The translations under genes were made by a program, and so were the position numbers. A stretch of DNA of 64,000 bases from contig NZ_JAHSPD010000001.1 in assembly GCF_020141465.1 (NCBI RefSeq), positions 248,001 to 312,000 of the forward strand, given 5' to 3'. This document shows, piece by piece, positions 1 through 64,000 of this stretch. Under the pieces are notes generated by a model. It was not told where the DNA came from. It searched no databases and saw nothing but the letters and a program-made list of their open reading frames with translations. This DNA is from Roseovarius carneus. Its GTDB lineage: Bacteria; Pseudomonadota; Alphaproteobacteria; Rhodobacterales; Rhodobacteraceae. How positions within the stretch are numbered: position 1 is the first letter of the stretch; every line of letters starts with the position of its first letter.

Positions 1-20
1 AGGCTGCTGGTGCAGGTGGT

Positions 21-1250
21 TTAGTCTTTTTGCGCCATCTCGAAGCCGAGGTGTTTAGCGACTGTGAAGATATCCTTGTCGCCACGCCCACACATGTTCA
101 TCACCAGCAGGTGGTCGGCTGGCAGGGCTGGCGCGATTTTCATGACATGGGCGAGAGCATGGCTCGGCTCCAGCGCAGGGATGATACCTTCGGTGGTGCA
201 GCTGAGCTGGAACGCCTCAAGCGCTTCCTTGTCAGTGATCGAGACATATTGTGCGCGGCCAATATCGTGCAGCCAGCTATGCTCGGGGCCGATGCCGGGA
301 TAATCGAGCCCGGCGGAGATAGAATAGCCCTCAAGGATCTGGCCATCATCATCTTGCAGCAGGTAAGTGCGGTTGCCGTGCAGCACGCCGGGGCGACCGC
401 CCGTGAGGGATGCGCAATGCTCCATCTTGGCGTTCACACCCTTGCCACCCGCCTCGACGCCGATGATGTTCACATCCTTATCATCGAGAAACGGGTAGAA
501 GAGGCCCATCGCATTTGATCCTCCACCGATCGCGGCAATCAGCGTGTCGGGCAGGCGGCCTTCGGCTGCCATCATTTGCTCTTTGGTCTCTTTGCCGATG
601 ATGCTTTGGAAATCGCGCACCATGGCCGGATAGGGGTGCGGGCCGGCAACTGTACCGATGCAATAAAATGTGTCGCGCACATTGGTCACCCAGTCACGCA
701 GGGCGTCATTCATCGCGTCTTTAAGCGTGCCGCGCCCGGAGGTCACAGGCACGACCTCGGCCCCCAGAAGCTTCATCCTAAAGACGTTGGGCGCTTGGCG
801 TTCTACGTCATGCGCGCCCATGTAGACGATACATTTGAGGCCAAACTTGGCACAGACAGTCGCCGTGGCCACCCCGTGCTGGCCCGCGCCTGTCTCCGCG
901 ATGATGCGGGTCTTGCCCATGCGACGCGCCAAAAGGATCTGGCCCAGCACGTTGTTAATCTTGTGCGCGCCCGTGTGGTTCAACTCGTCACGCTTGAGGT
1001 AAATCTTGGCCCCGCCCAAATGCCGTGTCAGCCCTTCGGCGAAGTAAAGCGGGCTGGGGCGGCCTACGTAATGGGTCCAGAGGTCGTTCATCTCGGCCCA
1101 GAAGCTGTCGTCGGTCTTGGCGTGCTCGTATTGCTCTTCCAGCTCAAGTATCAGGGGCATCAGCGTCTCAGACACGAACCGCCCGCCGAAATCACCAAAG
1201 CGGCCCTTATCGTCGGGGCCGGTCATGAAGCTGTTGAAGAGATCATTCAT
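21..1250 (-). CDS. trpB: Tryptophan synthase beta chain
   Basis: PLP enzyme that joins indole to L-serine in the last step of tryptophan synthesis, acting with TrpA in the cytoplasm. The 409-residue product has full family length. The PLP-binding lysine is K97 in HTGAHKINN, and the phosphate-binding loop GGGSNAM lies around residue 242. It is the last gene visible in a minus-strand run ihfB, lapA-like, trpF, methyltransferase, trpB; a trpA would be expected beyond the left edge, which is inference. The start at 1250 gives the conserved N-terminus with [13 protein letters not shown] at residues 16-28. The family assignment is certain. Confidence 0.98.
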
Positions 1251-1359
1251 AGCACTGTCTTTCCGATGCGTTTCATTGGGTCTGAATATGGGGCGGCGCA
1301 GGGAAATTCCAGCGAAATCCCTGCGTCAGTCTCCCTGAGTAATATCTCACGTGCCTGGT

Positions 1360-1986
1360 TCAGAGCATCCGCATCACATAGGCACGCGACCACAACTCCG
1401 GCTCGGCCAAAAGGAAGGGCAGAAAGGGCGGCGTCACGTGGACCTCTTCCCAGCGGCCCGTCTCGGTCAGGGCCTGCATAATATCGGGAAAGCCCTGCTC
1501 AACATAATGCGCTTCGAGCAGGTTAAAGACGCCGATCCCACCGGGGCGTGTGACGCGGGCCAACTCAATCAGGCTGCGGGGCGGCGCATGGCCGGGTCCG
1601 AACGCCCCGACACAGACAAAGCCCGCACAGAGATTGTCATCAATTGGGATATGCGCGCCGATATCCGTCTCGTGAAACGATTCGTACGCCTCAGTCATTG
1701 CCGCGACACAGAGCATCTCGGGCGACACATCACAGGCGATCAGATGGTCGAACCCCATCAGACGCAAAGTCTCACCCACAAGTCCCGTGCCAGACCCCGC
1801 ATCCAGAACCGGGCCCGCATCAGGCTTCAGGTGCTGCGCAAGAAGACCCGCAGCAAGAAACGGCAAGCGAAACCCCCGGCTCAGATTATCGGCATTATAG
1901 CTGTGCGATCGTTTATTGTAGACCCGGCGCGTGTCCTCGGCACTTTGCGCCGCATAGACGTCTTCCAAGTGTTCGGTCCCGCTCAT
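1360..1986 (-). CDS. Class I SAM-dependent methyltransferase
   Basis: A 208-residue methyltransferase with a Rossmann-type SAM site: the motif I sequence VLDAGSGTGLVGETL lies near residue 60, and an acidic strand end (IACDVSPEM) follows. The N-terminal YNKRSHSYN stretch resembles the entry segment of Methyltransf_11/25-like enzymes. The substrate cannot be read from the sequence. It sits between trpF (24 bases upstream) and trpB (about 110 bases downstream) on the same strand, so it is probably co-transcribed with tryptophan genes without any evident link to that pathway. Confidence 0.85.
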   Translation of the reverse strand: MSGTEHLEDVYAAQSAEDTRRVYNKRSHSYNADNLSRGFRLPFLAAGLLAQHLKPDAGPVLDAGSGTGLVGETLRLMGFDHLIACDVSPEMLCVAAMTEAYESFHETDIGAHIPIDDNLCAGFVCVGAFGPGHAPPRSLIELARVTRPGGIGVFNLLEAHYVEQGFPDIMQALTETGRWEEVHVTPPFLPFLLAEPELWSRAYVMRML

Positions 1987-2010
1987 TGCACTCCCTCCCT
2001 TTGGCTTAGG

Positions 2011-2667
2011 TCAGGATGTGATGCGACCTCGGGCGCTGTCAACAAAAGCTGACATAAGATTTGCATCCTTGAGACCCGGCGCGCTTTCGATCCCTGAGGC
2101 GACATCGACCTGCGTCGCACCAGTGGCCTCAATAGCGGCGGCCACATTGTCCACGGTCAGACCGCCCGCAAGCATCCACGGCACCGGCCAGCGGCGCCCC
2201 TCGATCAAGGTCCAGTCAAAGGCCAGTGCGTTACCACCCGGCCTGTCGGCGCCCGGCGGCGGCTTCGTGTCGACCAATAGCTGATCAGCCACGCGGCCAT
2301 AGGTGTCGATCTGCGGCAGATCAGCCGCTTCGCCAATCCCGATCACCTTGATCACCGGCAGGCCATAGCGCGCTTTGACCTCGCTCACACGGGCCGCCGT
2401 TTCGTGCCCGTGCAGTTGCAGCATATCAAGCGGCACAGTTGCGACAAGCTGGTCTAGCATGGCGTTATCAGCATCCACCGTCAGGGAGACTTTCGCGATG
2501 CCCTCTGGCACCTCAAGGGCAAGGGCGCGCGCGGCGTCAAACGAGACATAACGCGGTGACTTGGGAAAAAAGTTGAAGCCCAGATAGGCGGCGCCCGCAG
2601 CAACAGCCGCCGTCACGTCCGCAGCGCGGGTGAGCCCGCACATCTTGATCCGAATGTCTTTGGTCAT
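2011..2667 (-). CDS. trpF: Phosphoribosylanthranilate isomerase
   Basis: Converts N-(5-phosphoribosyl)anthranilate to the ribulose form in tryptophan synthesis. The start was set at the ATG at 2667, because the product then begins [18 protein letters not shown] with the catalytic cysteine in KMCGLT; the open frame extends further upstream but only into the lapA-like gene. The product is 218 residues, normal for a monofunctional TrpF. Other family signatures are the FFPKSPRYV segment, LQLHG and the phosphate loop [10 protein letters not shown]. It starts 7 bases after the lapA-like stop, which suggests translational coupling. Confidence 0.97.
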
Positions 2668-2674
2668 ATGATAA

Positions 2675-3025
2675 TCAGCTGGCCTGATCGAGAAGCGCCA
2701 GAACTTCGTCCTTGCCCTCATGCTTCTCACCCTTGAGGCGGGCAAGCTCGGCGCGCAGACGCTGAATTTCGCGCGCGCGGGCAGCGGCTGTGGCACGCTC
2801 CTTGGCTTCGCGGATCCATTCCCAGATGAAGCCGAGCACGAGCCCCGCAAGAACGCTGCCGAAGATCACCACAAAGAGCGGCACCTCGTGACCAGGGTTC
2901 AACGCGGCAAACCCTGCAATCTCATCGGGCAACATCTTGACCGAGACCATGCCCCGATTGGCCAGCGCCACCAGAATCAGGGCCAGCGCGAAGATGGCGA
3001 TGGAGCCGTAGCGAATGTAGCGCAT
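2675..3025 (-). CDS. LapA-domain (DUF1049) inner membrane protein
   Basis: A 116-residue protein with two predicted membrane helices (about residues 7-23 and 49-69) and a charged C-terminal cytoplasmic tail rich in Arg, Lys, Glu and Ala that is likely a coiled coil. This is the architecture of lipopolysaccharide assembly protein A domain proteins (E. coli LapA/YciS), which help control LpxC turnover and LPS assembly. It lies directly downstream of ihfB, as is usual for this family. The function in this organism is inferred from the family. Confidence 0.85.
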
Positions 3026-3028
3026 GGA

Positions 3029-3310
3029 TTACTTCCCGTTCAGCCGGTCCCGTAGCAGCTTGCCGGTTTTGAAAAACGGCACGTGCTTTTCAACAACCTG
3101 CACCGATTCGCCTGTGCGCGGGTTGCGACCTGTGCGCGCATCCCTCTGCTTGACGGAAAAAGCGCCAAACCCACGAAGCTCAACCCGGTTTCCCCCGGCC
3201 ATCGCATCGGTGATTTCGTTAAAAATGGTGTTAACGATCCGCTCTACGTCACGCTGATAGAGATGAGGATTTTCATCGGCGATTTTTTGAATCAATTCCG
3301 ATCTGATCAT
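3029..3310 (-). CDS. ihfB: Integration host factor beta subunit
   Basis: A DNA-bending protein of the HU/IHF family, 93 residues, beginning [17 protein letters not shown]. The beta-arm with the DNA-intercalating proline is GRNPRTGE, around residues 61-68. It works as a heterodimer with IHF-alpha in replication, recombination and transcription. The gene starts with an ATG at 3310 after a run of six G on the coding strand (a Shine-Dalgarno-like site). The rpsA gene that usually lies upstream is absent, so it appears to have its own promoter. Confidence 0.95.
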
Positions 3311-3336
3311 CTGTTACCCCCCGGTATTTTCGCACG

Positions 3337-3353
3337 AGCGTTTCTGTAACGCT
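3337..3353 (-). promoter_or_regulatory. Perfect hairpin at the predicted ihfB transcript start
   Basis: The arms AGCGTT and AACGCT are separated by five bases (TCTGT). The dyad lies directly downstream of the predicted -10 box, so it would form the first bases of the ihfB mRNA or be an operator overlapping the start point. There is no T tract, so a terminator is unlikely. Confidence 0.45.
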
Positions 3354-3359
3354 TTGTTG

Positions 3360-3387
3360 ACTATACGGATAAAGCACGCAGATCAAA
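3360..3387 (-). promoter_or_regulatory. Candidate sigma-70 promoter of ihfB operon
   Basis: Read on the minus strand, TTTGAT (3387-3382) is followed after 16 bases by TATAGT (3365-3360). The start point would be near 3353, about 40 bases upstream of the ihfB ATG. It was called by eye and is the best match in the gap between ihfB and the upstream transporter gene. Confidence 0.45.
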
Positions 3388-3536
3388 ACACCTAACGCGA
3401 CAGTATCTCACCATTTGGGCGGCATTTTGCACCCTTCACGGGCGCTCGGGCAAATTCAAACACAGTTGATCGTTAAGGCGAGGCGCTGCGGCGCAACGCC
3501 ATACTGGTCTGCGAATCGCGCCTGAAGACCGGCAGA

Positions 3537-4310
3537 TCACCCGCCCATCACACCCCGGCGCAAAAGATTGAGCCCCGCCAAAAGCAGCACGATCAGCGTC
3601 AGACGGCGAAACATCACCTGATCAATCCGGTCCTGCACCTGAAGGCCCAGCCATTGACCGAGTATCGCAGGCGCAATCAGCACAAATGACAGCCCCACCG
3701 TCGCCGCGTTGAGCACACCAGAGCCGAAATGCGCCACCGCCAAAAGCACCGCACCGCTGCCATATATCACGCCCTGAATACGTATCTGGTCGCGCTTTTC
3801 AGTCTGCATCGCGGTCAGCATGGCAACAGTGGTCGGCCCCCAGACACCTGTCATACCGCCCAAGCACCCTGAAAGAGCGCCGATTGCCCCCTGGACCCCG
3901 CGCCCCGGCTGCGCGGGCAACGGCAGCTCCCGCCCCAACAGCATCAAAAGCGCGAACCCCGTGATGGGCACCGCAATGATCAGCAACAGCGCCTCACTGC
4001 GCATATGCGGGACAAGCTGCGCGGCCAAGACCAGCGTGACAGCGCCCGCTACCATGAAAGGCGCGAACATCCGCACCGATGCCACCGCTGCCCCCGGCCC
4101 TTGGCGGAGCGCCTGCCAGAGGTTTGTCACAAGCGTCGGCCCGATCAGCCCCGCCAACGCCACGTCGGGCGGCATGATCGTGCTGAGCCCCGAGATCAGG
4201 ATCATCGGCATCCCAAATCCCACAAGCCCCTTCACCATCCCGGCAAGGATCGCCATCACGCCCGCAAAAACGTATAAAAGAAGTGGGCCCTGCCCTGACA
4301 GAAGTTCCAT
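3537..4310 (-). CDS. TauE/SafE-family membrane transporter
   Basis: A 257-residue protein made almost entirely of hydrophobic helices (seven or eight predicted), with the family glycine signatures AGMVKGLVGFGMPMI near the N-terminus and CLGGMTGVWGPTTVAML in the second half. TauE/SafE proteins export or import small sulfonates, sulfite or organic acids across the inner membrane. Nothing nearby tells which substrate is used: the neighbours are ihfB and a divergent acyl-CoA dehydrogenase. The family call is strong and the substrate is unknown. Confidence 0.88.
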   Translation of the reverse strand: MELLSGQGPLLLYVFAGVMAILAGMVKGLVGFGMPMILISGLSTIMPPDVALAGLIGPTLVTNLWQALRQGPGAAVASVRMFAPFMVAGAVTLVLAAQLVPHMRSEALLLIIAVPITGFALLMLLGRELPLPAQPGRGVQGAIGALSGCLGGMTGVWGPTTVAMLTAMQTEKRDQIRIQGVIYGSGAVLLAVAHFGSGVLNAATVGLSFVLIAPAILGQWLGLQVQDRIDQVMFRRLTLIVLLLAGLNLLRRGVMGG

Positions 4311-4458
4311 CCGATCTATCTATCAGGGATGATGATTTGTGGCAGGCAAATTTGACTGCGCAAGATAAGAACCTAAACATACCCCTTAATGGCAAAATAG
4401 TTGCGCTGCACCTGCAAAGTAGCTAGGACGGACGCCAAAGTGAAAAGGATGGATCAAG

Positions 4459-6147
4459 ATGGCACATGATGGACAAAGCGCACCGCTGCTGCATGGCACG
4501 CTGCTGGACAATCTCACCGACCTGACAGGCGCGGCCATTGCCCCCGCCGAGGCCATTCTGGAGACCGCCAAAGCACATTTGCGCGACCTCGTGACCATTG
4601 ATGGCCGCGTCTCGGGCGCCGCCGTCGAGGCGCATCAGACTGCCGCACACGGGCTGGCATGGCTGGCCACTTACGTCGAATCGCTGCGCCAGATGCAAAA
4701 ATGGGCCGAGCGGCTTACTGAGGAGGGCGCGTTTGGCGAGGTCGAGCAATTGATCCACCAGATCGCGTTCGGCGAATATCTCTGGCAGCTTTACGGCGGC
4801 ATCCCGATGAACCAAGGCGAGATGCTGCGCCTGCAAGATATCGGCCTGAACCAGGACGAGATGCAGGTCATGATGACGCCCGAAATCATGACACTCACCC
4901 AAAACGGCAACACACAAGCCGCCCGCGTGCGCCTCGTGGAGTTGATGCAAGAGCGCGCCGCCGAGATCACCGTGGGCAAGACCGGCCTCGACGAAGAGCT
5001 TGAGATGATCCGCGAGCAGTTCCGCCGCTATGCGCTGGAGCGGGTTGAGCCCGACGCGCATGAATGGCACCTCAAGGACGAACTGATCCCTATGGAGATC
5101 ATCGACGAGCTGTCCGAGATGGGCGTCTTTGGCCTGACCATCCCCGAAGAATATGGCGGGCTGGGCATGAGCAAAGCATCAATGTGCGTCGTCTCCGAGG
5201 AGCTAAGCCGTGGCTATATCGGTGTGGGCTCGCTCGGCACCCGGTCCGAGATTGCCGCAGAGTTGATCATCGCGGGCGGCACAGACGAGCAAAAAGCCAA
5301 ATGGCTGCCGAAACTGGCAAGCGGCGAGACCCTCCCCACGGCTGTGTTTACCGAGCCCAATACAGGCTCCGACCTTGGCTCCCTGCGCACCCGCGCGGTC
5401 AAGGACGAAAATGGCGATTGGAAAATCACGGGCAACAAGACGTGGATCACCCACGCCTCGCGCACCCACATGATGACAGTGCTCGCGCGCTCCAAGCCCG
5501 ACACGACAGATCATCGCGGCCTGTCGATGTTTCTGGCCGAGAAAATTCCCGGCGATTGCGCCAACCCCTTCCCGACCGAGGGCATGTCCGGCGGCGAGAT
5601 CGAGGTTCTGGGCTACCGCGGCATGAAGGAATACGAGCTGGCCTTTGATAATTTCCACGTCAAGGGCGAGAACCTTCTGGGCGGGGAAGAGGGCAAAGGC
5701 TTCAAACAGCTGATGGAGACGTTTGAAAGCGCGCGCATCCAGACCGCCGCCCGCGCCGTGGGTGTCGCGCAATCAGCGCTCGATGTGTCCATGCAATATG
5801 CCATCGACCGCAAGCAATTCGGCAAGAGCCTCATTGAGTTCCCGCGCGTGGCGAGCAAGCTGGCGATGATGGCGGTGGAGATCATGGTCACACGTCAGCT
5901 GACCTATTTCAGCGCGTTCGAGAAAGACAATGGACGCCGCTGCGATCTGGAGGCCGGGATGGCCAAGCTGCTGGGTGCACGGGTTGCGTGGGCAGCGGCG
6001 GATAACGGTCTGCAAATCCATGGCGGCAACGGCTTCGCTCTGGAATACAAGATCAGCCGCATCCTGTGTGACGCGCGTATCCTCAACATCTTCGAGGGTG
6101 CTGCCGAAATTCAGGCACAGGTCGTGGCGCGCCGCCTTCTGGCCTGA
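4459..6147 (+). CDS. mcd: Probable (2S)-methylsuccinyl-CoA dehydrogenase
   Basis: An FAD-dependent acyl-CoA dehydrogenase of 562 residues. Its core (about residue 170 to the end) is canonical, with the substrate/FAD signature AVFTEPNTGSDLGSL and the catalytic glutamate E546 in IFEGAAEIQ. The extra N-terminal domain of about 170 residues is the hallmark of methylsuccinyl-CoA dehydrogenase, which makes mesaconyl-C1-CoA in the ethylmalonyl-CoA pathway. An AAAAGGA ribosome site precedes the ATG at 4459. It is a single gene closed by a strong terminator; the other pathway genes are not in the window. A different long-form acyl-CoA dehydrogenase remains possible. Confidence 0.78.
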   Translation: MAHDGQSAPLLHGTLLDNLTDLTGAAIAPAEAILETAKAHLRDLVTIDGRVSGAAVEAHQTAAHGLAWLATYVESLRQMQKWAERLTEEGAFGEVEQLIHQIAFGEYLWQLYGGIPMNQGEMLRLQDIGLNQDEMQVMMTPEIMTLTQNGNTQAARVRLVELMQERAAEITVGKTGLDEELEMIREQFRRYALERVEPDAHEWHLKDELIPMEIIDELSEMGVFGLTIPEEYGGLGMSKASMCVVSEELSRGYIGVGSLGTRSEIAAELIIAGGTDEQKAKWLPKLASGETLPTAVFTEPNTGSDLGSLRTRAVKDENGDWKITGNKTWITHASRTHMMTVLARSKPDTTDHRGLSMFLAEKIPGDCANPFPTEGMSGGEIEVLGYRGMKEYELAFDNFHVKGENLLGGEEGKGFKQLMETFESARIQTAARAVGVAQSALDVSMQYAIDRKQFGKSLIEFPRVASKLAMMAVEIMVTRQLTYFSAFEKDNGRRCDLEAGMAKLLGARVAWAAADNGLQIHGGNGFALEYKISRILCDARILNIFEGAAEIQAQVVARRLLA

Positions 6148-6164
6148 ACGCCCCAAAAGACATG

Positions 6165-6201
6165 AAAAGGCCCCGTGCAAGGACTGCGCGGGGCCTTTTT
6201 C
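6165..6201. terminator. Bidirectional rho-independent terminator
   Basis: The stem AAAAGGCCCCG (6165-6175) pairs with CGGGGCCTTTT and is followed by T residues on the plus strand and by a T run on the minus strand. It lies between the convergent acyl-CoA dehydrogenase and FAH-family genes and can serve both. Confidence 0.9.
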
Positions 6202-6213
6202 GTTGCCGTGCCC

Positions 6214-6906
6214 CTAGGGCGCGATACGCAAGGAGATTGGCTCCAGCCCGTCAATGGCCCCTTTGAGCCGCGCGCCCACATGCACCGGCCCCACACCCGC
6301 AGGCGTGCCGGTATAGATCAGATCCCCCGGCATCAGATGATAGAACCCCGACAGATGCGCGATGATCTCGGGAACGGACCAGATCATCTCGCTGAGATGC
6401 CCGCTCTGGCGCAGCGCCCCGTCCATCTCCAGCGTGATCGCCTGATCGCCAACCGCGCCAAAACCCGCGCTCGGAGTGATAGCACCCATGATAGCGGATT
6501 GATCGAAATCCTTGCCCAGATCCCACGGCTTGCGCTCCTCTTTAGCCTTTGCCTGAAGATCGCGGCGCGTAAGGTCAATCCCGCAAGCATAGCCGTAGAC
6601 GGCCGCCATCGCCGCGTCCTGCGACACCTTGTAGGCTGGCTTGCCGATGGCGATCACGAATTCCATCTCGTAATGGCAATCCGCGGTGCCCGCCGGATAG
6701 GTGATCTCGGCCCCCGACAGGACCAGAGCATGGGCCGATTTGGTGAAGTAAAAAGGCGCCTCCCGGTCCACCTCATTGCCCATCTCGGCGGCATGGGCCG
6801 CGTAATTGCGCCCCACACAGAAAATGCGCCGCACCGGAAAGCGGTCTGCGCTGCCGGTGATCTCAATGCTGGGAATGGCGGGGATATCAAAGATGGGCTG
6901 GTCCAT
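6214..6906 (-). CDS. Fumarylacetoacetate hydrolase family protein
   Basis: A 230-residue cytoplasmic hydrolase of the FAH superfamily that cleaves C-C bonds in keto acids (fumarylpyruvate hydrolase or acylpyruvase type). The conserved entry FCVGRNYAAHAAEMGN, the metal ligands in CHYEMEFVIAIGK (E-x-E) and the aspartate in CGIDLTRRDLQ, plus the PGDLIYTGTPAGVG signature, are all present. The ATG at 6906 has an AGGAG ribosome site. It is a single minus-strand gene bounded by a terminator. The exact substrate cannot be decided from context. Confidence 0.88.
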   Translation of the reverse strand: MDQPIFDIPAIPSIEITGSADRFPVRRIFCVGRNYAAHAAEMGNEVDREAPFYFTKSAHALVLSGAEITYPAGTADCHYEMEFVIAIGKPAYKVSQDAAMAAVYGYACGIDLTRRDLQAKAKEERKPWDLGKDFDQSAIMGAITPSAGFGAVGDQAITLEMDGALRQSGHLSEMIWSVPEIIAHLSGFYHLMPGDLIYTGTPAGVGPVHVGARLKGAIDGLEPISLRIAP

Positions 6907-7043
6907 GGGAGGCTCCTTTACTGCACGTCTGACCTCATATGACGCCGCCCCGTGCCATAGTCAAAGCGGCAGGGCATTGGCCCCACCTCTGCCCTGTGCC
7001 ATCACTAGCGGGCCAAGCCAGTCCTGAACTCGGAGGGGCCACC

Positions 7044-7733
7044 ATGCCCGATTACCGACGCTATGCCATCTATTTCACGCCACGCGCCTCCGGGCCTCTG
7101 GCGGAGTTTGGCGCGCGCTGGCTGGGCTGGGACATAGCAGTCGGCAAGGCGGTGGCACATCCCGTGCTGCCGGGCCTGCCCGCACCCATGGCCGAGATCA
7201 CGCAAACGCCCCAACGCTATGGGTTTCACGCCACGATGAAGCCGCCCTTCAGCCTGGGCGCGGGGGACCTCGCGACGCTCAGGGATGGCTTGGCGACACT
7301 CTGCCAAAGCCACGCACCCGTCATGTTGGAGGGGATCATCCTCGCGCGGCTTGGCCGGTTTCTGGCCCTCGTGCCACATGAGGCGAGCCCCGCCTTGACG
7401 CAACTGGCCGCCGCTTGCGTGCAGGATTTGGACGCGCTGTGCGCCCCCATGACGGAGGCGGAGCTAGAGCGCCGCCGTGCAGCACGCCTCACCCCGGAAG
7501 AAGAGGCCAACCTGATCCGCTGGGGCTATCCTTACGTGATGGAGCGATTCCGCTGGCATATGACCCTGACAGGCAAGCTGCCAAAAGCGCAGGTTCTGGA
7601 GGTGGAGCGCGTGCTGCGCCCGCATATCGCGCCGCTGCTGGAGGGGGCTTTCGTCATAGATGCGCTGAGCCTTGTGGGTGAGGATGCGGAGGGTATGTTT
7701 CATCTGATCCAGCGCCGGGCGCTGACGGGCTGA
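7044..7733 (+). CDS. DUF1045 family protein (2H phosphoesterase-like)
   Basis: A 229-residue protein of the DUF1045 family. The start was placed at the ATG at 7044 because a GGAGGGG ribosome site precedes it and the product then begins MPDYRRYAIYFTP as in the family. It carries two HxT motifs, HAT in GFHATMKPPF and HMT in RWHMTLTG, typical of 2H phosphoesterases. Most relatives lie in phosphonate (phn) operons, where the role is thought to be processing a cyclic phosphate intermediate. No phn gene is adjacent here, so this copy is an orphan. Confidence 0.85.
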   Translation: MPDYRRYAIYFTPRASGPLAEFGARWLGWDIAVGKAVAHPVLPGLPAPMAEITQTPQRYGFHATMKPPFSLGAGDLATLRDGLATLCQSHAPVMLEGIILARLGRFLALVPHEASPALTQLAAACVQDLDALCAPMTEAELERRRAARLTPEEEANLIRWGYPYVMERFRWHMTLTGKLPKAQVLEVERVLRPHIAPLLEGAFVIDALSLVGEDAEGMFHLIQRRALTG

Positions 7734-7823
7734 CGATCCTTCGAGAGCCGCGCGCGCGTCAAAACGCCCATACCTGCATCCTGCGGCTTGCAAAATGCTG
7801 CACTGCGGCGTTACTGATGTCGC

Positions 7824-8384
7824 ATGACACTCGATGCCTCCACACCGCGCCGCGCGCGCTTGCGCCGTCACAACTGGCTTGAAGCCGGGCTTTCCGCCCT
7901 TGGCGAGGCTGGGCATGGTGCCTTACAGGCGGAACCGCTTGCGCGGCGCCTCAGCACCACCAAAGGCTCGTTCTACTGGCATTTCGATGATCTTCCTGCC
8001 TTCCACGCCGCCATCCTGGAGACGTGGGAAGAAGAGGCCACCCGCACCCTCGACACAGTACTGTCACAGGAAGAGGGCGCGGTCGCCCGCCTGCGCCGCT
8101 TTGGTCAAGTGATTGCCGACAAGCCCGGCGGCGGTGATCCCGAGCCTGCGATCCGCGCATGGGCGCTCAGCCATCCGCGCGCCGCAGAAGCGGTGGCCCG
8201 GGTCGATGCCAAACGGCTGAGCTATTTGGGTGGGTTGCTCAACGATCTTGGCATTGGCAATCCTGAGATGGCGCAGATTCTATATGCTGCCAGCATCGGG
8301 ATGGAGGCTATGGGGCCTGCCGCCCCAGCGGATCGGGCGGGGGCGATGGGCACGCTTGTTGATCTGGTGTTGGTGCTACGCTGA
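7824..8384 (+). CDS. TetR-family transcriptional regulator
   Basis: A 186-residue regulator with the N-terminal TetR helix-turn-helix: LARRLSTTKGSFYWHFDD, at about residues 39-56, contains the G-S-F-Y-W-H-F signature. The C-terminal ligand domain is not diagnostic. It is transcribed alone in the plus direction between the DUF1045 gene (about 90 bases upstream) and recO (convergent). The target is unknown and no operator was seen by eye. Confidence 0.88.
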   Translation: MTLDASTPRRARLRRHNWLEAGLSALGEAGHGALQAEPLARRLSTTKGSFYWHFDDLPAFHAAILETWEEEATRTLDTVLSQEEGAVARLRRFGQVIADKPGGGDPEPAIRAWALSHPRAAEAVARVDAKRLSYLGGLLNDLGIGNPEMAQILYAASIGMEAMGPAAPADRAGAMGTLVDLVLVLR

Positions 8385-8497
8385 TGTGGCGCGTGAGAGA
8401 AAAATGCTGATGAGCTTGCCCTAATGGACCAAGTCTGACGATCCCCGTGCGCCAAAGATGAGCGCAAGATGATTTTCAAACGAACCGAGTAGCCGCC

Positions 8498-9235
8498 TCA
8501 CACCTCAGCGGCCCGCGCGGAGAGCCGGGCGAGGAACCGCGCCCGCGCCTCGGGCAAAGGCTTGCCGCCCAGCTCTGCTGCAAGGTGGTTTTCCAGAAAA
8601 TACCCGGTGGTTTTGAGACCCGCGAGCACGTCCACATCCTCGGCAGCACCACGCCCTAGAAGGCATTCAGGCAACGGCAACAGCCGCTCGGCCCACGCGC
8701 CCGCCCCCGCCTTTGAGACCGCCCGCCCGCTGCGCGGCGACACGAAGCTGAGATCTTCGGCGGCGTCCCCGAGCACCGTACAGGCGCTGAGATCCAGACC
8801 GAAGCCAAGCTCCTCCAAAAGCGCCAGTTCCCAGTGCAGGTAGGCCAGCGGCCAGAGCGCACCCTGCCCCAAAAGATCGAGAAGCGCCTCCGTGCGGGCA
8901 TAGATCGGCGCAAACGCCTCACGCTCAGGCAGGGCGAACACTACAAGCGCCGTCACTGCGTTGAGACCCGCAAGCGCGAAACGGTCGCTCATCACGGCAG
9001 CACTGCGGCTGCGCAACGGCTCCACCTTGAAGGTGCCGATGTGATCTTCGAGCCGCGCGCGCCATATGAGGTCCAGCTGCGCGCCCGGCTGCAAAACCGG
9101 GGCCATACGCCGGCCTGCGCCGCCGCGCACCAGCCCCGCGTGGCGGCCATGTTCCGGGGTCAGCACGTCAATGATCGCAGCGCTTTCGCCATGTTTGCGC
9201 ACGGCCAGCAATATGCCCTGATCGCGCCATTCCAT
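8498..9235 (-). CDS. recO: DNA repair protein RecO
   Basis: A recombination mediator that helps load RecA on SSB-coated DNA through RecF/RecR. The start was set at the ATG at 9235, preceded by AGGAGG, giving [17 protein letters not shown] and 245 residues, the normal length. The N-terminal OB-fold has ALLVRGGAG-like basic residues ([18 protein letters not shown]), and the C-terminal helical part is typical of alphaproteobacterial RecO. It lies downstream of the DUF1491 gene and era on the same strand. Confidence 0.93.
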
Positions 9236-9313
9236 CCGAGTGCCTCCTGACTGATCCGGTGACGTATCTGGCACCAAAGCCGCCAGATTGCCAAGCCCAC
9301 AGACACAGCCGGG

Positions 9314-9646
9314 TCAGTCGCGCAGACCATCCTCGGCCAGAAGGTGTCGCCCGGCGCGGTCCTCTACCTCGATCACCCACAGATCAGGATCAAAGCCACG
9401 CTGTCGGGCGATGGCCGCGTCAACCTCCGCCTCAGGTCCAGAGATCAACTCCTCCCATTGGCGGGTGTCTGTCATCAGATCAAAGCGGCGCTGAAACGCT
9501 GTAGCCGTGCCGTCGAGCGGGTTGAGCTTCACCAAAACCGCGCCCGATCCGTCATCGCCATGAGCGGTCACGAATGCCGGAATCGCGTGGGTCCGCAGGC
9601 GGGCGAGATAGGCCTGCACCCAGAATTGCGCCGTCAGGCGCGCCAT
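9314..9646 (-). CDS. DUF1491 family protein
   Basis: A 110-residue conserved alphaproteobacterial protein beginning MARLTAQFWVQAYLARLRTH, with the repeated FQRRFD and RGFDPDLWVIEVED segments of DUF1491. No catalytic motif or membrane segment is visible and the function is unknown. It lies in the era-DUF1491-recO order common in Rhodobacterales. Confidence 0.85.
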   Translation of the reverse strand: MARLTAQFWVQAYLARLRTHAIPAFVTAHGDDGSGAVLVKLNPLDGTATAFQRRFDLMTDTRQWEELISGPEAEVDAAIARQRGFDPDLWVIEVEDRAGRHLLAEDGLRD

Positions 9647-9658
9647 AGAAGCCTTGGG

Positions 9659-9692
9659 TTTTGAGTATTTTTGCTAAGAAGAAGCCGGGTCA
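9659..9692 (+). repeat. Intergenic repeat element, copy a
   Basis: Copy of a short repeat with the shape TTTTGAGTATTTTTGC followed by TAAGAAGAAGCCGGGTCA. It fills the gap between era and DUF1491, and its terminal TCA is the era stop codon read on the minus strand. Four further copies lie at 23098, 26682, 29213 and 31158. Confidence 0.8.
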
Positions 9693-10598
9693 TGCATTGC
9701 CGTCCTTGAAGTTGAGACCCATCTCGGAATAGCGCTCGGCCTCTTCCAGCCAATTGGGACGCACTTTGATCTGTATGAATAGATGAACGCGGCGGCCCAG
9801 GAATTCCTCCAACTCGGTGCGGGCGGCGGTGGAGACGGATTTGATCGTCTCGCCCTTATGGCCCAGCACGATGCCTTTATGGCCGTCACGCATCACGTAG
9901 ATCAGCTGATCAATACGGGCAGAGCCATCTTTGCGTTCTTCCCAGTTTTCCGTCTCGACGGTGAGTTGGTAGGGCAGTTCCTGATGCAAGCGCAGGGTGA
10001 GCTTTTCGCGGGTGATCTCGGCGGCGATCATACGAAGGGGCAGATCAGCGATCTGATCTTCGGGGTAGAGCCATGGACCCTCGGGCAATTGCCCGGCCAG
10101 CCATTTGCGCAGATCGTCCACGCCGTGGCCGCGTTCGGCGGAGATCATGAAGGTCTCGGCAAAACCGAAGGCATCATTGAGTTTTTTCGTCAGGCTCAGG
10201 AGGGCGTCCGATTGCACTCGGTCGATCTTGTTGATGGCCAGCGCCACTTTGCGGCCCTTGGTGACGTCGCCAAGCCCCTCAAGGATGCGCTCCACCCCTT
10301 CTGTGACGCCGCGATGCGCCTCGACCAGAAGCACCACGACATCCGCGTCTGACGCCCCGCCCCAAGCGGCGGCCACCATCGCACGGTCCAAGCGGCGGCG
10401 CGGCTTGAAAAGGCCCGGCGTGTCGACAAACACCAGCTGTGCCTCGCCTTCAATCGCCACGCCGCGGATGCGCGCACGCGTGGTTTGCACCTTGTGTGTG
10501 ACGATGGAGACCTTGGCCCCCACCATGCGGTTCAAGAGCGTGGATTTGCCTGCGTTAGGCTCTCCGATCAAAGCAATGAAACCGGCGCGTGTGCTCAT
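9690..10598 (-). CDS. era: GTPase Era
   Basis: An essential Ras-like GTPase that binds 16S rRNA during 30S ribosome assembly. The 302-residue product has G1 (GEPNAGKST), G3 (DTPGLF) and G4 (NKID) in the first 130 residues, and a C-terminal KH domain with VLGHKGETIKSVS. It normally follows lepB and rnc directly; here a 235-base gap with an antisense small ORF separates it from rnc. Its stop codon forms the end of a repeat element. Confidence 0.97.
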   Translation of the reverse strand: MSTRAGFIALIGEPNAGKSTLLNRMVGAKVSIVTHKVQTTRARIRGVAIEGEAQLVFVDTPGLFKPRRRLDRAMVAAAWGGASDADVVVLLVEAHRGVTEGVERILEGLGDVTKGRKVALAINKIDRVQSDALLSLTKKLNDAFGFAETFMISAERGHGVDDLRKWLAGQLPEGPWLYPEDQIADLPLRMIAAEITREKLTLRLHQELPYQLTVETENWEERKDGSARIDQLIYVMRDGHKGIVLGHKGETIKSVSTAARTELEEFLGRRVHLFIQIKVRPNWLEEAERYSEMGLNFKDGNA

Positions 10599-10667
10599 GG
10601 GGGCCTCTTGGTTGGGGTGAGTGTAGCCCTAGCGCAATGCGGGCGCTCTGACCAGTGGCGGCGAGGG

Positions 10668-10684
10668 TGCGGCAGCCTGCCGCA
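10668..10684. promoter_or_regulatory. Perfect 7-3-7 dyad upstream of the 27-aa ORF
   Basis: TGCGGCA, three bases, TGCCGCA. It lies 63 bases upstream of the small ORF at 10747 and between it and era. It may be an operator; no T tract follows on either side, which argues against a terminator. Confidence 0.4.
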
Positions 10685-10746
10685 TGTGGTCGCGGCGCGG
10701 CGTGCTTATCTATGGATCAGAACACAAACCCATGGGAGGACGTATC

Positions 10747-10830
10747 ATGTTCAAAGGTCTTGGCGTATCAATAGCCCTTATCACAGCCGGCATGGTCGGC
10801 GCACCCGTAGCCCTTCTCGCGATAATGTAA
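10747..10830 (+). CDS. Small hydrophobic peptide, 27 aa
   Basis: An ATG preceded by GGGAGG (ending 7 bases upstream) opens a 27-codon frame that ends in TAA at 10828-10830. The product starts MFKGLGVSIALITAGMVG and is one hydrophobic segment after a single lysine, like a membrane-inserted mini-protein. It is antisense to the direction of the lepB-rnc-era genes and its stop lies 3 bases from the rnc stop. No family is recognised; reality rests on the ribosome site, the composition and a dyad upstream. Confidence 0.5.
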   Translation: MFKGLGVSIALITAGMVGAPVALLAIM

Positions 10831-10833
10831 GCG

Positions 10834-11514
10834 CTACTCTTCTACCCGGCTCAAAAGCGCTTTGGCGGCGGCTTGTTCCGCTTGGCGTTTTGATCCGGCG
10901 GAACACTTGGCCGTTTGCCCGTTTTCCAGCCGCGCCTCGATTGTAAAGCTTGGGGCGTGGTCAGGCCCCGTGCGGGCTGTCTCCACGTAATCGGGCGGGG
11001 ACAGGCCGCGGCCCTGCGCCCATTCCTGAAGCGCGGTTTTGGGATCGCGCGCATCTGCCTCAACATTACTGATCCGCGCGCCCCAGAGGCGCAGGATCAT
11101 CGCCCGTGCTGCCCCAAATCCTGCATCGGTATAGACGGCGGCGATCACCGCCTCCATCGCATCCCCCAGCAGCGCCTCTTTGCGCCGCCCGCCCGATAGC
11201 ATCTCGGAGCGGCCAAGCTTGAGCACTGCGCCCAGCTCAATCTCGCGGGCCACATCGGCGCAAGCCTCCTTGCGCACCAGCGCGTTGAAGCGCGGCGCCA
11301 GAAGGCCCTCGGGTGCACCGGGATCGGCAGCCAGCAGCGCCTCGGCCATCACCAGCCCAAGCACACGGTCGCCCAAAAACTCAAGCCGTTGATTATCGTC
11401 CCGCGTGGGCGAGGACATGGAGGCGTGCGTGACCGCCTGCACCAGAAGGGCGGGCTGGGCGAACTCGTGGCCCAGACGGGCGGCGAACGCCTTCATCTCG
11501 GCCGAAAGCTTCAC
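10834..11514 (-). CDS. rnc: Ribonuclease III
   Basis: A double-strand-specific endoribonuclease that processes rRNA precursors and structured mRNAs. The 226-residue product has the RNase III signature [18 protein letters not shown] (about residues 41-58) with the catalytic acidic residues, a second acidic site in [16 protein letters not shown], and a C-terminal dsRNA-binding domain ([13 protein letters not shown]). It overlaps lepB by four bases, showing co-transcription. Confidence 0.97.
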
Positions 11515-12347
11515 TCAAGAGCCTTGAAAAAACGATCCGCGCGCCACGTCCAGAAAAAGAGCATGGACCGCCCCGCCGAGGAGAAGATCAGACGATCCGC
11601 CCGACCAATGAGGTTCTCATAGGGCACGAACCCCACACCACGCACCTGAGGAGGAAAACGGCTATCGGTGGAATTGTCGCGATTGTCGCCCATGAAGAAA
11701 TAATGCCCCTCGGGCACGGTGAACACGCCGGTATTGTCGGAGCGTTGGTTGGTAATATTGAGGATGGCGTGGCTCTCGCCATTGGGCAGCGTCTCGATCT
11801 GGCGCGATTTGAGGCAGCTCGCCCCCTCGCCCACAACGCCGTTTTCGCAGCGCGGACGCGACCGCAAAGGCCCCTGCGCCTCGAACACTTCCTCGAAATT
11901 GCCCGCATCCTCAAGGCCGACCGGCACGTCATTGAGATGCAAGACACCATCCTTCATCTGCACTGTGTCGCCGGGCATGCCGACCACGCGCTTGATGAAA
12001 TCGGTGCCGTTCACAGGGTGGCGGAAGACGATGATATCGCCCTGTTTCGGCTCCCCGCCCCAAAAGCGCGTATTGTCACCATCGAGAAAGCCGCAGATAT
12101 CGGCCGCGTCGATGTTGATGCCCACACTTGCGATGCGGATCGACGGGCAGGACGCGTAGGAATAGCCGTAGGCCATCTTGTTCACGAAGAGAAAATCGCC
12201 GATCAGCAGCGTGTCCTTCATGGAGCCTGAAGGAATCCAGAACGGCTGAAAGAAAAGCGTGCGGAAAATTCCGGCCACGATGAGCGCATAGACGACTGTC
12301 TTGATCGTCTCCCAAATCGCACTGGGTTTCTTGGTCTCATCGGCCAT
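11511..12347 (-). CDS. lepB: Signal peptidase I
   Basis: Cleaves signal peptides of exported proteins at the periplasmic face of the inner membrane. The 278-residue protein has one N-terminal membrane helix (about residues 15-34), the nucleophile S42 in [10 protein letters not shown] and the general base K119 in [11 protein letters not shown], plus the [11 protein letters not shown] box near residue 218. The longer middle segment with a cysteine pair is normal in alphaproteobacteria. It is the first gene of lepB-rnc. Confidence 0.96.
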
Positions 12348-12450
12348 GGGGCACTCTCGGTTCGGGCTGGTTCAGGGTGCCCGCTTCATGCGGCGCGCAG
12401 GCTTTGGTGTCAAGCGCCGCGCCCCGTTCGTGGGCGCGGTATGCAGGGCC

Positions 12451-12849
12451 TCAGACAGGGCGGGCCTCGATCACGACAAAGGCCTGCGCCCATGGGTGAT
12501 CATCGGTGAGCGTGACGTGGATCACCGCGCGGTGGCCCTCCGGCGTCATCTCAGCCAAGCGCTCAGCGGCCCAGCCTGTGACCTCCATCACCGGCTGCCC
12601 GGTCTCCAGATTGCTCACCGCCATATCCTTCCACGCGATCCCCATGCGCAGGCCCGTGCCCAGCGCCTTGGAGCACGCCTCCTTCGCGGCCCAGCGTTTG
12701 GCATATGTGCCGGGTGTGTCCGCGCGTCGCTCGGCTTTCGCCTGTTCTGTGGGCGTGAAAACACGGTTGCGGAACCTATCGCCAAATCGCTCCAGCGTCC
12801 CGGCGATCCGCTCAATATTGGCCAGATCCGTGCCGATGCCGAGGATCAC
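12451..12849 (-). CDS. acpS: Holo-[acyl-carrier-protein] synthase
   Basis: Transfers 4'-phosphopantetheine from CoA to acyl carrier protein. At 132 residues it has the two signatures [15 protein letters not shown] (Mg-binding aspartate) and [16 protein letters not shown] (catalytic glutamate/lysine), and it ends with FVVIEARPV. It overlaps the upstream membrane-protein gene by four bases, which in turn overlaps pdxJ; pdxJ-acpS is a common pairing. Confidence 0.95.
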
Positions 12850-13277
12850 AGGCGGTCCTCGCGGGCGAGCCGTTCGGCGTTCTGCGCCCCAAGGCGGAAG
12901 AAGAACCAGTTGAAGACCAGATAGCCCAGCGCATAAATCCCAAGCAGGATCAGGAATTGCTGGCCCAGAAACGGCGCGACGGCGAGCTTTCCAAACTGCA
13001 CCATCAACGCGCCCGGCAGATAGGCCAGTGCCACGTTGAGCCCTGTCGCCAGTACGGTAAAAAGCGCGGCCAGCCGGAGGGATATGTTCGCGCCGGGCCG
13101 CTCACCATGGGTACGGTAATAATATTTGCCCTCAATCACGGCAGCGATCATCCCCGGCACCATCAGCTGCGCCGCCGATCCGATCAGTGTCTCGGTGTTG
13201 GCATTGACCACATGCACCAAAAGCGCGCCACCCAGCGCCATACCGATAAAGACCAGCGCATAGCGCACCCAGATCAT
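12846..13277 (-). CDS. Four-helix membrane protein (ABZJ_00895-like)
   Basis: A 143-residue integral membrane protein with four predicted helices (about residues 5-24, 34-52, 66-90 and 100-126) and a charged C-terminal tail. The pattern resembles the ABZJ_00895 family of unknown function; this match is from memory and moderate. It is tightly embedded, overlapping pdxJ by four bases on one side and acpS by four on the other, so it belongs to the pdxJ-acpS transcript. Confidence 0.75.
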
Positions 13278-14023
13278 GCGCCCGCCCTGCCCAGATCCAT
13301 TCTCCGGCGCATCTCTGCCATGGCGGGGCCAAGGCCTTGAAAGATCGCTTCGCCAATCAGGAAATGCCCGATATTGAGCTCGCGCACCTCAGGGATCGCG
13401 GCCACTGGGCCGACCGTGTCGAAGGTCAGACCATGGCCGATATGCACCTCAAGCCCGATCCCATGCGCATAGGTGCTGGCCTCGCGCAGGGCGGCCAATT
13501 CGGCGTCGCGCTCCGCCAACTTGCCCTCGTGGTGAAAGTCGCAATAGGCGCCGGAATGTAGCTCAACCACTTCCGCACCCACCCGTTTGGACGCATCAAT
13601 CTGCGCCCGGTCCGCGCCAATAAAGAGCGAAATCCGGCTCCCCGCCGCGCGCAAGGGTGCTATATACGTGGCCAGCCGATTGTCATCCGCCACCACGTCA
13701 AGGCCCCCTTCGGTCGTGCGCTCCTCGCGCTTTTCGGGCACGATACAGACCGCATGGGGCTTGTGACGCAGCGCAATCGCCTGCATCTCATCCGTGGCCG
13801 CCATCTCGAAGTTTAGCGGCACAGAAAGCTGCGCCATCAGCGCCTCGATATCAGCGTCCACGATATGGCGGCGGTCCTCGCGCAGATGCGCCGTGATCCC
13901 GTCCGCGCCTGCCGCCTCGGCCATCAGCGCCGCGCGCACAGGGTCCGGATCGCCGCCGCCGCGCGCGTTGCGCACTGTGGCCACGTGATCAATATTCACA
14001 CCCAATCGAAGTTTCTCGCTCAT
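13274..14023 (-). CDS. pdxJ: Pyridoxine 5'-phosphate synthase
   Basis: Condenses 3-amino-2-oxopropyl phosphate with 1-deoxyxylulose 5-phosphate to form pyridoxine phosphate. The 249-residue TIM-barrel begins MSEKLRLGVNIDHVATVRNARG, and carries the HLREDRRHI segment, the catalytic glutamate region VELHSGAYCD and the C-terminal NIGHFLIGEAIFQGL. It heads the pdxJ, membrane protein, acpS overlap series. Confidence 0.97.
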   Translation of the reverse strand: MSEKLRLGVNIDHVATVRNARGGGDPDPVRAALMAEAAGADGITAHLREDRRHIVDADIEALMAQLSVPLNFEMAATDEMQAIALRHKPHAVCIVPEKREERTTEGGLDVVADDNRLATYIAPLRAAGSRISLFIGADRAQIDASKRVGAEVVELHSGAYCDFHHEGKLAERDAELAALREASTYAHGIGLEVHIGHGLTFDTVGPVAAIPEVRELNIGHFLIGEAIFQGLGPAMAEMRRRMDLGRAGA

Positions 14024-14092
14024 TGGTCCGCCCTCCTTGCGCCTCAGCTCAACCTAGTGCCTTTGCAGCGCAGGGCGAAAGGGCCAAAATGC

Positions 14093-14746
14093 TCACGCAC
14101 CCGGCGGCGTATCCACCGCTGCTTTCTTCTTGAGCTTGAGCCATTTCGCCTTCAGCCGGACCTTGCGCCGCGCCTGATACACTTTGATTATCGGAAGCGA
14201 GATATAGTAAAAGATCAGCCCAAAAATCAGACCCGGAATGATCCCGCCCACCAAGTAGGGAAAAAATACATCCTGATAAAAGATGTTCAGACTGTCCCAA
14301 TGGGCCGTCTCATCCGAGAAAAGCGCCATGAAATTATGGCGCAAATCCTCGCCCGCATCCAAAAACTTACCGCCCAAAGAGCGATGCACCTCATCCGACA
14401 GCTCCCTTGGGCGGCCCAAAAGAAAATGCCCGGTCTGAAGCGACATGACCCCGATGGCAAAGAAGGTCAGCGGATTGCCCACGAATGTGGCCATCAACGC
14501 GGCCACGATATTGCCCCGCATCACTCGGGCCAAGATGACGGCAAGCACGAAATGCAGCCCGAAAAGCGGCGAGAAAGTCACGAAGACGCCCGCAAAAATG
14601 CCCCGCGCGATGCGGTGCGGCGGGTCCGGCAGGCGGCTGAGGCGGTGATTGATGTAACGGATTGCCCGCCCCCAGCCCCCTTTGGGCCAAAAGACAGAGC
14701 CCACGGTCCTTAGCACAGATCGTTTGTCTCTTCGTTTAAAGACCAC
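14093..14746 (-). CDS. DUF2062 family membrane protein
   Basis: A 217-residue protein of the DUF2062 family, which has a basic N-terminal segment, amphipathic entry (YINHRLSRLPDPPHRIARGI), and four hydrophobic segments in the middle and C-terminal half. It ends in a lysine-rich tail. The family is of unknown function and common in alphaproteobacteria next to rel. It begins 11 bases after the rel stop and is probably co-transcribed with it. Confidence 0.85.
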   Translation of the reverse strand: MVFKRRDKRSVLRTVGSVFWPKGGWGRAIRYINHRLSRLPDPPHRIARGIFAGVFVTFSPLFGLHFVLAVILARVMRGNIVAALMATFVGNPLTFFAIGVMSLQTGHFLLGRPRELSDEVHRSLGGKFLDAGEDLRHNFMALFSDETAHWDSLNIFYQDVFFPYLVGGIIPGLIFGLIFYYISLPIIKVYQARRKVRLKAKWLKLKKKAAVDTPPGA

Positions 14747-14757
14747 CCGTGCGGCTC

Positions 14758-16911
14758 CTAGCTTTGCGTTGCGCCGCCGCCCGCGACGCGGGCGAGATCT
14801 CGGTGACGGTCGACCGCTGCCACATCGCTATCTGCATTGAGCGCCGAAATGAGGCTGTGCAAATGCTCCACGTCACGCAATTCCACCTCCACCAGAAGGC
14901 GGTAGAAATCAGGCTTGCGATCCACAAACGTCAGATTGGAGATATTGGCCTTGCGCTCCCCTATCAAGGTGCAAATGCGGCCAAGCACGCCTGCGTCATT
15001 GCCGATGGTGATATCGAGCGCCACATCATAGGCCGCCGCATGGGTCCCCTCGTGCCAGCGCAGGTCGATCCAGCGCTCCGGCTGATCCTCATAGGAGGCG
15101 ATTGAGGGACAGTCGATCGTGTGAACCACGACGCCTTTGCCCCGGTAGGTGATACCGATGATGCGCTCACCGGGCAGAGGTTCGCAGCAGGGCGCGCGCT
15201 CAAAATGCTGACCATCGCTCAGGCCAATCACCGCACGGTCACGGCCCACCTCATCCACGCCTTGCGGGGCGAGATCGGGATAGACCGCCTGCACAACCTC
15301 GCGCGCGGTCAGCTCGGCCCGGCCCATCCGCGCCAAAAGCTCCTCGGCACCTTCAAGGCGCAGCGTACGCGCGGCCGTGCCTAGAGTTTTTTCGCTGGCG
15401 CGTTTGCCGACATGCTCAAACGCCGCGCGCGCCAATTCGCGGCCCAGCTTGATATACCGCCCGCGGTCCAACTCGCGCAGGGCGCGGCGGATGGCTGTCT
15501 TGGCCTTGCCTGTGGTGGCGATGTCGAGCCATGTGGATTGCGGGGTTTGCCCATCGGCGATGATCACCTCAACAGATTGCCCGTTCTTGATCCGCGTCCA
15601 GAGCGGCACGCGCATCCCGTCGATCTTGGCACCCACCACCGCATTGCCGATCCGCGTGTGGATCGCATAGGCGAAATCCAGAGGCGTGGCGCCGCGGGGC
15701 AGCTTGATCACATCACCCTTGGGGGTGAAGCAAAAAACCTTGTCGGTATACATCTCCAGCTTGACCGCTTCGAGAAAATCCTCGTGATCTTCCTCCACGT
15801 CGAACTGTTCGGTGAGGGTGTTGATCCATTTGGCCGGATCAACGGCGAAGGGATTTTCCGTGCGCACCCCGTCGCGATAAGACCAATGCGCGGCCACGCC
15901 CGTTTCGGCCACGTCATGCATCTGCCGCGTGCGAATCTGCACCTCCACCCGCTTGCCATCACGCCCCGACACCGTGGTGTGGATCGAGCGGTAGCCGTTC
16001 GACTTGGGCTGGCTGATATAATCCTTGAACCGCCCCGGCACGGCCCGCCAGCGTTGGTGAATGGCCCCGAGCACCGCATAGCAATCGGCCTCTGTCTGGG
16101 TAACGATACGAAAGCCATATATGTCGGAGAGCCGCGAAAAGCCCATCTCCTTTTCCTGCATCTTACGCCAGATCGAATAGGGCTTCTTCGCGCGGCCCAA
16201 AATCTCCGCCTCGATGTCGCCCTTTTTCAGTTCCTTGCGCATATCGCCGGTGATCCGCTCGATCACATCATCGGATTCGCGCTGAAGCGTGATGAAACGG
16301 CGCATGATCGATGCGCGCGCCTCGGGGTTGATCACGCGAAAGGCCAGATCCTCCAGCTCTTCACGCATCCATTGCATCCCCATGCGGCCCGCAAGCGGCG
16401 CGAAGATATCCATCGTCTCGCGGGCTTTCTTGACCTGCTTTTCGGGGCGCATCGCCTTGATCGTGCGCATGTTATGAAGCCGGTCGGCCAGCTTCACGAG
16501 GATCACGCGCAAGTCTTTGGACATGGCGATGAAGAGCTTGCGGAAATTCTCGGCCTGTTTGGTCTCGGAACTGCTGAGCTGAAGGTTGGTCAGCTTGGTC
16601 ACACCATCGACCAATTCGGCGATCTCATCGCCAAACCTGCGCTGCACCTCGACGTAAGAGGCGCGCGTGTCCTCGATTGTGTCGTGCAAAAGGGCGGTGA
16701 TGATCGTGGCATCGTCCAGACGCTGATCGGCCAGAATGGCGGCAACGGCGACGGGATGCGTGAAATACGGCTCGCCGGAATAGCGCATCTGGCCTTCATG
16801 CATTTCACCGCCATAGGCGAAGGCGGCGCGCAGAAGGGTTTCGTCGGTGCGTGGGTTGTAGCTGCGCACGCGGGCGATCAGATCATCGACCGTGAAGGGA
16901 TCACCGCCCAT
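14758..16911 (-). CDS. rel: Bifunctional (p)ppGpp synthase/hydrolase (Rel/SpoT)
   Basis: Makes and degrades the stringent-response alarmone. The 717-residue product has an HD hydrolase domain (residues about 20-170) with HP at the start and the intact HDTIED metal motif, a synthetase domain (about 230-350) with RFKDYISQPKSNGYRSIHT, a TGS domain near 390-450 and a C-terminal ACT domain. The RFKD variant marks the bifunctional Mg-type class rather than RelA. It lies just downstream of rpoZ (25 bases), the usual rpoZ-rel pair. Confidence 0.96.
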   Translation of the reverse strand: MGGDPFTVDDLIARVRSYNPRTDETLLRAAFAYGGEMHEGQMRYSGEPYFTHPVAVAAILADQRLDDATIITALLHDTIEDTRASYVEVQRRFGDEIAELVDGVTKLTNLQLSSSETKQAENFRKLFIAMSKDLRVILVKLADRLHNMRTIKAMRPEKQVKKARETMDIFAPLAGRMGMQWMREELEDLAFRVINPEARASIMRRFITLQRESDDVIERITGDMRKELKKGDIEAEILGRAKKPYSIWRKMQEKEMGFSRLSDIYGFRIVTQTEADCYAVLGAIHQRWRAVPGRFKDYISQPKSNGYRSIHTTVSGRDGKRVEVQIRTRQMHDVAETGVAAHWSYRDGVRTENPFAVDPAKWINTLTEQFDVEEDHEDFLEAVKLEMYTDKVFCFTPKGDVIKLPRGATPLDFAYAIHTRIGNAVVGAKIDGMRVPLWTRIKNGQSVEVIIADGQTPQSTWLDIATTGKAKTAIRRALRELDRGRYIKLGRELARAAFEHVGKRASEKTLGTAARTLRLEGAEELLARMGRAELTAREVVQAVYPDLAPQGVDEVGRDRAVIGLSDGQHFERAPCCEPLPGERIIGITYRGKGVVVHTIDCPSIASYEDQPERWIDLRWHEGTHAAAYDVALDITIGNDAGVLGRICTLIGERKANISNLTFVDRKPDFYRLLVEVELRDVEHLHSLISALNADSDVAAVDRHRDLARVAGGGATQS

Positions 16912-16936
16912 GCGCCCGCGCCAAACCGGGCGGGGC

Positions 16937-17290
16937 TCAGCCCTGCCCTTGGGCTTTCATAAGCTCGCGCAGAAGCCGCTCTTCAGACATATCGTCTTCG
17001 GCCGGCCTGTCCGACTCGCCACCCATAAGGAGGGCCATGTTGTCTTCTTCGGCCTCATCCACTTCGATCTCGGTCTGGTTGGATTCGATCAGGCGCTCAC
17101 GCAGGTCTTCAGCGCTTTGCGTCTCTTCGGCGATCTCGCGCAGGGCAACAACAGGGTTCTTGTCGTTGTCGCGGTCCACGGTCAGAGCGGAGCCTGCCGA
17201 AATCTCGCGGGCGCGGTGCGCGGCCAACATCACCAGGTCGAACCGGTTGGGAACTTTGTCAACGCAATCTTCAGTGGTAACGCGGGCCAT
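16937..17290 (-). CDS. rpoZ: RNA polymerase omega subunit
   Basis: A small RNA polymerase subunit that binds beta-prime and is part of a ppGpp site. At 117 residues it begins [30 protein letters not shown], the diagnostic omega N-terminus, and has a long acidic C-terminal tail normal for alphaproteobacteria. A CGGAGG ribosome site precedes the ATG. It is first in the rpoZ-rel-DUF2062 run. Confidence 0.96.
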
Positions 17291-17326
17291 AGGACCTCCG
17301 GATGTCTGGCTAGAATTAAGCCTTGG

Positions 17327-17355
17327 TCTTTACGCGGCCACGGAGGGATTGACAA
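17327..17355 (-). promoter_or_regulatory. Candidate sigma-70 promoter of rpoZ-rel
   Basis: On the minus strand TTGTCA (17355-17350), a 17-base spacer, then TAAAGA (17332-17327). The start point would be about 30 bases upstream of the rpoZ ATG. Confidence 0.55.
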
Positions 17356-17373
17356 CCCGCAAAGCGCCCGAAA

Positions 17374-17955
17374 TCAAAGGGGTTGGACCTCTTCCACGGC
17401 CTCTTTCGGCAGGTCGGCCACCATTTGCGCCACCGAGCGCCCCAAGATCGGGTGAACCCAGCTCGGCGCCACATCCGCGAGGGGAATCAGCACAAAGGCG
17501 CGGTCCTGCATCCTTGGGTGCGGCAAGATCAGCTCGTCGGGCGCGCGCTCCATCTGCGCCGCAAGGGGCAGGTTGCGCCACTCCGCGTGTCGCACAGGGT
17601 CAGGGTGCACCTGATCACCCAGCGAGATCAGGTCCAGATCAAGCGTTCGGCGGCCCCAGCGGCGCACCCTTTCACGGCCCATCTGCGCCTCGACACGGTG
17701 CAGGGCCGCCAAAATTTCAGCCGCGCCCAGATCCGTCTCCAGCCGCGCCGCCGCGTTGACGTAATCAGGCCCCGCCCCGGCCGGAAAACACGGGCTTGCA
17801 TAAAACGCGCTGACCTCCGCCACCCGCAGGCCCTCGGCCCCCAACGCGGCAAGCCCCGCGGACAACGTCTCCTTCGGTGCGCCCAGCTTGGACGGCAAAT
17901 TTGCGCCCAAAGCGATCAGGCAAACACGGCTTTCCGTTACGTCAATATCTTCCAC
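17374..17955 (-). CDS. folK: HPPK: 6-hydroxymethyldihydropterin pyrophosphokinase
   Basis: Transfers pyrophosphate from ATP to 6-hydroxymethyl-7,8-dihydropterin in folate synthesis. The 193-residue product has the early GANLPSKLGAPKETL loop and the HPPK signature RVRRWGRRTLDLDLISLGD with the Mg-binding aspartates, then LPHPRMQDRAFVLIPL. The start is a GTG at 17955 (no in-frame ATG upstream), with a weak ribosome site, so the exact start is uncertain. folP and folB are not adjacent. Confidence 0.93.
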   Translation of the reverse strand: MEDIDVTESRVCLIALGANLPSKLGAPKETLSAGLAALGAEGLRVAEVSAFYASPCFPAGAGPDYVNAAARLETDLGAAEILAALHRVEAQMGRERVRRWGRRTLDLDLISLGDQVHPDPVRHAEWRNLPLAAQMERAPDELILPHPRMQDRAFVLIPLADVAPSWVHPILGRSVAQMVADLPKEAVEEVQPL

Positions 17956-18098
17956 ACACCCATCCTAGCCTATTGCCAGCGCAGACCTATAACTTTAAGT
18001 CCAAAACATCCACGCTACCGGGGCTTCCCCACTACTCAAACCGATCCTTGCCCTTTCGAAATATTCGCAGATTTGGCAAAATAAGAAGGGCTTTTTGT

Positions 18099-18671
18099 AT
18101 GTTTTACAAGGACGAACGGCTTGCGCTGTTCATCGATGGATCGAACCTTTACGCCGCTGGTAAGGCGCTTGGGTTCGACATTGACTACAAGCTGCTACGG
18201 AACGAATTCATGCGCCGCGGAAAGCTTCTGCGGGCGTTTTATTATACCGCACTACTGGAAAATGATGAGTATTCGCCCATTCGTCCCTTGATTGACTGGT
18301 TGAATTACAATGGCTTCTCGATGGTCACGAAACCAGCCAAGGAATATACCGACAGTCAAGGCCGCCGTAAGGTCAAAGGCAACATGGATATCGAGCTTGT
18401 CGTCGATGCGATGGAGCTAGCTTCGCGCGTCGATCATATGGTGATCTTCTCGGGTGATGGCGATTTCCGCTCGCTGGTGGAAGCGCTGCAACGCCAGGGC
18501 GTGCGCGTCTCGGTTGTCTCCACCATGCGTAGCCAGCCACCGATGATCTCGGATGAGCTACGCCGTCAGGCCGACAATTTCATTGAGCTGTACGATCTCA
18601 AGGACGTGATTGGCCGGCCTACGCGCGACATGCCCGCTGACCGCCCGGAGCCTGTGTCAGAGATGGACTGA
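18099..18671 (+). CDS. NYN (PIN-like) domain protein, LabA/DUF88 family
   Basis: A 190-residue single-domain protein of the NYN family, PIN-like nucleases that act on RNA. The start is the ATG at 18099 after AAGAAGGG. Acidic residues of the metal site are visible: D13 in FIDGSNLY, the pair in GNMDIELVVDAMELA and the aspartates in FSGDGDFRSLV. The C-terminus is short. LabA relatives affect clock output in cyanobacteria, but the role here is unknown. It is divergent from folK. Confidence 0.88.
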   Translation: MFYKDERLALFIDGSNLYAAGKALGFDIDYKLLRNEFMRRGKLLRAFYYTALLENDEYSPIRPLIDWLNYNGFSMVTKPAKEYTDSQGRRKVKGNMDIELVVDAMELASRVDHMVIFSGDGDFRSLVEALQRQGVRVSVVSTMRSQPPMISDELRRQADNFIELYDLKDVIGRPTRDMPADRPEPVSEMD

Positions 18672-18791
18672 CCCGCTCTGCCGGGGCGGGCGACTCCCTG
18701 TCCCAGCGCGGTTGCGGCGCAAAACCGCGCCACGCTCCCTTTACGGCCCGGCCAGCCTGCCTTACCTCTATTAGCATCAGGAGGCCCCGCC

Positions 18792-19742
18792 ATGCGCAAA
18801 CCACCCCTCACCCTTTATCTCGCTGCCCCGCGCGGATTTTGCGCCGGTGTGGACCGCGCCATCAAGATCGTGGAAATGGCTTTGGAGAAATGGGGGGCGC
18901 CCGTCTATGTGCGCCACGAGATCGTGCACAATAAATTCGTCGTCGATGACCTGCGCGGCAAGGGAGCTGTGTTTGTCGAGGAGCTGGACGATTGCCCGGA
19001 TGATCGCCCGGTGATCTTCTCGGCCCATGGCGTGCCAAAGGCCGTGCCTGCCGAGGCCGCGCGGCGCGAGATGGTCTATGTCGACGCCACATGCCCATTG
19101 GTGAGCAAGGTCCATATCGAGGCCGCCCGCCACCATGAGGCGGGGCTTCAGATGGTGATGATCGGCCATGAGGGCCACCCCGAAACCGTCGGCACGATGG
19201 GGCAATTGCCCGAGGGCGAGGTGCTATTGGTCGAAACGGTCGAGGATGTGGCCATGGTGGAAGTCCGCGATCCTACGCGCCTCGCCTTCGTGACCCAAAC
19301 CACCCTCTCGGTCGATGACACGATAGATATCGTGGCCGCCCTTCAGGCGCGGTTTCCGGGCATTGTGGGCCCCCACAAGGAAGATATTTGCTACGCCACC
19401 ACCAACCGCCAAGAGGCGGTGAAGGCGATGGCCCCCAAGGCCGATGCCATGCTGGTCGTGGGCGCGCCCAACTCCTCCAATTCCCGCCGTCTTGTCGAGG
19501 TAGGGGCGCGCGCCGGGTGCAAATATGCGCAACTGGTGCAGCGCGCGACTGACATCGACTGGCGCGCGCTGGAGGGGATCACCTCGATGGGCATCACCGC
19601 CGGGGCCAGCGCACCCGAGGTGCTGATCAACGAGGTGATCGACGCCTTCAAGGACCGCTATGACGTGACGGTCGAGCAGGTCGAGACCGCCGTGGAGAAT
19701 GTCGAATTCAAAGTGCCGCGCGTGCTGCGGGAGACTGCATGA
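18792..19742 (+). CDS. ispH: 4-hydroxy-3-methylbut-2-enyl diphosphate reductase
   Basis: Iron-sulfur enzyme of the last step of the MEP isoprenoid pathway, giving IPP and DMAPP. The 316-residue product has the three cluster cysteines in [24 protein letters not shown] and [11 protein letters not shown]-adjacent [11 protein letters not shown], plus the conserved HGVP. AGGAGG precedes the ATG. It overlaps the downstream DUF3429 gene by four bases, starting a plus-strand chain through to the TRIC-type channel gene. Confidence 0.97.
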
Positions 19743-20191
19743 CCGCCATCCCCCGCTCTGCGCTGTGGCTTGGCCTTGCGGGCGTGATCCCTTTTGTCTG
19801 GGGCGCTCTGACAGTGATGAGTCCCGCTCTCTCAGACATCACGATGCGCTCCATCGGGCCGCGTTTCATAGGCCCTTACGTGATGCTCTTTTACGGAACG
19901 ATCATCCTCAGCTTCATGTCCGGTGTGCTCTGGGGATTCGCAACCAAAATGGACGGCGCGCAGGCGGGCATGGGCTATGCGCTGTCGGTGATCCCGGCGC
20001 TTTGGGCGTTCTTCACCTCGGGGGCGGGCGTGCAAAGCACGGGGATTTCGCTGATGGTGGGCTTCGTAGGTCTGCTGGCGCTTGATTGGCTTTTCTGGCG
20101 GCACGGCGTAGCACCACCATGGTGGATGCATCTCAGGGTGCTTCTGACCGGGCTTGTTCTCATCTGCTTGGCCGTCGGAGTGTTCCTATGA
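19739..20191 (+). CDS. DUF3429 family membrane protein
   Basis: A 150-residue protein with five hydrophobic segments, containing the DUF3429 pattern [16 protein letters not shown] in the middle and [26 protein letters not shown] near the end. The function is unknown. It overlaps ispH at its start and the next methyltransferase by ATGA at its end, so it is read from the ispH transcript. Confidence 0.88.
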
Positions 20192-20781
20192 GCATTGATC
20201 CCGAAACCCTCACTGTCTACGGAGCAAAAGCCGCCGAGTATGCGGACATGACGCAAGGCGAGGCGGAAAACCGCTTCCTCAGCACCTTCATCGCAGCCCT
20301 GCCCGAAGGGGCGCGCGCGCTCGATCTGGGCTGCGGTCCCGGCCACTCTGCCGCCGCAATGGCCCGCGCAGGTATTGCCGTGGACGCCATCGATGCCGTG
20401 CCCGAGATGGTCGCGATGGCACAGGCCCATGACGGCGTCACCGCATGGCAAGCCAGCTTTGATGAGATCACCGGCGAGGCCCTCTATGATGGAATTTGGG
20501 CCAATTTTGCGCTGCTGCATGCGCCAAAAGCCGATATGCCCCGCCACCTCGCTGTCTTGGTCAAATCGCTCAAGCCCGGCGGCCTCTTTCATATCGGCAT
20601 GAAGACGGGCAAAGGCGAGATACGCGACACGATTGGGCGGCTCTATGCCTATTACACCGAGGACGAGCTTCACGGCCTTCTCAGTGATGCAGGCCTCAGC
20701 CCCGGCGAAAGCTGGACCGGGGAGGAACGCGGGCTTGACGGTGCCATGGCCCCTTGGGTGGTGATCCACGCGCATGGCTGA
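20188..20781 (+). CDS. Class I SAM-dependent methyltransferase
   Basis: A 197-residue methyltransferase. The start at 20188 was chosen because it overlaps the previous stop as ATGA and gives [20 protein letters not shown]. Motif I is [16 protein letters not shown] and the acidic strand end is [11 protein letters not shown], with motif [15 protein letters not shown]. This resembles UbiE/small-molecule enzymes; the substrate is unknown. It overlaps rnhA by eight bases. Confidence 0.87.
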
Positions 20782-21262
20782 TCTCATCGCCTATACGGAC
20801 GGGGCCTGCTCGGGCAATCCCGGCCCCGGCGGCTGGGGCGTGTTGATGCGCGCGGTGGCAGATGGTGCCGTCGTAAAAGAACGCTGCCTCAGCGGCGGAG
20901 AGCCCGATACAACCAACAACCGGATGGAGCTTCTGGCCGCGATCCACGCGCTGGAAACACTCGCACGCGCCTCACAGATCACCATCGTGACCGACAGCCA
21001 ATATGTGAAAAACGGCGTGACCGGATGGATCCACGGATGGAAGCGCAACGGATGGAAGACCTCGGCCAAGAAGCCGGTGAAGAACGTGGAGCTGTGGCAG
21101 CGGCTGGATGAGGCGCAGGCGCGGCATGACGTGATCTGGGAATGGGTCAAGGGCCATGCGGGCCACCCGGAGAATGAACGCGCGGACGCGCTTGCCCGCG
21201 AGGGGATGGCCCCCTTCAAGCCCAAGGCACCCCCCAAAACACAGCCCAAAGACGACGCATGA
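20774..21262 (+). CDS. rnhA: Ribonuclease HI
   Basis: Cleaves the RNA strand of RNA-DNA hybrids. The 162-residue product has the full DEDD set: D9 in [16 protein letters not shown], the glutamate in [10 protein letters not shown], the aspartate in IVTDSQYV and the last in [10 protein letters not shown], as well as a basic handle region ([15 protein letters not shown]). It lies within the overlapping ispH-to-channel chain. Confidence 0.97.
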
Positions 21263-21882
21263 ACGGGCTTATCTTACTCGATTACGCAGCGGTGCTGATT
21301 TTCGCGCTGACAGGCGCGCTGGTGGCGAGCCGTGCACAGCTTGATGTGGTGGGGTTCGCCTTTGTGGCCTGCCTGACGGCGGTGGGGGGCGGGACGCTGC
21401 GCGACGTGCTTTTGGACCGCAACCCTGTGTTCTGGATCGCGGACGGGACCTATATCCTGATCGCGGTCAGCGCGGCGGGGCTGGTGTTTTTCACAGCCCA
21501 CCTTGTAGAGAGCCGCCTGCGCTGGGTGATGTGGCTCGATAGTTTCGCGCTCGCCGTGGCGGTGCCTGCGGGGGTCGGTGTGGCGATGGCGCTGGAGCAG
21601 CCTGCGCTGATTGTGGTCCTGATGGGGATGGTCACGGGCTGTATGGGCGGGCTTATCCGCGATGTGGTGGTCAATGAGGTACCCTTGGTGCTGAAACAGG
21701 GCGAGCTTTACGTGAGCGCTGCCTTTGCAGGGGCCCTTCTGGCGGTGGTGCTGCGGGAGCTTGATCTGCCGCTCTGGGCAGCGCTTGTGGGGTGCGGCGC
21801 GCTCACATGGACGCTGCGCGCGGGATCGCTCCAATTCGGATGGTCGCTGCCAGTTTACCGCACACGCCCACCGCGCAGCTAG
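21259..21882 (+). CDS. TRIC-type cation channel family protein (YicG/UPF0126)
   Basis: A 207-residue protein with seven predicted helices and two internal repeats of a helix triplet, each with the glycine-rich signature: [14 protein letters not shown] in the first half and [16 protein letters not shown] in the second. This is the bacterial TRIC family of trimeric potassium-permeable channels. It overlaps rnhA by four bases and ends the ispH transcript. Confidence 0.92.
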
Positions 21883-21895
21883 AACGTCGCCTTGC

Positions 21896-22138
21896 TCAGC
21901 GTTTGCCGCGCCAGTGGAACGGCACGATGATCAACGCACCAATGGAGGACAAGATCGCATCAAGGCCGGGCACACCAAAGCTGATGCCGAACATGATCCG
22001 CAGGAAATAGAAAAGAAACGCGCCGCCCACGCAGATTATAATGGATTGCAGGATGCCGTTATGGGTAAATCCTGTCTTTTCTGACACATAGCCGACGATG
22101 CCCGCGATCACGACCGTTCCGATAAGCTGAGGAAACAT
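21896..22138 (-). CDS. Small membrane protein, GlsB/YeaQ/YmgE-like
   Basis: An 80-residue protein with three short hydrophobic, glycine-rich helices beginning MFPQLIGTVVIAGIVGYVSEK and ending in a charged HWRGKR. The start at 22138 was picked because the open frame upstream reads into fmt; it lies 14 bases after the fmt stop. It resembles transglycosylase-associated (GlsB/YeaQ/YmgE) proteins, small stress-linked membrane proteins, though the match is by eye. Confidence 0.7.
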   Translation of the reverse strand: MFPQLIGTVVIAGIVGYVSEKTGFTHNGILQSIIICVGGAFLFYFLRIMFGISFGVPGLDAILSSIGALIIVPFHWRGKR

Positions 22139-22152
22139 GGGCTGCGCCTTTT

Positions 22153-23058
22153 CTAAAGCCGGGTGCCTTTGGGCACAGGCGTGCCGCGCAGGAATTCTGC
22201 TTGATCTTGCGCCCGCCCGCCCGCCTTCTGCAAGCGCAAAAGCTGCACTGCGCCGCGCCCGCAAGCAATTGTGAGAGCGCTGTCCAGCGCCTCGCCCGGC
22301 GCACCGCAGCCTTGGGTCTCAGCGGCGTTCAAGAGCTTGACCCGCGCGCCCTCCATCTCGGTCCATACGCCGGGAAAGGGCGAGAGGCCCCGGATATGGC
22401 AGGAGACCTCGCGCGCGGTCCAGGCCCAGTCAGCGCGGGCCTCGGACTTGTCGATCTTGGCAGCGTAGGTCACGCCCTCGCCCGATTGGGGCGTGGGTTT
22501 GAGCTTGCTCAGATTTTTAAGCGCCTCGGTGATTAAGTCCGCCCCCATCGCGCTCAGCCGGTCATGGAGCGTGCCTGTGGTCTCTCCCGCACCGATCGGC
22601 GTGGCAGAGCGCATCAAGACGGGTCCGGTATCCAGCCCCGCCTCCATCTGCATGATGCACACGCCCGTCTGAGCATCCCCCGCCATGATCGCGCGGTGAA
22701 TGGGCGCGGCCCCGCGCCAGCGCGGCAGGAGTGAGGCGTGGATATTGAGGCAGCCATGGACAGGCGCGTCGAGCACCGCCTGCGGCAGGATCAGACCATA
22801 CGCCACAACCACCGCCACATCGGCTTTGAGCGCCACGAAGTCCGCCTGCGCCGCAGCACCTTTCAAACTCTCGGGATGGCGCACGGGCAGGCCAAGCGCC
22901 TCTGCCCGCGCCTGCACTGGTGTGAGGCGCAACGCCTTGCCACGCCCCGCCGGGCGCGGCGGCTGGCAATAGACGCAGGCGATCTCATGGCCCGCCGCGA
23001 CCAACGCCTCAAGCGCCGGGACGGAGAAGTCCGGGCTGCCCATGAAGATCACTCTCAT
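22153..23058 (-). CDS. fmt: Methionyl-tRNA formyltransferase
   Basis: Formylates initiator Met-tRNA using 10-formyl-tetrahydrofolate. The start at 23058 follows AAGGAG and gives [19 protein letters not shown], 301 residues. The catalytic [16 protein letters not shown] (with the NIHASLLP motif) and [17 protein letters not shown] segments are intact. It follows the two deformylase-family genes on the minus strand, the classic def-fmt arrangement. Confidence 0.97.
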
Positions 23059-23097
23059 TTCACGTCTCCTTGGCCTGCGCATGCTGTGTGGTCTGGA

Positions 23098-23136
23098 TTT
23101 TGGGTATTTATGCCAAGAAAAAACAACGGGTGGTCA
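23098..23136 (+). repeat. Intergenic repeat element, copy b
   Basis: Copy with TTTTGGGTATTTATGCC then AAGAAAAAACAACGGG and a TCA end. It sits between the deformylase-like gene and fmt, in the antisense orientation to both. Confidence 0.75.
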
Positions 23137-23167
23137 GTTATCTCGTCTTGGCTTGGGGGTTGAGGGC

Positions 23168-23662
23168 TCAGCGGTGTTTGCGCGCCCGGCGCAGGAGCAT
23201 GTCGCGCTTTACCTTGCTCAGGTGGTCAAAATACATCCGACCGTTCAGATGATCGATCTGGTGCTGCACCGATGTGGCCCAGAGATGGACGAAATCGCGC
23301 TCTTGGGTCTCGCCCTCGGCATCCAGATACCGCACGGTCACGGCGCGGGGCCGCTCGATCCGGGCGGAGACGCCGGGCAGGTTGGGGCTTGCCTCCTCAT
23401 AGGGGCGCATCTGGGCGCTGGCGTGCAGGATTTCTGGGTTTGCCATGCGCACCACCTGCCCCCGCGCCTCCGACGCATCAACCACCGCAAGGCGGAGCAT
23501 CACACCGATCTGGGGCGCGCCGAGGCCTACGCCGGGCGTCGCCTCCATCGTGTCGATCATATCCTGCCAATGGGCGCGAACCTCATCGGTGATCGCCTCC
23601 ACGGGGGCGGCGGCGGTCCGCAGCCGTGCATCGGGCCAAGACAGGCAACGGCGCACGACCAC
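23168..23662 (-). CDS. Peptide deformylase-like protein lacking active-site residues
   Basis: A 164-residue member of the peptide deformylase fold whose three motifs are corroded. Motif 1 is GVGLGAPQ (residues 44-51, glutamine kept). Motif 2, normally EGCLS, reads EASPN, so the zinc/iron cysteine is S92. Motif 3, normally HEIDH, reads HQIDH, so the catalytic glutamate is Q135; the two histidines stay. It lies 5 bases after a canonical def and before fmt. Deformylase activity is not expected. It is still a full-length, unbroken gene, so another role (for example nascent-chain or ribosome binding) is inferred. Confidence 0.88.
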   Translation of the reverse strand: MVVRRCLSWPDARLRTAAAPVEAITDEVRAHWQDMIDTMEATPGVGLGAPQIGVMLRLAVVDASEARGQVVRMANPEILHASAQMRPYEEASPNLPGVSARIERPRAVTVRYLDAEGETQERDFVHLWATSVQHQIDHLNGRMYFDHLSKVKRDMLLRRARKHR

Positions 23663-23667
23663 GCGCG

Positions 23668-24186
23668 CTACTCCCGCGCCATTTCGCGTTTGAGCTTTTG
23701 CATCCGGCGCGTGATCAGTTGGCGCTTCATGGGCCCCAGATATTCGATAAAAAGCTTGCCGTTAAGGTGGTCAATCTCGTGCTGCACGCAGGTCGCCCAG
23801 AGCCCGTCAAAGCCGCTGCTCTGCTCCGTGCCCGCCTCGTCGATCCAGCGGAGTTCAATCTCGGCAGGCCGCGTGACGTCGCCGAATTGCTCGGGGATCG
23901 ACAGGCACCCTTCCTCATAGACATTGAGCGTGTCCGACACGGCCGTGATCACCGGGTTGAACATCACCATCGGGCGCGGCGCCTCACCCTCTTCCTTCAC
24001 ACAATCGAGCACGATCAGGCGGCTCAGCACGCCCACCTGTGGTGCCGCAAGACCGATACCCGGCGCGGCATACATCGTCTCAAGCATATCATCGGCAAGC
24101 TGGCGCAAATCGCCCGTGACATCGTCAACGGGGGGGCAGAGCTTTTTCAGCCGTGGATCGGGGTGTATCAGGATCGGCCTTTTCAT
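23668..24186 (-). CDS. def: Peptide deformylase
   Basis: Removes the N-formyl group from new proteins. The 172-residue product has all three motifs: GIGLAAPQ (Q50), EEGCLSIPEQ with the metal cysteine C94, and QHEIDH with H136, E137 and H140. It starts MKRPILIHPDPRLKKLCPPV. It is the first of the def, deformylase-like, fmt minus-strand series and is divergent from the aminotransferase gene at 24290. Confidence 0.97.
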   Translation of the reverse strand: MKRPILIHPDPRLKKLCPPVDDVTGDLRQLADDMLETMYAAPGIGLAAPQVGVLSRLIVLDCVKEEGEAPRPMVMFNPVITAVSDTLNVYEEGCLSIPEQFGDVTRPAEIELRWIDEAGTEQSSGFDGLWATCVQHEIDHLNGKLFIEYLGPMKRQLITRRMQKLKREMARE

Positions 24187-24289
24187 GGCCGTTCATGTAG
24201 GGCAACGCGACGCGCGGCGCAAGACAGCCCCCTTGCACCTGCCGACCAGTCAGGTAGCTTGCCCCGCGCAATCCAAGGAGCACTCCCAC

Positions 24290-25459
24290 ATGAATTTCGA
24301 CGAGATCATCGACCGTGTCGGCACCCATTCCAACAAATGGGATGACATGGAGGAGAAATACGGCGTCTCGCCCGACGATGGCATTTCGATGTGGGTGGCA
24401 GACATGGATTTCCGCCCACCTGCCTGCGTATCGGCGGCGCTGGGGCGGATGCAGGCGCATGGGATCTACGGATATTACGGCAATGAGGACAGCTATCGCA
24501 GCGCGATCCAGTGGTGGATGAAAGAGCGCCATAGCTGGAGCCTTGAGAAGGCGGATATCTTTACGACCCATGGCCTCGTCAATGGCACGGGCATGTGCGT
24601 CGATGCGTTTAGCGCGCCCGGCGATGGGATCGTGCTTTTTACGCCTGTGTATCATGCGTTTGCCCGGGTCATCAAAGCGGCAGGGCGTGAGGTGGTCGAA
24701 TGTCCCCTCAAGCAGGTCGATGGCCGCTACACGATGGATTTCGACGCCTATGACGCGCAGATGACGGGCAAGGAGACGATGCTTATCTTCTGCTCACCTC
24801 ATAATCCCGGTGGCCGCGTCTGGAGCCGTGAAGAGCTTGAGCAGGTCGCGGATTTCGCCCGGCGGCATGACCTCGTTCTGGTCTCTGACGAGATCCACCA
24901 CGATCTGGTGATGCCCGGCGCGCGGCACACCGCCATGGCCGTTCTGGACGGGATCGCCGACCGTCTCGTGATGATGACGGCACCCACCAAGACATTCAAT
25001 ATCGCGGGCGCCCATTCGGGCAATGTTATCATTGCCGATGACACCTTGCGCGCGCGCTTTGCCCAGCGGATGGCCGCCCTTGGCCTCTCGCCCAACTCCT
25101 TCGGGATCGAGATGACCGAGGCCGCCTATTCCCCAGAAGGGGCTGCTTGGGTCGACGCGCTCTGCGCTTATCTCGATGGCAATCGGCAAGTGTTCGACAC
25201 AGGCGTCAACGCCATTCCGGGCCTGCGCTCCATGCCGCTAGAGGCCACATATCTGGCGTGGGTGGACCTGAGCGGCACCGGCATGAGCGATGCGGAGTTT
25301 ACCAAACGGGTGGAGGGCACAGCACGCATTGCCGCCAACCATGGTCCGACATTCGGCACAGGCGGCGAAGGGCATCTACGCTTCAATCTGGCCACGCCCC
25401 GCGCCCGCGTGAAAGAGGCGGTGAGCCGCTTGGCAGAGGCTTTTTCAGACCTGCAATAA
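24290..25459 (+). CDS. MalY/PatB-family PLP aminotransferase or C-S lyase
   Basis: A 389-residue fold-type I PLP enzyme. The start at 24290 follows CCAAGGAG and gives MNFDEIIDRVGTHSNKWDDMEEKYG, the entry typical of the MalY/PatB group of cystathionine beta-lyases. The PLP lysine is in MMTAPTKTFNIAGAHSGN, and the VADMDF and SPHNPGGRVWS motifs are present. Likely reaction: cleavage of cystathionine or cysteine conjugates. It is a single gene divergent from def. Confidence 0.88.
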   Translation: MNFDEIIDRVGTHSNKWDDMEEKYGVSPDDGISMWVADMDFRPPACVSAALGRMQAHGIYGYYGNEDSYRSAIQWWMKERHSWSLEKADIFTTHGLVNGTGMCVDAFSAPGDGIVLFTPVYHAFARVIKAAGREVVECPLKQVDGRYTMDFDAYDAQMTGKETMLIFCSPHNPGGRVWSREELEQVADFARRHDLVLVSDEIHHDLVMPGARHTAMAVLDGIADRLVMMTAPTKTFNIAGAHSGNVIIADDTLRARFAQRMAALGLSPNSFGIEMTEAAYSPEGAAWVDALCAYLDGNRQVFDTGVNAIPGLRSMPLEATYLAWVDLSGTGMSDAEFTKRVEGTARIAANHGPTFGTGGEGHLRFNLATPRARVKEAVSRLAEAFSDLQ

Positions 25460-25464
25460 CCCGC

Positions 25465-25821
25465 TCAGCTATAGTCTTCGATCAGACCCATGGGCGCATC
25501 GCTGTGGCGCTCGAAATCCACAGGCTGCGTGCCTGAGGCTTCGGTCATGCGCTTATACTCAAACTGCGTCTCGCCCGCCTCCTGCGAGGACGCCACGATC
25601 AAACAGCGCGACATATGCCGCGCCCCGTCATAAAGATCGACCAACCCACGAATTTGCGAAGCCCGCTCCGGTTCAAGGGAAAAGCCACCATCCCAGGCGC
25701 GCATGATGGGATGCCAGCTGCCATCGGGCATTTCCACGCGCAGCTTGTGGCTCCGAAGGGCGGCAGCTTTACGCGCACGGTCCAGCCCATCCTGAATGTC
25801 CTGAGGCAGATACGTATCCAT
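25465..25821 (-). CDS. Conserved hypothetical protein, 118 aa
   Basis: Not recognised. The ATG at 25821, preceded by AGGGA, gives 118 residues starting MDTYLPQDIQDGLDRARKA. The visible parts are an N-terminal helix, a LRVEMPDGSWHPIMRAWDGGFSLE strand-like segment, and RGLVDLYDGARHMSRCLIVASSQ. A beta-rich PilZ-like fold is conceivable but not shown. There is no signal peptide or membrane segment. It is convergent with the aminotransferase gene. Confidence 0.65.
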   Translation of the reverse strand: MDTYLPQDIQDGLDRARKAAALRSHKLRVEMPDGSWHPIMRAWDGGFSLEPERASQIRGLVDLYDGARHMSRCLIVASSQEAGETQFEYKRMTEASGTQPVDFERHSDAPMGLIEDYS

Positions 25822-25905
25822 CACCGATTCCCTATCCCATTATAAGGATCAGAGTGCGAATAATTTTATTTCAATCAACATCATATTTGTCGACAGATTG
25901 TTTCG

Positions 25906-26676
25906 TTACCCTTTTGCCACTTTGGGGCGCAACACGTGCGGCATCTTGGGATCATAAAGCGCGCTATCCTTGAAATCGCGAACCTCCCCCAGAACCGGCC
26001 CCACCATGATCAGCGCCGTGCGCGTGATCTTCTCATCGCGCACCTTGCCGTGAATATCCGCAAGCGTGCCCCGGATGAACATCTGATCCGGCCAGCCCAC
26101 ACGGTATGCCACGACCACAGGACACGCCGCCCCGTAATGCGGGCTCAGCACGCGCACGATTTCGCGCAGGTTCCGAACGCCTAGGTGAATGGCCAATGTC
26201 GCGCCCGTGCGGGCAAAATTCTCCAGCGTCTCATGCTCAGGCATCGACGTGGATTTCATCGACACCCGCGTAAGGATAATCGACTGCGCCACCTCCGGCA
26301 CGGTCAGTTCCTGCCCCAACGCCGCCGCCGCCGCCGCATAGGCGGGCACACCGGGGATGATCTCATAGCCAATCCCATCCACGCGCAGCCGCCGGATCTG
26401 CTCCGCAATCGCGCCATAAAGCGACGGATCGCCCGAATGGACCCGCGCCACATCCTCGCCGCGCGCGTGGGCAGCGACAATCTCTGCATGGGTGTCATCA
26501 AGCGTCATCGCAGCCGTATCCATTACCCGCGCGCCTTGGGGTGCACAGGCGACCACCTCCGCAGGCACAAGACTGCCCGCATAAAGACATACAGGGCACT
26601 CCCCGATGACGCGCTCCGCCTTCTTGGTCAAAAGCTCCGGATCACCCGGCCCCGCCCCGATAAAATAAACCGTCAC
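25906..26676 (-). CDS. cobM: Precorrin-4 C11-methyltransferase
   Basis: SAM-dependent methyltransferase of corrin ring synthesis. The product starts at a GTG (26676), giving VTVYFIGAGPGDPELLTKKA with the tetrapyrrole methylase phosphate-type loop, 256 residues. The VHSGDPSLYGAIAEQ, PGVPAYAAAAA and VAYRVGWPDQ segments are typical of CobM/CbiF. It is the last gene of the minus-strand cob operon. Its ribosome-binding region (AAGAAGGG, 8 bases before the GTG) is part of repeat copy c. Confidence 0.94.
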   Translation of the reverse strand: MTVYFIGAGPGDPELLTKKAERVIGECPVCLYAGSLVPAEVVACAPQGARVMDTAAMTLDDTHAEIVAAHARGEDVARVHSGDPSLYGAIAEQIRRLRVDGIGYEIIPGVPAYAAAAAALGQELTVPEVAQSIILTRVSMKSTSMPEHETLENFARTGATLAIHLGVRNLREIVRVLSPHYGAACPVVVAYRVGWPDQMFIRGTLADIHGKVRDEKITRTALIMVGPVLGEVRDFKDSALYDPKMPHVLRPKVAKG

Positions 26677-26681
26677 AGCGT

Positions 26682-26710
26682 CCGCCCTTCTTCTTTGTCC
26701 AAAATACTCA
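26682..26710 (-). repeat. Intergenic repeat element, copy c
   Basis: On the minus strand TGAGTATTTTGGACA then AAGAAGAAGGGCGG. The leading TGA is the stop codon of the cbiG/cobJ gene, and the purine-rich end provides the ribosome-binding region of cobM. Confidence 0.75.
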
Positions 26711-28513
26711 TACCCCCGCCGGCCCCGCCAAATCGCCGTCGATCTTGCGCGCATATCCGCGCGGCGTGAACATGCGCGGCCCCTCACCAAGCGCGGCCAG
26801 CCTGGAATTGCTGGACCCCACCAGAACAACGGTCAGCATATCGACCTCATCCACCTCTAAAGCATCAAGGCGGCGATAGCGGATATGCTCCTCGGGTCGG
26901 CCCAGATTGCTGGCCAGCATCACGGGCGTATCCGCCGGGCGGTGCTTGAGCAAAATCTCCCGCGCCTCGGCCAGAAGCGTCCGCCGCGTTTTGGAGACTG
27001 GGTTATAGAACGCGATCACGAAATCCCCCTCCGCCGCCGCATGCAGCCGCCGGATAATGTCATCGCGTGGGGTCAGCAAATCCGACAGCGATATGGTGCA
27101 AAAATCATGCCCCAAAGGCGCGCCCGCCCGCGCCGCCGCGCCCTGCAAGGCCGACACACCCGGCGTGCAGACCACATCGACCCGCCGGGCCGCATCACTC
27201 ACACCCATTGCGTCGGGCGTGCGCGACAAAAGCTCGAACACAAGCGCCCCCATCGCGTAAATCCCCGCATCGCCCGAACATATGAGCGCCACGTTGCGCC
27301 CCTCTGCCGCCCGCTCCAGCGCATAGCGGCACCGCGCCTCCTCGCCCCCCAGCGGAAAGTCAGACCGCGCTTTGCCCGCAGCCAAAGGCCCCAGCAGATC
27401 AATGTAGAGCCCGTAACCCACCAATTCTTCAGCATCCGCGATCAGACGCGAGGCCTCGGGCGTGCGCCAGCTCGCCTGACCGGGGCCGATGCCCACCACG
27501 CTCAGCCGCCCCCGCGCGCGGCCCTTGAGGCTCACGAGCGGCGCATCGCTGCGCGTCAGCGCGCATGTCGCGACCGCGTTCTTGCGCTTGGGGATCACCA
27601 GATCGCCCCCCATCGCCAACGCCGCTCCCTCCGAGACACCGTGGCAGCCAACTTCGGCAAAAACCACCTCGGACGGAGTGGCGAGCCGCGCCGCCTGCGC
27701 CTCCAACTCTTCAGCTGTAAAGAGCCGCAGCGGCACGCCCAATCGCGCGGCAAGCTGGTTCACCGCAGGCTCATCCGCCTTGAGATCAATCGTCGCCACG
27801 CATGCCACAGCCCCTGCCGCAATCCCGGCCTCGGCCAAGGTCTCCTGAACCAAATCCCAAAGTACCTCCGGCTCTGCATCGCGCGCACATCCCACGCCCA
27901 GCGCAAACCGCTGCGGATGATAGACCAGCCGCGCCTCACTGCCATGCTGGAGCTCCTCGCTCACACATAGCGCAACCGCTCCGCCGGTATCCTCAAGGCC
28001 AAAGATGTTCTCGCCCTCGATGCGCATGCCAGCCCCCGACAGCATCATCACCATAGCGCCCTTGGCATCCTCGGGATTGGCCAGGCGATAGCCTTCGGGC
28101 GGCGCATCCAAAGCCGCCCCCATCGCCACATCGCCCGCCGTGGTCACAGCCGCCACAGCCCCCAAGCCTTCGGCGATCTGCACCGCAAGCCGGTTCGCCC
28201 CCCGGTGCCCGCCCAGAAGTGGCACCACCACAGCACCATCATCGCTGACCGAAACGACAGCAGGCTCTGTGCGCTTATCGGACAGGATCGGGGCCACCGC
28301 CCGGATCAAAATTCCCGACGCACAAACGCCGACAACCGGCACGCCTGCCGCAAAAAGATCACGCGCATGATCCAGCGCATTGGGGAAAAATGCCGCCGCA
28401 TCAGCCACCCGGCCCTCGCGTCCATGCACATCCGCGCCGATCAGGGCCGCCACACGGTGCGCCACCGCCTCGCCAGAGGCGCTCAACGCCAGAACAACAG
28501 GTCTCACAGCCAT
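26708..28513 (-). CDS. cobJ: CbiG-CobJ fusion: precorrin-3B C17-methyltransferase
   Basis: A 601-residue fusion. Residues about 1-335 resemble CbiG/CobE (GVCASGILIRAVAP, PLLGGHRGANRLA, then the CobE-like ALGVGCARDAEPEVLWDLV and EVGCHGVSEGAAL). Residues about 335-600 form a tetrapyrrole methylase (LSVVGIGPGQASWRTPEA, CSGDAGIYAMGALVFELL, PGVSALQGAAARAGAPLGHDFC), the CobJ domain that methylates C17 with ring contraction. CbiG opens the anaerobic pathway delta-lactone; in aerobic-type clusters the N-part may only serve as CobE. It overlaps cobI by ten bases. Confidence 0.92.
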   Translation of the reverse strand: MAVRPVVLALSASGEAVAHRVAALIGADVHGREGRVADAAAFFPNALDHARDLFAAGVPVVGVCASGILIRAVAPILSDKRTEPAVVSVSDDGAVVVPLLGGHRGANRLAVQIAEGLGAVAAVTTAGDVAMGAALDAPPEGYRLANPEDAKGAMVMMLSGAGMRIEGENIFGLEDTGGAVALCVSEELQHGSEARLVYHPQRFALGVGCARDAEPEVLWDLVQETLAEAGIAAGAVACVATIDLKADEPAVNQLAARLGVPLRLFTAEELEAQAARLATPSEVVFAEVGCHGVSEGAALAMGGDLVIPKRKNAVATCALTRSDAPLVSLKGRARGRLSVVGIGPGQASWRTPEASRLIADAEELVGYGLYIDLLGPLAAGKARSDFPLGGEEARCRYALERAAEGRNVALICSGDAGIYAMGALVFELLSRTPDAMGVSDAARRVDVVCTPGVSALQGAAARAGAPLGHDFCTISLSDLLTPRDDIIRRLHAAAEGDFVIAFYNPVSKTRRTLLAEAREILLKHRPADTPVMLASNLGRPEEHIRYRRLDALEVDEVDMLTVVLVGSSNSRLAALGEGPRMFTPRGYARKIDGDLAGPAGV

Positions 28514-29205
28514 GGATCGGCCCCTTTCGTGAGCAGGATCATCGAAAAATAAGGTGCCGCCTCAGGTGCCTCGGAGAGCGGGCACACCACCTCTTCAGGC
28601 AGGCTCGCACGCTCCACATAAACCGCGCGGCTCATCAGGCCGAGCCCCTCGATCACGCCGCGTATCTTGGCCAAATGCCGCCCCACCTTCATGATCACAA
28701 CGCTCTCGGCCCCCTCGATGCGCCCCCGCAGCTCCGCCTCAGGCAAAGGCCCCGGCAGCACGGTCAAACGCTCGTTACGCGCACAAAGCGGCATCCCCGC
28801 TCGCGCCGCACAGGCCGTCACCGACGTTACCCCTGGCACGATCTCAACCTCAAACCGATCCGAGAGCCGCGCGTAAAGATACATGAACGAGCCATAGAAA
28901 AACGGATCGCCCTCACACAGACAAATCACATCATCACCTGCCTCCAAGGCCTGTGCGATCTGCGCGGCTCCCAGATCATAGGCCGCCTGCGCAGGGGCCC
29001 GCTCGGGCGTCATCGGCACATCCATCACAATCTCGCGCGCCCCCGGCGCAATGACCCCAGCCGCGATGGCCCGCGCAAAGCTGGGCGCACCCGCGAGCGC
29101 GGGATACGCCACAACCCGCGCACCGGAAATCAAGCGGTGCGCTTTGAATGTCATCAGGTCCGGATCACCGGGGCCAAGGCCCACACCGTAAAGAACACCG
29201 CTCAC
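28504..29205 (-). CDS. cobI: Precorrin-2 C20-methyltransferase
   Basis: Adds the C20 methyl group to precorrin-2, the committed step to cobalamin. The start was set at the GTG at 29205, giving VSGVLYGVGLGPGDPDLMT (233 residues), since the frame upstream only offers a TTG in repeat copy d. The CEGDPFFYGSFMYLY and VPGVTSVTACAARAG motifs are present. It runs into the cbiG/cobJ start with a ten-base overlap. Confidence 0.93.
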   Translation of the reverse strand: MSGVLYGVGLGPGDPDLMTFKAHRLISGARVVAYPALAGAPSFARAIAAGVIAPGAREIVMDVPMTPERAPAQAAYDLGAAQIAQALEAGDDVICLCEGDPFFYGSFMYLYARLSDRFEVEIVPGVTSVTACAARAGMPLCARNERLTVLPGPLPEAELRGRIEGAESVVIMKVGRHLAKIRGVIEGLGLMSRAVYVERASLPEEVVCPLSEAPEAAPYFSMILLTKGADPWL

Positions 29206-29212
29206 CGCCGCC

Positions 29213-29243
29213 CCCCGCTTTCTTCTTTGCAAAAATACTCAAA
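29213..29243 (-). repeat. Intergenic repeat element, copy d
   Basis: On the minus strand TTTGAGTATTTTTGC then AAAGAAGAAAGCGGGG. It lies between cobL and cobI, with its purine-rich end directly upstream of the cobI GTG start. Confidence 0.75.
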
Positions 29244-29266
29244 TTGCGCCGCGGCTCTGTGCGCCC

Positions 29267-30478
29267 TCATCGCTTGACGAGGCTCCATTGCGTCACCGGC
29301 ATCAAGGGCCGCCAACCGGTGAGCCCGCCCACAGGCTCCGCGCGGTTCACCATCAGCTTCACCAACTGCCCACCATGGCGCTTGTGCAGCTCCAACAGCA
29401 GGGCCTCACTCTCCAGCGTCACCGCATTGCACACCAGCCGCCCCAAGGGGCGCAGCGCCGCCCATGCGGCGTCAAACGTCGCCATGCTCAAGCCTCCACC
29501 GATGAAAATCGCGTCCGGCGGCGCGAGGCCCGCCAAGGCCTCCGGCACGCGCCCGTCTACCAACTCAAGCTTCGGCGCACCCAGCGCCAGCGCATTGGCC
29601 GCCGCAAGCGCGCGCCTGTCGCTGCGTGGCTCGATCCCGATCGCGCGGGCATAGCGCGCGGCGCGCATCCACTCCACCGCGACCGATCCACAGCCCGTGC
29701 CGATGTCCCAGAGCAACGCCCCCCGCATCGGCATCAGCTTTGCCAGCGTGGCTGCGCGCACCTCTTGCTTGGTCATGGTCCCATCATGCTGGAAAAGATC
29801 ATCTGACAGGCCCGGCACACGCGGCATCAACGCCGCATCAGGTGCCGCGATACACTCGACCGCCAATGTATTGAACGCGGGCACGACATGATCCCAGCTC
29901 TCGGCCAACCCATCAAACCGCTGTTCCCCCGCGCCGCCCATCGCGGCCAGAACGGTCATCCGCGACGCGCCAAAGCCGCGCGCGGCCAGAAAGGCCGCGA
30001 TCTGTCCCGGCGTCTCGGCCCCCGTGGTCAGAATCAAAAGCCGCGCATCGGGCTGAATAAAGGCGATCATCTGCTCCACCGGGCGGCCATGCACGGTGAG
30101 CGTTTCCACATCCGCGATGCTCCAGCCCATGCGCGCGGAGGCCAGCTGAAACGCGCTGAGCTGCGGATGATACGTGATCTCGGCTGCCGGGATCGCGCGG
30201 CCAATACGCGCGCCGACCGAGAACCACAAAGGATCACCCGTGGCCAGAACCACAACGCGGCGCCCCTGATACCCCCTCAGCACATCAACCAGCGCATCAA
30301 AGGGCGAAGGCCATGCCACACGCTCAGCCTCAACCGCGCCGGAAAGCTGGTGATGGCGGTCCCCACCGATGATAATCTCAGCCGCCTCGACCACGGCGCG
30401 GGTGGCGGGGACAAGCCCGTCCATACCGTCCTCGCCAATGCCCACGATATGCAGCCACGGTGCGCGCGCCGCGCTCAT
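29267..30478 (-). CDS. cobL: Precorrin-6Y C5,15-methyltransferase (decarboxylating)
   Basis: A bifunctional corrin enzyme of 403 residues. The N-half (about 1-210) is a CbiE tetrapyrrole methylase (LHIVGIGEDGMDGL, ATGDPLWFSVGARIG). The C-half (about 215-403) is CbiT with the SAM site LLWDIGTGCGSVAVEWMR and GGGLSM. Together they methylate C5 and C15 and remove the C12 acetate carboxyl group. It overlaps cobH by four bases. Confidence 0.95.
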   Translation of the reverse strand: MSAARAPWLHIVGIGEDGMDGLVPATRAVVEAAEIIIGGDRHHQLSGAVEAERVAWPSPFDALVDVLRGYQGRRVVVLATGDPLWFSVGARIGRAIPAAEITYHPQLSAFQLASARMGWSIADVETLTVHGRPVEQMIAFIQPDARLLILTTGAETPGQIAAFLAARGFGASRMTVLAAMGGAGEQRFDGLAESWDHVVPAFNTLAVECIAAPDAALMPRVPGLSDDLFQHDGTMTKQEVRAATLAKLMPMRGALLWDIGTGCGSVAVEWMRAARYARAIGIEPRSDRRALAAANALALGAPKLELVDGRVPEALAGLAPPDAIFIGGGLSMATFDAAWAALRPLGRLVCNAVTLESEALLLELHKRHGGQLVKLMVNRAEPVGGLTGWRPLMPVTQWSLVKR

Positions 30479-31110
30479 GTGTCCAACTCCGGCAACCCGA
30501 CGGCCAAAGCATTCACCGCAGCCGAGGCCATGGCCGACCCACCCCGCCGCCCGCGCAGCGCCACAAATTCACAGCCGCGCGGGTTCTCGGCCAGTTCGGC
30601 CTTGCTCTCGGCGGCGCCGACAAACCCCACCGGAAAGCCAAGGATCACGGCAGGTTTCGGCGCGCCTTGATCGATCAGTTCCAACAGATGAAAAAGCGCC
30701 GTGGGCGCGTTACCAATGGCCACCACAGCCCCCTCCAGATGATCCGCCCAAAGTTCCACCGCCGCCGCAGAGCGGGTGTTGTCGATGCCCGCCGCGATCC
30801 CCGGCGTGCGCGGGTCGTTGAGGGTCACGATCACCTCATTGCCTTTGAGATAGCGCCGGATGATGCCCGCGCCGACCATCTCGCAATCGCATAGGATCGT
30901 CGCCCCACCTGCGATGGCCGCATGCCCCGCCGCATAGGCCCCGTCGCTGAACGCGATCCGGTCCGCGATCTCGACCATACCGCAAGCGTGGATAAGGCGC
31001 ACGGCCATCCTCTCCATCCCTGCATCGAACCGCTCCAGCCGCGCCTCGGCGCGCACGGTGGCGAAGCTCGCGGCATAGATCGCGGATGGATTTTTCTCAT
31101 ATGGGCGCAC
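30475..31110 (-). CDS. cobH: Precorrin-8X methylmutase
   Basis: Moves the C11 methyl group to C12, giving hydrogenobyrinic acid. The 211-residue product has the catalytic histidine in LIHACGMVEIADRI and the family segments DCEMVGAGIIRR, NAPTALFHLLELI and GFPVGFVGAAESK. It lies downstream of cbiX across repeat copy e and overlaps cobL by four bases. Confidence 0.96.
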   Translation of the reverse strand: MRPYEKNPSAIYAASFATVRAEARLERFDAGMERMAVRLIHACGMVEIADRIAFSDGAYAAGHAAIAGGATILCDCEMVGAGIIRRYLKGNEVIVTLNDPRTPGIAAGIDNTRSAAAVELWADHLEGAVVAIGNAPTALFHLLELIDQGAPKPAVILGFPVGFVGAAESKAELAENPRGCEFVALRGRRGGSAMASAAVNALAVGLPELDT

Positions 31111-31157
31111 GGGCGGGCCTTCTTGGGTTAGGCGGTGTGGGTGGAGCGGATGTCGGC

Positions 31158-31191
31158 TTGGGGTATTTTTGCCAAGAAAAAGCCGGGGTCA
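31158..31191 (+). repeat. Intergenic repeat element, copy e
   Basis: CTTGGGGTATTTTTGCC then AAGAAAAAGCCGGGGTCA. It lies between cbiX and cobH; its terminal TCA is the cbiX stop codon on the minus strand. Confidence 0.8.
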
Positions 31192-32481
31192 GTCTTTGGC
31201 TTTTCCGGTGGCCTTTCGGGCGCTTTCGGGGCCGTGCGGGTGATTTGCGTGCGGGTAGACCGGATGGGCGTGGTCATGATCATGGTGGTGGTGATCATGG
31301 CTGTGGTCGTGCCCGTGACTGTGGCCGTGACTGTGCTCATGGCTGTGATCGTGATGATGATGGTGATGCGCTTGCTTGTCCTGCATCTCAAGCCGGCAAA
31401 GGCCTGTGCAGAACGTGTCGCAAAGCGTGCAATCCGCCACGTTGGAGCCGGGGGCGGACGCGCCCTGCCCTTCGACATGGTGGTGGTGGCTTTCCTGAAT
31501 CGCGCCAACCTCATCCTCGAAGCCCAGAACCGCGCTGCGATATTTGCACATCACGCAAGTGGGTGGCGGGACCGCGCCGAAAGCCGGATGATCAGCCCCT
31601 TTGTCGCGGGCAATCGCCGCGCGCTCGGCGGGCGTGATTTTCTGCACCTCTTCGCCCTCGATGGCGAGGACTTGCGTGCGGTACTGGCACGTTCCGCAAT
31701 TGGGCGGCGGGACGGCATAGGTCTGCTCGGTGATGCGCTCGGCGAACGTCTCGAGCACCTTTGGGTGATCTCCAAGATAGCCCGCCTTGACGAATTGCAT
31801 CTCAGGGTGCTCGGCCGCGACACGGTCGGTGAAGCCATAAATTCGGTCGATCAGGATGCCGGAAAAGAGGAAATAGGGGAACACGATGACGCGCTTGTAG
31901 CCCAGCTTGGCCACATGTTGCAGGCATGGCTCCACCAATGGGAAAGTCACGCCGGAATAGCCCACCTCGCACCAACCAAAGCCGATACCCTCTTGCAGCA
32001 TGCGCGCGATCTTGGCGACGTTACCATTGGCGTCCGGATCAGACGCGCCGCGCCCGATGACCACGAGGCATGTGTCGTGAATATCCACCTCGCCCAACTC
32101 GGCGTTGGCCGTCTCCAGCGCCGCGCGGATGCGGCCCCCGGCGGCGGCGATCATCTTGGGGTCCACGCCCAATTCGCGGCCATAGCTGACCTGCATACCG
32201 TGTTTCGCAGCATACGTATTGAGCACGGTGGGGATGTCGTTCTTGGAATGCATCGCGGCAAAGAGCATCCCCGGCACCGCCAGAATACGTTCGCATCCTG
32301 CCGCGCGCAGCTTGTCCAGACCATCGCGGATCACTGGGTTGGCAAACTCAAGGTAGCCATATTCCATCTCCCACCCATCGGGCAGAAGGGCCGGCAGCTT
32401 GTCCGCCAAGGTGGCGAACTCGTCCACCGCCGATTGGCTGCGCGAGCCATGTCCGCAGATCATCACACCTGTTTTGGTCAT
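31189..32481 (-). CDS. cbiX: CbiX-type sirohydrochlorin cobaltochelatase with Cys/His tail
   Basis: Chelatase of 430 residues, start ATG 32481. Residues 1-250 form the CbiX domain (ICGHGSRSQSAVDEF with the metal-site histidine, and FPYFLFSGILIDR). Unusually, residues 255-365 carry eight cysteines: C262/C265, C309/C312 and C351/C354/C358/C362. The first two sets are an internal repeat, VPPPNCGTCQYRTQVL and VPPPTCVMCKYRSAVL. Residues about 372-415 are almost all His and Asp. The family inserts cobalt early, whereas CobN (also in this window) inserts it late. An iron-sulfur cluster or metal storage role is inferred for the tail. Confidence 0.9.
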   Translation of the reverse strand: MTKTGVMICGHGSRSQSAVDEFATLADKLPALLPDGWEMEYGYLEFANPVIRDGLDKLRAAGCERILAVPGMLFAAMHSKNDIPTVLNTYAAKHGMQVSYGRELGVDPKMIAAAGGRIRAALETANAELGEVDIHDTCLVVIGRGASDPDANGNVAKIARMLQEGIGFGWCEVGYSGVTFPLVEPCLQHVAKLGYKRVIVFPYFLFSGILIDRIYGFTDRVAAEHPEMQFVKAGYLGDHPKVLETFAERITEQTYAVPPPNCGTCQYRTQVLAIEGEEVQKITPAERAAIARDKGADHPAFGAVPPPTCVMCKYRSAVLGFEDEVGAIQESHHHHVEGQGASAPGSNVADCTLCDTFCTGLCRLEMQDKQAHHHHHHDHSHEHSHGHSHGHDHSHDHHHHDHDHAHPVYPHANHPHGPESARKATGKAKD

Positions 32482-32485
32482 GGTG

Positions 32486-32707
32486 TCAGGCCTCTTGGCT
32501 GTCATCGGCGGGCGCATCGTCCGCCTCGGCCTCATCCTTGGCTTTGCGCCCCTTCAGCCCGGCCCAAAGCCCAATCGCAATCGCCGCACCGATCGCGGCC
32601 GCACCCAACCAATGGCCATGCCCCGCAACCTCGGCCAAATGGCCAGGATGGGCCTGCGCCATGGTGGCGGCGAAGAGCGCGGCGACGCCCAAAAAGGTGA
32701 TTTTCAT
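32486..32707 (-). CDS. Small membrane protein, DUF6732 family
   Basis: A 73-residue protein starting MKITFLGVAALFAATMAQA, a signal peptide with a likely cleavage at AQA-HP, then HPGHLAEVAGHGHW, a single helix (about residues 34-50) and a charged acidic tail. The histidine-rich exposed stretch could bind metal. The start at 32707 was chosen because the frame upstream lacks a signal. It lies 4 bases before cbiX and heads the cob operon, so a cobalt-linked role is inferred. Confidence 0.8.
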   Translation of the reverse strand: MKITFLGVAALFAATMAQAHPGHLAEVAGHGHWLGAAAIGAAIAIGLWAGLKGRKAKDEAEADDAPADDSQEA

Positions 32708-32944
32708 GGCAATCGGTTCCCTTGTATCTGGTATCATGTCTGGCAGCCTCACCGCGCGGTTGGAAAAAGAGCGCTGCATGAGAGGCCGGTGCCTGTCCAT
32801 GTGATCAACGATGCGACAAGCGGGCCCCCGAGGGAGGTCGGCCCCATGTCGCGCCTCTTTTCGGCCCAAGCGGTGGGCATCGTCATCACGATCTATAGCT
32901 AAGGAGGGGGATGTGTGCAAACATGGAAACGGCGGCTTTAGTCC

Positions 32945-33307
32945 TCAGACAGGGCGTCCGTAATGCGCCACCATATTAGCCAGATCCTCGGGCGGGGTGT
33001 CTGATTGGACCATAGCGCGGGCGTTGGCGCTATGGGCAAAAATCGATCCGTCGGAGAAGAAAGAGGTGTTGGTGACAAAGATAATCGGCGAATCAGGGTG
33101 ACGGTAGGAGATGAAATCCGCGACCACCAGCGCGCTGCCCTGAGCCAGAACGAGGTTCAGCACGATGATATCGAAAACTTGCGTCTGAAGCGCACCAATG
33201 GCCTTGGCCTGCCCGCCCACAAGACGCACATCCATATCCATACGCTCCATATGGCGTTGCCAGAGCGTCCCGAGCTCGGGATCGCTTTCGACGATCAGAA
33301 CCTTCAC
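32945..33307 (-). CDS. Receiver-domain protein without phospho-acceptor
   Basis: A 120-residue single receiver domain (GTG start at 33307, preceded by CGGGAG). The fold signature is visible: VKVLIVESDPELG (first strand), FDIIVLNLVLAQG (third strand) and PIIFVTNTSFF. The residue that normally is the phosphorylated aspartate is N51, and the conserved lysine near the end is absent (AMVQSDTPPED). It should not be phosphorylated by the usual chemistry and would act as an interaction module. It is encoded upstream of the cob operon, on the same strand. Confidence 0.8.
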   Translation of the reverse strand: MKVLIVESDPELGTLWQRHMERMDMDVRLVGGQAKAIGALQTQVFDIIVLNLVLAQGSALVVADFISYRHPDSPIIFVTNTSFFSDGSIFAHSANARAMVQSDTPPEDLANMVAHYGRPV

Positions 33308-33523
33308 TGCAATCTCCCGCACAAACGTATCACTCGGCGGTCTTTCAAAACGGACAACTCATCACAGACCCGTTTTCCGTCGGAGCCAAAGATAACACAA
33401 GCTGTGTCATAGGGGAAAAGAAGCAACATAATCCCCCATGATCGGCAAAGCCTCGCCGCCAAGGGCCTTGCAGCGCCGCGCGTTATCCGTTTGAACATGC
33501 ACCAACCAAAAGGAGGCGGCCCA

Positions 33524-33898
33524 ATGACCACATGGATCACGATCTGCGACACCTGCAAGCGCGACGATTGGAGCGAGGACACCCATGAGCGCCCGCACGG
33601 CGTTGATCTGGCCGAGCTGGTGGAGGCCGCCGCCGAAGGCCGCAATGTGCGCACCCGGCGCGTGTCTTGCCTCATGGGCTGCAAACAGGGGTGCAACATC
33701 GCCATTCAGGCCGAGGGCAAGCTGGCCTATACGCTAGGCCGGTTCGAGCCAATTGCAGAGGCCGCCGAGGGGATCGTCGCCTATGCCGAAATGCACAGCG
33801 CCAGTGCCTCCGGCCAAGTACCCTTCCGCGATTGGCCCCAAGCCATCAAGGGCCATTTCGTAACGCGCCACCCACCTTTGCCCGGCGCCGAAGACTGA
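33524..33898 (+). CDS. DUF1636 family metal-binding protein (copy 1)
   Basis: A 124-residue protein with the start at 33524 after AGGAGG. It has CDTCKRDDW near the N-terminus and CLMGCKQGCNIAI in the middle, spaced as in the thioredoxin-like [2Fe-2S] ferredoxins of the DUF1636 group. This family is repeatedly found with cobalamin genes and its function is unproven. It lies 43 bases upstream of cobD in the same direction. A second, diverged copy is encoded at 41464. Confidence 0.85.
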   Translation: MTTWITICDTCKRDDWSEDTHERPHGVDLAELVEAAAEGRNVRTRRVSCLMGCKQGCNIAIQAEGKLAYTLGRFEPIAEAAEGIVAYAEMHSASASGQVPFRDWPQAIKGHFVTRHPPLPGAED

Positions 33899-33941
33899 CC
33901 CGCGCACCGCGTGACCCCCTGAGTGCACCTGAGAGAGTCAC

Positions 33942-34853
33942 ATGAGCCTCGCCCTAATTCTCACCATTGCAATGATCCTTGACGCCGCCTTGGGCGAGCC
34001 ACGCTGGCTTTGGTCTCGCGTGCCCCATCCTGCCGTGATCATGGGCAACCTGATCGGCGCGGCAGATGCGCGGTTCAACCACGGGCCGTTTCGCCAGATC
34101 AAGGGCGCCGCAACCCTCGCCGCACTGGTGCTGGGTGCGTGGAGCGCAGGTTGGCTCATTGCGCAACTGGGCGGGATCGTCACCGCCCTTGCCGCCGCAA
34201 TCTTGTTGTCGCACCGGTCTTTGGTGGAGCATGTGGAGGCGGTTGCGCGCAGCCTGCGCCAATCGCTACCGGAAGGACGCCGCGCGGTAGCGCAAATCGT
34301 CGGGCGCGATACCGCAGGGATGGACACCGCAGATGTGAGCCGGGCCGCAATCGAATCAGCCGCCGAGAATGTGTCGGATGGGGTGATAGCACCGCTTTTC
34401 TGGTTCCTCATTGCAGGGCTGCCGGGGATGATGGTTTATAAGATGGTCAACACGGCCGACAGCATGATCGGCTACCGCACCCCGCGCCATGAGGCGTTTG
34501 GCTGGGCCGCCGCAAGGCTCGACGATCTGCTGAACCTCGCGCCAGCCCGGCTGACCGCGCTGATGATCTGGGCGCTTCATCCGCCACGCGCGGATTGGGC
34601 CGAGATTGCCACCGACGCGGCCAAGCACCGCTCGCCCAATGCAGGCTGGCCCGAAGCGGCCATGGCACGCGCCATCGACACCGCGCTCTCTGGCCCGCGC
34701 AGCTATCACGGCACGCGCGAGGACTTTCCATTCGTGCACCCACGCGGCACACAAGACGCAGGCCCCACCCAGATTTTCGCGGCGACATCCGTGCTCTGGC
34801 GCCTCTGGGCCGGGGTGCTGGCGGCGGTCCTCATCCTCGCCATGCTTTTCTAA
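33942..34853 (+). CDS. cobD: Adenosylcobinamide-phosphate synthase (CobD/CbiB)
   Basis: Inner-membrane enzyme that attaches the aminopropanol arm to adenosylcobyric acid. The 303-residue product begins MSLALILTIAMILDAALGEPRW, has five predicted helices and the family sequence NVSDGVIAPLFWFLIAGLPGMMVYKMVNTADSMIGYRTPRHEAFGW. Here it follows the DUF1636 gene, and the cobC gene that often accompanies it is not present. Confidence 0.95.
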   Translation: MSLALILTIAMILDAALGEPRWLWSRVPHPAVIMGNLIGAADARFNHGPFRQIKGAATLAALVLGAWSAGWLIAQLGGIVTALAAAILLSHRSLVEHVEAVARSLRQSLPEGRRAVAQIVGRDTAGMDTADVSRAAIESAAENVSDGVIAPLFWFLIAGLPGMMVYKMVNTADSMIGYRTPRHEAFGWAAARLDDLLNLAPARLTALMIWALHPPRADWAEIATDAAKHRSPNAGWPEAAMARAIDTALSGPRSYHGTREDFPFVHPRGTQDAGPTQIFAATSVLWRLWAGVLAAVLILAMLF

Positions 34854-34923
34854 CAGCCTATTTCAGGACTGCACGCATTACGCAAATCGCGTTACCCTGT
34901 CCCAAAACATTGGGAGACTTGAT

Positions 34924-36108
34924 ATGCGCCGACTGACCTGCCTCACCGCCCTTTGCCTCACCCTCGCGGCCCCAATGACGGCCTCGGTGGCCCATGCGGC
35001 TTGCGGCGGCAGCTTCGACACTTTCGTCGCGGGCCTCAAATCCGAAGCGGTGCAGCGCGGCCATGCACAGGCCACTGTAGAGAGTTTCTTCGCCTCTGCG
35101 CGGCAGGACCCGTCGGTGATCAAAGCCGACCGCGCGCAAGGCGTGTTCCAAAAACCCTTCACCGAATTCGCAGACCGCCTGATCAGCTCGGGCCGCCTCA
35201 ACACGGGCCGCGCCAAGGCCCGCGAGTTCGACGCGATCTTTGACCGGATCGAAGCGCAATACGGCCTCAACCGCGGCGTTCTCTTGGCCTTTTGGGCATT
35301 CGAGACGGATTACGGCGGGTTTCAGGGCAATTTCAACACGCTCAACGCGCTCGTCACGCTCAGCCATGATTGCCGCCGCCCCGACCTCTTCCGCCCGCAG
35401 GTTTTCGCGGCGCTGGAGCTGTTTGAGAAGGGCGATTTCGATCCGGTGCGCACCACAGGCGCTTGGGCGGGCGAGATCGGCATGGTCCAGATGCTGCCCC
35501 GCGACATCATTGAAAGCGGCGTGGACGGTGATGGCGACGGGCATGTCTACCTCAAAACCTCCGCCCCCGATGCGCTGATGTCCGCAGGCAAAATGCTCAG
35601 CGGGTTTGGCTGGCGTAAGGGCCAGCCATGGCTGCATGAGGTGGCCGTGCCTGCCGAGATGGACTGGTCCAAATCGGGCCTGCGCACGACGATGAAAGCG
35701 TCTGAGTGGGAGCGGCTTGGCGTGCGCGCGCGCCACGGGCAGCTTGCCGGTGGGTTGGAGGCAAGCCTTCTGCTGCCGCAAGGGCGCAAGGGCCCTGCCT
35801 TTCTCGCCTATCCCAATTTCCGGGTCTATTTCGATTGGAATCAGAGCTTTACCTACGTGCTAACCGCCGCCTATTTCGCAACACGTCTGGAAGGCGCACC
35901 CGTGATGACACGTGGCAACCCCGAGCCGGGGCTCAGCAGCAATCAGATGAAGCAGCTTCAGACCAAGCTCGCCGCACGCGGCTATGACGTGGGCAAAATC
36001 GACGGCATTTTGGGCGCAGGCACCCGTGCGGCGGTGCAGGGTGTGCAGCAAAAACTGGGACTGCCCGCCGATAAATGGCCGACCCCGGCCCTGCTGAATA
36101 AGCTCTGA
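34924..36108 (+). CDS. Lytic murein transglycosylase (MltB type)
   Basis: Periplasmic enzyme that cleaves peptidoglycan with anhydro-muramyl ends. The start at 34924 gives a signal peptide (cleavage after AHA, residue 25) and 394 residues. The SLT_2 domain has the catalytic glutamate in LAFWAFETDYGGF and the EIGMVQMLP segment; the C-terminal 60 residues form a peptidoglycan-binding domain (MKQLQTKLAARGYDVGKIDG). It lies between cob genes without an evident functional link. Confidence 0.93.
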   Translation: MRRLTCLTALCLTLAAPMTASVAHAACGGSFDTFVAGLKSEAVQRGHAQATVESFFASARQDPSVIKADRAQGVFQKPFTEFADRLISSGRLNTGRAKAREFDAIFDRIEAQYGLNRGVLLAFWAFETDYGGFQGNFNTLNALVTLSHDCRRPDLFRPQVFAALELFEKGDFDPVRTTGAWAGEIGMVQMLPRDIIESGVDGDGDGHVYLKTSAPDALMSAGKMLSGFGWRKGQPWLHEVAVPAEMDWSKSGLRTTMKASEWERLGVRARHGQLAGGLEASLLLPQGRKGPAFLAYPNFRVYFDWNQSFTYVLTAAYFATRLEGAPVMTRGNPEPGLSSNQMKQLQTKLAARGYDVGKIDGILGAGTRAAVQGVQQKLGLPADKWPTPALLNKL

Positions 36109-36114
36109 GAGGTC

Positions 36115-39100
36115 TCAGGCCACCATCGCCTCGGCCTTCTTGAGGTCCACGGAGACAAGCTGCGACACCCCTTGCTCGGCCATGGTGACGCCGAAGAGAC
36201 GGTCCATCCGGCTCATTGAGACGCCATTATGGGTGATGATCAGGAAACGTGTCTCGGTCCGGCGACACATCTCATCCAGAAGGTCACAGAAGCGCGCGAC
36301 ATTGGCATCATCCAAAGGCGCGTCTACCTCATCCAGCACGCAGATCGGCGCGGGGTTCGCGAGGAACACGGCAAAGATCAGCGCGAGCGCGGTCAGCGTC
36401 TGCTCACCCCCGCTCAGAAGGCTCAGCGTGGCCAGTTTCTTGCCCGGCGGTTGGCACATGATCTCCAGGCCTGCCTCCAGCGGATCATCGCTTTCCACCA
36501 GCACGAGATTGGCCTCGCCCCCGCCAAAGAGGTGCTTGAAGAGCATCGAGAAATTGCCGTTCACCTGCTCAAACGCAGTCAAAAGGCGCTCGCGCCCCTC
36601 GCGGTTGAGCGAGGCAATGCCGCTGCGCAGGGCCTTGATCGCTTCCTCCAGGTCGGTCTTTTCCGACAAGAGAACGTCATGCTCTTCCTGCACTTCTTTT
36701 GCGTCTTCCTCGGCGCGCAGATTGACCGCACCCAACGCGTCGCGCTGGCGTTTGAGGCGGTTCACATCGGCCTCGATCGCCTCCGCTCCGGGCATTTTAT
36801 CGGGGTCCACCCCGAGGCTCTCCAGCAGGGCGGCGGGGGTGATTTGCTGATCGTCATGGATGCGCGCAGCGGCAGCACTGCGGGCCTCGGAAGCCGCGTC
36901 GGTGCGGGCCTCGGCACGGGCGCGAGCCTCGCGGGCATCCGACGCGGCCCGCTCGGCTTCGCGCTCGCCATCCGTGGCATGGCGCGCGGCCCCTTCCCCG
37001 GTGGATAGGGCATCGGCAGCGGTGGCGGCGCGGGCCTCGGCGGTGGTGATCTGGCCGCCCAATTCGGCGCGTGCCTCACTGATTTGCGCAGGCACGGCGG
37101 CGGCCTCGCCAAGCTCGGCTTCGGCGCTCACTTTGCGCTCGGCCAGCTCGGCACTGCGCGTCGTGGCCGTCTCCAGACGCAGGCGCCAACCGCTCAACTC
37201 CTTGGTCACTTCCTGGCTCCGGCGCGTGCGCGCCTCGCCTTCACGACGCAGCTCATCATGGGCCGAACGGCGTGACATCATCGTGATACGGGCAGCCTCC
37301 ACCGTCAGCTTGGTATCCTCCGCGCGCGCCCGCTCGGCATCCAGATCACCAAGGCCTTGCAGCCCGGCCTCCGCCTCGCTCAACTGCCCGCGTGCGGACA
37401 GCGCCTCATCCTCGTGACGTGTCACGGCGAGGCTCAGCGATTCCAGTTTTGAGGCCGCAAGGTTGCGCTCCGCCTCTGCCCGGCTGAGCGCGCGGGCGGC
37501 GTCATTAACAGCGCGATCAGCGTCCCGGCGCGCCTCGCGGGCGGCTTTATCCGCCTCGCTCAGATCGCGCAGGGTTTGGGTCAACATCTCATGCGCACGG
37601 CGCGCACCATCGGCGCGGGCGCTGGCATGTTCGAGCAATTGTTTCAGCTCTTCCAGGCGATTAAGCTGTTGAAGCCGTAGCGCGGCTGCGGATGGCGCAT
37701 CCTCGGCCCACGCGCGGTATCCGTCCCAACGCCAAAGATCCCCCTCAAGCGACACCAGCCGCTGACCGGGTTTAAGCGCCGCCTGAAGGCGCGGGCCGTC
37801 TTCGCTGTCCACCAGGCCGATCTGGCTCATCCGGCGGGTGAGCACATCCGGCACCGAGACGTTTTGCGTAAGCGGCACAGCCCCCTCGGGCAACGCCTCC
37901 ACATGGCTGTAAGCGGGCAGAACGGCCCAGCCAGAGGGGCCGTCAGGGCCCACTTCGGGCGCGCGCAGATCGTCGGCGAGCGCGGCCCCAAGCGCCTTTT
38001 CATAGCCCTGCTGCACCTGAAGCCGGTCGAGGATCTGCCCGCCCTCGGCGGTGTCACGCTCCACCAAGCGCGCCAAGGCCGACACCTCGGCCGAGAGGGC
38101 GTTGACCTCGCCCTCGGCCTCGCTCCGCTCCCCGCGCGCTGTGGCCTCGCGGGCTTGCGCGTCGTTGCGCGCCTCATCCGCGGCGATGAGGGCGGCTTCC
38201 GCCGCCTCCGCCGCCGCGTGCGCGTCTTTCTCCGCAGACCCGGCGGTTGCGAAATCTTGAGCCGCCGTTTGCAATGCCGCGTTTGATGCCGCCACGGCAG
38301 AACGGGCCTTTTCGGCCTCCGCCTCGGAGCGCTGAAGCATGCTGCGGCTGTCGGAGACGAGCCGTTGTGCCGATTGGTGGCGCGCCGCGAGACGGGCCAC
38401 ATCCTCGGTCAGTGATGACAGATCCGCCTCGCGCTGGCTGAGGATATCCGACGCATCGCGCGCCTCGGCGGCGGCGGCCTCCAGCTTGCCCTCATGGCCG
38501 TCGGCGGCCTTGATCAGTTCGCGCTGCTCCCATTCCAGCCGGGCAATCGTCTCGCCCGCGTCGCGGTTCAACTCGCCCTCGCGCTCAATATCCTTGGCCA
38601 GTTGCCCGATGCGGGCCTCAAGCGTGGTGATACGGGCAAGGGCCGCCTCTTCTTGGGTGTTGAGCGTATCGCGCTGCACCGAAAGGCGTTGCAAAACCGC
38701 GCCAGCAATAGCGGCCTCTTCGCGCAGCTTAGGCAGGGCCTCATCGGCGGCGGCGCGGGCTTTGGCTGCCTCGCGCGCGGCGGCCTCGGCGCGGGCGGCG
38801 GCGGTGGTACGCTCTCGCAGGGCATCGCGGGCTTCGGCCAAGGCCGCATCCGCCTCTTTCCAGCGGCGATAGAGCAAAAGCCCCTCGGCTTGCCGCAACT
38901 CCTCCCCGATGGCGCGGTAGCGCGCGGCCTGCCGTGCCTGCCGAGCAAGCTGTCCCAGCTGTGCGGCCAATTGCTCAATCACATCATCCACGCGGGTGAG
39001 ATTGCCTTCGGCTCCACGCAGCTTCAACTCCGCCTCATGGCGGCGTTGATAGAGGCCCGAGATACCCGCCGCCTCCTCCAAAATGCGCCGCCGCGCCTTG

Positions 39101-39570
39101 GGCTTGGCGTTGATCAACTCGGCGATCTGCCCCTGCCGGACCAAAGCGGGCGAATGCGCGCCCGTGGAGGCGTCGGCAAAGAGCATCTGCACATCGCGCG
39201 CCCGCACGTCCTTGCCGTTGACCTGATACGCGCTGCCCACATCGCGGGTGATGCGGCGGGTGATCTCAAGCGTATCGCTGTCATTGAACCCTGCGGGTGC
39301 GAGGCGGTCGGCATTGTCGATATGGATTGTCACCTCGGCAAAGTTGCGCGCGCCACGGCTTGCGGCACCGGCAAAGATCACATCCTCCATACCGCCGCCG
39401 CGCATGGCCGTCGGGCGATTCTCGCCCATCACCCAGCGTAGTGCCTCTAGAAGGTTAGATTTCCCGCAGCCATTGGGGCCAACCACGCCCGTTCGCCCGT
39501 CCCCGATGATGAGGTCGGTCGGATCCACAAAGCTTTTGAAGCCTGTGAGTCTGAGCTTGGAAAATCGCAA
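36115..39570 (-). CDS. smc: Chromosome segregation protein SMC
   Basis: An ATPase that compacts and segregates the chromosome with ScpA and ScpB. The 1151-residue product has Walker A GPNGCGKSN at residue 32, long coiled coils flanking a hinge around residue 500-620, and near the C-terminus the signature LSGGEQTLTALALIFA and Walker B CVLDEVDAPLDD. This is the full SMC architecture. It is convergent with the transglycosylase gene; the stops are 6 bases apart. Confidence 0.97.
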   Translation of the reverse strand: MRFSKLRLTGFKSFVDPTDLIIGDGRTGVVGPNGCGKSNLLEALRWVMGENRPTAMRGGGMEDVIFAGAASRGARNFAEVTIHIDNADRLAPAGFNDSDTLEITRRITRDVGSAYQVNGKDVRARDVQMLFADASTGAHSPALVRQGQIAELINAKPKARRRILEEAAGISGLYQRRHEAELKLRGAEGNLTRVDDVIEQLAAQLGQLARQARQAARYRAIGEELRQAEGLLLYRRWKEADAALAEARDALRERTTAAARAEAAAREAAKARAAADEALPKLREEAAIAGAVLQRLSVQRDTLNTQEEAALARITTLEARIGQLAKDIEREGELNRDAGETIARLEWEQRELIKAADGHEGKLEAAAAEARDASDILSQREADLSSLTEDVARLAARHQSAQRLVSDSRSMLQRSEAEAEKARSAVAASNAALQTAAQDFATAGSAEKDAHAAAEAAEAALIAADEARNDAQAREATARGERSEAEGEVNALSAEVSALARLVERDTAEGGQILDRLQVQQGYEKALGAALADDLRAPEVGPDGPSGWAVLPAYSHVEALPEGAVPLTQNVSVPDVLTRRMSQIGLVDSEDGPRLQAALKPGQRLVSLEGDLWRWDGYRAWAEDAPSAAALRLQQLNRLEELKQLLEHASARADGARRAHEMLTQTLRDLSEADKAAREARRDADRAVNDAARALSRAEAERNLAASKLESLSLAVTRHEDEALSARGQLSEAEAGLQGLGDLDAERARAEDTKLTVEAARITMMSRRSAHDELRREGEARTRRSQEVTKELSGWRLRLETATTRSAELAERKVSAEAELGEAAAVPAQISEARAELGGQITTAEARAATAADALSTGEGAARHATDGEREAERAASDAREARARAEARTDAASEARSAAAARIHDDQQITPAALLESLGVDPDKMPGAEAIEADVNRLKRQRDALGAVNLRAEEDAKEVQEEHDVLLSEKTDLEEAIKALRSGIASLNREGRERLLTAFEQVNGNFSMLFKHLFGGGEANLVLVESDDPLEAGLEIMCQPPGKKLATLSLLSGGEQTLTALALIFAVFLANPAPICVLDEVDAPLDDANVARFCDLLDEMCRRTETRFLIITHNGVSMSRMDRLFGVTMAEQGVSQLVSVDLKKAEAMVA

Positions 39571-39755
39571 AAGGCCCGCCTCGCCATTGATTCTCGGAGT
39601 GGTGTGCAGTTTGCCGAGGGCGCGCGGCGCGAGTCAACGCCAAACCACTGGATATGGATGCATGGGGTGAGTTATCCACAAGATATCGGCCAGAGACGCG
39701 CGCAGACACGGCAGAGCGCCCGTATCTTGGCTGCACCGGCCCATTGCAATCAACC

Positions 39756-39786
39756 TTGACGCATTGCGAGGGGACGTTCATACCAT
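39756..39786 (+). promoter_or_regulatory. Candidate promoter of riboswitch-cbtBA transcript
   Basis: TTGACG at 39756 and TACCAT at 39781 with a 19-base spacer. The start point would be at about 39791, exactly where the first riboswitch stem begins, which supports the call. Confidence 0.5.
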
Positions 39787-39790
39787 ACGG

Positions 39791-39985
39791 GCAAAGGTTC
39801 CCCCAAGGGCGTAGAAGAGCCCGGGGATCAATTGGGAATGGCGTGTCGGTGGACCCCTCTCGGGCATCAATTCGTCAGCCGCCCCCGCGACTGTAAGCGG
39901 AGAGCCCCTGCCACATGCCACTGGGATACGTCCTGGGAAGGCGGCAGTCAGGCCTCGACCCGTAAGCCAGGAGACCAGCCTTTGC
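39791..39985 (+). ncRNA. Cobalamin (B12) riboswitch
   Basis: Conserved elements of the B12 riboswitch follow in order: the closing stem GCAAAGG (39791-39797) with CCTTTGC (39979-39985); TTGGGAA; CCCCGCGACTGTAAGCGG; GCCACTG; GGGAAGGC; and the B12 box AAGCCAGGAGACC (39964-39976). Downstream, CGCCTC (39996-40001) pairs with GAGGCG (40008-40013) just before the cbtB ribosome site (40017-40021), with no T tract, so control of translation is more likely than termination. It governs cbtB-cbtA. Confidence 0.95.
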
Positions 39986-40029
39986 AGGATCAACCCGCCT
40001 CGGGGTAGAGGCGCATAGGAGACGACACC

Positions 40030-40206
40030 ATGACGACACTTGTTCAAAACACCGCGAAAACCACAGCAAAATCCGCCGTTCTGCCCGCAGTTATGGCGCT
40101 GGCGATCGGCCTTGGCATCATCTTCGTGGCGGGCCACGTGCAAGCCTCGGCCTTGCATGACGCCGCACATGATGTGCGCCACGCCACCGGCTTCCCCTGC
40201 CACTAA
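40030..40206 (+). CDS. cbtB: Cobalt transporter small subunit CbtB
   Basis: A 58-residue protein, one membrane helix (about residues 19-37) followed by a His-rich end, ASALHDAAHDVRHATGFPCH, the metal-binding tail of the CbtB family. AGGAG at 40017 precedes the ATG at 40030. With CbtA it forms a cobalt transporter usually controlled by B12, as here by the riboswitch directly upstream. It is short and easily missed. Confidence 0.93.
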   Translation: MTTLVQNTAKTTAKSAVLPAVMALAIGLGIIFVAGHVQASALHDAAHDVRHATGFPCH

Positions 40207-40209
40207 GGT

Positions 40210-40890
40210 ATGTTTGCCAAAATATTGACCAGCGGGCTTTTCGCTGGGTTCTGTGCAGGGCTGATTGCCGCCCTGTTGCAGCTCATATTCGTGCAGCCTG
40301 TTCTGCTTCATGCGGAGCTTTATGAGGGCGGTGACCTTATCTACAACATGGCCGAGGGCGCACCCTCGCGGCCGGACATCCCAGGCTTTGACGCCATGCG
40401 TGACGGGCTTTCGGTGCTCTTTTCAGCGCTGATTTACGTGGGCTATGGCCTGATTTTGGTGGCGTTCATGAGCATCGCGAGCGCCCAAGGCGTCGCCATT
40501 TCCGCGCATCAGGGAATTGTCTGGGGCATCGCCGGCTTCGCCACGATCCACCTTGCGCCGGCGTTCTCATTGCCGCCCGAAGTGCCGGGCATGGCCTCGG
40601 CAGATCTTGCCGCGCGTCAAATCTGGTGGTGGAGCACGGCGACAGCCACGGGCGTGGGGCTTGCGCTTATCGCCTTTGGGCGCAGTGCGCTGCTCATGGC
40701 CGCCGGGGCGGCAGTGATCATAGCGCCGCATCTTATCGGTGCGCCCGAGCCTGCGGTCTTTACCGGGCCGCTGCCACCCGAGGTCGCATCGCTCTTTTCT
40801 GTGCGCGCACTTGGTGTCAGCATGGCAGCATGGGCCACGCTCGGCCTTTTTGCAGCCTATTTCTGGCAGCGCGAAACGCAAGACGCCTGA
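40210..40890 (+). CDS. cbtA: Cobalt transporter subunit CbtA
   Basis: A 226-residue inner-membrane protein with five predicted helices beginning MFAKILTSGLFAGFCAGLIAA. The His/acid residues in LHAELYE and the IHLAPAFSLPPEVPGM segment fit the CbtA family. It starts 3 bases after the cbtB stop with no separate strong ribosome site, so translation is probably coupled. Confidence 0.93.
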   Translation: MFAKILTSGLFAGFCAGLIAALLQLIFVQPVLLHAELYEGGDLIYNMAEGAPSRPDIPGFDAMRDGLSVLFSALIYVGYGLILVAFMSIASAQGVAISAHQGIVWGIAGFATIHLAPAFSLPPEVPGMASADLAARQIWWWSTATATGVGLALIAFGRSALLMAAGAAVIIAPHLIGAPEPAVFTGPLPPEVASLFSVRALGVSMAAWATLGLFAAYFWQRETQDA

Positions 40891-40955
40891 CCCAATCCCC
40901 CGGCGCATGACATCACGCCCGCGCGCCGGGGCACCCTTAAGGAGATACCGGATCA

Positions 40956-41459
40956 ATGCCCAAAACGCTCATTTTTCTCGTCATCGGCCTCTTTTTCGGC
41001 GCGGGCCTCGGGTTTCTCACCGCCGCCACCTCGGGCACGCAGCTTGAGGGGCACGACCATGGCAGCGCCGCCCATGATCACATGGCGCATGATCATGGCG
41101 ACGGCGATCATTCGGGTCACGCAGGCCACGGCGCGATGATTGAGGCGGAGGCACCCGTGCCGACGCTTATGTTACACATCCTGCCCGATGGCGCGCAAAG
41201 CCGGAACCTGCACATCATGACGCAAAATTTCACCTTCTCGCCCACCGGTGTGAACGGCGACCATGTGCCGGGCGAGGGCCATGCGCATATCTATGTCAAC
41301 GGTGTGAAACAGCCCCGCGCCTATAGTGAATATGTCCATCTCGATGCGCTGCCCAAAGGCACGCATGAAATCCGCGTCACGCTCAATGGCAACACCCATG
41401 GCGCGCTGGCGGTGAACGGCACACCCGTTGAGGCAACGACAACGGTGACGATAGAATGA
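40956..41459 (+). CDS. His-rich exported or membrane-anchored protein, 167 aa
   Basis: Not a recognised enzyme. The product begins with a hydrophobic segment (residues about 4-26), then a stretch of about 30 residues in which half are histidine (GHDHGSAAHDHMAHDHGDGDH). The rest is a beta-rich domain with further histidines (GEGHAHIYVNG), of a kind seen in periplasmic metal-handling proteins. AAGGAG precedes the ATG. It follows cbtA, so cobalt binding in the periplasm is inferred. Confidence 0.7.
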   Translation: MPKTLIFLVIGLFFGAGLGFLTAATSGTQLEGHDHGSAAHDHMAHDHGDGDHSGHAGHGAMIEAEAPVPTLMLHILPDGAQSRNLHIMTQNFTFSPTGVNGDHVPGEGHAHIYVNGVKQPRAYSEYVHLDALPKGTHEIRVTLNGNTHGALAVNGTPVEATTTVTIE

Positions 41460-41463
41460 GCCT

Positions 41464-41787
41464 TCAGGCAGGCACCCGCCCGATGAGACAATGGCGCAAC
41501 CGCCCTATGGCGCGCGCATCGTCGATCCAGCCATCCGGGCTCGCGGCATATAGCTTGGCGAAGGCAACCACGTCGCCCGCATCCTCAAGCGTCACATCCC
41601 CAAAGAGATACGTGGCCTTCTGCGGCGCGCGAAAGGCAAGGCTCACGGGCCGCGCGCAGGCGTTCATGCACGGCCAGTCGCGGACCTGCACCCCCAGCCC
41701 CGCCTCAGCCAGAGCGGCGCGCAACGCGTCGGCAAACGCAGGCCCCTCGGCTCCCTCGCATGTCGAACAGACAGTCATCACATCCAT
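41464..41787 (-). CDS. DUF1636 family metal-binding protein (copy 2)
   Basis: A 107-residue protein (ATG at 41787 after GGGAGG). It carries CSTCEGAEG near the N-terminus and WPCMNACARPVSLAF in the middle, the DUF1636 cysteine arrangement. It is shorter and diverged from the copy at 33524. It is encoded convergently with the His-rich protein and divergent from cobW, 75 bases away, so its promoter region is shared with cobW. Confidence 0.85.
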   Translation of the reverse strand: MDVMTVCSTCEGAEGPAFADALRAALAEAGLGVQVRDWPCMNACARPVSLAFRAPQKATYLFGDVTLEDAGDVVAFAKLYAASPDGWIDDARAIGRLRHCLIGRVPA

Positions 41788-41862
41788 CACGCCCGCCTCC
41801 CTTTACCCTTTGGGGCTAGCTCAGCGGCGCTTCCCACGCAACCCATCTCAGGAGGCCTGACC

Positions 41863-42978
41863 ATGCCCATAAAAATCCCCGCCACCGTTGTCACAGGCTT
41901 TCTCGGTGCCGGTAAAACCACCCTGATCCGCCACATGCTGAAAAACGCGGACGGGCGGCGCATCGCGCTCATCATCAACGAATTCGGCGATCTGGGCGTG
42001 GATGGCGATATCCTCAAGGGCTGCGGCGACGCGACCTGCACCGAGGAGGATATCATGGAGCTGAGCAATGGCTGCATCTGCTGCACCGTGGCCGATGATT
42101 TCATCCCCACGCTCGAAAAGCTACTGAACCGCGAGAACGTGCCCGATCATATCGTGATCGAGACCTCCGGCCTCGCCCTGCCCCAACCGCTGGTCCGGGC
42201 CTTCAACTGGCCCGAGATTTCCACCCGCGTCACGGTTGATGGCGTGGTCACCGTGGTGGATGGCAAGGCCGTGACCGAGGGCCGTTTCGCCCACAACGTC
42301 GCCGCCGTGGACGCCCAGCGCAAGATGGACGAGAACCTCGACCATGAGACACCTCTATCGGAGCTTTTCGAGGATCAGGTCGCTTGCGCCGATATGATCG
42401 TGGTGAACAAATCCGATCTGCTGGAGGAGGGCGAGGCAGACGCGCTGGTCGCCCGCCTGCGCGGTGAAAGCCGGAAGGGCGTACAGGTTGTGAAATCCAC
42501 GATGGGCGCGCTGCCCGTCGATGTTCTGTTGGGGCAAGGCATCGGGGCCGAGGCCGATCTGGAGGCGCGCGGCGAGGTGCATCACCATCACCACGATGAC
42601 GACGATCATGATGATGACCACCATGACGATCATCACGCGCATGATGATGAGCACCACCACGACCATCACCATGCACACGAGCATGAGCACGGCCACGACG
42701 CGTTTGAAAGCTTCATCGTCCTACGCGACGAGATCAGCGACCCCGCCGCCTTTTCCGCCCAAGTGGCCGATGTGATCCGCAAACACGACATTTTGCGCCT
42801 CAAGGGCTTCGCCGCCGTCACGGGCAAGCCGATGCGCCTGACGCTTCAGGCGGTAGGCCCCCGTGTGGACACCTATTTCGATCAGCCCTTCGGCACGGCC
42901 CCGCGTCAGACCCGCCTTGTGGTCATCGGCCAAACCGGGCTTGACCGCGCGGCGATCACAGCCGCCCTCGCTGCCTGA
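41863..42978 (+). CDS. cobW: Cobalamin biosynthesis GTPase CobW
   Basis: COG0523 G3E GTPase thought to deliver cobalt to the CobNST chelatase. The 371-residue product has the P-loop GFLGAGKTT, the metal motif NGCICCT (GCxCC) and NKSD. Residues about 239-281 form a long His/Asp linker with some 20 histidines before the C-terminal CobW_C domain. AGGAGG precedes the ATG. It starts the cobW-GNAT-cobN series. Confidence 0.96.
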   Translation: MPIKIPATVVTGFLGAGKTTLIRHMLKNADGRRIALIINEFGDLGVDGDILKGCGDATCTEEDIMELSNGCICCTVADDFIPTLEKLLNRENVPDHIVIETSGLALPQPLVRAFNWPEISTRVTVDGVVTVVDGKAVTEGRFAHNVAAVDAQRKMDENLDHETPLSELFEDQVACADMIVVNKSDLLEEGEADALVARLRGESRKGVQVVKSTMGALPVDVLLGQGIGAEADLEARGEVHHHHHDDDDHDDDHHDDHHAHDDEHHHDHHHAHEHEHGHDAFESFIVLRDEISDPAAFSAQVADVIRKHDILRLKGFAAVTGKPMRLTLQAVGPRVDTYFDQPFGTAPRQTRLVVIGQTGLDRAAITAALAA

Positions 42979-43430
42979 TGCTGATTGTTGAGCCTGGATA
43001 CCCGCTCGATCCCGGCCCCAAGGCGCTGTTGGAGCAAAGCCATACATTGATGACCACCCTTTTTGAGCCCGAGGAAAACTACTTCCTCGGGTTCGAGGCG
43101 CTTTGCACACCGGACGTGCATTTCTTCATCGCGCGGGAGGGCGATACCGTGCTGGGCACTGGCGCGGTTGTCGACAAAGAAAGCTACGGCGAGGTGAAAT
43201 CCATGTTCACCGCCAACGCCGCGCGCGGCAAGGGCGTGGGTGCGGCCCTTCTGCGTGCGCTGGAGGATCACGCCCGCACGCTGAAGCTGCCCGTGCTCAA
43301 GCTTGAGACGGCCCTGCGTCTGCCCGAGGCGGTCCGCCTCTACGCCCGCCACGGCTTTACCGAATGTGGCCGCTTCGGCGATTACCGCCCCAATGACACC
43401 AGCTATTTCATGGAAAAACCTCTCGTCTGA
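42978..43430 (+). CDS. GNAT-family N-acetyltransferase
   Basis: A 150-residue acetyltransferase with the acetyl-CoA loop ARGKGVGAALLRAL (R-G-x-G-x-G/A, near residue 84) and the C-terminal ARHGFTECGRFGDY. The start overlaps the cobW stop by one base (TGATG), so it is translationally coupled to cobW and lies before cobN. The substrate is unknown; the position suggests a corrinoid or metal-pathway link, which is inference. Confidence 0.88.
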   Translation: MLIVEPGYPLDPGPKALLEQSHTLMTTLFEPEENYFLGFEALCTPDVHFFIAREGDTVLGTGAVVDKESYGEVKSMFTANAARGKGVGAALLRALEDHARTLKLPVLKLETALRLPEAVRLYARHGFTECGRFGDYRPNDTSYFMEKPLV

Positions 43431-43496
43431 CGACGCTGGCTTACGCCGCGCTCGACCGCACGCACAACCCACCCCATCCGAAAGGCCCCAAACCCC

Positions 43497-46400
43497 ATGC
43501 ACCTGCTCGCCGCCACCCCCGGCTCCATCGACGATGGAAAAGAGCCGGTCGATCTGGGCCAGACACCCGCCGATATCATCTTCATCTCCGCCGCCGATAC
43601 CGAGCTGAGCGCGCTCAGCGCCGCCCGCGCCGAGATGGAGACGCCCCCCGGCTTGCGGCTGGCCAACCTTACCCATCTCGCGCATCCCATGTCGGTCGAC
43701 CTGCATCTCGACAATTGCGCGGCCAAATCCCGCCTCGTGATCGCCCGCGTGCTGGGGGGCACCGGCTACTGGAAATATGGGGCCGAGCAATATGCGGCAC
43801 GCCTGCATGAGGCCGGCGTGCCGCTGGCCCTTCTGCCCGGCGATGACAAACCCGACCCGGAATTGCGCAGCCTCTCAACCATCAGCGACGCCGATTACGA
43901 CGCGCTCTGGTCCTATCTGGTGGAGGGCGGGCCGGAGAACGCGGCCAATTTCCTGACCTACGGACAGGCCATGCTGAGCGGGGCCGCGCGCCCCGACCCC
44001 GCCCGGCCCCTGTTGCGCGCCGGGGTCTATTGGCCTGGCAGCGGGCTGGCTGATCTGGGCGCGGCCAAGGCCGCATGGACAGATGGCGCGCCCATCGTGC
44101 CGATCATTTTCTACCGGGCATTGGTGCAGGGCGCAGGGCTTCACCCCATCAATCGCCTCACAAAATCCCTGCTGCGCCGGGGGCTGAACCCACTGCCCAT
44201 CTTCGTGGCCTCGCTCAAGGACCCCGTATCCGTGGGCGCTCTGGAGCAGCTTTTCGCAGCAGCCCCTCCGTCGGTCATTCTCAACTGCACCAGCTTTGCC
44301 GTAGGATCGCCGCATGCGGGCGACACAAGCGTGCAGAATCCTTTGACGATGGAGGCCGCACAGACCGCGCCAATCTTTCAGGTCGTCCTCGCAGCCTCGT
44401 CCGAGGAGGCATGGGCGGAGGGCCTCACCGGGCTCAGCGCGCGCGACATCGCGATGAACGTGGCCCTACCGGAGGTTGATGGACGCATCCTCAGCCGCGC
44501 GATCAGCTTCAAGGGTGAGGCGTTTTTCGACGACGCGACTGAATGCCCAATCGCCACCTACCGCGCCAATGGGGGCCGGGTGGATTTCGTGGCCGATCTC
44601 GCCAAACACTGGGCCCGGCTGCGCACCAAGAAGGAGAACGCGCGCAAGGTCGCCCTCGTGCTGGCCAACTATCCTAACAAGGACGGGCGGCTGGCCAATG
44701 GTGTCGGTCTCGACACGCCTGCCGCCACCGTGCATGTGCTGCGCCTTTTGGCCGAGGCGGGGTATCACACCCGCGATCTGCCCGAAGATGGCGCAGCACT
44801 GATGCAGCAGATCATGGCCGGGCCGACCAACTGGCTCACCGACCGCGCCACGCGGGAAGGCGGTCAGGTCCTGCCGCTGGAGACCTATCTGGAGGGGTTC
44901 AAGGCCCTGCCGCTGGCCCTGCGCGACCAGATGACAGACCGCTGGGGGGCGCCCGAGAACGATCCGTTCTATGAGGCGGGCACGGGCTTCAAACTCTCCA
45001 TTTTTCTCTTTGGCAACGCGCTTGTGGGCGTGCAGCCTGCACGCGGCTATAATATTGATCCGACCGACACCTACCATTCCCCCGATCTCGTCCCACCACA
45101 TAATTATCTGGCCTTTTACATCTGGCTGCGCCGCGTGTTCAAAACCGACGCGGTGGTCCATATGGGCAAGCACGGCAATCTCGAATGGCTGCCCGGCAAG
45201 GCACTTGCGCTGAGCGAGACCTGCTGGCCCGAGGCGGTGCTTGGCCCCCTACCGCATCTCTATCCGTTCATCGTGAACGATCCCGGCGAGGGCACGCAGG
45301 CCAAGCGGCGCGCACAGGCGGTGATCATCGACCACCTGACCCCGCCCCTGACCCGCGCCGAAACATACGGGCCCCTGCGCGATCTGGAGGCGCTGGTGGA
45401 TGAGTATTACGAGGCCGCAGGCGTGGACCCGCGCCGGATCGAACATCTCAGACGCGAGATCCTGAGCCTGTCGCAGGCCACCGGGCTGGACAAGGACGTG
45501 GGCATGTCCGGCACGGATGAGGATGGCGATCTGGCGCAACTGGATGCCTATCTGTGCGATCTGAAAGAAGCGCAGATCCGCGACGGGTTGCATATCTTCG
45601 GCCAATCCCCCGAGGGGGTGCAGGCGCGCGATCTGCTGGTGGCTTTGCTACGCGTGCCGCGCGGCGATGGGACTGGCGGGGATGCCTCTCTGATCCGGGC
45701 GTTGGCGGATGATCTGGGGCTGGCCTTTGACCCTCTCGATTGTGATATGGCCGCCCCTTGGGACGGCGCGCGGCCCGAAGTTCTGGCGGCGCTCAGCGGT
45801 GATGGCTGGCGCAGTGCGGGCGACACGGTGGAGCGGCTGGAGCTTCTGGCCTGCGCGCTGGTTGACGGCGATGCACGCGCCCAAGGGCCAAAGAGCCGCG
45901 TGGTTATGGAATTTCTGGAGAGCAGCTTGCGGCCCATTCTGGCCTCCTGCGGCGCGCTTGAAGGGCTGGGCCTTCTCACCGCCCTCAGGGGGCAGTTCGT
46001 CGCCCCGGCGCCCTCCGGCGCCCCCACCCGCGGGCGTCTCGATACGCTGCCCACGGGCCGCAACTTCTATTCCGTGGACAGCCGCGCCGTGCCCACCCCA
46101 ACCGCTTGGGCGTTGGGGTGGAAATCGGCCAACCTGCTCATTGAGAAACACCTGCAAACCCATGGCGACTGGCCCCGCACCATGCTTTTGACAGCTTGGG
46201 GCACCGCCAATATGCGCACCGGCGGCGAGGATATTGCCCAAGCGCTTGCCCTGATGGGGTGCAAGCCGAAATGGGACAGCGCGAACAGGCGCGTCACCGG
46301 GTTCGAGGTGTTACCGCAAGGCATTCTGGGCCGCCCCCGCGTGGATGTCACCCTGCGCATCTCCGGCTTTTTCCGCGACGCCTTCCCGCAGCTTATCGCC

Positions 46401-47189
46401 CTTGTCGACAGTGCGGCGCGCGCGGTGCAAGCGCTGGACGAGCCCGAGGATCTCAACCCCGCCGCCGCCCGTGCGCGCGCGGGCGAGACGGGTGCGCGCG
46501 TCTATGGCTCCAAGCCCGGGGCGTACGGCGCGGGCCTTCAGGCAATGATCGACGAGCGGCTCTGGGCCAGCAAGGCCGATCTGGCCGAGGCTTACCTCAC
46601 TTGGGGCAGCTATGCTTATGGCGCAGGCTCAGAAGGAGAAGTGGATCGCGCAGGGTTTGAGGCGCGGCTGAGCCAGACCGAGGCCATCGTGCAGAACCAA
46701 GACAACCGCGAGCATGATATTCTAGATTCGGACGATTATTACCAGTTCGAGGGCGGAGCCGCCGCCGCTGTGAGCACGCTTCAGGGGCAAGACCGGGTGA
46801 TTTATCACAACGATCATTCGCGCCCCGAGCGGCCTGTCATTCGCACGCTGGAAGATGAGATCGGACGCGTCGTACGGTCGCGCGTGGTGAACCCCAAATG
46901 GATCGAAGGCATCAAGCGGCACGGCTATAAGGGCGCGTTCGAGATTGCGGCGACGGTGGATTATCTCTTTGCGTTTGCGGCCACCACGGGGGCTGTGCGC
47001 GGGCATCACTTTGATCTGGTTGAAGCGGCATTTCTTGAGGATGACGACACGCGCGATTTCATCGCAGATCACAACGCGCCCGCGCTGCGCGAGATTGCCG
47101 AGCGGCTTCACGAAGCAATCGACCGTGGCCTCTGGACCCCGCGATCCAACTCGGCCCGCGCGCGTATCGAGGCGGCACGCGGAGTTTAA
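43497..47189 (+). CDS. cobN: Cobaltochelatase subunit CobN
   Basis: Large catalytic subunit of the ATP-dependent aerobic cobaltochelatase, which inserts cobalt into hydrogenobyrinic acid a,c-diamide together with CobS and CobT. The 1230-residue product has the expected length and contains the H-subunit signatures: [68 protein letters not shown] and the C-terminal [29 protein letters not shown]. It follows cobW and the GNAT gene. cobS and cobT are not in the window. Confidence 0.97.
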   Translation: [1230 protein letters not shown]

Positions 47190-47566
47190 AGCGGCTCACA
47201 GCTCAGCTCGGCCAGACCACCCGATACCGCGAACACATCGCAGGAATACTCCGTCCCGCGCGGCAAGGGCGCTTTGCGGCCGCCGCAATTGAGCCGCGCT
47301 GTCATCTGCGCCGGATCACCGTCAAGGTCCCGCACCTGGCACCCGCTCACCTCTTCAATCGCCATCACGCCGCGCGATGCCACAGCCTCAAGCCTCGGCG
47401 CCCATTCGGCGTTGAGCCGGATCGCCTCTGCCCGAAGGCCATCGACGCGCACATCAAAAACGCTTTGGCCCACGCTGATCCGCACAGGCTCCACCCCCCG
47501 GAAATCGGGACCGGGCGTGTCGCAGGCCGCAAGCAGGACGGCTAGGGGAAGCAAGAGCAATCGCAT
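47186..47566 (-). CDS. Small predicted lipoprotein
   Basis: A 126-residue protein with a lipobox, LLAAC (cysteine 15), after a short hydrophobic signal. The rest is a beta-rich domain with three cysteines (SGCQVRDLD, LNCGGRK, YSCDVF, ELSCEPL region) that could form disulfides. There is no recognised family. Its stop overlaps the cobN stop by four bases in the convergent orientation. Confidence 0.75.
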   Translation of the reverse strand: MRLLLLPLAVLLAACDTPGPDFRGVEPVRISVGQSVFDVRVDGLRAEAIRLNAEWAPRLEAVASRGVMAIEEVSGCQVRDLDGDPAQMTARLNCGGRKAPLPRGTEYSCDVFAVSGGLAELSCEPL

Positions 47567-47710
47567 CCCTGAACCCTGCCAGCGAAGTGGTTAACAACCG
47601 GTTACCAAAGCCAAAGCAATTCGCATGGATCGCCTTGGGAAATAGCTTGCACACCGCGCCGCCCTCTCTCACTGTCGCGCCCAAAGCAACCCCGCCCAGA
47701 GGAGCGCCCC

Positions 47711-48319
47711 ATGACCGAAGACACAGACCGCCACGCGATGAAAATGGCCAAGAAGAAGGCCGCCCGCGACAAGATCATGGCCACCAAGACCGACGAAAAA
47801 GGCCTGATCATCGTGCATACGGGCAAAGGCAAAGGCAAATCCTCAGCCGCGTTCGGGATGATCTTCCGCTGCATCGCGCATGATATGAAATGCGCTGTGG
47901 TGCAGTTCATCAAAGGCGGGATGAGCACGGGCGAGCGCGACATGATCCTCGCGAAATTCTCGGACACTTGCGCGTTTCACACCATGGGCGAGGGCTTCAC
48001 CTGGGAGACCCAAGACCGCGACCGCGATATCGAAATGGCCCAAGCCGCATGGGAAAAGGCCAAGGAGCTGATCCGCGACGAGACCAACAAGATGGTCCTG
48101 CTGGATGAGATCAACATCGCGCTGCGCTATGATTATCTGGATATCGGTGAGGTGGTGCAATTTCTGGCCGAAGAGAAGCCGCATATGACCCATGTCGTGA
48201 TGACCGGGCGCAACGCCAAGGAAGAGCTGATTGAAATCGCCGACCTCGTGACCGAGATGGAGCTGGTCAAGCACCCGTTCCGCGCAGGCATCAAGGCGCA
48301 GATTGGCGTAGAATTCTAG
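47711..48319 (+). CDS. cobO: Corrinoid adenosyltransferase (cob(I)yrinic acid a,c-diamide)
   Basis: Transfers the adenosyl group from ATP to reduced cobalt in the corrinoid. The 202-residue product has the P-loop-like VHTGKGKGKSSAAFG, the KGGMSTGERD loop and LLDEINIALRYDYL, all diagnostic of CobO/CobA. GAGGAG precedes the ATG at 47711. It begins a three-gene plus-strand unit with the two Lin0512 genes. Confidence 0.96.
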   Translation: MTEDTDRHAMKMAKKKAARDKIMATKTDEKGLIIVHTGKGKGKSSAAFGMIFRCIAHDMKCAVVQFIKGGMSTGERDMILAKFSDTCAFHTMGEGFTWETQDRDRDIEMAQAAWEKAKELIRDETNKMVLLDEINIALRYDYLDIGEVVQFLAEEKPHMTHVVMTGRNAKEELIEIADLVTEMELVKHPFRAGIKAQIGVEF

Positions 48320-48331
48320 GAGGCGCTCAGG

Positions 48332-48676
48332 ATGGCCAAGCACCGCGTTCTGACTGAGTTCGGCATGGGCACGTCCCTGCGCCGTCAGGACTATACCGAG
48401 GCCGCACGGCGCGCCTTGCAAGACGCGCTGTGGCACAATTCGATCAACATGGCCGAGCTTTTTGGCAAGCCTAAGGAGGCGATGCTGATCGATGTGGAGA
48501 TCGCCGTGCAGGCACCGCAGGAGGTGGATTGCGAGGCGCTGAAATCCGTGTTCCCCTATGGCTGGATCAGCGTGAGCGCGACGCATGGAGGGCTCGACAT
48601 CCCCCGCCCGGATGGCGCCCCCACGGTGATCGCCAACGCCGCCATATCCGTCAGCTTCGAGATGGAGCCCACATGA
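48332..48676 (+). CDS. Lin0512 family protein, first paralogue
   Basis: A 114-residue protein, AAR-rich and without membrane segments, starting after AGGAGG. The opening VLTEFGMGTSLRRQDYTEAARRALQDAL is shared with the next gene. The family has unknown function and is often found with cobalamin genes. It follows cobO by 12 bases and overlaps the second copy by ATGA. Confidence 0.85.
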   Translation: MAKHRVLTEFGMGTSLRRQDYTEAARRALQDALWHNSINMAELFGKPKEAMLIDVEIAVQAPQEVDCEALKSVFPYGWISVSATHGGLDIPRPDGAPTVIANAAISVSFEMEPT

Positions 48677-49029
48677 GCGACCAGCGTTTTATCATCGAGA
48701 TGGGCATGGGCAATGACCTGCATGGGATGGATTATCAGAAGGCCGCCGAGCGCGCGATTGAGGATGCGATCCGCCACTCCACCCTGCCAATTTTCCAAAG
48801 CACTGCGATTCCCCTGGAGACCATGCGCGTGACCGTGACGGTCGGCGTGCAGGACCCCGCCGCACTGGATTGTGCCGCGCTGGCGAAAAGGCTCCCACGC
48901 GGGCGGGCCGAAGTGCATGCCGTTTTGGGTGGGCAGAACGTGACCAACCCCGAGACGGGCGAGACGATTGTGATCGCCACGGCGGCGGTCGAGGCGTTTT
49001 TGCCCTATCAGGGCGCGGCTTGGAAGTAA
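48673..49029 (+). CDS. Lin0512 family protein, second paralogue
   Basis: A 118-residue protein starting at 48673 (ATGA overlap with the first copy), giving MSDQRFIIEMGMGNDLHGMDYQKAAERAIEDAI. The E-x-GMG, L-x-x-x-D-Y and AA-x-RA positions match the first copy, so they are a tandem duplication that has since diverged, perhaps forming a heteromer. The role is unknown. Confidence 0.85.
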   Translation: MSDQRFIIEMGMGNDLHGMDYQKAAERAIEDAIRHSTLPIFQSTAIPLETMRVTVTVGVQDPAALDCAALAKRLPRGRAEVHAVLGGQNVTNPETGETIVIATAAVEAFLPYQGAAWK

Positions 49030-49036
49030 GCGCTGC

Positions 49037-49073
49037 TTGCTCCGCTTGGCGGGTGGTCATATAATTTGACCAA
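49037..49073 (+). promoter_or_regulatory. Promoter with overlapping operator for the FadR-type gene
   Basis: TTGCTC at 49037, 17 bases, TATAAT at 49060. Around the -10 box lies the dyad TGGTCATATAATTTGACCA (49055-49073). Dyads of the TGGTNNNACCA class are recognised by FadR/GntR-family regulators, so autoregulation is likely. Confidence 0.65.
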
Positions 49074-49092
49074 TTCCATACAAAGGCCGCCC

Positions 49093-49860
49093 ATGCCGTT
49101 TCAAAAGGTCACCCCAGAAAAGCTGTCCACAGCTGTCACCCGCCAGATTGAAAAGCTGATCCTGCGCGGGATCCTGCGTCCCAGAGAGCGTCTTCCAGCA
49201 GAGCGTGAGCTTGCCGAGCGCCTTGGCGTGTCGCGCCCCAGCCTGCGTGAGGCGGTGGCAGAGCTTCAGGCGAAGGGCCTTCTCAGCAGCCGTGCAGGGG
49301 CCGGAATCTATGTGGCCGACGTTTTAGGCTCGGCCTTTTCCGAGGCTTTGATCAGGCTTTTTGCCGAGCATGACGAGGCGGTGTTCGACTACATCGCCTT
49401 TCGCCGGGATATGGAAGCGTTGGCGGCTGAGCGGGCCGCCCGGCTCGGCTCGGACACCGATCTGATGCTGATCCAGACCCTGATGGACAAGATGGAACGC
49501 ACCCATCTGCACCCGAACCCGTCAGAGGAGGCGCGTCTGGACGCGGAATTTCACCTCTCCATTCTGGAGGCGAGCCATAATGTCGTGATGCTGCATATGA
49601 TGCGCTCGATGTTCGACCTTTTGCGCGAGGGGGTGTTTTACAACCGGCAGATAATGTTTCGCCAAAGCACCACGCGCACGGCCCTTCTGGAACAGCACCG
49701 CGCGATCAACACGGCGCTTCAGGCCCGTGATCCTATCGCGGCCCGCGCCGCCGTGGAGGCACATCTGGGGTTTGTGGAGGCCGCGCTGAACGATCAACGC
49801 CGGGCCGACGCGCATGAGGATATCGCGCGCCAGAGATTTGCCCATGAGCAGGAGCGTTAA
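49093..49860 (+). CDS. FadR/GntR-family transcriptional regulator
   Basis: A 255-residue regulator with the GntR winged helix at the N-terminus (RPRERLPAERELAERLGVSRPSLREAVAELQAKGLL) and an all-helical FCD ligand domain with the metal-site histidines (DAEFHLSILEASHN, EQHRAI, EAHLGFV). The ATG at 49093 was preferred over an upstream TTG at 49066, since that lies inside the operator. The ligand is unknown, most likely a small carboxylic acid. Confidence 0.9.
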   Translation: MPFQKVTPEKLSTAVTRQIEKLILRGILRPRERLPAERELAERLGVSRPSLREAVAELQAKGLLSSRAGAGIYVADVLGSAFSEALIRLFAEHDEAVFDYIAFRRDMEALAAERAARLGSDTDLMLIQTLMDKMERTHLHPNPSEEARLDAEFHLSILEASHNVVMLHMMRSMFDLLREGVFYNRQIMFRQSTTRTALLEQHRAINTALQARDPIAARAAVEAHLGFVEAALNDQRRADAHEDIARQRFAHEQER

Positions 49861-49866
49861 GCGATC

Positions 49867-50349
49867 CTATCGCTTTTGACGCAGCAGACCCTGCCGATCT
49901 ACATCCTTTCCCTCCGCACCCTGCCCAGACGCAATGACCTGCGCGTCATCGCCACCCGCATCCTCGGGTCCAAGGATTTCACCCGTCAGCCCCGGTTCAG
50001 GGCGGGTGACGCCGGAAATCCGGCTAGCCTCCTCAACCGCGCGCACCATCTGCGCGGTCCGCATTCTGGCAAGTGCGGCATCTGCTTTGTGGCGCGCATG
50101 ATCCGCGTCCTCAGGCTGCGCGTGCATCCCAAAGCGCCACAATTCCGCTTCGGCCCGGTTTGGAGCAGACTCAAGCTCCGGTTTACGAAGCTGCTCGGCG
50201 ATAAAATCCTCTCCGGGCGCATCATCCCCCGCGCCGTCCTTGGCGCGACGCGGAAGGTAAGGCGGATGCTGCCCGTCTTTATCGGCGGCTTTCGCACGCG
50301 AAAGCGCTAGACCCGGTCTGACCCGGCCAAACCCAGAAACAAAAGACAT
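49867..50349 (-). CDS. Hypothetical protein, 160 aa
   Basis: Not recognised. The ATG at 50349 has a perfect AGGAGG five bases upstream, the main support. The product begins MSFVSGFGRVRPGLALSRAKAADKD and is hydrophilic, with long Ala/Glu/Asp-rich helices (EDADHARHKADAALARMRTA), so low structural complexity is likely. A plus-strand frame of similar length covers the same bases but lacks a ribosome site. Confidence 0.5.
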   Translation of the reverse strand: MSFVSGFGRVRPGLALSRAKAADKDGQHPPYLPRRAKDGAGDDAPGEDFIAEQLRKPELESAPNRAEAELWRFGMHAQPEDADHARHKADAALARMRTAQMVRAVEEASRISGVTRPEPGLTGEILGPEDAGGDDAQVIASGQGAEGKDVDRQGLLRQKR

Positions 50350-50567
50350 CGACACCTCCTGACAGGCCGATCCTAAGACCTGAGCAGCCCGCCACCCACA
50401 CTCAAATTACTCCATGCCAAGCCCACCACGCCAGATCGAATTAAAGTTTGGATTAATGAAGAGTTAAAGCTCTCAGACCACAGCTTGACAGCCCCTCGCA
50501 GGCAGGCAATCGTTGACCAAATTCGCAACAAGAAAGCTCTCGCAAGGAGGGCAGCAAGGAGCCCCCC

Positions 50568-51818
50568 ATGGCAGCGCCAGGACAGAATCTAACGGTCAAT
50601 GGCGACCGCCTTTGGGACAGTCTGATGGAAATGGCGCAGATCGGCCCCGGTGTCGCGGGGGGCAACAACCGGCAGGCGCTAACCGATGAGGATGGCGAGG
50701 GGCGGCATCTTTTTCAGCGCTGGTGCGAGACGGCGGGCCTGTCGATGGGCCTTGATACGATGGGCAATATGTTCGCCCGGCGCGAGGGGACGGACCCGGA
50801 CGCCCTGCCCGTCTATGTGGGCAGCCATCTCGACACGCAGCCCACGGGCGGCAAATATGACGGGGTGCTGGGCGTGCTGGCAGGGCTTGAGATCATCCGC
50901 ACGCTGAATGATCTGGGGATCAAGACGCGCCATCCCATCGTCGTGACCAATTGGACCAATGAAGAAGGCACGCGGTTTGCCCCCGCCATGCTCGCCTCGG
51001 GCGTTTTTGCCGGGCTGCATGACGAGGGCTGGGCCCATGCGCGCACGGATGCGGATGGCAAAACCTTCGGCGCAGAGCTTGAGCGCATCGGCTGGAAGGG
51101 CACGGAGCCTACCGGCGCGCGGAAAATCCACGCGTTCTTTGAGCTGCACATCGAGCAGGGCCCGATCCTTGAGACCGAAGGGGTTGATATCGGCGTCGTG
51201 ACCCACGGTCAGGGGCTGGTCTGGACCCAAGTGACGATCACCGGCACGGACGCGCATACCGGCTCCACCCCGATGCCGATGCGCCGCAATGCGGGCCTCG
51301 CCATGGCACGTGTGCTGGAATGTGTGGACGAGATCGCGCTGAGCCATGCGCCCGACGCGGTGGGCGCTGTGGGCCATATCGAGGTCTTTCCCAACTCGCG
51401 CAATGTGATCCCCGGCAAGGCGGTCTTCACCGTCGATTTCCGCTCGCCCAATTTGGCGGTGATCGAGGATATGGTGGCACGGATGAAGGCCACGACCGTT
51501 GAGATTTGCAGCGGCATGGGGCTGGAGGTCACGTTCGAGGAGGTTGGTGGGTTTGACCCGGTGACCTTCGACGAAGGCTGCGTGACCGCCATCCGTGACG
51601 CAGCCGTGCGGCTGGGCTACTCACACCGCGACGTGATTTCCGGTGCCGGGCATGACGCCTGCTGGATCAGCCGCGTGGCCCCCACGGCGATGGTGATGTG
51701 CCCCTGCGTGGGCGGTCTCAGCCATAATGAGGCCGAGGAAATATCCAAGGAATGGGCGACGGCGGGCACCGATGTTTTGATGCACGCAGTGGTGGACGCA
51801 GCGGGGGTGGAGGCCTAA
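50568..51818 (+). CDS. Zn-dependent amidohydrolase (M20, N-carbamoyl amino acid type)
   Basis: A 416-residue M20-family hydrolase of the allantoate/N-carbamoyl-L-amino-acid amidohydrolase group (HyuC/PydC-like). Metal ligands are visible in VGSHLDTQPTGGKYDGVLG, NEEGTRFAPAMLASG and FELHIEQGPILE, with GAGHDACWISRVAPTAMV at the C-terminus. AGGAG precedes the ATG. The usual partner dihydropyrimidinase is absent, so the pathway (pyrimidine or hydantoin breakdown) is uncertain. Confidence 0.9.
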   Translation: MAAPGQNLTVNGDRLWDSLMEMAQIGPGVAGGNNRQALTDEDGEGRHLFQRWCETAGLSMGLDTMGNMFARREGTDPDALPVYVGSHLDTQPTGGKYDGVLGVLAGLEIIRTLNDLGIKTRHPIVVTNWTNEEGTRFAPAMLASGVFAGLHDEGWAHARTDADGKTFGAELERIGWKGTEPTGARKIHAFFELHIEQGPILETEGVDIGVVTHGQGLVWTQVTITGTDAHTGSTPMPMRRNAGLAMARVLECVDEIALSHAPDAVGAVGHIEVFPNSRNVIPGKAVFTVDFRSPNLAVIEDMVARMKATTVEICSGMGLEVTFEEVGGFDPVTFDEGCVTAIRDAAVRLGYSHRDVISGAGHDACWISRVAPTAMVMCPCVGGLSHNEAEEISKEWATAGTDVLMHAVVDAAGVEA

Positions 51819-51837
51819 TCTTAGCCCTCACACCGCT

Positions 51838-52899
51838 TTAATCAAATGTACCCGCAACCCGGCCTAAAAGCATGAAGGCCCGCGCGGTGCGGGTGTCGGA
51901 CAGGGCCGAGATATCCTGATCTGAGGCGGTCTCGGCAAAATCGCTGAACATGCGGTCAAAGCGGCGCAGGAAATGGTGACCTGCATCCCGGAAGATCGGG
52001 TCCTGCTTCATCCGCGCCGCCGTCAGCGCAAGAGACGAGCGGTCGCGAATACCGCCAAGCGCCGCAATCGCCCGGCCTCGCGCACCGCCCGCAAAGCTGC
52101 GCCAGACCTCGGGGCGGGCCATGTCAGGGCGCAGATCATCCATGTAAATCCCATCTTGGCTGAGTAGGGTCAGCACGTCCTGCGCGGCCTGCACCAAAAG
52201 GGCGGTAGGGCGGTCTTTCAGTGCCTTGCGCAGCGCATCGAACCCGGCCTTGTCATCGGCGGTCTCGGGGAAATTCAACGCACGAATGAAATCGGCACGC
52301 GACAATGGCGCGCTCAGCGCCTCGGCCGGGGTGCCAAGGGCCAGAACGACTTGACTGTCCTCATCCGGGGCGGGCGGCGGCGGGGCAAGGCGCACAGGCT
52401 CAGGCTGCCGCGAGGAGGAGAACGTGGCGAGCGTCGTTTCGGTCTTGCGTTGGGCGGCAGCGATCTCATCGAGTTTGCGTGCGACGGAAGGCTCATCCGC
52501 CGATGGGGCCACACGCTGGCTCTGTGCGACGTAGGCCTGCCGGATTGCATCAATCGCAGTCTGAAGGCGCTGGCTTTCCTCGCGCATCACCCGCGCCGAC
52601 CGGGCGGCCATCGCGGCGACCCAGATCATCGCGACGGGCAAGAATATGACCAACATGGTGAGCAAGAAACCCAAAGCACCGCCGCCCGGCATGGGCGGCG
52701 CCAGAAAGAGAAAAAACGCCGACACCAGCACCAGCCAGAGACCCGAGAGGATCAACGCCGCCATCTCAACACCCGAGATCGGGCCCCGCGCGGATGTGTC
52801 GTAGATCCCAAGGGATGGGGCAGACGCCTGTTTTGGCCGCGCCTCGGGCGGTAGCTGCGGTCGTTTTGCGGTGGTGCCTTGGAGAAGGCGCATTGCCAT
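51838..52899 (-). CDS. Conserved hypothetical membrane protein, 353 aa
   Basis: Not recognised. It has two predicted helices (residues about 45-67 and 77-99) following a Pro-rich N-terminal tail, then a coiled-coil-like cytoplasmic stretch (residues 100-170), a Pro/Ala linker and a helical C-terminal half. It may begin at 52899 or the second ATG at 52893. Its start lies next to the greA stop, so it is probably co-transcribed with greA. Confidence 0.8.
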   Translation of the reverse strand: MAMRLLQGTTAKRPQLPPEARPKQASAPSLGIYDTSARGPISGVEMAALILSGLWLVLVSAFFLFLAPPMPGGGALGFLLTMLVIFLPVAMIWVAAMAARSARVMREESQRLQTAIDAIRQAYVAQSQRVAPSADEPSVARKLDEIAAAQRKTETTLATFSSSRQPEPVRLAPPPPAPDEDSQVVLALGTPAEALSAPLSRADFIRALNFPETADDKAGFDALRKALKDRPTALLVQAAQDVLTLLSQDGIYMDDLRPDMARPEVWRSFAGGARGRAIAALGGIRDRSSLALTAARMKQDPIFRDAGHHFLRRFDRMFSDFAETASDQDISALSDTRTARAFMLLGRVAGTFD

Positions 52900-52906
52900 C
52901 TCTCCC

Positions 52907-53383
52907 TCAGCTATAGGAGATCTTCAGCACTTCGTAGCCGCGATCACCCCCCGGCGTGCGCACCTCGACACTGTCACCCTCATCCTTGCCGATCAGGGCG
53001 CGCGCAATGGGCGATTTGATGTTCAAAAGACCCTTTTCGATATTGGCTTCATGCTCGCCCACGATCTGCCAGGTCTTTTCCTCATCCGTATCCTCATCGA
53101 CAAGCGTCACCTTGGCACCAAACTTGATCGAGCCCGAAAGCTTGGACGGATCAATCACCTCGGCAAGGCCAAGGATGCCCTCAAGCTCCTTCACGCGCCC
53201 TTCAATGAAGCTGTGCTTTTCACGGGCGGAATGATACTCGGCATTCTCCGACAAATCGCCATGTTCACGCGCCTCTGCAATGGCCGCGATGATGGCCGGA
53301 CGCTCCACGGATTTGAGCCGTTTCAGCTCAACCTCAAGGGCGTTGTGGCCCGCCCGTGTCATCGGGATCTTATCCATACTCAT
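52907..53383 (-). CDS. greA: Transcription elongation factor GreA
   Basis: Rescues backtracked RNA polymerase by stimulating transcript cleavage. The 158-residue product has the N-terminal coiled coil with the acidic tip ([24 protein letters not shown]) and the C-terminal FKBP-like domain with [25 protein letters not shown]. An alternative start is the second ATG at 53377. Family certainty is high. Confidence 0.96.
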
Positions 53384-53573
53384 AGTCCCCTGTCATGGGC
53401 GCGCGCTGAGGCGACCGCCCTGCCCGTCTGTGACGAAACGTGGTATCAAAGCCGCGTCAGAGTGCCCTGAGCAGGCGGATGATTGCAAGACCGATTGCGC
53501 GGGCCGGGCACTTATCTGCGCAGTCCTCCGTGACAATTTGCCGTTTTCCCTTGGCAATGAGGTCGTGTTCTCA

Positions 53574-53603
53574 TTGACGTCGCGACCCGCGCCGCGCTAG
53601 GCA
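53574..53603 (+). promoter_or_regulatory. Candidate promoter of ETF-ubiquinone oxidoreductase
   Basis: TTGACG at 53574 and TAGGCA at 53598 with an 18-base spacer, about 50 bases upstream of the ATG. By-eye call; the -10 box is weak. Confidence 0.4.
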
Positions 53604-53655
53604 CAACAAGATCTGAATACCCGGCCCTCTGCGGCCCTGTTGCAAGGATATCCAA

Positions 53656-55308
53656 ATGACCGAGACCGCGCGCGAAACGATGGAATATGATGTGGTGATC
53701 GTGGGGGCCGGCCCCGCAGGCCTGAGCGCTGCGATCCGCATGAAGCAGCTCAACCCCGAGGCGGAGGTTGTGGTGCTGGAAAAGGGCTCAGAAGTGGGCG
53801 CGCATATCTTGTCGGGCGCTGTTCTGGATCCTGTGGGCATCGACATGCTGATCCCCGATTGGAAGGCCAAGGGCGCGCCGATTACGGTGCCTGTGACCGA
53901 TGACAAGTTCTACATGCTGGGCGAAGCGGGCGCGCTGCGCATCCCAAACTTCCCCATGCCGCCCTTGATGAGCAACCACGGCAATTACATCGTGTCGATG
54001 GGCAATGTCTGTCGCTGGATGGCCGAGCAGGCCGAGGAGCTGGGCGTGGAAATCTTCCCGGGCATGGCGTGCTCCGAGATGGTCTACGCCGAGGATGGCA
54101 GCGTCAAAGGCGTGGTGGCTGGTGAGTTTGGCCGCAACCCCGATGGCTCCGAGGGCCCCGGCTATGAGCCCGGCATGGAGCTGCACGGCAAATACGTTTT
54201 CCTGAGCGAGGGTGTGCGCGGGAGCCTGTCGAAAGAGGTGATCGCGAAATACGACCTCGCCAAGGGTAAGGAGCCTCAGAAATACGGCCTCGGGATGAAG
54301 GAAATCTGGGAGATCGACCCCGAAAAGCACAAAGAGGGCAGCGTCACTCACACGATGGGCTGGCCGCTGAACAAGAATGCGGGCGGCGGATCGTTCATCT
54401 ATCACCTTGATAACAATCAGGTCTATGTGGGCTTCGTGGTCCATCTGAACTACAAGAACCCGCATCTCTTTCCCTATATGGAATTCCAGCGGTTCAAGCA
54501 TCACCCGATGGTCGCGGACCTTCTCAAGGGCGGCAAGCGCGTGGCGTATGGCGCGCGGGCGATCACCGAGGGCGGCTATCAGTCGATGCCTAAGATGGTG
54601 GCACCCGGCGTGGCGCTTCTGGGCTGCTCGGTCGGCATGGTCAACGTGCCGCGCATCAAGGGCAATCACAATGCCATGCTGAGCGGGATCGCCGCTGCCG
54701 AAGCCGCCACCGCCGCGATCGCCGCCGGGCGCAGCGGCGATGAATTGAGCGATTACGAGACAGACGTGCGCACTGGCGCTATCGGCAATGACCTCAAGCG
54801 CGTGCGCAACGTGAAGCCACTCTGGTCCAAATACGGCCTTATGGCGTCGCTCACCATGGGCGGGTTCGATATGTGGACCAACACCCTGCTTGGTGCGTCG
54901 GTCTTTGGCACCATCGGTCATGGTAAATCGGATGCGGACGCGACCGAAGAGGCCTCAAAGCACAAAGAGATCGCCTATCCCAAGCCCGATGGCACGCTCA
55001 GCTTTGACCGGCTCACCAATGTCAGCTTCTCGATGACCAACCACGAGGAAAGCCAGCCTGCGCACCTGAAGCTCGCGGATGCCAGCCTCCCCGTGGCCGT
55101 CAATCTGGCGAAATATGCGGGTCCCTCGGCGCGCTATTGTCCAGCGGGTGTCTACGAATTTGTGCATGAGGACGGCAAAGATCCACGGTTTCAGATCAAC
55201 TTCCAGAACTGCGTGCATTGCAAAACATGCGACATCAAAGACCCAAGCCAGAACATCACATGGACCACACCGCAAGGCGGGGACGGGCCAAACTACCCGA
55301 ATATGTAA
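53656..55308 (+). CDS. Electron transfer flavoprotein-ubiquinone oxidoreductase
   Basis: Membrane-associated flavoprotein that passes electrons from ETF (fed by acyl-CoA dehydrogenases) to ubiquinone. The 550-residue product has an N-terminal FAD site (DVVIVGAGPAGLSAAI) and a C-terminal ferredoxin-like 4Fe-4S domain (ARYCPAGVYEF followed by NCVHCKTCDIKDPSQNI). It would accept electrons from dehydrogenases such as the one at 4459. Confidence 0.97.
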   Translation: MTETARETMEYDVVIVGAGPAGLSAAIRMKQLNPEAEVVVLEKGSEVGAHILSGAVLDPVGIDMLIPDWKAKGAPITVPVTDDKFYMLGEAGALRIPNFPMPPLMSNHGNYIVSMGNVCRWMAEQAEELGVEIFPGMACSEMVYAEDGSVKGVVAGEFGRNPDGSEGPGYEPGMELHGKYVFLSEGVRGSLSKEVIAKYDLAKGKEPQKYGLGMKEIWEIDPEKHKEGSVTHTMGWPLNKNAGGGSFIYHLDNNQVYVGFVVHLNYKNPHLFPYMEFQRFKHHPMVADLLKGGKRVAYGARAITEGGYQSMPKMVAPGVALLGCSVGMVNVPRIKGNHNAMLSGIAAAEAATAAIAAGRSGDELSDYETDVRTGAIGNDLKRVRNVKPLWSKYGLMASLTMGGFDMWTNTLLGASVFGTIGHGKSDADATEEASKHKEIAYPKPDGTLSFDRLTNVSFSMTNHEESQPAHLKLADASLPVAVNLAKYAGPSARYCPAGVYEFVHEDGKDPRFQINFQNCVHCKTCDIKDPSQNITWTTPQGGDGPNYPNM

Positions 55309-55427
55309 ATTCGGCGTGACAATTGACTGGGGTGCGGGGTGGCGACGGCTGCCCCGCATTGCCTTGGGGGGCTCGGCAGACTACCTTGTCAGCCAACGAG
55401 CATCCCAAAAGCAGCAGGTTCCCCCGC

Positions 55428-57146
55428 GTGACACTCAGGTTTCTCAGCATACTCGCCCTCGCCACACCTCTCTATATCGTGCCCGCCCCCAGCGCGCAGG
55501 CGGAAGAGGCGGCAGGTGCCTATCTCGCCGCACGTCAGGCTCGCTATGAAAACGATTACGCCGAGGCGGTGAGCTATCTCACACGCGCGCTGGCGGCGGA
55601 CCCGTCTAACCCCGATATTCTGGAAGCGACCGTCACATCAATGCTCGCCCTTGGACGACTTGAGACCGCCATTCCCGTGGCGCAACGGATGGAAGATGGC
55701 GGGTTGCGCAGCCAGATCCCGCAGATGGTCCTGCTGGCAGAGAAGGCCAAGCGCGAGGATTACGCGGGCGTTCTGGAGCGGATCGCGGACAGTCGCGGCA
55801 TTGGCCCGCTCGCTGATGGGCTGATCGCCGCATGGGCCACCTTGGGCACTGGTGACATGGCGCAGGCGCTCACGCTTTTTGATGCGGTGGCGGAAGAGCC
55901 GGGCCTGCGCAGCTTTGCGATCTATCACAAGGCCCTAGCGCTCGCCTCCGTGGGTGATTTTGAATCCGCCGACCGGATCTACTCCGGCGAAGAGGATGGC
56001 CCGATGCAGGTGACGCGCCGGGGGATCATCTCCTGGGCCGAGGTCCTGAGCCAGCTTGAGCGCAATGGCGAGGCCATCGCGGTCATCGACGACACGTTCG
56101 GCACCGGGCTTGACCCGCAATTGATTGACCTGCGCACAAAGCTGGAGGCGGGCGAGATTGTGTCTTACACGCGCATCCCCTCGGCCCGGCACGGGATTGC
56201 AGAAGTCCTGCACTCTCTCGGGCGCGCGCTTATCCAGGAGACCGGGCCAGAATACGTGCTCTTCTACACCCGCACCGCCGAATACCTCGACGAGACGCAT
56301 ATCGACGCGCAGATCATGTCGGCACAGCTTCTGGACGAGCTTGAACGCTTTGACCTTGCGACCGAGGCATACCGGCGCGTGCCACGCGAGCATCCCGCCT
56401 TCCATTCCGCCGAGCTTGGCCGCGCCGAGGCGCTGCGCCGCTCAGGCAAGCTGGACACCGCCGCCGAAGTGCTGGAAAACCTGCGGGTGAGCCACCCTGA
56501 TCTGGCGCTGGCCCATGCCACGGCGGGCGATCTCTACCGCCAGTTGGAGGAATGGGACAAAGCCATTGCCGCCTATGACCGCGCGCTTGAGCTTTATCAG
56601 GCGCAAGACAATGACCAGTGGTTCGTTCATTACGCCCGCGCCATAGCACATGAGCGCAAGGGCGATTGGCCCCCGGCAGAGGCCGATTTCCGCGCGGCAC
56701 TGGAGCTGAACCCCGAGCAGCCGCAAGTGCTCAATTACTTGGGCTATTCTCTGGTTGAGAAGAAGATGAAGCTGGACGAGGCGCTCGACATGATCGAACG
56801 CGCCGTCGCCGCCGAACCCAATAGCGGCTATATCGTCGACAGCCTTGGCTGGGCCCTTTACCGCCTTGGCCGCTATGATGAGGCGATCATCCACATGGAG
56901 CGTGCCGCCGAGCTGATGCCCGTTGATCCGGTGGTCAACGATCACCTTGGCGATGTGCTCTGGTCCGTGGGCCGTTTTATCGAGGCAGAGTTCCAATGGA
57001 ACCGCGCGCTTAGCTTTGTGGACGAGGAAAACCCGAGCCCCGATGTGGACCCCGAAAGGATGCGCCGCAAGCTGGAAGTGGGTCTTGATCAGGTCCTTGA
57101 AGAAGAAGGCGCGCCACCCCTTCGCACCGCCGAAGAAGAAGGCTGA
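55428..57146 (+). CDS. Exported tetratricopeptide repeat protein
   Basis: A 572-residue protein that starts with GTG at 55428 and a signal peptide (VTLRFLSILALATPLYIVPAPSAQA, cleavage after AQA); the TTG at 55386 is an alternative start, and no ATG fits. At least eight TPR-like helix pairs follow, clearest at KAIAAYDRALELY, EADFRAALELNPEQPQVLNYLGYSLVEKKMKLDEALDMIERAV and YDEAIIHMERAAELMPVDPVVNDHLGDVL. It lies just upstream of ispE, as in many relatives. A hairpin (TGCGGGG/CCCCGCA, 55333-55358) precedes it. Confidence 0.85.
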   Translation: MTLRFLSILALATPLYIVPAPSAQAEEAAGAYLAARQARYENDYAEAVSYLTRALAADPSNPDILEATVTSMLALGRLETAIPVAQRMEDGGLRSQIPQMVLLAEKAKREDYAGVLERIADSRGIGPLADGLIAAWATLGTGDMAQALTLFDAVAEEPGLRSFAIYHKALALASVGDFESADRIYSGEEDGPMQVTRRGIISWAEVLSQLERNGEAIAVIDDTFGTGLDPQLIDLRTKLEAGEIVSYTRIPSARHGIAEVLHSLGRALIQETGPEYVLFYTRTAEYLDETHIDAQIMSAQLLDELERFDLATEAYRRVPREHPAFHSAELGRAEALRRSGKLDTAAEVLENLRVSHPDLALAHATAGDLYRQLEEWDKAIAAYDRALELYQAQDNDQWFVHYARAIAHERKGDWPPAEADFRAALELNPEQPQVLNYLGYSLVEKKMKLDEALDMIERAVAAEPNSGYIVDSLGWALYRLGRYDEAIIHMERAAELMPVDPVVNDHLGDVLWSVGRFIEAEFQWNRALSFVDEENPSPDVDPERMRRKLEVGLDQVLEEEGAPPLRTAEEEG

Positions 57147-57152
57147 GCCCCG

Positions 57153-58010
57153 ATGGAAGACCCTGCGCCAGACCGCATGATCGAAGCCTTTGCGCCCGCT
57201 AAAATCAACCTGACCCTGCATGTGACGGGGCAGCGGGAAGATGGCTATCATCTCTTGGATTCGCTGGTGATGTTCGCCGATATCGGCGACCGGGTGCTGG
57301 TGCGACCCGCCGCTCAGACCTCGCTTGAGGTCACCGGCCCCACCGCCACAGGCGTGCCCACGGACGGGCGCAACTTCGCGCTTATGGCCGCCAAGTTGAT
57401 GGGCGTGGACGCGGCCATCACCGTTGAGAAAAATCTGCCGCTGGCCGCCGGGATCGGAGGCGGCTCCTCGGATGCTGCGGCCACCTTGCGGGCCCTGTCG
57501 GAGCTGAGCGGGCGTGCCGTGCCCGCCGATCTGATGTGCCTTGGGGCCGATACACCCGTCTGCGCACATGGCCTTGGCGCCGCCCGGATGCGCGGCGTGG
57601 GCGAGGATGTAACCGGCGCGCCGGGCCTTCCCATACTGCATGCCGTGTTGGTGAACCCCAATATTCCCGTGCTGACCGCCACGGTGTTCGCGCATCTCAA
57701 ACACCGTGAAAACCCCGCCATGCCCGAGAGCCTGCCGCAAGATGTGGATGCCGGTCAGCTTATCGACTGGCTCAAGGGGATGCGAAACGACCTGCAACCG
57801 GCGGCGATGGAAGCCGAGCCCGTGGTGGCGCAGGTTTTCTCGGCTCTGGAGGTTACACCGGGCTGCCGCCTGACACGGATGTCAGGCTCGGGCGGCACAT
57901 GCTTTGGTCTCTACGATGATGCGGAGACCGCCGCCGCCGCCGCCGGACGGCTGCGGGAGACGCATCCGGGATGGTGGACCGTGGTCACCCAGCTGAACAC
58001 TGGCGGCTAA
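57153..58010 (+). CDS. ispE: 4-diphosphocytidyl-2-C-methyl-D-erythritol kinase
   Basis: GHMP kinase of the MEP isoprenoid pathway. The 285-residue product has AFAPAKINLTLHVTGQREDGYHLLDSLV near the start, the ATP loop PLAAGIGGGSSDAAATLRAL and the C-terminal RMSGSGGTCFGLYD. It starts 6 bases after the TPR gene. The ATG at 57153 is used; the more internal ATG at 57177 is possible. The pathway enzyme IspH is also in this window. Confidence 0.95.
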   Translation: MEDPAPDRMIEAFAPAKINLTLHVTGQREDGYHLLDSLVMFADIGDRVLVRPAAQTSLEVTGPTATGVPTDGRNFALMAAKLMGVDAAITVEKNLPLAAGIGGGSSDAAATLRALSELSGRAVPADLMCLGADTPVCAHGLGAARMRGVGEDVTGAPGLPILHAVLVNPNIPVLTATVFAHLKHRENPAMPESLPQDVDAGQLIDWLKGMRNDLQPAAMEAEPVVAQVFSALEVTPGCRLTRMSGSGGTCFGLYDDAETAAAAAGRLRETHPGWWTVVTQLNTGG

Positions 58011-58016
58011 GCCTCG

Positions 58017-59018
58017 TCAGGCCAGCCGTGCCACCACGTAATCCGACAAATCGCTCAGCATGTCGCGCACCGGATGCTCCGGGAATTGGGCAATCGCGGC
58101 CTTGGCCATATCGGCCCACGCCACAGCGTCCGCGCGCGTGGCCTCCAACGCCCCGTGGCGATGCAGAAGCGACACCGCATGCTCCAGGTCGCCCTCTTCC
58201 TGCCGGCCCTTCTCAATTGTGCGGGACCAAAATGCGCGCTCTTCCGCGTCTGCCGCCGCCACCGCCTTGATAATTGGCAGGGTCAGCTTGCGCTCACGGA
58301 AATCATCGCCGACATTCTTGCCGGTTGTGGCGCTATCACCCTGAAAATCAAGCAGATCATCGGCAATCTGGAAGGCAATCCCAAGCGCATCGCCATAGTC
58401 AAAAAGCGCCTTCACATGATCCTCAGGCGCGCCAGCGATGACCCCACCAACCTCAGTCGCCGCCGAGAAAAGCGCCGCCGTCTTGCCGCGCACCACTTGC
58501 AGATAAATCTCTTCCGTGGTGGCCAGATCCCGCGCCGCCGTCAGCTGCAAAACCTCACCCTCGGCAATCGTGGCCGACGCATTGGCGAGGATGTCGAGCA
58601 CGCGCAGGCTGCCCGTTTCCACCATCAACTGAAACGAGCGTGAGAAAAGATAATCACCCACCAGCACGCTGGATTTATTGTCCCAAAGCAGGTTCGCCGT
58701 GGCCCGCCCGCGCCGCTGCGCGCTTTCGTCCACCACATCATCATGCAACAGCGTGGCCGTGTGGATGAACTCCACCGTCGCCGCCAGCTTTTCGTCATGG
58801 TCGCCCACATAACCGCACAGATCTGCCGCAGCTAAGGTCAGCATGGGCCGAAGCCGTTTGCCCCCCGCCTCAACCAGATGCGCCGTCACTTCGGGAATGC
58901 GCGGCGCATGTTTCGAGGCCATCCGCGCCCGGATCAGCGCGTTCACCGCGCCCAGTTTGCCCTCAAAGCGCTGGGCCAGCCGCTCATGCGGTTTCATGCT
59001 TGCGTGATCCAATCCCAT
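58017..59018 (-). CDS. Long-chain polyprenyl diphosphate synthase (ubiquinone side chain)
   Basis: Trans-prenyl transferase that builds the side chain of ubiquinone (probably decaprenyl for Q10). The 333-residue product has the two aspartate-rich motifs: LLHDDVVDESAQRRG and FQIADDLLDFQGD, with a GKTAALFS segment between. The start at 59018 was chosen after a GCAGG site; the frame continues upstream without need. It is convergent with ispE. Confidence 0.92.
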   Translation of the reverse strand: MGLDHASMKPHERLAQRFEGKLGAVNALIRARMASKHAPRIPEVTAHLVEAGGKRLRPMLTLAAADLCGYVGDHDEKLAATVEFIHTATLLHDDVVDESAQRRGRATANLLWDNKSSVLVGDYLFSRSFQLMVETGSLRVLDILANASATIAEGEVLQLTAARDLATTEEIYLQVVRGKTAALFSAATEVGGVIAGAPEDHVKALFDYGDALGIAFQIADDLLDFQGDSATTGKNVGDDFRERKLTLPIIKAVAAADAEERAFWSRTIEKGRQEEGDLEHAVSLLHRHGALEATRADAVAWADMAKAAIAQFPEHPVRDMLSDLSDYVVARLA

Positions 59019-59072
59019 AACACCTGCGCGCAACGGCTCGACAAGCCGGGCACGCACCCTTAAGTCATTCCT

Positions 59073-59294
59073 ATGAAACAGCTTCTACGCACCACAGATA
59101 TGTCGACAATCGCCTTTGCCCAAGCCTTGCTTCAGGGCGAGGGTATAGACTGCTTTGAAATGGACGTAAATATGAGCGTCCTCGAAGGTGGTATCGGGAT
59201 TTTTCCCCGTCGTCTGATGGTGGCAGAGCGGGATTACACCGCCGCTGCACGTGCGCTCACCGACAATGGCATCGAGGTGCATGAAGGCCCCTGA
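59073..59294 (+). CDS. DUF2007 domain protein
   Basis: A 73-residue protein of the DUF2007 (putative signal transducing) family: MKQLLRTTDMSTIAFAQALLQGEGIDCFEMDVNM, then GGIGIFPRRLMVAERDYTAAARAL. It is a small ACT-like fold of unknown function. It is divergent from the polyprenyl synthase gene, with about 54 bases between their starts. Confidence 0.85.
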   Translation: MKQLLRTTDMSTIAFAQALLQGEGIDCFEMDVNMSVLEGGIGIFPRRLMVAERDYTAAARALTDNGIEVHEGP

Positions 59295-59594
59295 TCGAGC
59301 TTTATCGAGCTTGCAATCTTTCGGCTCTACGCGTGCGTGCCGTATTTTGAGGCACAGCGGGCGAGAGACTGGCAATTTTTCGCTTGGGGCATCGCCACAT
59401 ATTCTCGGCCACGAAAAACACACAAGCCCAGCCGCTTAGGCCCAAGCTTATGGCTGCAATGCCGCCATTCCTGACTGAAGTCTATAAAATTGCTAACTAT
59501 TTCTGCACTTCTATGCTGCATGCGCAGCGTGACAGGTGGTGAAAAATATGCTGCAATAAAACTGTTACATACCACATCAGAGAGGAGATTGTTT
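59295..59594. other. 300-base gap without a gene
   Basis: No coding frame with a ribosome site is visible. The only signal is a possible promoter on the plus strand before the YdcH-like gene: TTGCTA at about 59489 and TATGCT about 16 bases later. The base composition is more AT-rich than the flanks toward the right end. Confidence 0.4.
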
Positions 59595-59765
59595 ATGAGC
59601 TTGGGTTCGCACATCGAGGAACTGAAGAGAAAACACGAAGCTCTCTCGGCCGAAGTAGATGCAGCGCAACGCGCACCGAGCATTGATCAGCTGCAAATCG
59701 CTGATCTTAAAAAGCAAAAGCTGCGTCTCAAGGAAGAGATCACACGCCTGTCCACTGCTGCCTGA
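59595..59765 (+). CDS. YdcH family (DUF465) protein
   Basis: A 56-residue mostly helical protein (MSLGSHIEELKRKHEALSAEVDAAQRAP, then two short helices) of the YdcH/DUF465 family, small proteins forming antiparallel coiled coils; function unknown. The start at 59595 follows GAGGAG. It was missed by an upstream reading of the frame, which has no ribosome site. It is convergent with the LysR gene. Confidence 0.88.
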   Translation: MSLGSHIEELKRKHEALSAEVDAAQRAPSIDQLQIADLKKQKLRLKEEITRLSTAA

Positions 59766-59772
59766 TTACGGC

Positions 59773-60723
59773 CTAGGCCGCAGGCACATCGCCCGGATCA
59801 ATCAGGGTAAATCCCTCCGCCTGCTTCGGTATGGCGGAGGTCAGATCCTTGAGCCACTCTCGAAAGGCTTTAATCTGAGGTCGCTCCTCAGTGCCTGCAA
59901 CGCATAGAATGCGGTAATGCGCGATGGTTTTGAGCCCGGTCTTGAAGGGCGCGACAAGTCGCCCCGCCTCAAGCAGAGGGGCCGCAAGACTGACGCGCCC
60001 CAAAAGTACCCCAGCCCCCGACAGCGCCGCATCCATCGCATGATCGGCTTGCGAAAACCGCGGTCCTGACCAATCGCGCAGTGGCAGGCCCACCGCACGG
60101 AACCATGCAGGCCAATCCGTGGGTGGGTCGAGAAAGCGCAGATCGTCCTGATGGATCAGGCTCGCACGCCCCATTGATGCAAGATCGGGAATTTGCGCCG
60201 CCACCTCGGGCGTCATCATCGGCACGACCCAATCCCCCAAAAACGGCTCTGCAAACAACGTCTCGGGATCAGGGCCGTATCCAAAGCGGACCGCCACATC
60301 CACCTCGGTGCGCGTCAGGTCCACGAGGCCCAGACCCGCGCTGAGGCGCAACTCAATCTCGGGGTGGGCCTGCGCGAAACTGTAAAGGCGCGGGGCGAGC
60401 CATATGGCGGTAAAGGCGGGGCCCGCCGTGACGGTGAGTGAGGCGTGATCATTGACCCGCCGCGCCGCGCGCCAGGCCGACCCAAGCGCCTCGAACCCAT
60501 CCCGTGCGCCGGGTGCCAAGGCATGACCCGCCTCCGTCAACGACACCGCCCTGTTGCGGCGAATGAACAGCGGCGCGCCAAGATGCTCTTCCAAGGATTT
60601 GATCTGAAAACTGAGCGCGGCAGGGGTGACGTTTAATTCTACCGCTGCTCGCTGAAAAGACATGTGACGCGCGGCAGCATCGAAAGCGCGCAAGGCGGTG
60701 AGCGGGGGCAGGCGATCAGACAT
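59773..60723 (-). CDS. LysR-family transcriptional regulator (GcvA-like)
   Basis: A 316-residue LysR regulator: N-terminal winged helix with FDAAARHMSFQRAAVELNVTPAALSFQIKSLEEHLG, then a two-lobed effector domain (LTVTAGPAFTAIWLAPRLYSF, DVAVRFGYGPDPETLF), closest in style to the GcvA group. It is divergent from the 35-aa gene at 60835, with 111 bases between their starts that hold two inverted repeats. The target is probably that gene or itself. Confidence 0.9.
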   Translation of the reverse strand: MSDRLPPLTALRAFDAAARHMSFQRAAVELNVTPAALSFQIKSLEEHLGAPLFIRRNRAVSLTEAGHALAPGARDGFEALGSAWRAARRVNDHASLTVTAGPAFTAIWLAPRLYSFAQAHPEIELRLSAGLGLVDLTRTEVDVAVRFGYGPDPETLFAEPFLGDWVVPMMTPEVAAQIPDLASMGRASLIHQDDLRFLDPPTDWPAWFRAVGLPLRDWSGPRFSQADHAMDAALSGAGVLLGRVSLAAPLLEAGRLVAPFKTGLKTIAHYRILCVAGTEERPQIKAFREWLKDLTSAIPKQAEGFTLIDPGDVPAA

Positions 60724-60728
60724 GTCAG

Positions 60729-60743
60729 TTAAGTATCGCTTAA
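60729..60743. promoter_or_regulatory. Inverted repeat, possible LysR site 1
   Basis: TTAAG, five bases, CTTAA: a 15-bp perfect dyad of the T-N11-A class, within 6 bases of the LysR start codon. Confidence 0.5.
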
Positions 60744-60756
60744 GTGATGTGATAGA

Positions 60757-60776
60757 AAGTCTCGTTTGTGAGACTT
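60757..60776. promoter_or_regulatory. Inverted repeat, possible LysR site 2
   Basis: AAGTCTCGTTTGTGAGACTT: seven-base arms with a six-base spacer. It lies between the two divergent starts and overlaps a possible -35 (TTGTGA) of the small gene. Confidence 0.5.
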
Positions 60777-60834
60777 AGTGTAAAGGCCCATATTAGGTGC
60801 AGACAAGAAATACTGAATCCCAAGGAGATCAGCA

Positions 60835-60942
60835 ATGACACATCTTTCAAACGATGCCCGCACCCGCCACAGCTATGCCGCAGCCCATGAGGCCCGCAGC
60901 GAAGCAATCCGAGGTTTCTGGGCTTGGATGACGCGAAAATAA
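60835..60942 (+). CDS. Small basic protein, 35 aa
   Basis: CAAGGAG precedes an ATG that opens a 35-codon frame ending in TAA at 60940-60942. The product starts MTHLSNDARTRHSYAAAHEA and ends RGFWAWMTRK, rich in Arg, His and Ala with an aromatic end. Such short proteins (DUF1127-like, RSP_7527-like) divergent from GcvA-type LysR regulators are common in Rhodobacterales. The family link is from memory. Confidence 0.7.
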   Translation: MTHLSNDARTRHSYAAAHEARSEAIRGFWAWMTRK

Positions 60943-60968
60943 CCCTACCCCTGAGGGGTCAAAAATGC

Positions 60969-61001
60969 AGAAGGGCCGGCCCCGTGGACCGGCCCTTTTT
61001 C
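60969..61001. terminator. Bidirectional rho-independent terminator
   Basis: AAGGGCCGG (60971-60979) pairs with CCGGCCCTT (60989-60997), followed by T residues to 61000. It lies between the convergent small gene and phaB. Confidence 0.88.
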
Positions 61002-61016
61002 GTGCGAAACGTCGGC

Positions 61017-61739
61017 TCAGACGAAGAATTGCGCCCCGTTGGCCGAAATGGTCGACCCGTTGATGAAGCCCGAATCGTCCGACGCAAGGAACGCCACGCA
61101 GCGCGCGATCTCTTCCGGCTCGCCCAGGCGACCCGCGGGGATCTGGCCAATAATGCTCTCGCGGACCTTTTCCGGCACGGCCATGACCATTTCGGTCGCA
61201 ATATAGCCGGGGCAGATGGCATTCGCCGTGATGCCTGCGCGCGCGCCCTCTTGGGCGAGGGATTTCACGATACCCAGATCGCCCGCCTTGGTGGCCGCAT
61301 AGTTTACTTGCGCGAACTGACCCTTCTGACCGTTGATCGAGGAGATGACGATCACGCGGCCAAACTTGCGCTCGCGCATGCCGGGCCAGATCGGGTGAAC
61401 CGTGTTGAAAACGCCGGTGAGGTTGGTGTCGATCACCTCATGCCACTGCTCAGGCGTCATCTTGTGGAAGGGCGCATCGCGGGTGATACCCGCATTGGCA
61501 ACGACCACGTCGATCGGGCCAAGCTCGGCCTCCACCTTTGCGATGCCGGCAGCGCTGTCTTCATAATTGGCCACGTTCCACTTGTATGTCTTGATGCCAA
61601 TCTCGGCAGTGAACTTGGCCGCAGCCTCATCATTGCCAGCATAAGTTGCGGCCACGTTATAGCCCTCAGCTTTGAGCTTTTTGGAAATCGCTTCACCGAT
61701 TCCACGGCTTCCGCCGGTGACGAGTGCTGTTCGTGCCAT
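61017..61739 (-). CDS. phaB: Acetoacetyl-CoA reductase
   Basis: NADPH-dependent reductase giving (R)-3-hydroxybutyryl-CoA for polyhydroxybutyrate. The 240-residue short-chain dehydrogenase has the cofactor loop TGGSRGIGEAIS and the catalytic YAATKAG (Tyr-x3-Lys). The start at 61739 follows AAGGAG. It lies downstream of phaA but is separated by a terminator and has its own promoter. Confidence 0.95.
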   Translation of the reverse strand: MARTALVTGGSRGIGEAISKKLKAEGYNVAATYAGNDEAAAKFTAEIGIKTYKWNVANYEDSAAGIAKVEAELGPIDVVVANAGITRDAPFHKMTPEQWHEVIDTNLTGVFNTVHPIWPGMRERKFGRVIVISSINGQKGQFAQVNYAATKAGDLGIVKSLAQEGARAGITANAICPGYIATEMVMAVPEKVRESIIGQIPAGRLGEPEEIARCVAFLASDDSGFINGSTISANGAQFFV

Positions 61740-61779
61740 GATCTGTCTCTCCTTGGTATCAAATGTGATATGTCGCGCT

Positions 61780-61794
61780 GGTAACTCTGTTACC
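61780..61794. promoter_or_regulatory. Perfect dyad overlapping the phaB -10 box
   Basis: GGTAAC, three bases, GTTACC, 40-odd bases upstream of phaB. The position over the -10 box suggests a repressor site; the binding protein is not known. Confidence 0.5.
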
Positions 61795-61815
61795 GATAAG
61801 CATAAGGATGCGCAA
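61787..61815 (-). promoter_or_regulatory. Candidate promoter of phaB
   Basis: On the minus strand TTGCGC (61815-61810), a 17-base spacer and TAACAG (61792-61787). Confidence 0.4.
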
Positions 61816-61852
61816 TATTATTACGCTATGAATCTTCAGGCCGCGCCTTAAA

Positions 61853-61884
61853 CGTAAAAAAAGGGCGCGACCGGCGCGCCCTTT
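61853..61884 (-). terminator. Rho-independent terminator after phaA
   Basis: AAAGGGCGCG (61860-61869) pairs with CGCGCCCTTT (61875-61884) around a five-base loop; on the minus strand a run of T follows. It separates phaA from phaB. Confidence 0.88.
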
Positions 61885-61906
61885 GATCATTTTCTTTGCG
61901 ACACGA

Positions 61907-63079
61907 TCACCGTTCGACGCAGAGTGCGACACCCATGCCGCCACCGATGCAGAGCGTTGCAAGGCCCTTCTTCGCACCACGGCGCTTCATCTCGAAAAGC
62001 AGCGTGTTGAGAACGCGGCAGCCGGACGCACCGATGGGATGCCCGATCGCAATCGCGCCGCCGTTCACGTTGACGATGGCCGGGTCCCAACCCATCTCCT
62101 TGTTCACCGCGCAAGCCTGTGCGGCGAAGGCCTCATTGGCCTCCACGAGGTCGAGATCACCAACAGACCAGCCCGCCTTTTCAAGCGCCTTGCGGCTCGC
62201 ATGGATCGGCCCCACACCCATGATCGACGGGTCGAGACCGGCTGTGGCAAAGCTCGCGATACGCGCCAAGGGCTCAATGCCACGTTTTGCCGCTTCTTCG
62301 ACGCTCATCAACAGCGTGGCCGCAGCACCGTCATTAAGGCCAGAGGCGTTGGCGGCGGTCACACTGCCATCTTTGGTAAAGGCGGGCCGCATCTTCTGCA
62401 TCGCCTCCATTGTCGCGCCATGGCGGATGTACTCATCCTTGTCGACAATGATATCGCCCTTGCGGGTTTTCACGGTAAAGGCCGCGATCTCATCGTCGAA
62501 CTTGCCTGCCTTCTGTGCGGCTTCGGCCTTGTTCTGGCTGGCCAACGCAAACGCATCCTGCATCTCGCGGCTGATCTGCCATTTCTCGGCAACATTCTCG
62601 GCCGTCTGCCCCATGTGATAGTTGTTGAACGCATCCCACAGGCCATCGCGGATCATCGTGTCGATGAATTTCGCGTCGCCCATCTTGGTGCCCGCACGCA
62701 TATGCGAGGCATGGGGGCTGAGCGTCATGTTTTCCTGACCACCCGCCGCAACGATGGAGGCATCTCCAAGCTGGATATGCTGCGCGCCCAGCGCCACAGC
62801 GCGCAGGCCGGACCCACAGACCTGATTGATGCTCCAAGCCGCGCTCTCCTGAGGCAGGCCCGCATTGATGTGCGCCTGACGCGCGGGGTTTTGGCCCTGA
62901 GCGGCTGTCAGGACCTGCCCCAGAATGGTCTCAGAGACCTCTGATTTATCCACGCCCGCGCGCTCGACAACCGCCTCCAGCACGGCAGCACCCAGATCAT
63001 GCGCCGGTGTGTTTGCGAAAGAGCCCCCGAAAGAGCCGACAGCCGTGCGTGCGGCCGATGCGATAACGACGTTGGTCAT
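61907..63079 (-). CDS. phaA: Acetyl-CoA acetyltransferase (beta-ketothiolase)
   Basis: Condenses two acetyl-CoA to acetoacetyl-CoA, the first step of polyhydroxybutyrate synthesis and the ethylmalonyl-CoA pathway. The 390-residue product has the acyl-accepting C88 in [21 protein letters not shown] near residue 350 and the second active cysteine in LCIGGGMG. It is full length. Confidence 0.96.
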
Positions 63080-63161
63080 GTGACAGTCTCCATCTCAATG
63101 TTCTCCAGGGGAGGCAACGACGCGGACCGTCCACGCAATCGGCTCCCGCCAATTCGCAATG

Positions 63162-63190
63162 TTCATAGCGCGTTGGGCATATCGCGGCAA
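63162..63190 (-). promoter_or_regulatory. Candidate promoter of phaA
   Basis: On the minus strand TTGCCG (63190-63185), 17 bases, TATGAA (63167-63162), about 80 bases upstream of phaA. By-eye call. Confidence 0.45.
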
Positions 63191-63214
63191 CTGTTCGCAT
63201 GTCACATCAGACAC

Positions 63215-64000
63215 TCAGGCCGACCTCAGGACAGCCTCAGGGCTGAGCCATGCAGGCTTTACCGATGGCGCACCAAAGTAATACCCCTGCAAGCAATCAA
63301 TTCCGATGGCCGCGAGATAGGCCGCATCCTCGGCCCGCTCAACGTTTTCAGCCACGGTGAACATATCGAACTGCCGCGCGATACTGGCCAGCGCATTGGT
63401 CAGCACCTGATTGTCGGGATCGGTGGATATCCCGCGGATGAACTGCCCGTCGATCTTAATGATATCGAAGTAGAAATCCTTGAGATACCTGAACGAGGTA
63501 TAGCCCGCACCAAAATCATCGAGTGCAAAGCTGATCCCCTTGCTCTGCATCTCTTCCATGAAGGTCACGACCAACTCCGGCACAAGCATGGCGGAGCTTT
63601 CCGTGATTTCAAGGATAAGCCGCTCGCCCAGTATCGGATCATTGGCCAGCGCCCGTTTGAGGATGCGCATCCAGCGCGGGTAACCGATGGAGCGGGCCGA
63701 CATATTGATCGCGAGCCGCAAATCCGGATGCGCGCCCAGCGTGCGAATGCCCTTCTCCAACGCAAGGCAATCGACGATTCGCCCGGTCTCTGCCGTCTCG
63801 ATTGAGGTGATGAAATCTTTGGCGGGAATAATCCGTCCAGTCGCATCCAGAACCCGGATCAACCCTTCGTAAAACGCAATCTGGCCACCAGACCCTGCCG
63901 TCACAACAGGCTGATAAGCAAGCATAACCTGCTTATGCCGCACGGCTGCATCCACCATTGCTATCACGGATTCATCCCGCGCGCTGATGGCATAGGATAA
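63215..64000 (-). CDS. EAL-domain cyclic-di-GMP phosphodiesterase (5' end outside)
   Basis: The reading frame stays open to the right edge, so the N-terminus lies outside the window. The visible part is nearly a whole EAL domain: YEGLIRVLD (EGL instead of EAL), LAINMSARS, ILEITESSA, FALDDFGAGYTSF, IIKIDGQFI, VAENVERAED and LQGYYFGAP. All metal and catalytic acidic residues are kept. It should hydrolyse cyclic di-GMP. No GGDEF domain is seen here. Confidence 0.88.
   Translation of the reverse strand, partial: LSYAISARDESVIAMVDAAVRHKQVMLAYQPVVTAGSGGQIAFYEGLIRVLDATGRIIPAKDFITSIETAETGRIVDCLALEKGIRTLGAHPDLRLAINMSARSIGYPRWMRILKRALANDPILGERLILEITESSAMLVPELVVTFMEEMQSKGISFALDDFGAGYTSFRYLKDFYFDIIKIDGQFIRGISTDPDNQVLTNALASIARQFDMFTVAENVERAEDAAYLAAIGIDCLQGYYFGAPSVKPAWLSPEAVLRSA

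Follow-up and report, generated by a model that had tools for sequence, protein, structure and literature searches.

Short repeats of the REP, REPIN and BIME type, known from enterobacteria and Pseudomonas, are intergenic, lie at the 3' ends of genes in both orientations, are modular and dispersed over the chromosome, and are in some cases arranged as inverted pairs; the REP/REPIN repeat folds into a hairpin whose head is of a conserved GTAG type. Uptake sequences (DUS/USS) of the Neisseriaceae and Pasteurellaceae occur about once per kb, amounting to one or two thousand copies, and are characterized by lineage dialects around a shared core, a gene-end location and inverted pairs. The element of about 21 bases described here resembles the REP group in being short, intergenic, modular, dispersed, present at gene 3' ends in both orientations and sometimes paired in inverted fashion. 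Unlike REP/REPIN, its core is not a hairpin and contains a free spacer of about 3 bases, a RAYT-type gene is missing from five genomes that carry it, and it combines old positions and orientations (at the operon examined) with genome-wide dialects. It is similar to DUS/USS in that its spelling holds genome-wide and varies from one related lineage to another about a common core, and in its inverted gene-end pairs, but it is bipartite with a free spacer, and the searched patterns gave no more than about 140 copies in any one genome. As with intrinsic (bidirectional) terminators, some copies have a hairpin beside T-rich and A-rich stretches and convergent gaps are favoured; unlike these terminators, the element is a fixed bipartite sequence with dialects, occurs inside operons and in many copies has no clear adjacent hairpin. 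Like KOPS and architecture-imparting sequences, it is biased to the G-rich (leading) strand in its own genome, but it is longer (about 21 bases) and intergenic, its KOPS-like half is hardly skewed, and its bias is close to composition in three other genomes. Searches of the open literature found no description of the element, and covariance models from Rfam gave no match at E up to 1 between positions 8000 and 33000 of the window, the 64,000-nucleotide stretch of Roseovarius carneus DNA that was analysed.

Five copies in the window and the family in the genome

The sequence-only reading had reported five look-alike copies in gaps between same-direction genes, in both orientations, and all five were found in place. 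Since the flanking genes all read on the minus strand, copies c and d run along the genes and copies a, b and e against them. Copy a (9659–9692, core 9663–9683, plus strand) belongs to the alpha sub-type, TTTTGAGTATTTTTGCTAAGAAGAAGCCGGGTCA, and its end is the stop codon of an Era-like gene. Copy b (23098–23136, core 23102–23122, plus strand), of the beta sub-type with core GGGTATTTATGCCAAGAAAAA, lies between def-like (peptide deformylase) and fmt-like (formyltransferase) genes. Copy c (26682–26710, core 26688–26709, minus strand), again alpha, GAGTATTTTGGACAAAGAAGAA, has a spacer longer by one base and overlaps the stop codon (TGA) of the CbiG/TP-methylase gene upstream. Copy d (29213–29243, core 29220–29240, minus strand; alpha, core GAGTATTTTTGCAAAGAAGAA) lies in the CobL-CobI gap, and copy e (31158–31191, core 31161–31181, plus strand; beta, core GGGTATTTTTGCCAAGAAAAA) in the CbiX-CobH gap, its end being the stop codon of the CbiX gene. 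The coincidence with stop codons that had been noticed for copies a, c and e is correct for all three. The gaps holding copies a to e measure 43, 109, 31, 61 and 78 nt, and the copies differ from the nearest sub-type consensus at 0, 0, 1, 1 and 0 positions, respectively. Genes were called with a simple codon-usage script, by which gene starts and small genes are uncertain. A putative sixth copy at 18066–18090 fits at best with 5 mismatches over 18 scored bases, a fit equalled or bettered by 5 of 388 stretches drawn at random from the window, and it was left out of the copy count.

The element consists of GRRTATTT, a free spacer of 3 (±1) bases and a purine-rich half. Searching the R. carneus genome with the pattern GRRTATTTNNNNNAAGAARAW gave 110 places at up to 2 mismatches versus 3 for the reversed control, and 86 exact places versus none; a single 21-mer at up to 3 mismatches gave 39 matches versus none with the reversed control. 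The proposal of a genome-wide repeat family was thus borne out, and the family extends through the bacterial family as described below; the window look-alikes are members of a large family of elements of about 21 bases that seems to be undescribed. Over 3.05 Mb, these counts (86 exact, 110 relaxed) correspond to about one copy per 30 kb; the window is somewhat denser (5 copies per 64 kb, against a genome mean of about 2), and exact copies are also present in the 2.44–2.98 Mb stretch of the same contig. At 82 exact places the spacer has 3 bases in 73, 4 in seven and 2 in two, and no other length allowed by the search occurred among them. Neither an inverted repeat nor a GTAG head was found in the core consensus of 30 copies, and the hairpin, where there is one, lies outside the core. 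The varying positions 2–3 and 12–13, compared by eye, do not pair consistently with each other across dialects.

The copy set used for positional analysis comprised 101 of the 110 places, including 81 of the 86 exact ones. The gap table took 99 of them (the two omitted were a coding copy with 2 mismatches and a copy lacking a downstream gene), and 97 were intergenic and two coding. Tandem gaps held 60 of the intergenic copies, convergent gaps 30 and divergent gaps 7, and the common factor is therefore the gene end rather than the operon gap. The background for gap types came from the window only (divergent 1920 and convergent 657 of 5598 intergenic bases); in own-genome loci centred on copies the contrast is smaller, because the two types are about equal there (4089 and 4003 of 21387 bases). 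Of 55 tabulated copies facing the 3' end of a gene on the opposite strand, 18 terminate no more than 10 nt from the stop codon of that gene (our count); of 65 lying in sense behind a gene, a single one overlaps the stop codon, copy c falling outside the latter set by its longer spacer. The suggested enrichment at stop codons is accordingly real, mostly as nearness, but overlap is seen in a minority of copies genome-wide and is no general rule. Nine close pairs were present, eight of them convergent; Pseudooceanicola spongiae has seven convergent pairs with starts spaced 37–40 nt apart (our count).

A sense-strand mRNA or ribosome signal, as the earlier reading had also envisaged, is not favoured in R. 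carneus, because antisense copies fit the consensus as well as sense copies do (mean distance 0.36 for 25 antisense copies in tandem gaps versus 0.55 for 65 sense copies). The equal preservation of antisense copies is an observation on the side of a recognition site. Three other genomes differ in that 20 of their 25 intergenic copies lie in sense behind a gene, which leaves room for a role as RNA; 10 of these 20 are in convergent gaps, where either orientation counts as sense, and the count took rows from 29 of 30 loci, four of the 29 being called coding.

As to strand, 78 of 97 own-genome copies follow the local third-codon-position skew, compared with 62% for equally G-rich intergenic 21-mers. 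The corresponding values in three other genomes were 48/78, 25/38 and 17/28, near the level set by composition; this test used 44 of 54 places in G195 and 85 of 87 in G196 (off-dialect places omitted) and 35 exact chromosome-contig places in G026. That the bias of R. carneus is not matched in these three, and that copies c and d are opposite to copy e within one operon, are observations that sit against a recognition site.

Dialects and long-standing positions

Two related patterns match 55 and 128 of the 195 genomes sampled from the order, all of which belong to one family, Rhodobacteraceae, in the taxonomy table used, with up to about 140 copies each. The 237 genomes outside the family gave at most 2 matches each. 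All 54 places of one complete genome are on the main chromosome; the idea of a chromosome-only element was nevertheless dropped, as a B-type query taken from G026 hit 40 plasmid records, of which many come from Rhodobacteraceae and a few from outside the group (best E 4e-6, many matches weak). A second query, of the alpha type, matched nine plasmid records, all weakly, and no annotated gene stood at the match site in the four plasmid records examined. An origin from viruses was set aside; two patterns matched 2 stretches each in the viral collection.

In every genome tabulated, the second half follows a spelling particular to that genome (split into two or three sub-types in some), and the spacer is left largely free. 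The two bases after the spacer were AC in 19/20, CA in 14/14, CC in 14/15, GC in 18/18 and CC in 18/20 places of five genomes, and the three spacer bases vary in the same five. The difference between fixed bases and free spacer is no artefact of the search, because the pattern left all five positions open. This tabulation left out genome G138, whose spacer is less free, with GTG or TTG in 17 of 20 places listed (our count); so few spellings are what recent copying would give. A Maritimibacter metagenome-assembled genome carries the prefix GG with AAGAGAAGA in 66, and GA with GACAGAAGA in 25, of the 100 places listed out of 129, and by our count a single dialect accounts for 84 of 87 places in P. 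spongiae and 30 of 34 in Litoreibacter halocynthiae. Such species-specific dialects suggest that some component of the cell reads the elements.

The positions are of long standing where they could be followed. A half-site is present in 32 of 58 gaps orthologous to that of copy e (CbiX-CobH), in the reverse orientation in all 32 and never forward, and in 13 of 36 gaps orthologous to that of copy d (CobL-CobI), forward in all 13 and never reverse; further orthologous gaps gave orientation counts of 6 to 0 and 7 to 1. As the orientation is kept across records, old sites appear to have been re-spelled in place, a result confined to the cobalamin operon. The copy in the cobalamin gap matches a main dialect in four of the five named genomes listed (L106, L132, L138 and L131), and that of L115 has neither dialect found among 16 of the 96 places listed for L115; L113, for which 146 places were counted, is absent from this five-genome comparison. 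The less free spacer of G138, the restriction of re-spelling to one operon and the off-dialect copy of L115 are further observations against a recognition site. Between two congeners, 18 of 20 copies of one species have a partner among 20 of the other. The 30 bases 5' of the element differ at 7/540 positions, and the stretches downstream or further out differ more (23/540, 91/2160 and 49/2160); the core shows zero changes, a value conditioned on the search pattern. Thus, the earlier view of a repeat that spread into operon gaps stands as to the repeat family, but convergent gaps are occupied too (30/97), and recent spread is doubtful because orthologous gaps in many genera agree in the orientation of the element and most copies (18 of 20) have congener partners.

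Possible roles of the element

The reading that we prefer, quite possible although short of probable, is that the elements are recognition sites of a putative trans-acting factor with drifting specificity. A factor of this kind, expected in this bacterial family only, would read the site of about 21 bp, acting, we infer, on DNA rather than RNA; it would contact GRRTATTT and the purine-rich half, about one helical turn apart, and largely ignore the 3 bases between them. Its specificity would drift by lineage, such that the sites within one genome come to share a spelling, and two or three sub-types per genome may correspond to two or three variants of the factor. A point against a recognition site is that three sub-types within a genome may instead represent lineages of an old mobile repeat. 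The gene-end location of the sites, some of them beside a hairpin, suggests boundary marks, where the bound factor may stop or shield transcription (or replication), or may organise the chromosome. More tentatively, the elements could make up a chromosome-wide code specific to Rhodobacteraceae, in which a putative DNA- or RNA-reading factor and its tens to more than 100 gene-end sites change together, with species-specific dialects laid over very long-standing site positions.

It is rather unlikely, in our view, that the element is a REP/BIME-like repeat. In that scenario a transposase formerly spread small palindromic or mosaic units, which have been kept at gene ends as the places of least harm; the mobile unit would be a convergent pair, and single copies would be remnants. 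The mostly convergent close pairs (8/9 in R. carneus; seven in P. spongiae) would fit, as would the modular 5' parts (TTT, CGCCTCCGGCGG, GCCTTCGGCGA and longer hairpins) joined with different cores, the intergenic placement away from divergent gaps and the few spacer spellings of G138. However, if a unit had been copied, its three central bases should not vary in dialect after dialect, and at the one operon examined both position and orientation have been kept over many genera. Furthermore, no Y1_Tnp (PF01797, RAYT-type) gene was found in any of five genomes with many copies, whereas the same search was positive in 5 of 14 control genomes; dispersal by RAYT was set aside on this ground.

Unlikely as well is a two-sided transcription terminator, in which a 5' hairpin with TATTT would end transcription in the forward direction and TTCTTCTT, read on the opposite strand, in the reverse direction. 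Of the copies with a C-rich 5' part, 14/15 fold better just upstream than mononucleotide shuffles do (z < -1.5), these shuffles preserving single-base content only; in the same test, however, 4/40 copies of the TTT type, 2/20 of the CCTCCGGCG type and 1/8 of the CCTTCGGCG type passed. Some copies have a hairpin downstream of AAGAAGAA, convergent gaps are favoured and the 20 sense copies in three other genomes agree with termination. Against this, a strong stem is predicted for 83 of 97 copies and its distance to the T-rich stretch scatters over 0–30 nt, copies occur inside an apparent single operon (the cobalamin genes), and intrinsic termination needs neither a fixed 21-base sequence nor dialects.

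We consider it improbable that the element is a self-promoting DNA tag of the Neisseria uptake kind, in which a transfer route (transformation or the gene transfer agents of this order) would prefer fragments with the element, so that the element builds up at neutral places and its spelling follows the receptor. No uptake or packaging preference is known for the element sequence. The dialects with a shared core, the gene-end location and the inverted pairs resemble uptake sequences, but one copy per 30 kb is far below their roughly one per kb. Gene transfer agent genes are reported (PMC9836097) to be particularly well conserved in Rhodobacterales, which would suit such a tag. An FtsK guide sequence (KOPS-like) or other leading-strand motif was rejected as barely credible: the second half contains GAAGAAG, the guide motif of Lactococcus lactis, and most own-genome copies follow the skew, but GAAGAAG alone is hardly strand-biased (101 to 82, versus 132 to 46 for GGGNAGGG, in samples from four genomes) and the polarity does not carry over to the three other genomes.

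The Rhodobacteraceae include the marine roseobacters. If the dialects reflect recognition by a co-evolving factor, they would constitute a natural experiment in which a recognition protein and a hundred targets change together, and would offer a direct route to the factor and to gene-end marking in this group. Even a fossil repeat would be relevant to terminator prediction and to how operon gaps in the family are read.

Copies in the window and in the genome

The sequence-only reading had placed five copies of the element in the window, at 9659–9692 (a), 23098–23136 (b), 26682–26710 (c), 29213–29243 (d) and 31158–31191 (e), and direct reading of the sequence confirmed all five. The gene caller put every neighbour of these copies on the minus strand, in line with the claim that the genes read in the same direction, and both orientations do occur: copies a, b and e run against the genes, c and d with them. 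Pfam matches identified the neighbours of copy a as an Era-like and a DUF1491 gene and those of copy b as a peptide deformylase and a formyltransferase gene, and localized c, d and e to gaps of the cobalamin operon, for which Cob names finer than the Pfam family are our own assignment. A candidate sixth copy (18066–18090) showed 5 mismatches in 18 in its best fit, and 5 of 388 random stretches match the consensus equally well or better. CAT/GAT-rich low-complexity stretches (histidine/aspartate-type codons) were observed at 31263–31368 and 42581–42697, in two genes of which one is CbiX-like.

The window occupies positions 248001–312000 of a 2.99-Mb contig in a genome of 3.05 Mb. A genome-wide scan bore out the proposed repeat: a single 21-mer with up to 3 mismatches was found at 39 places (24 plus, 15 minus), the reversed control giving none. 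The pattern GRRTATTTNNNNNAAGAARAW occurred exactly at 86 places (control, 0) and with up to 2 mismatches at 110 (control, 3). When 2 to 9 free bases were allowed between the halves of a slightly stricter pattern, 82 exact places were obtained, with the standard spacer length in 73, one base longer in 7 (including copy c), one base shorter in 2 and other lengths in none. One copy (L006, contig positions 875402–875422), called coding by the gene caller, seems to begin the reading frame ATGAGTATTTTTGCCAAGAAGAAG, MSIFAKKK.

Anatomy, dialects and distribution

Among the 78 exact, non-coding copies in the R. carneus genome, 41 belonged to the sub-type GAG-TATTT-nnn-C(T/A/C)-AAGAAGAA and 12 to GGG-TATTT-nnn-CC-AAGAAAAA; 21 of the 24 GGA copies read GGA-TATTT-nnn-GC-AAGAAGA(A/T), the remaining three ending in CCAAGAAAAA, and a single copy began with GAA. 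The 5' neighbour of the element is modular, being TTT, CGCCTCCGGCGG, GCCTTCGGCGA, or else a longer hairpin and then a C-rich linker. The longer hairpins are not alike in sequence. Folding was better than in shuffles keeping single-base content for 14 of 15 of them and for 4 of 40 copies of the TTT type; for the two short CCT(C/T)CGGCG types the counts were 2/20 and 1/8. Nine close pairs of copies were found, eight of them convergent. A convergent mixed pair, sub-type alpha facing sub-type beta, lies at contig positions 247939–247988, starting 62 bases ahead of window position 1.

A sample of 195 genomes from the order Rhodobacterales, all assigned by the tool to a single family, gave matches in 55 genomes with a first pattern (control, 0) and in 128 with a second, GRTATTTNNNNNMVGAWGAA (control total, 3); the highest counts in one genome were 140 and 137, respectively. 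Genomes with zero or few matches may use a dialect beyond both patterns. In 237 extra-family genomes (of 240 in the class), 43 matches were spread over 40 genomes, at most 2 in each, and the reversed control gave 22. A viral collection yielded 2 and 2 matching stretches for two patterns. With a query from genome G026, matches were obtained in 40 plasmid records; many of these records are from Rhodobacteraceae, and many of the matches were weak. At the four inspected, no listed gene lay at the match in an incomplete gene table. On the Ruegeria pomeroyi DSS-3 megaplasmid, GAGTATTT-TGA-ACCAGAAAGAAG forms a convergent pair with its partner, flanked on both sides by a hairpin-like stretch, and a Cereibacter sphaeroides plasmid carries a degenerate copy with a TATTC variant.

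Across five tabulated genomes the three spacer positions were variable and the next two bases nearly fixed, differing from genome to genome; a further genome, G138, had a GTG or TTG spacer in 17 of 20 places. The dialect of P. spongiae is GTATTTnnnGCAAGATGA (84/87 places) and that of Litoreibacter halocynthiae AATATTTnnnCCAAGATGA (30/34). Maritimibacter sp. NAT7 has two sub-types (66 and 25 among the 100 places listed), in which prefix and second half covary; a second Maritimibacter has GACCGAAGA in place of NAT7's GACAGAAGA, judging from the 16 places listed out of 96. Pseudohalocynthiibacter is mixed, with ATATTTnnnGCAAGAAGA in 20 of 54 places and GTATTTnnnGAAAGATGA and others in the remainder.

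Conserved places, gene context and strand

Eighty loci around a CobL-type gene were collected; the titles of their records name Rhodobacterales genera or MAGs, in one case just Alphaproteobacteria, and some of these records are closely related to one another. A broad regular expression gave 44 matches in 954 kb of loci, 37 of them within the intergenic 11% (reversed control, 1). Orthologous gaps were scored by the half-site RRTATTT alone, which occurred in 0.7 to 3.8% of shuffled gaps. In the CbiX-CobH gap, 32 of 58 records carried the reverse half-site and no record the forward one; in the CobL-CobI gap it was forward in 13 of 36 and reverse in none, in the CobH-CobL gap forward in 6 of 44, and in the CobJ-CobM gap forward in 7 and reverse in 1 of 59; the orientations of copies c, d and e agree with those of their orthologous gaps. 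Two close congeners had 18 of 20 tested copies in common. The 30-base upstream flank of the element was less diverged between them than the remaining flanks, core positions being conditioned by the search pattern.

The same gaps hold other repeats. One, in the CobJ-CobM and CobL-CobI gaps, often opens with a GACGCT-like sequence and has a variable, short hairpin-like segment and then GCCCC-CCC-CC-TCCC (GCGCCCCACCCGCCATCCCG and variants); it was seen in L092, L094, L099, L109, L120, L129 (at 9270 and 6723, for example), L140, L146, L156, L158, L161 and other loci, with 30 matches in 2.2 Mb (on the plus strand of the locus in the 23 cases listed; reversed control, 0). CobH-CobL gaps hold AT-rich palindromes, as TTTTGTACAAAATGGG-like pairs in Litoreibacter-type records (L120, L140, L141, L143), and GATTTTTCGCGAAAAATC/AAAATTCGGCGAATTTT-like hairpins (L092, L094, L097, L100, L106, L110, L123).

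The 97 intergenic copies of the R. carneus genome comprised 35 tandem with the genes, 25 tandem against, 30 convergent and 7 divergent. Divergent gaps are avoided and convergent gaps favoured, strongly against the window background (1920 divergent and 657 convergent of 5598 intergenic bases) and moderately against the copy-centred fetched loci (4089 and 4003 of 21387, about equal). Among 25 intergenic copies of three other genomes (G012, G025, G026), 10 lay between convergent genes, 10 followed the gene direction in a tandem gap, 4 opposed it and 1 lay in a divergent gap. In R. carneus, the fit to the consensus was as good for against-gene copies as for the rest. The element strand was the strand G-rich at surrounding third codon positions in 78 of the 97 copies, compared with 325 of 528 equally G-rich intergenic 21-mers, and the sign of this bias was the same for genes on both strands. 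Coarser skew samples from three other genomes gave 48/78, 25/38 and 17/28; hence a strand bias beyond composition is not general.

A putative two-segment factor

Searches of the open literature listed no paper on the element, judging by title and start of abstract, and one for literal sequences gave seven papers, all unrelated; PMC7901474 mentions KOPS in general terms. We favour a putative factor that would read two segments of the element and whose specificity would have drifted, since this accounts for what the mobile-repeat and simple-terminator readings leave unexplained. The element may have a role in RNA, as hairpins adjoin part of the copies and three other genomes show a tendency toward the sense position after a gene. 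The free bases within a fixed frame, seen in several dialects, are not easily accounted for by copying of a mobile repeat, and neither are the old positions that carry lineage-specific spelling. A simple terminator leaves the fixed bipartite sequence unexplained. For the putative two-segment factor, action on DNA is preferred because the element is free in its orientation relative to genes in the R. carneus genome.
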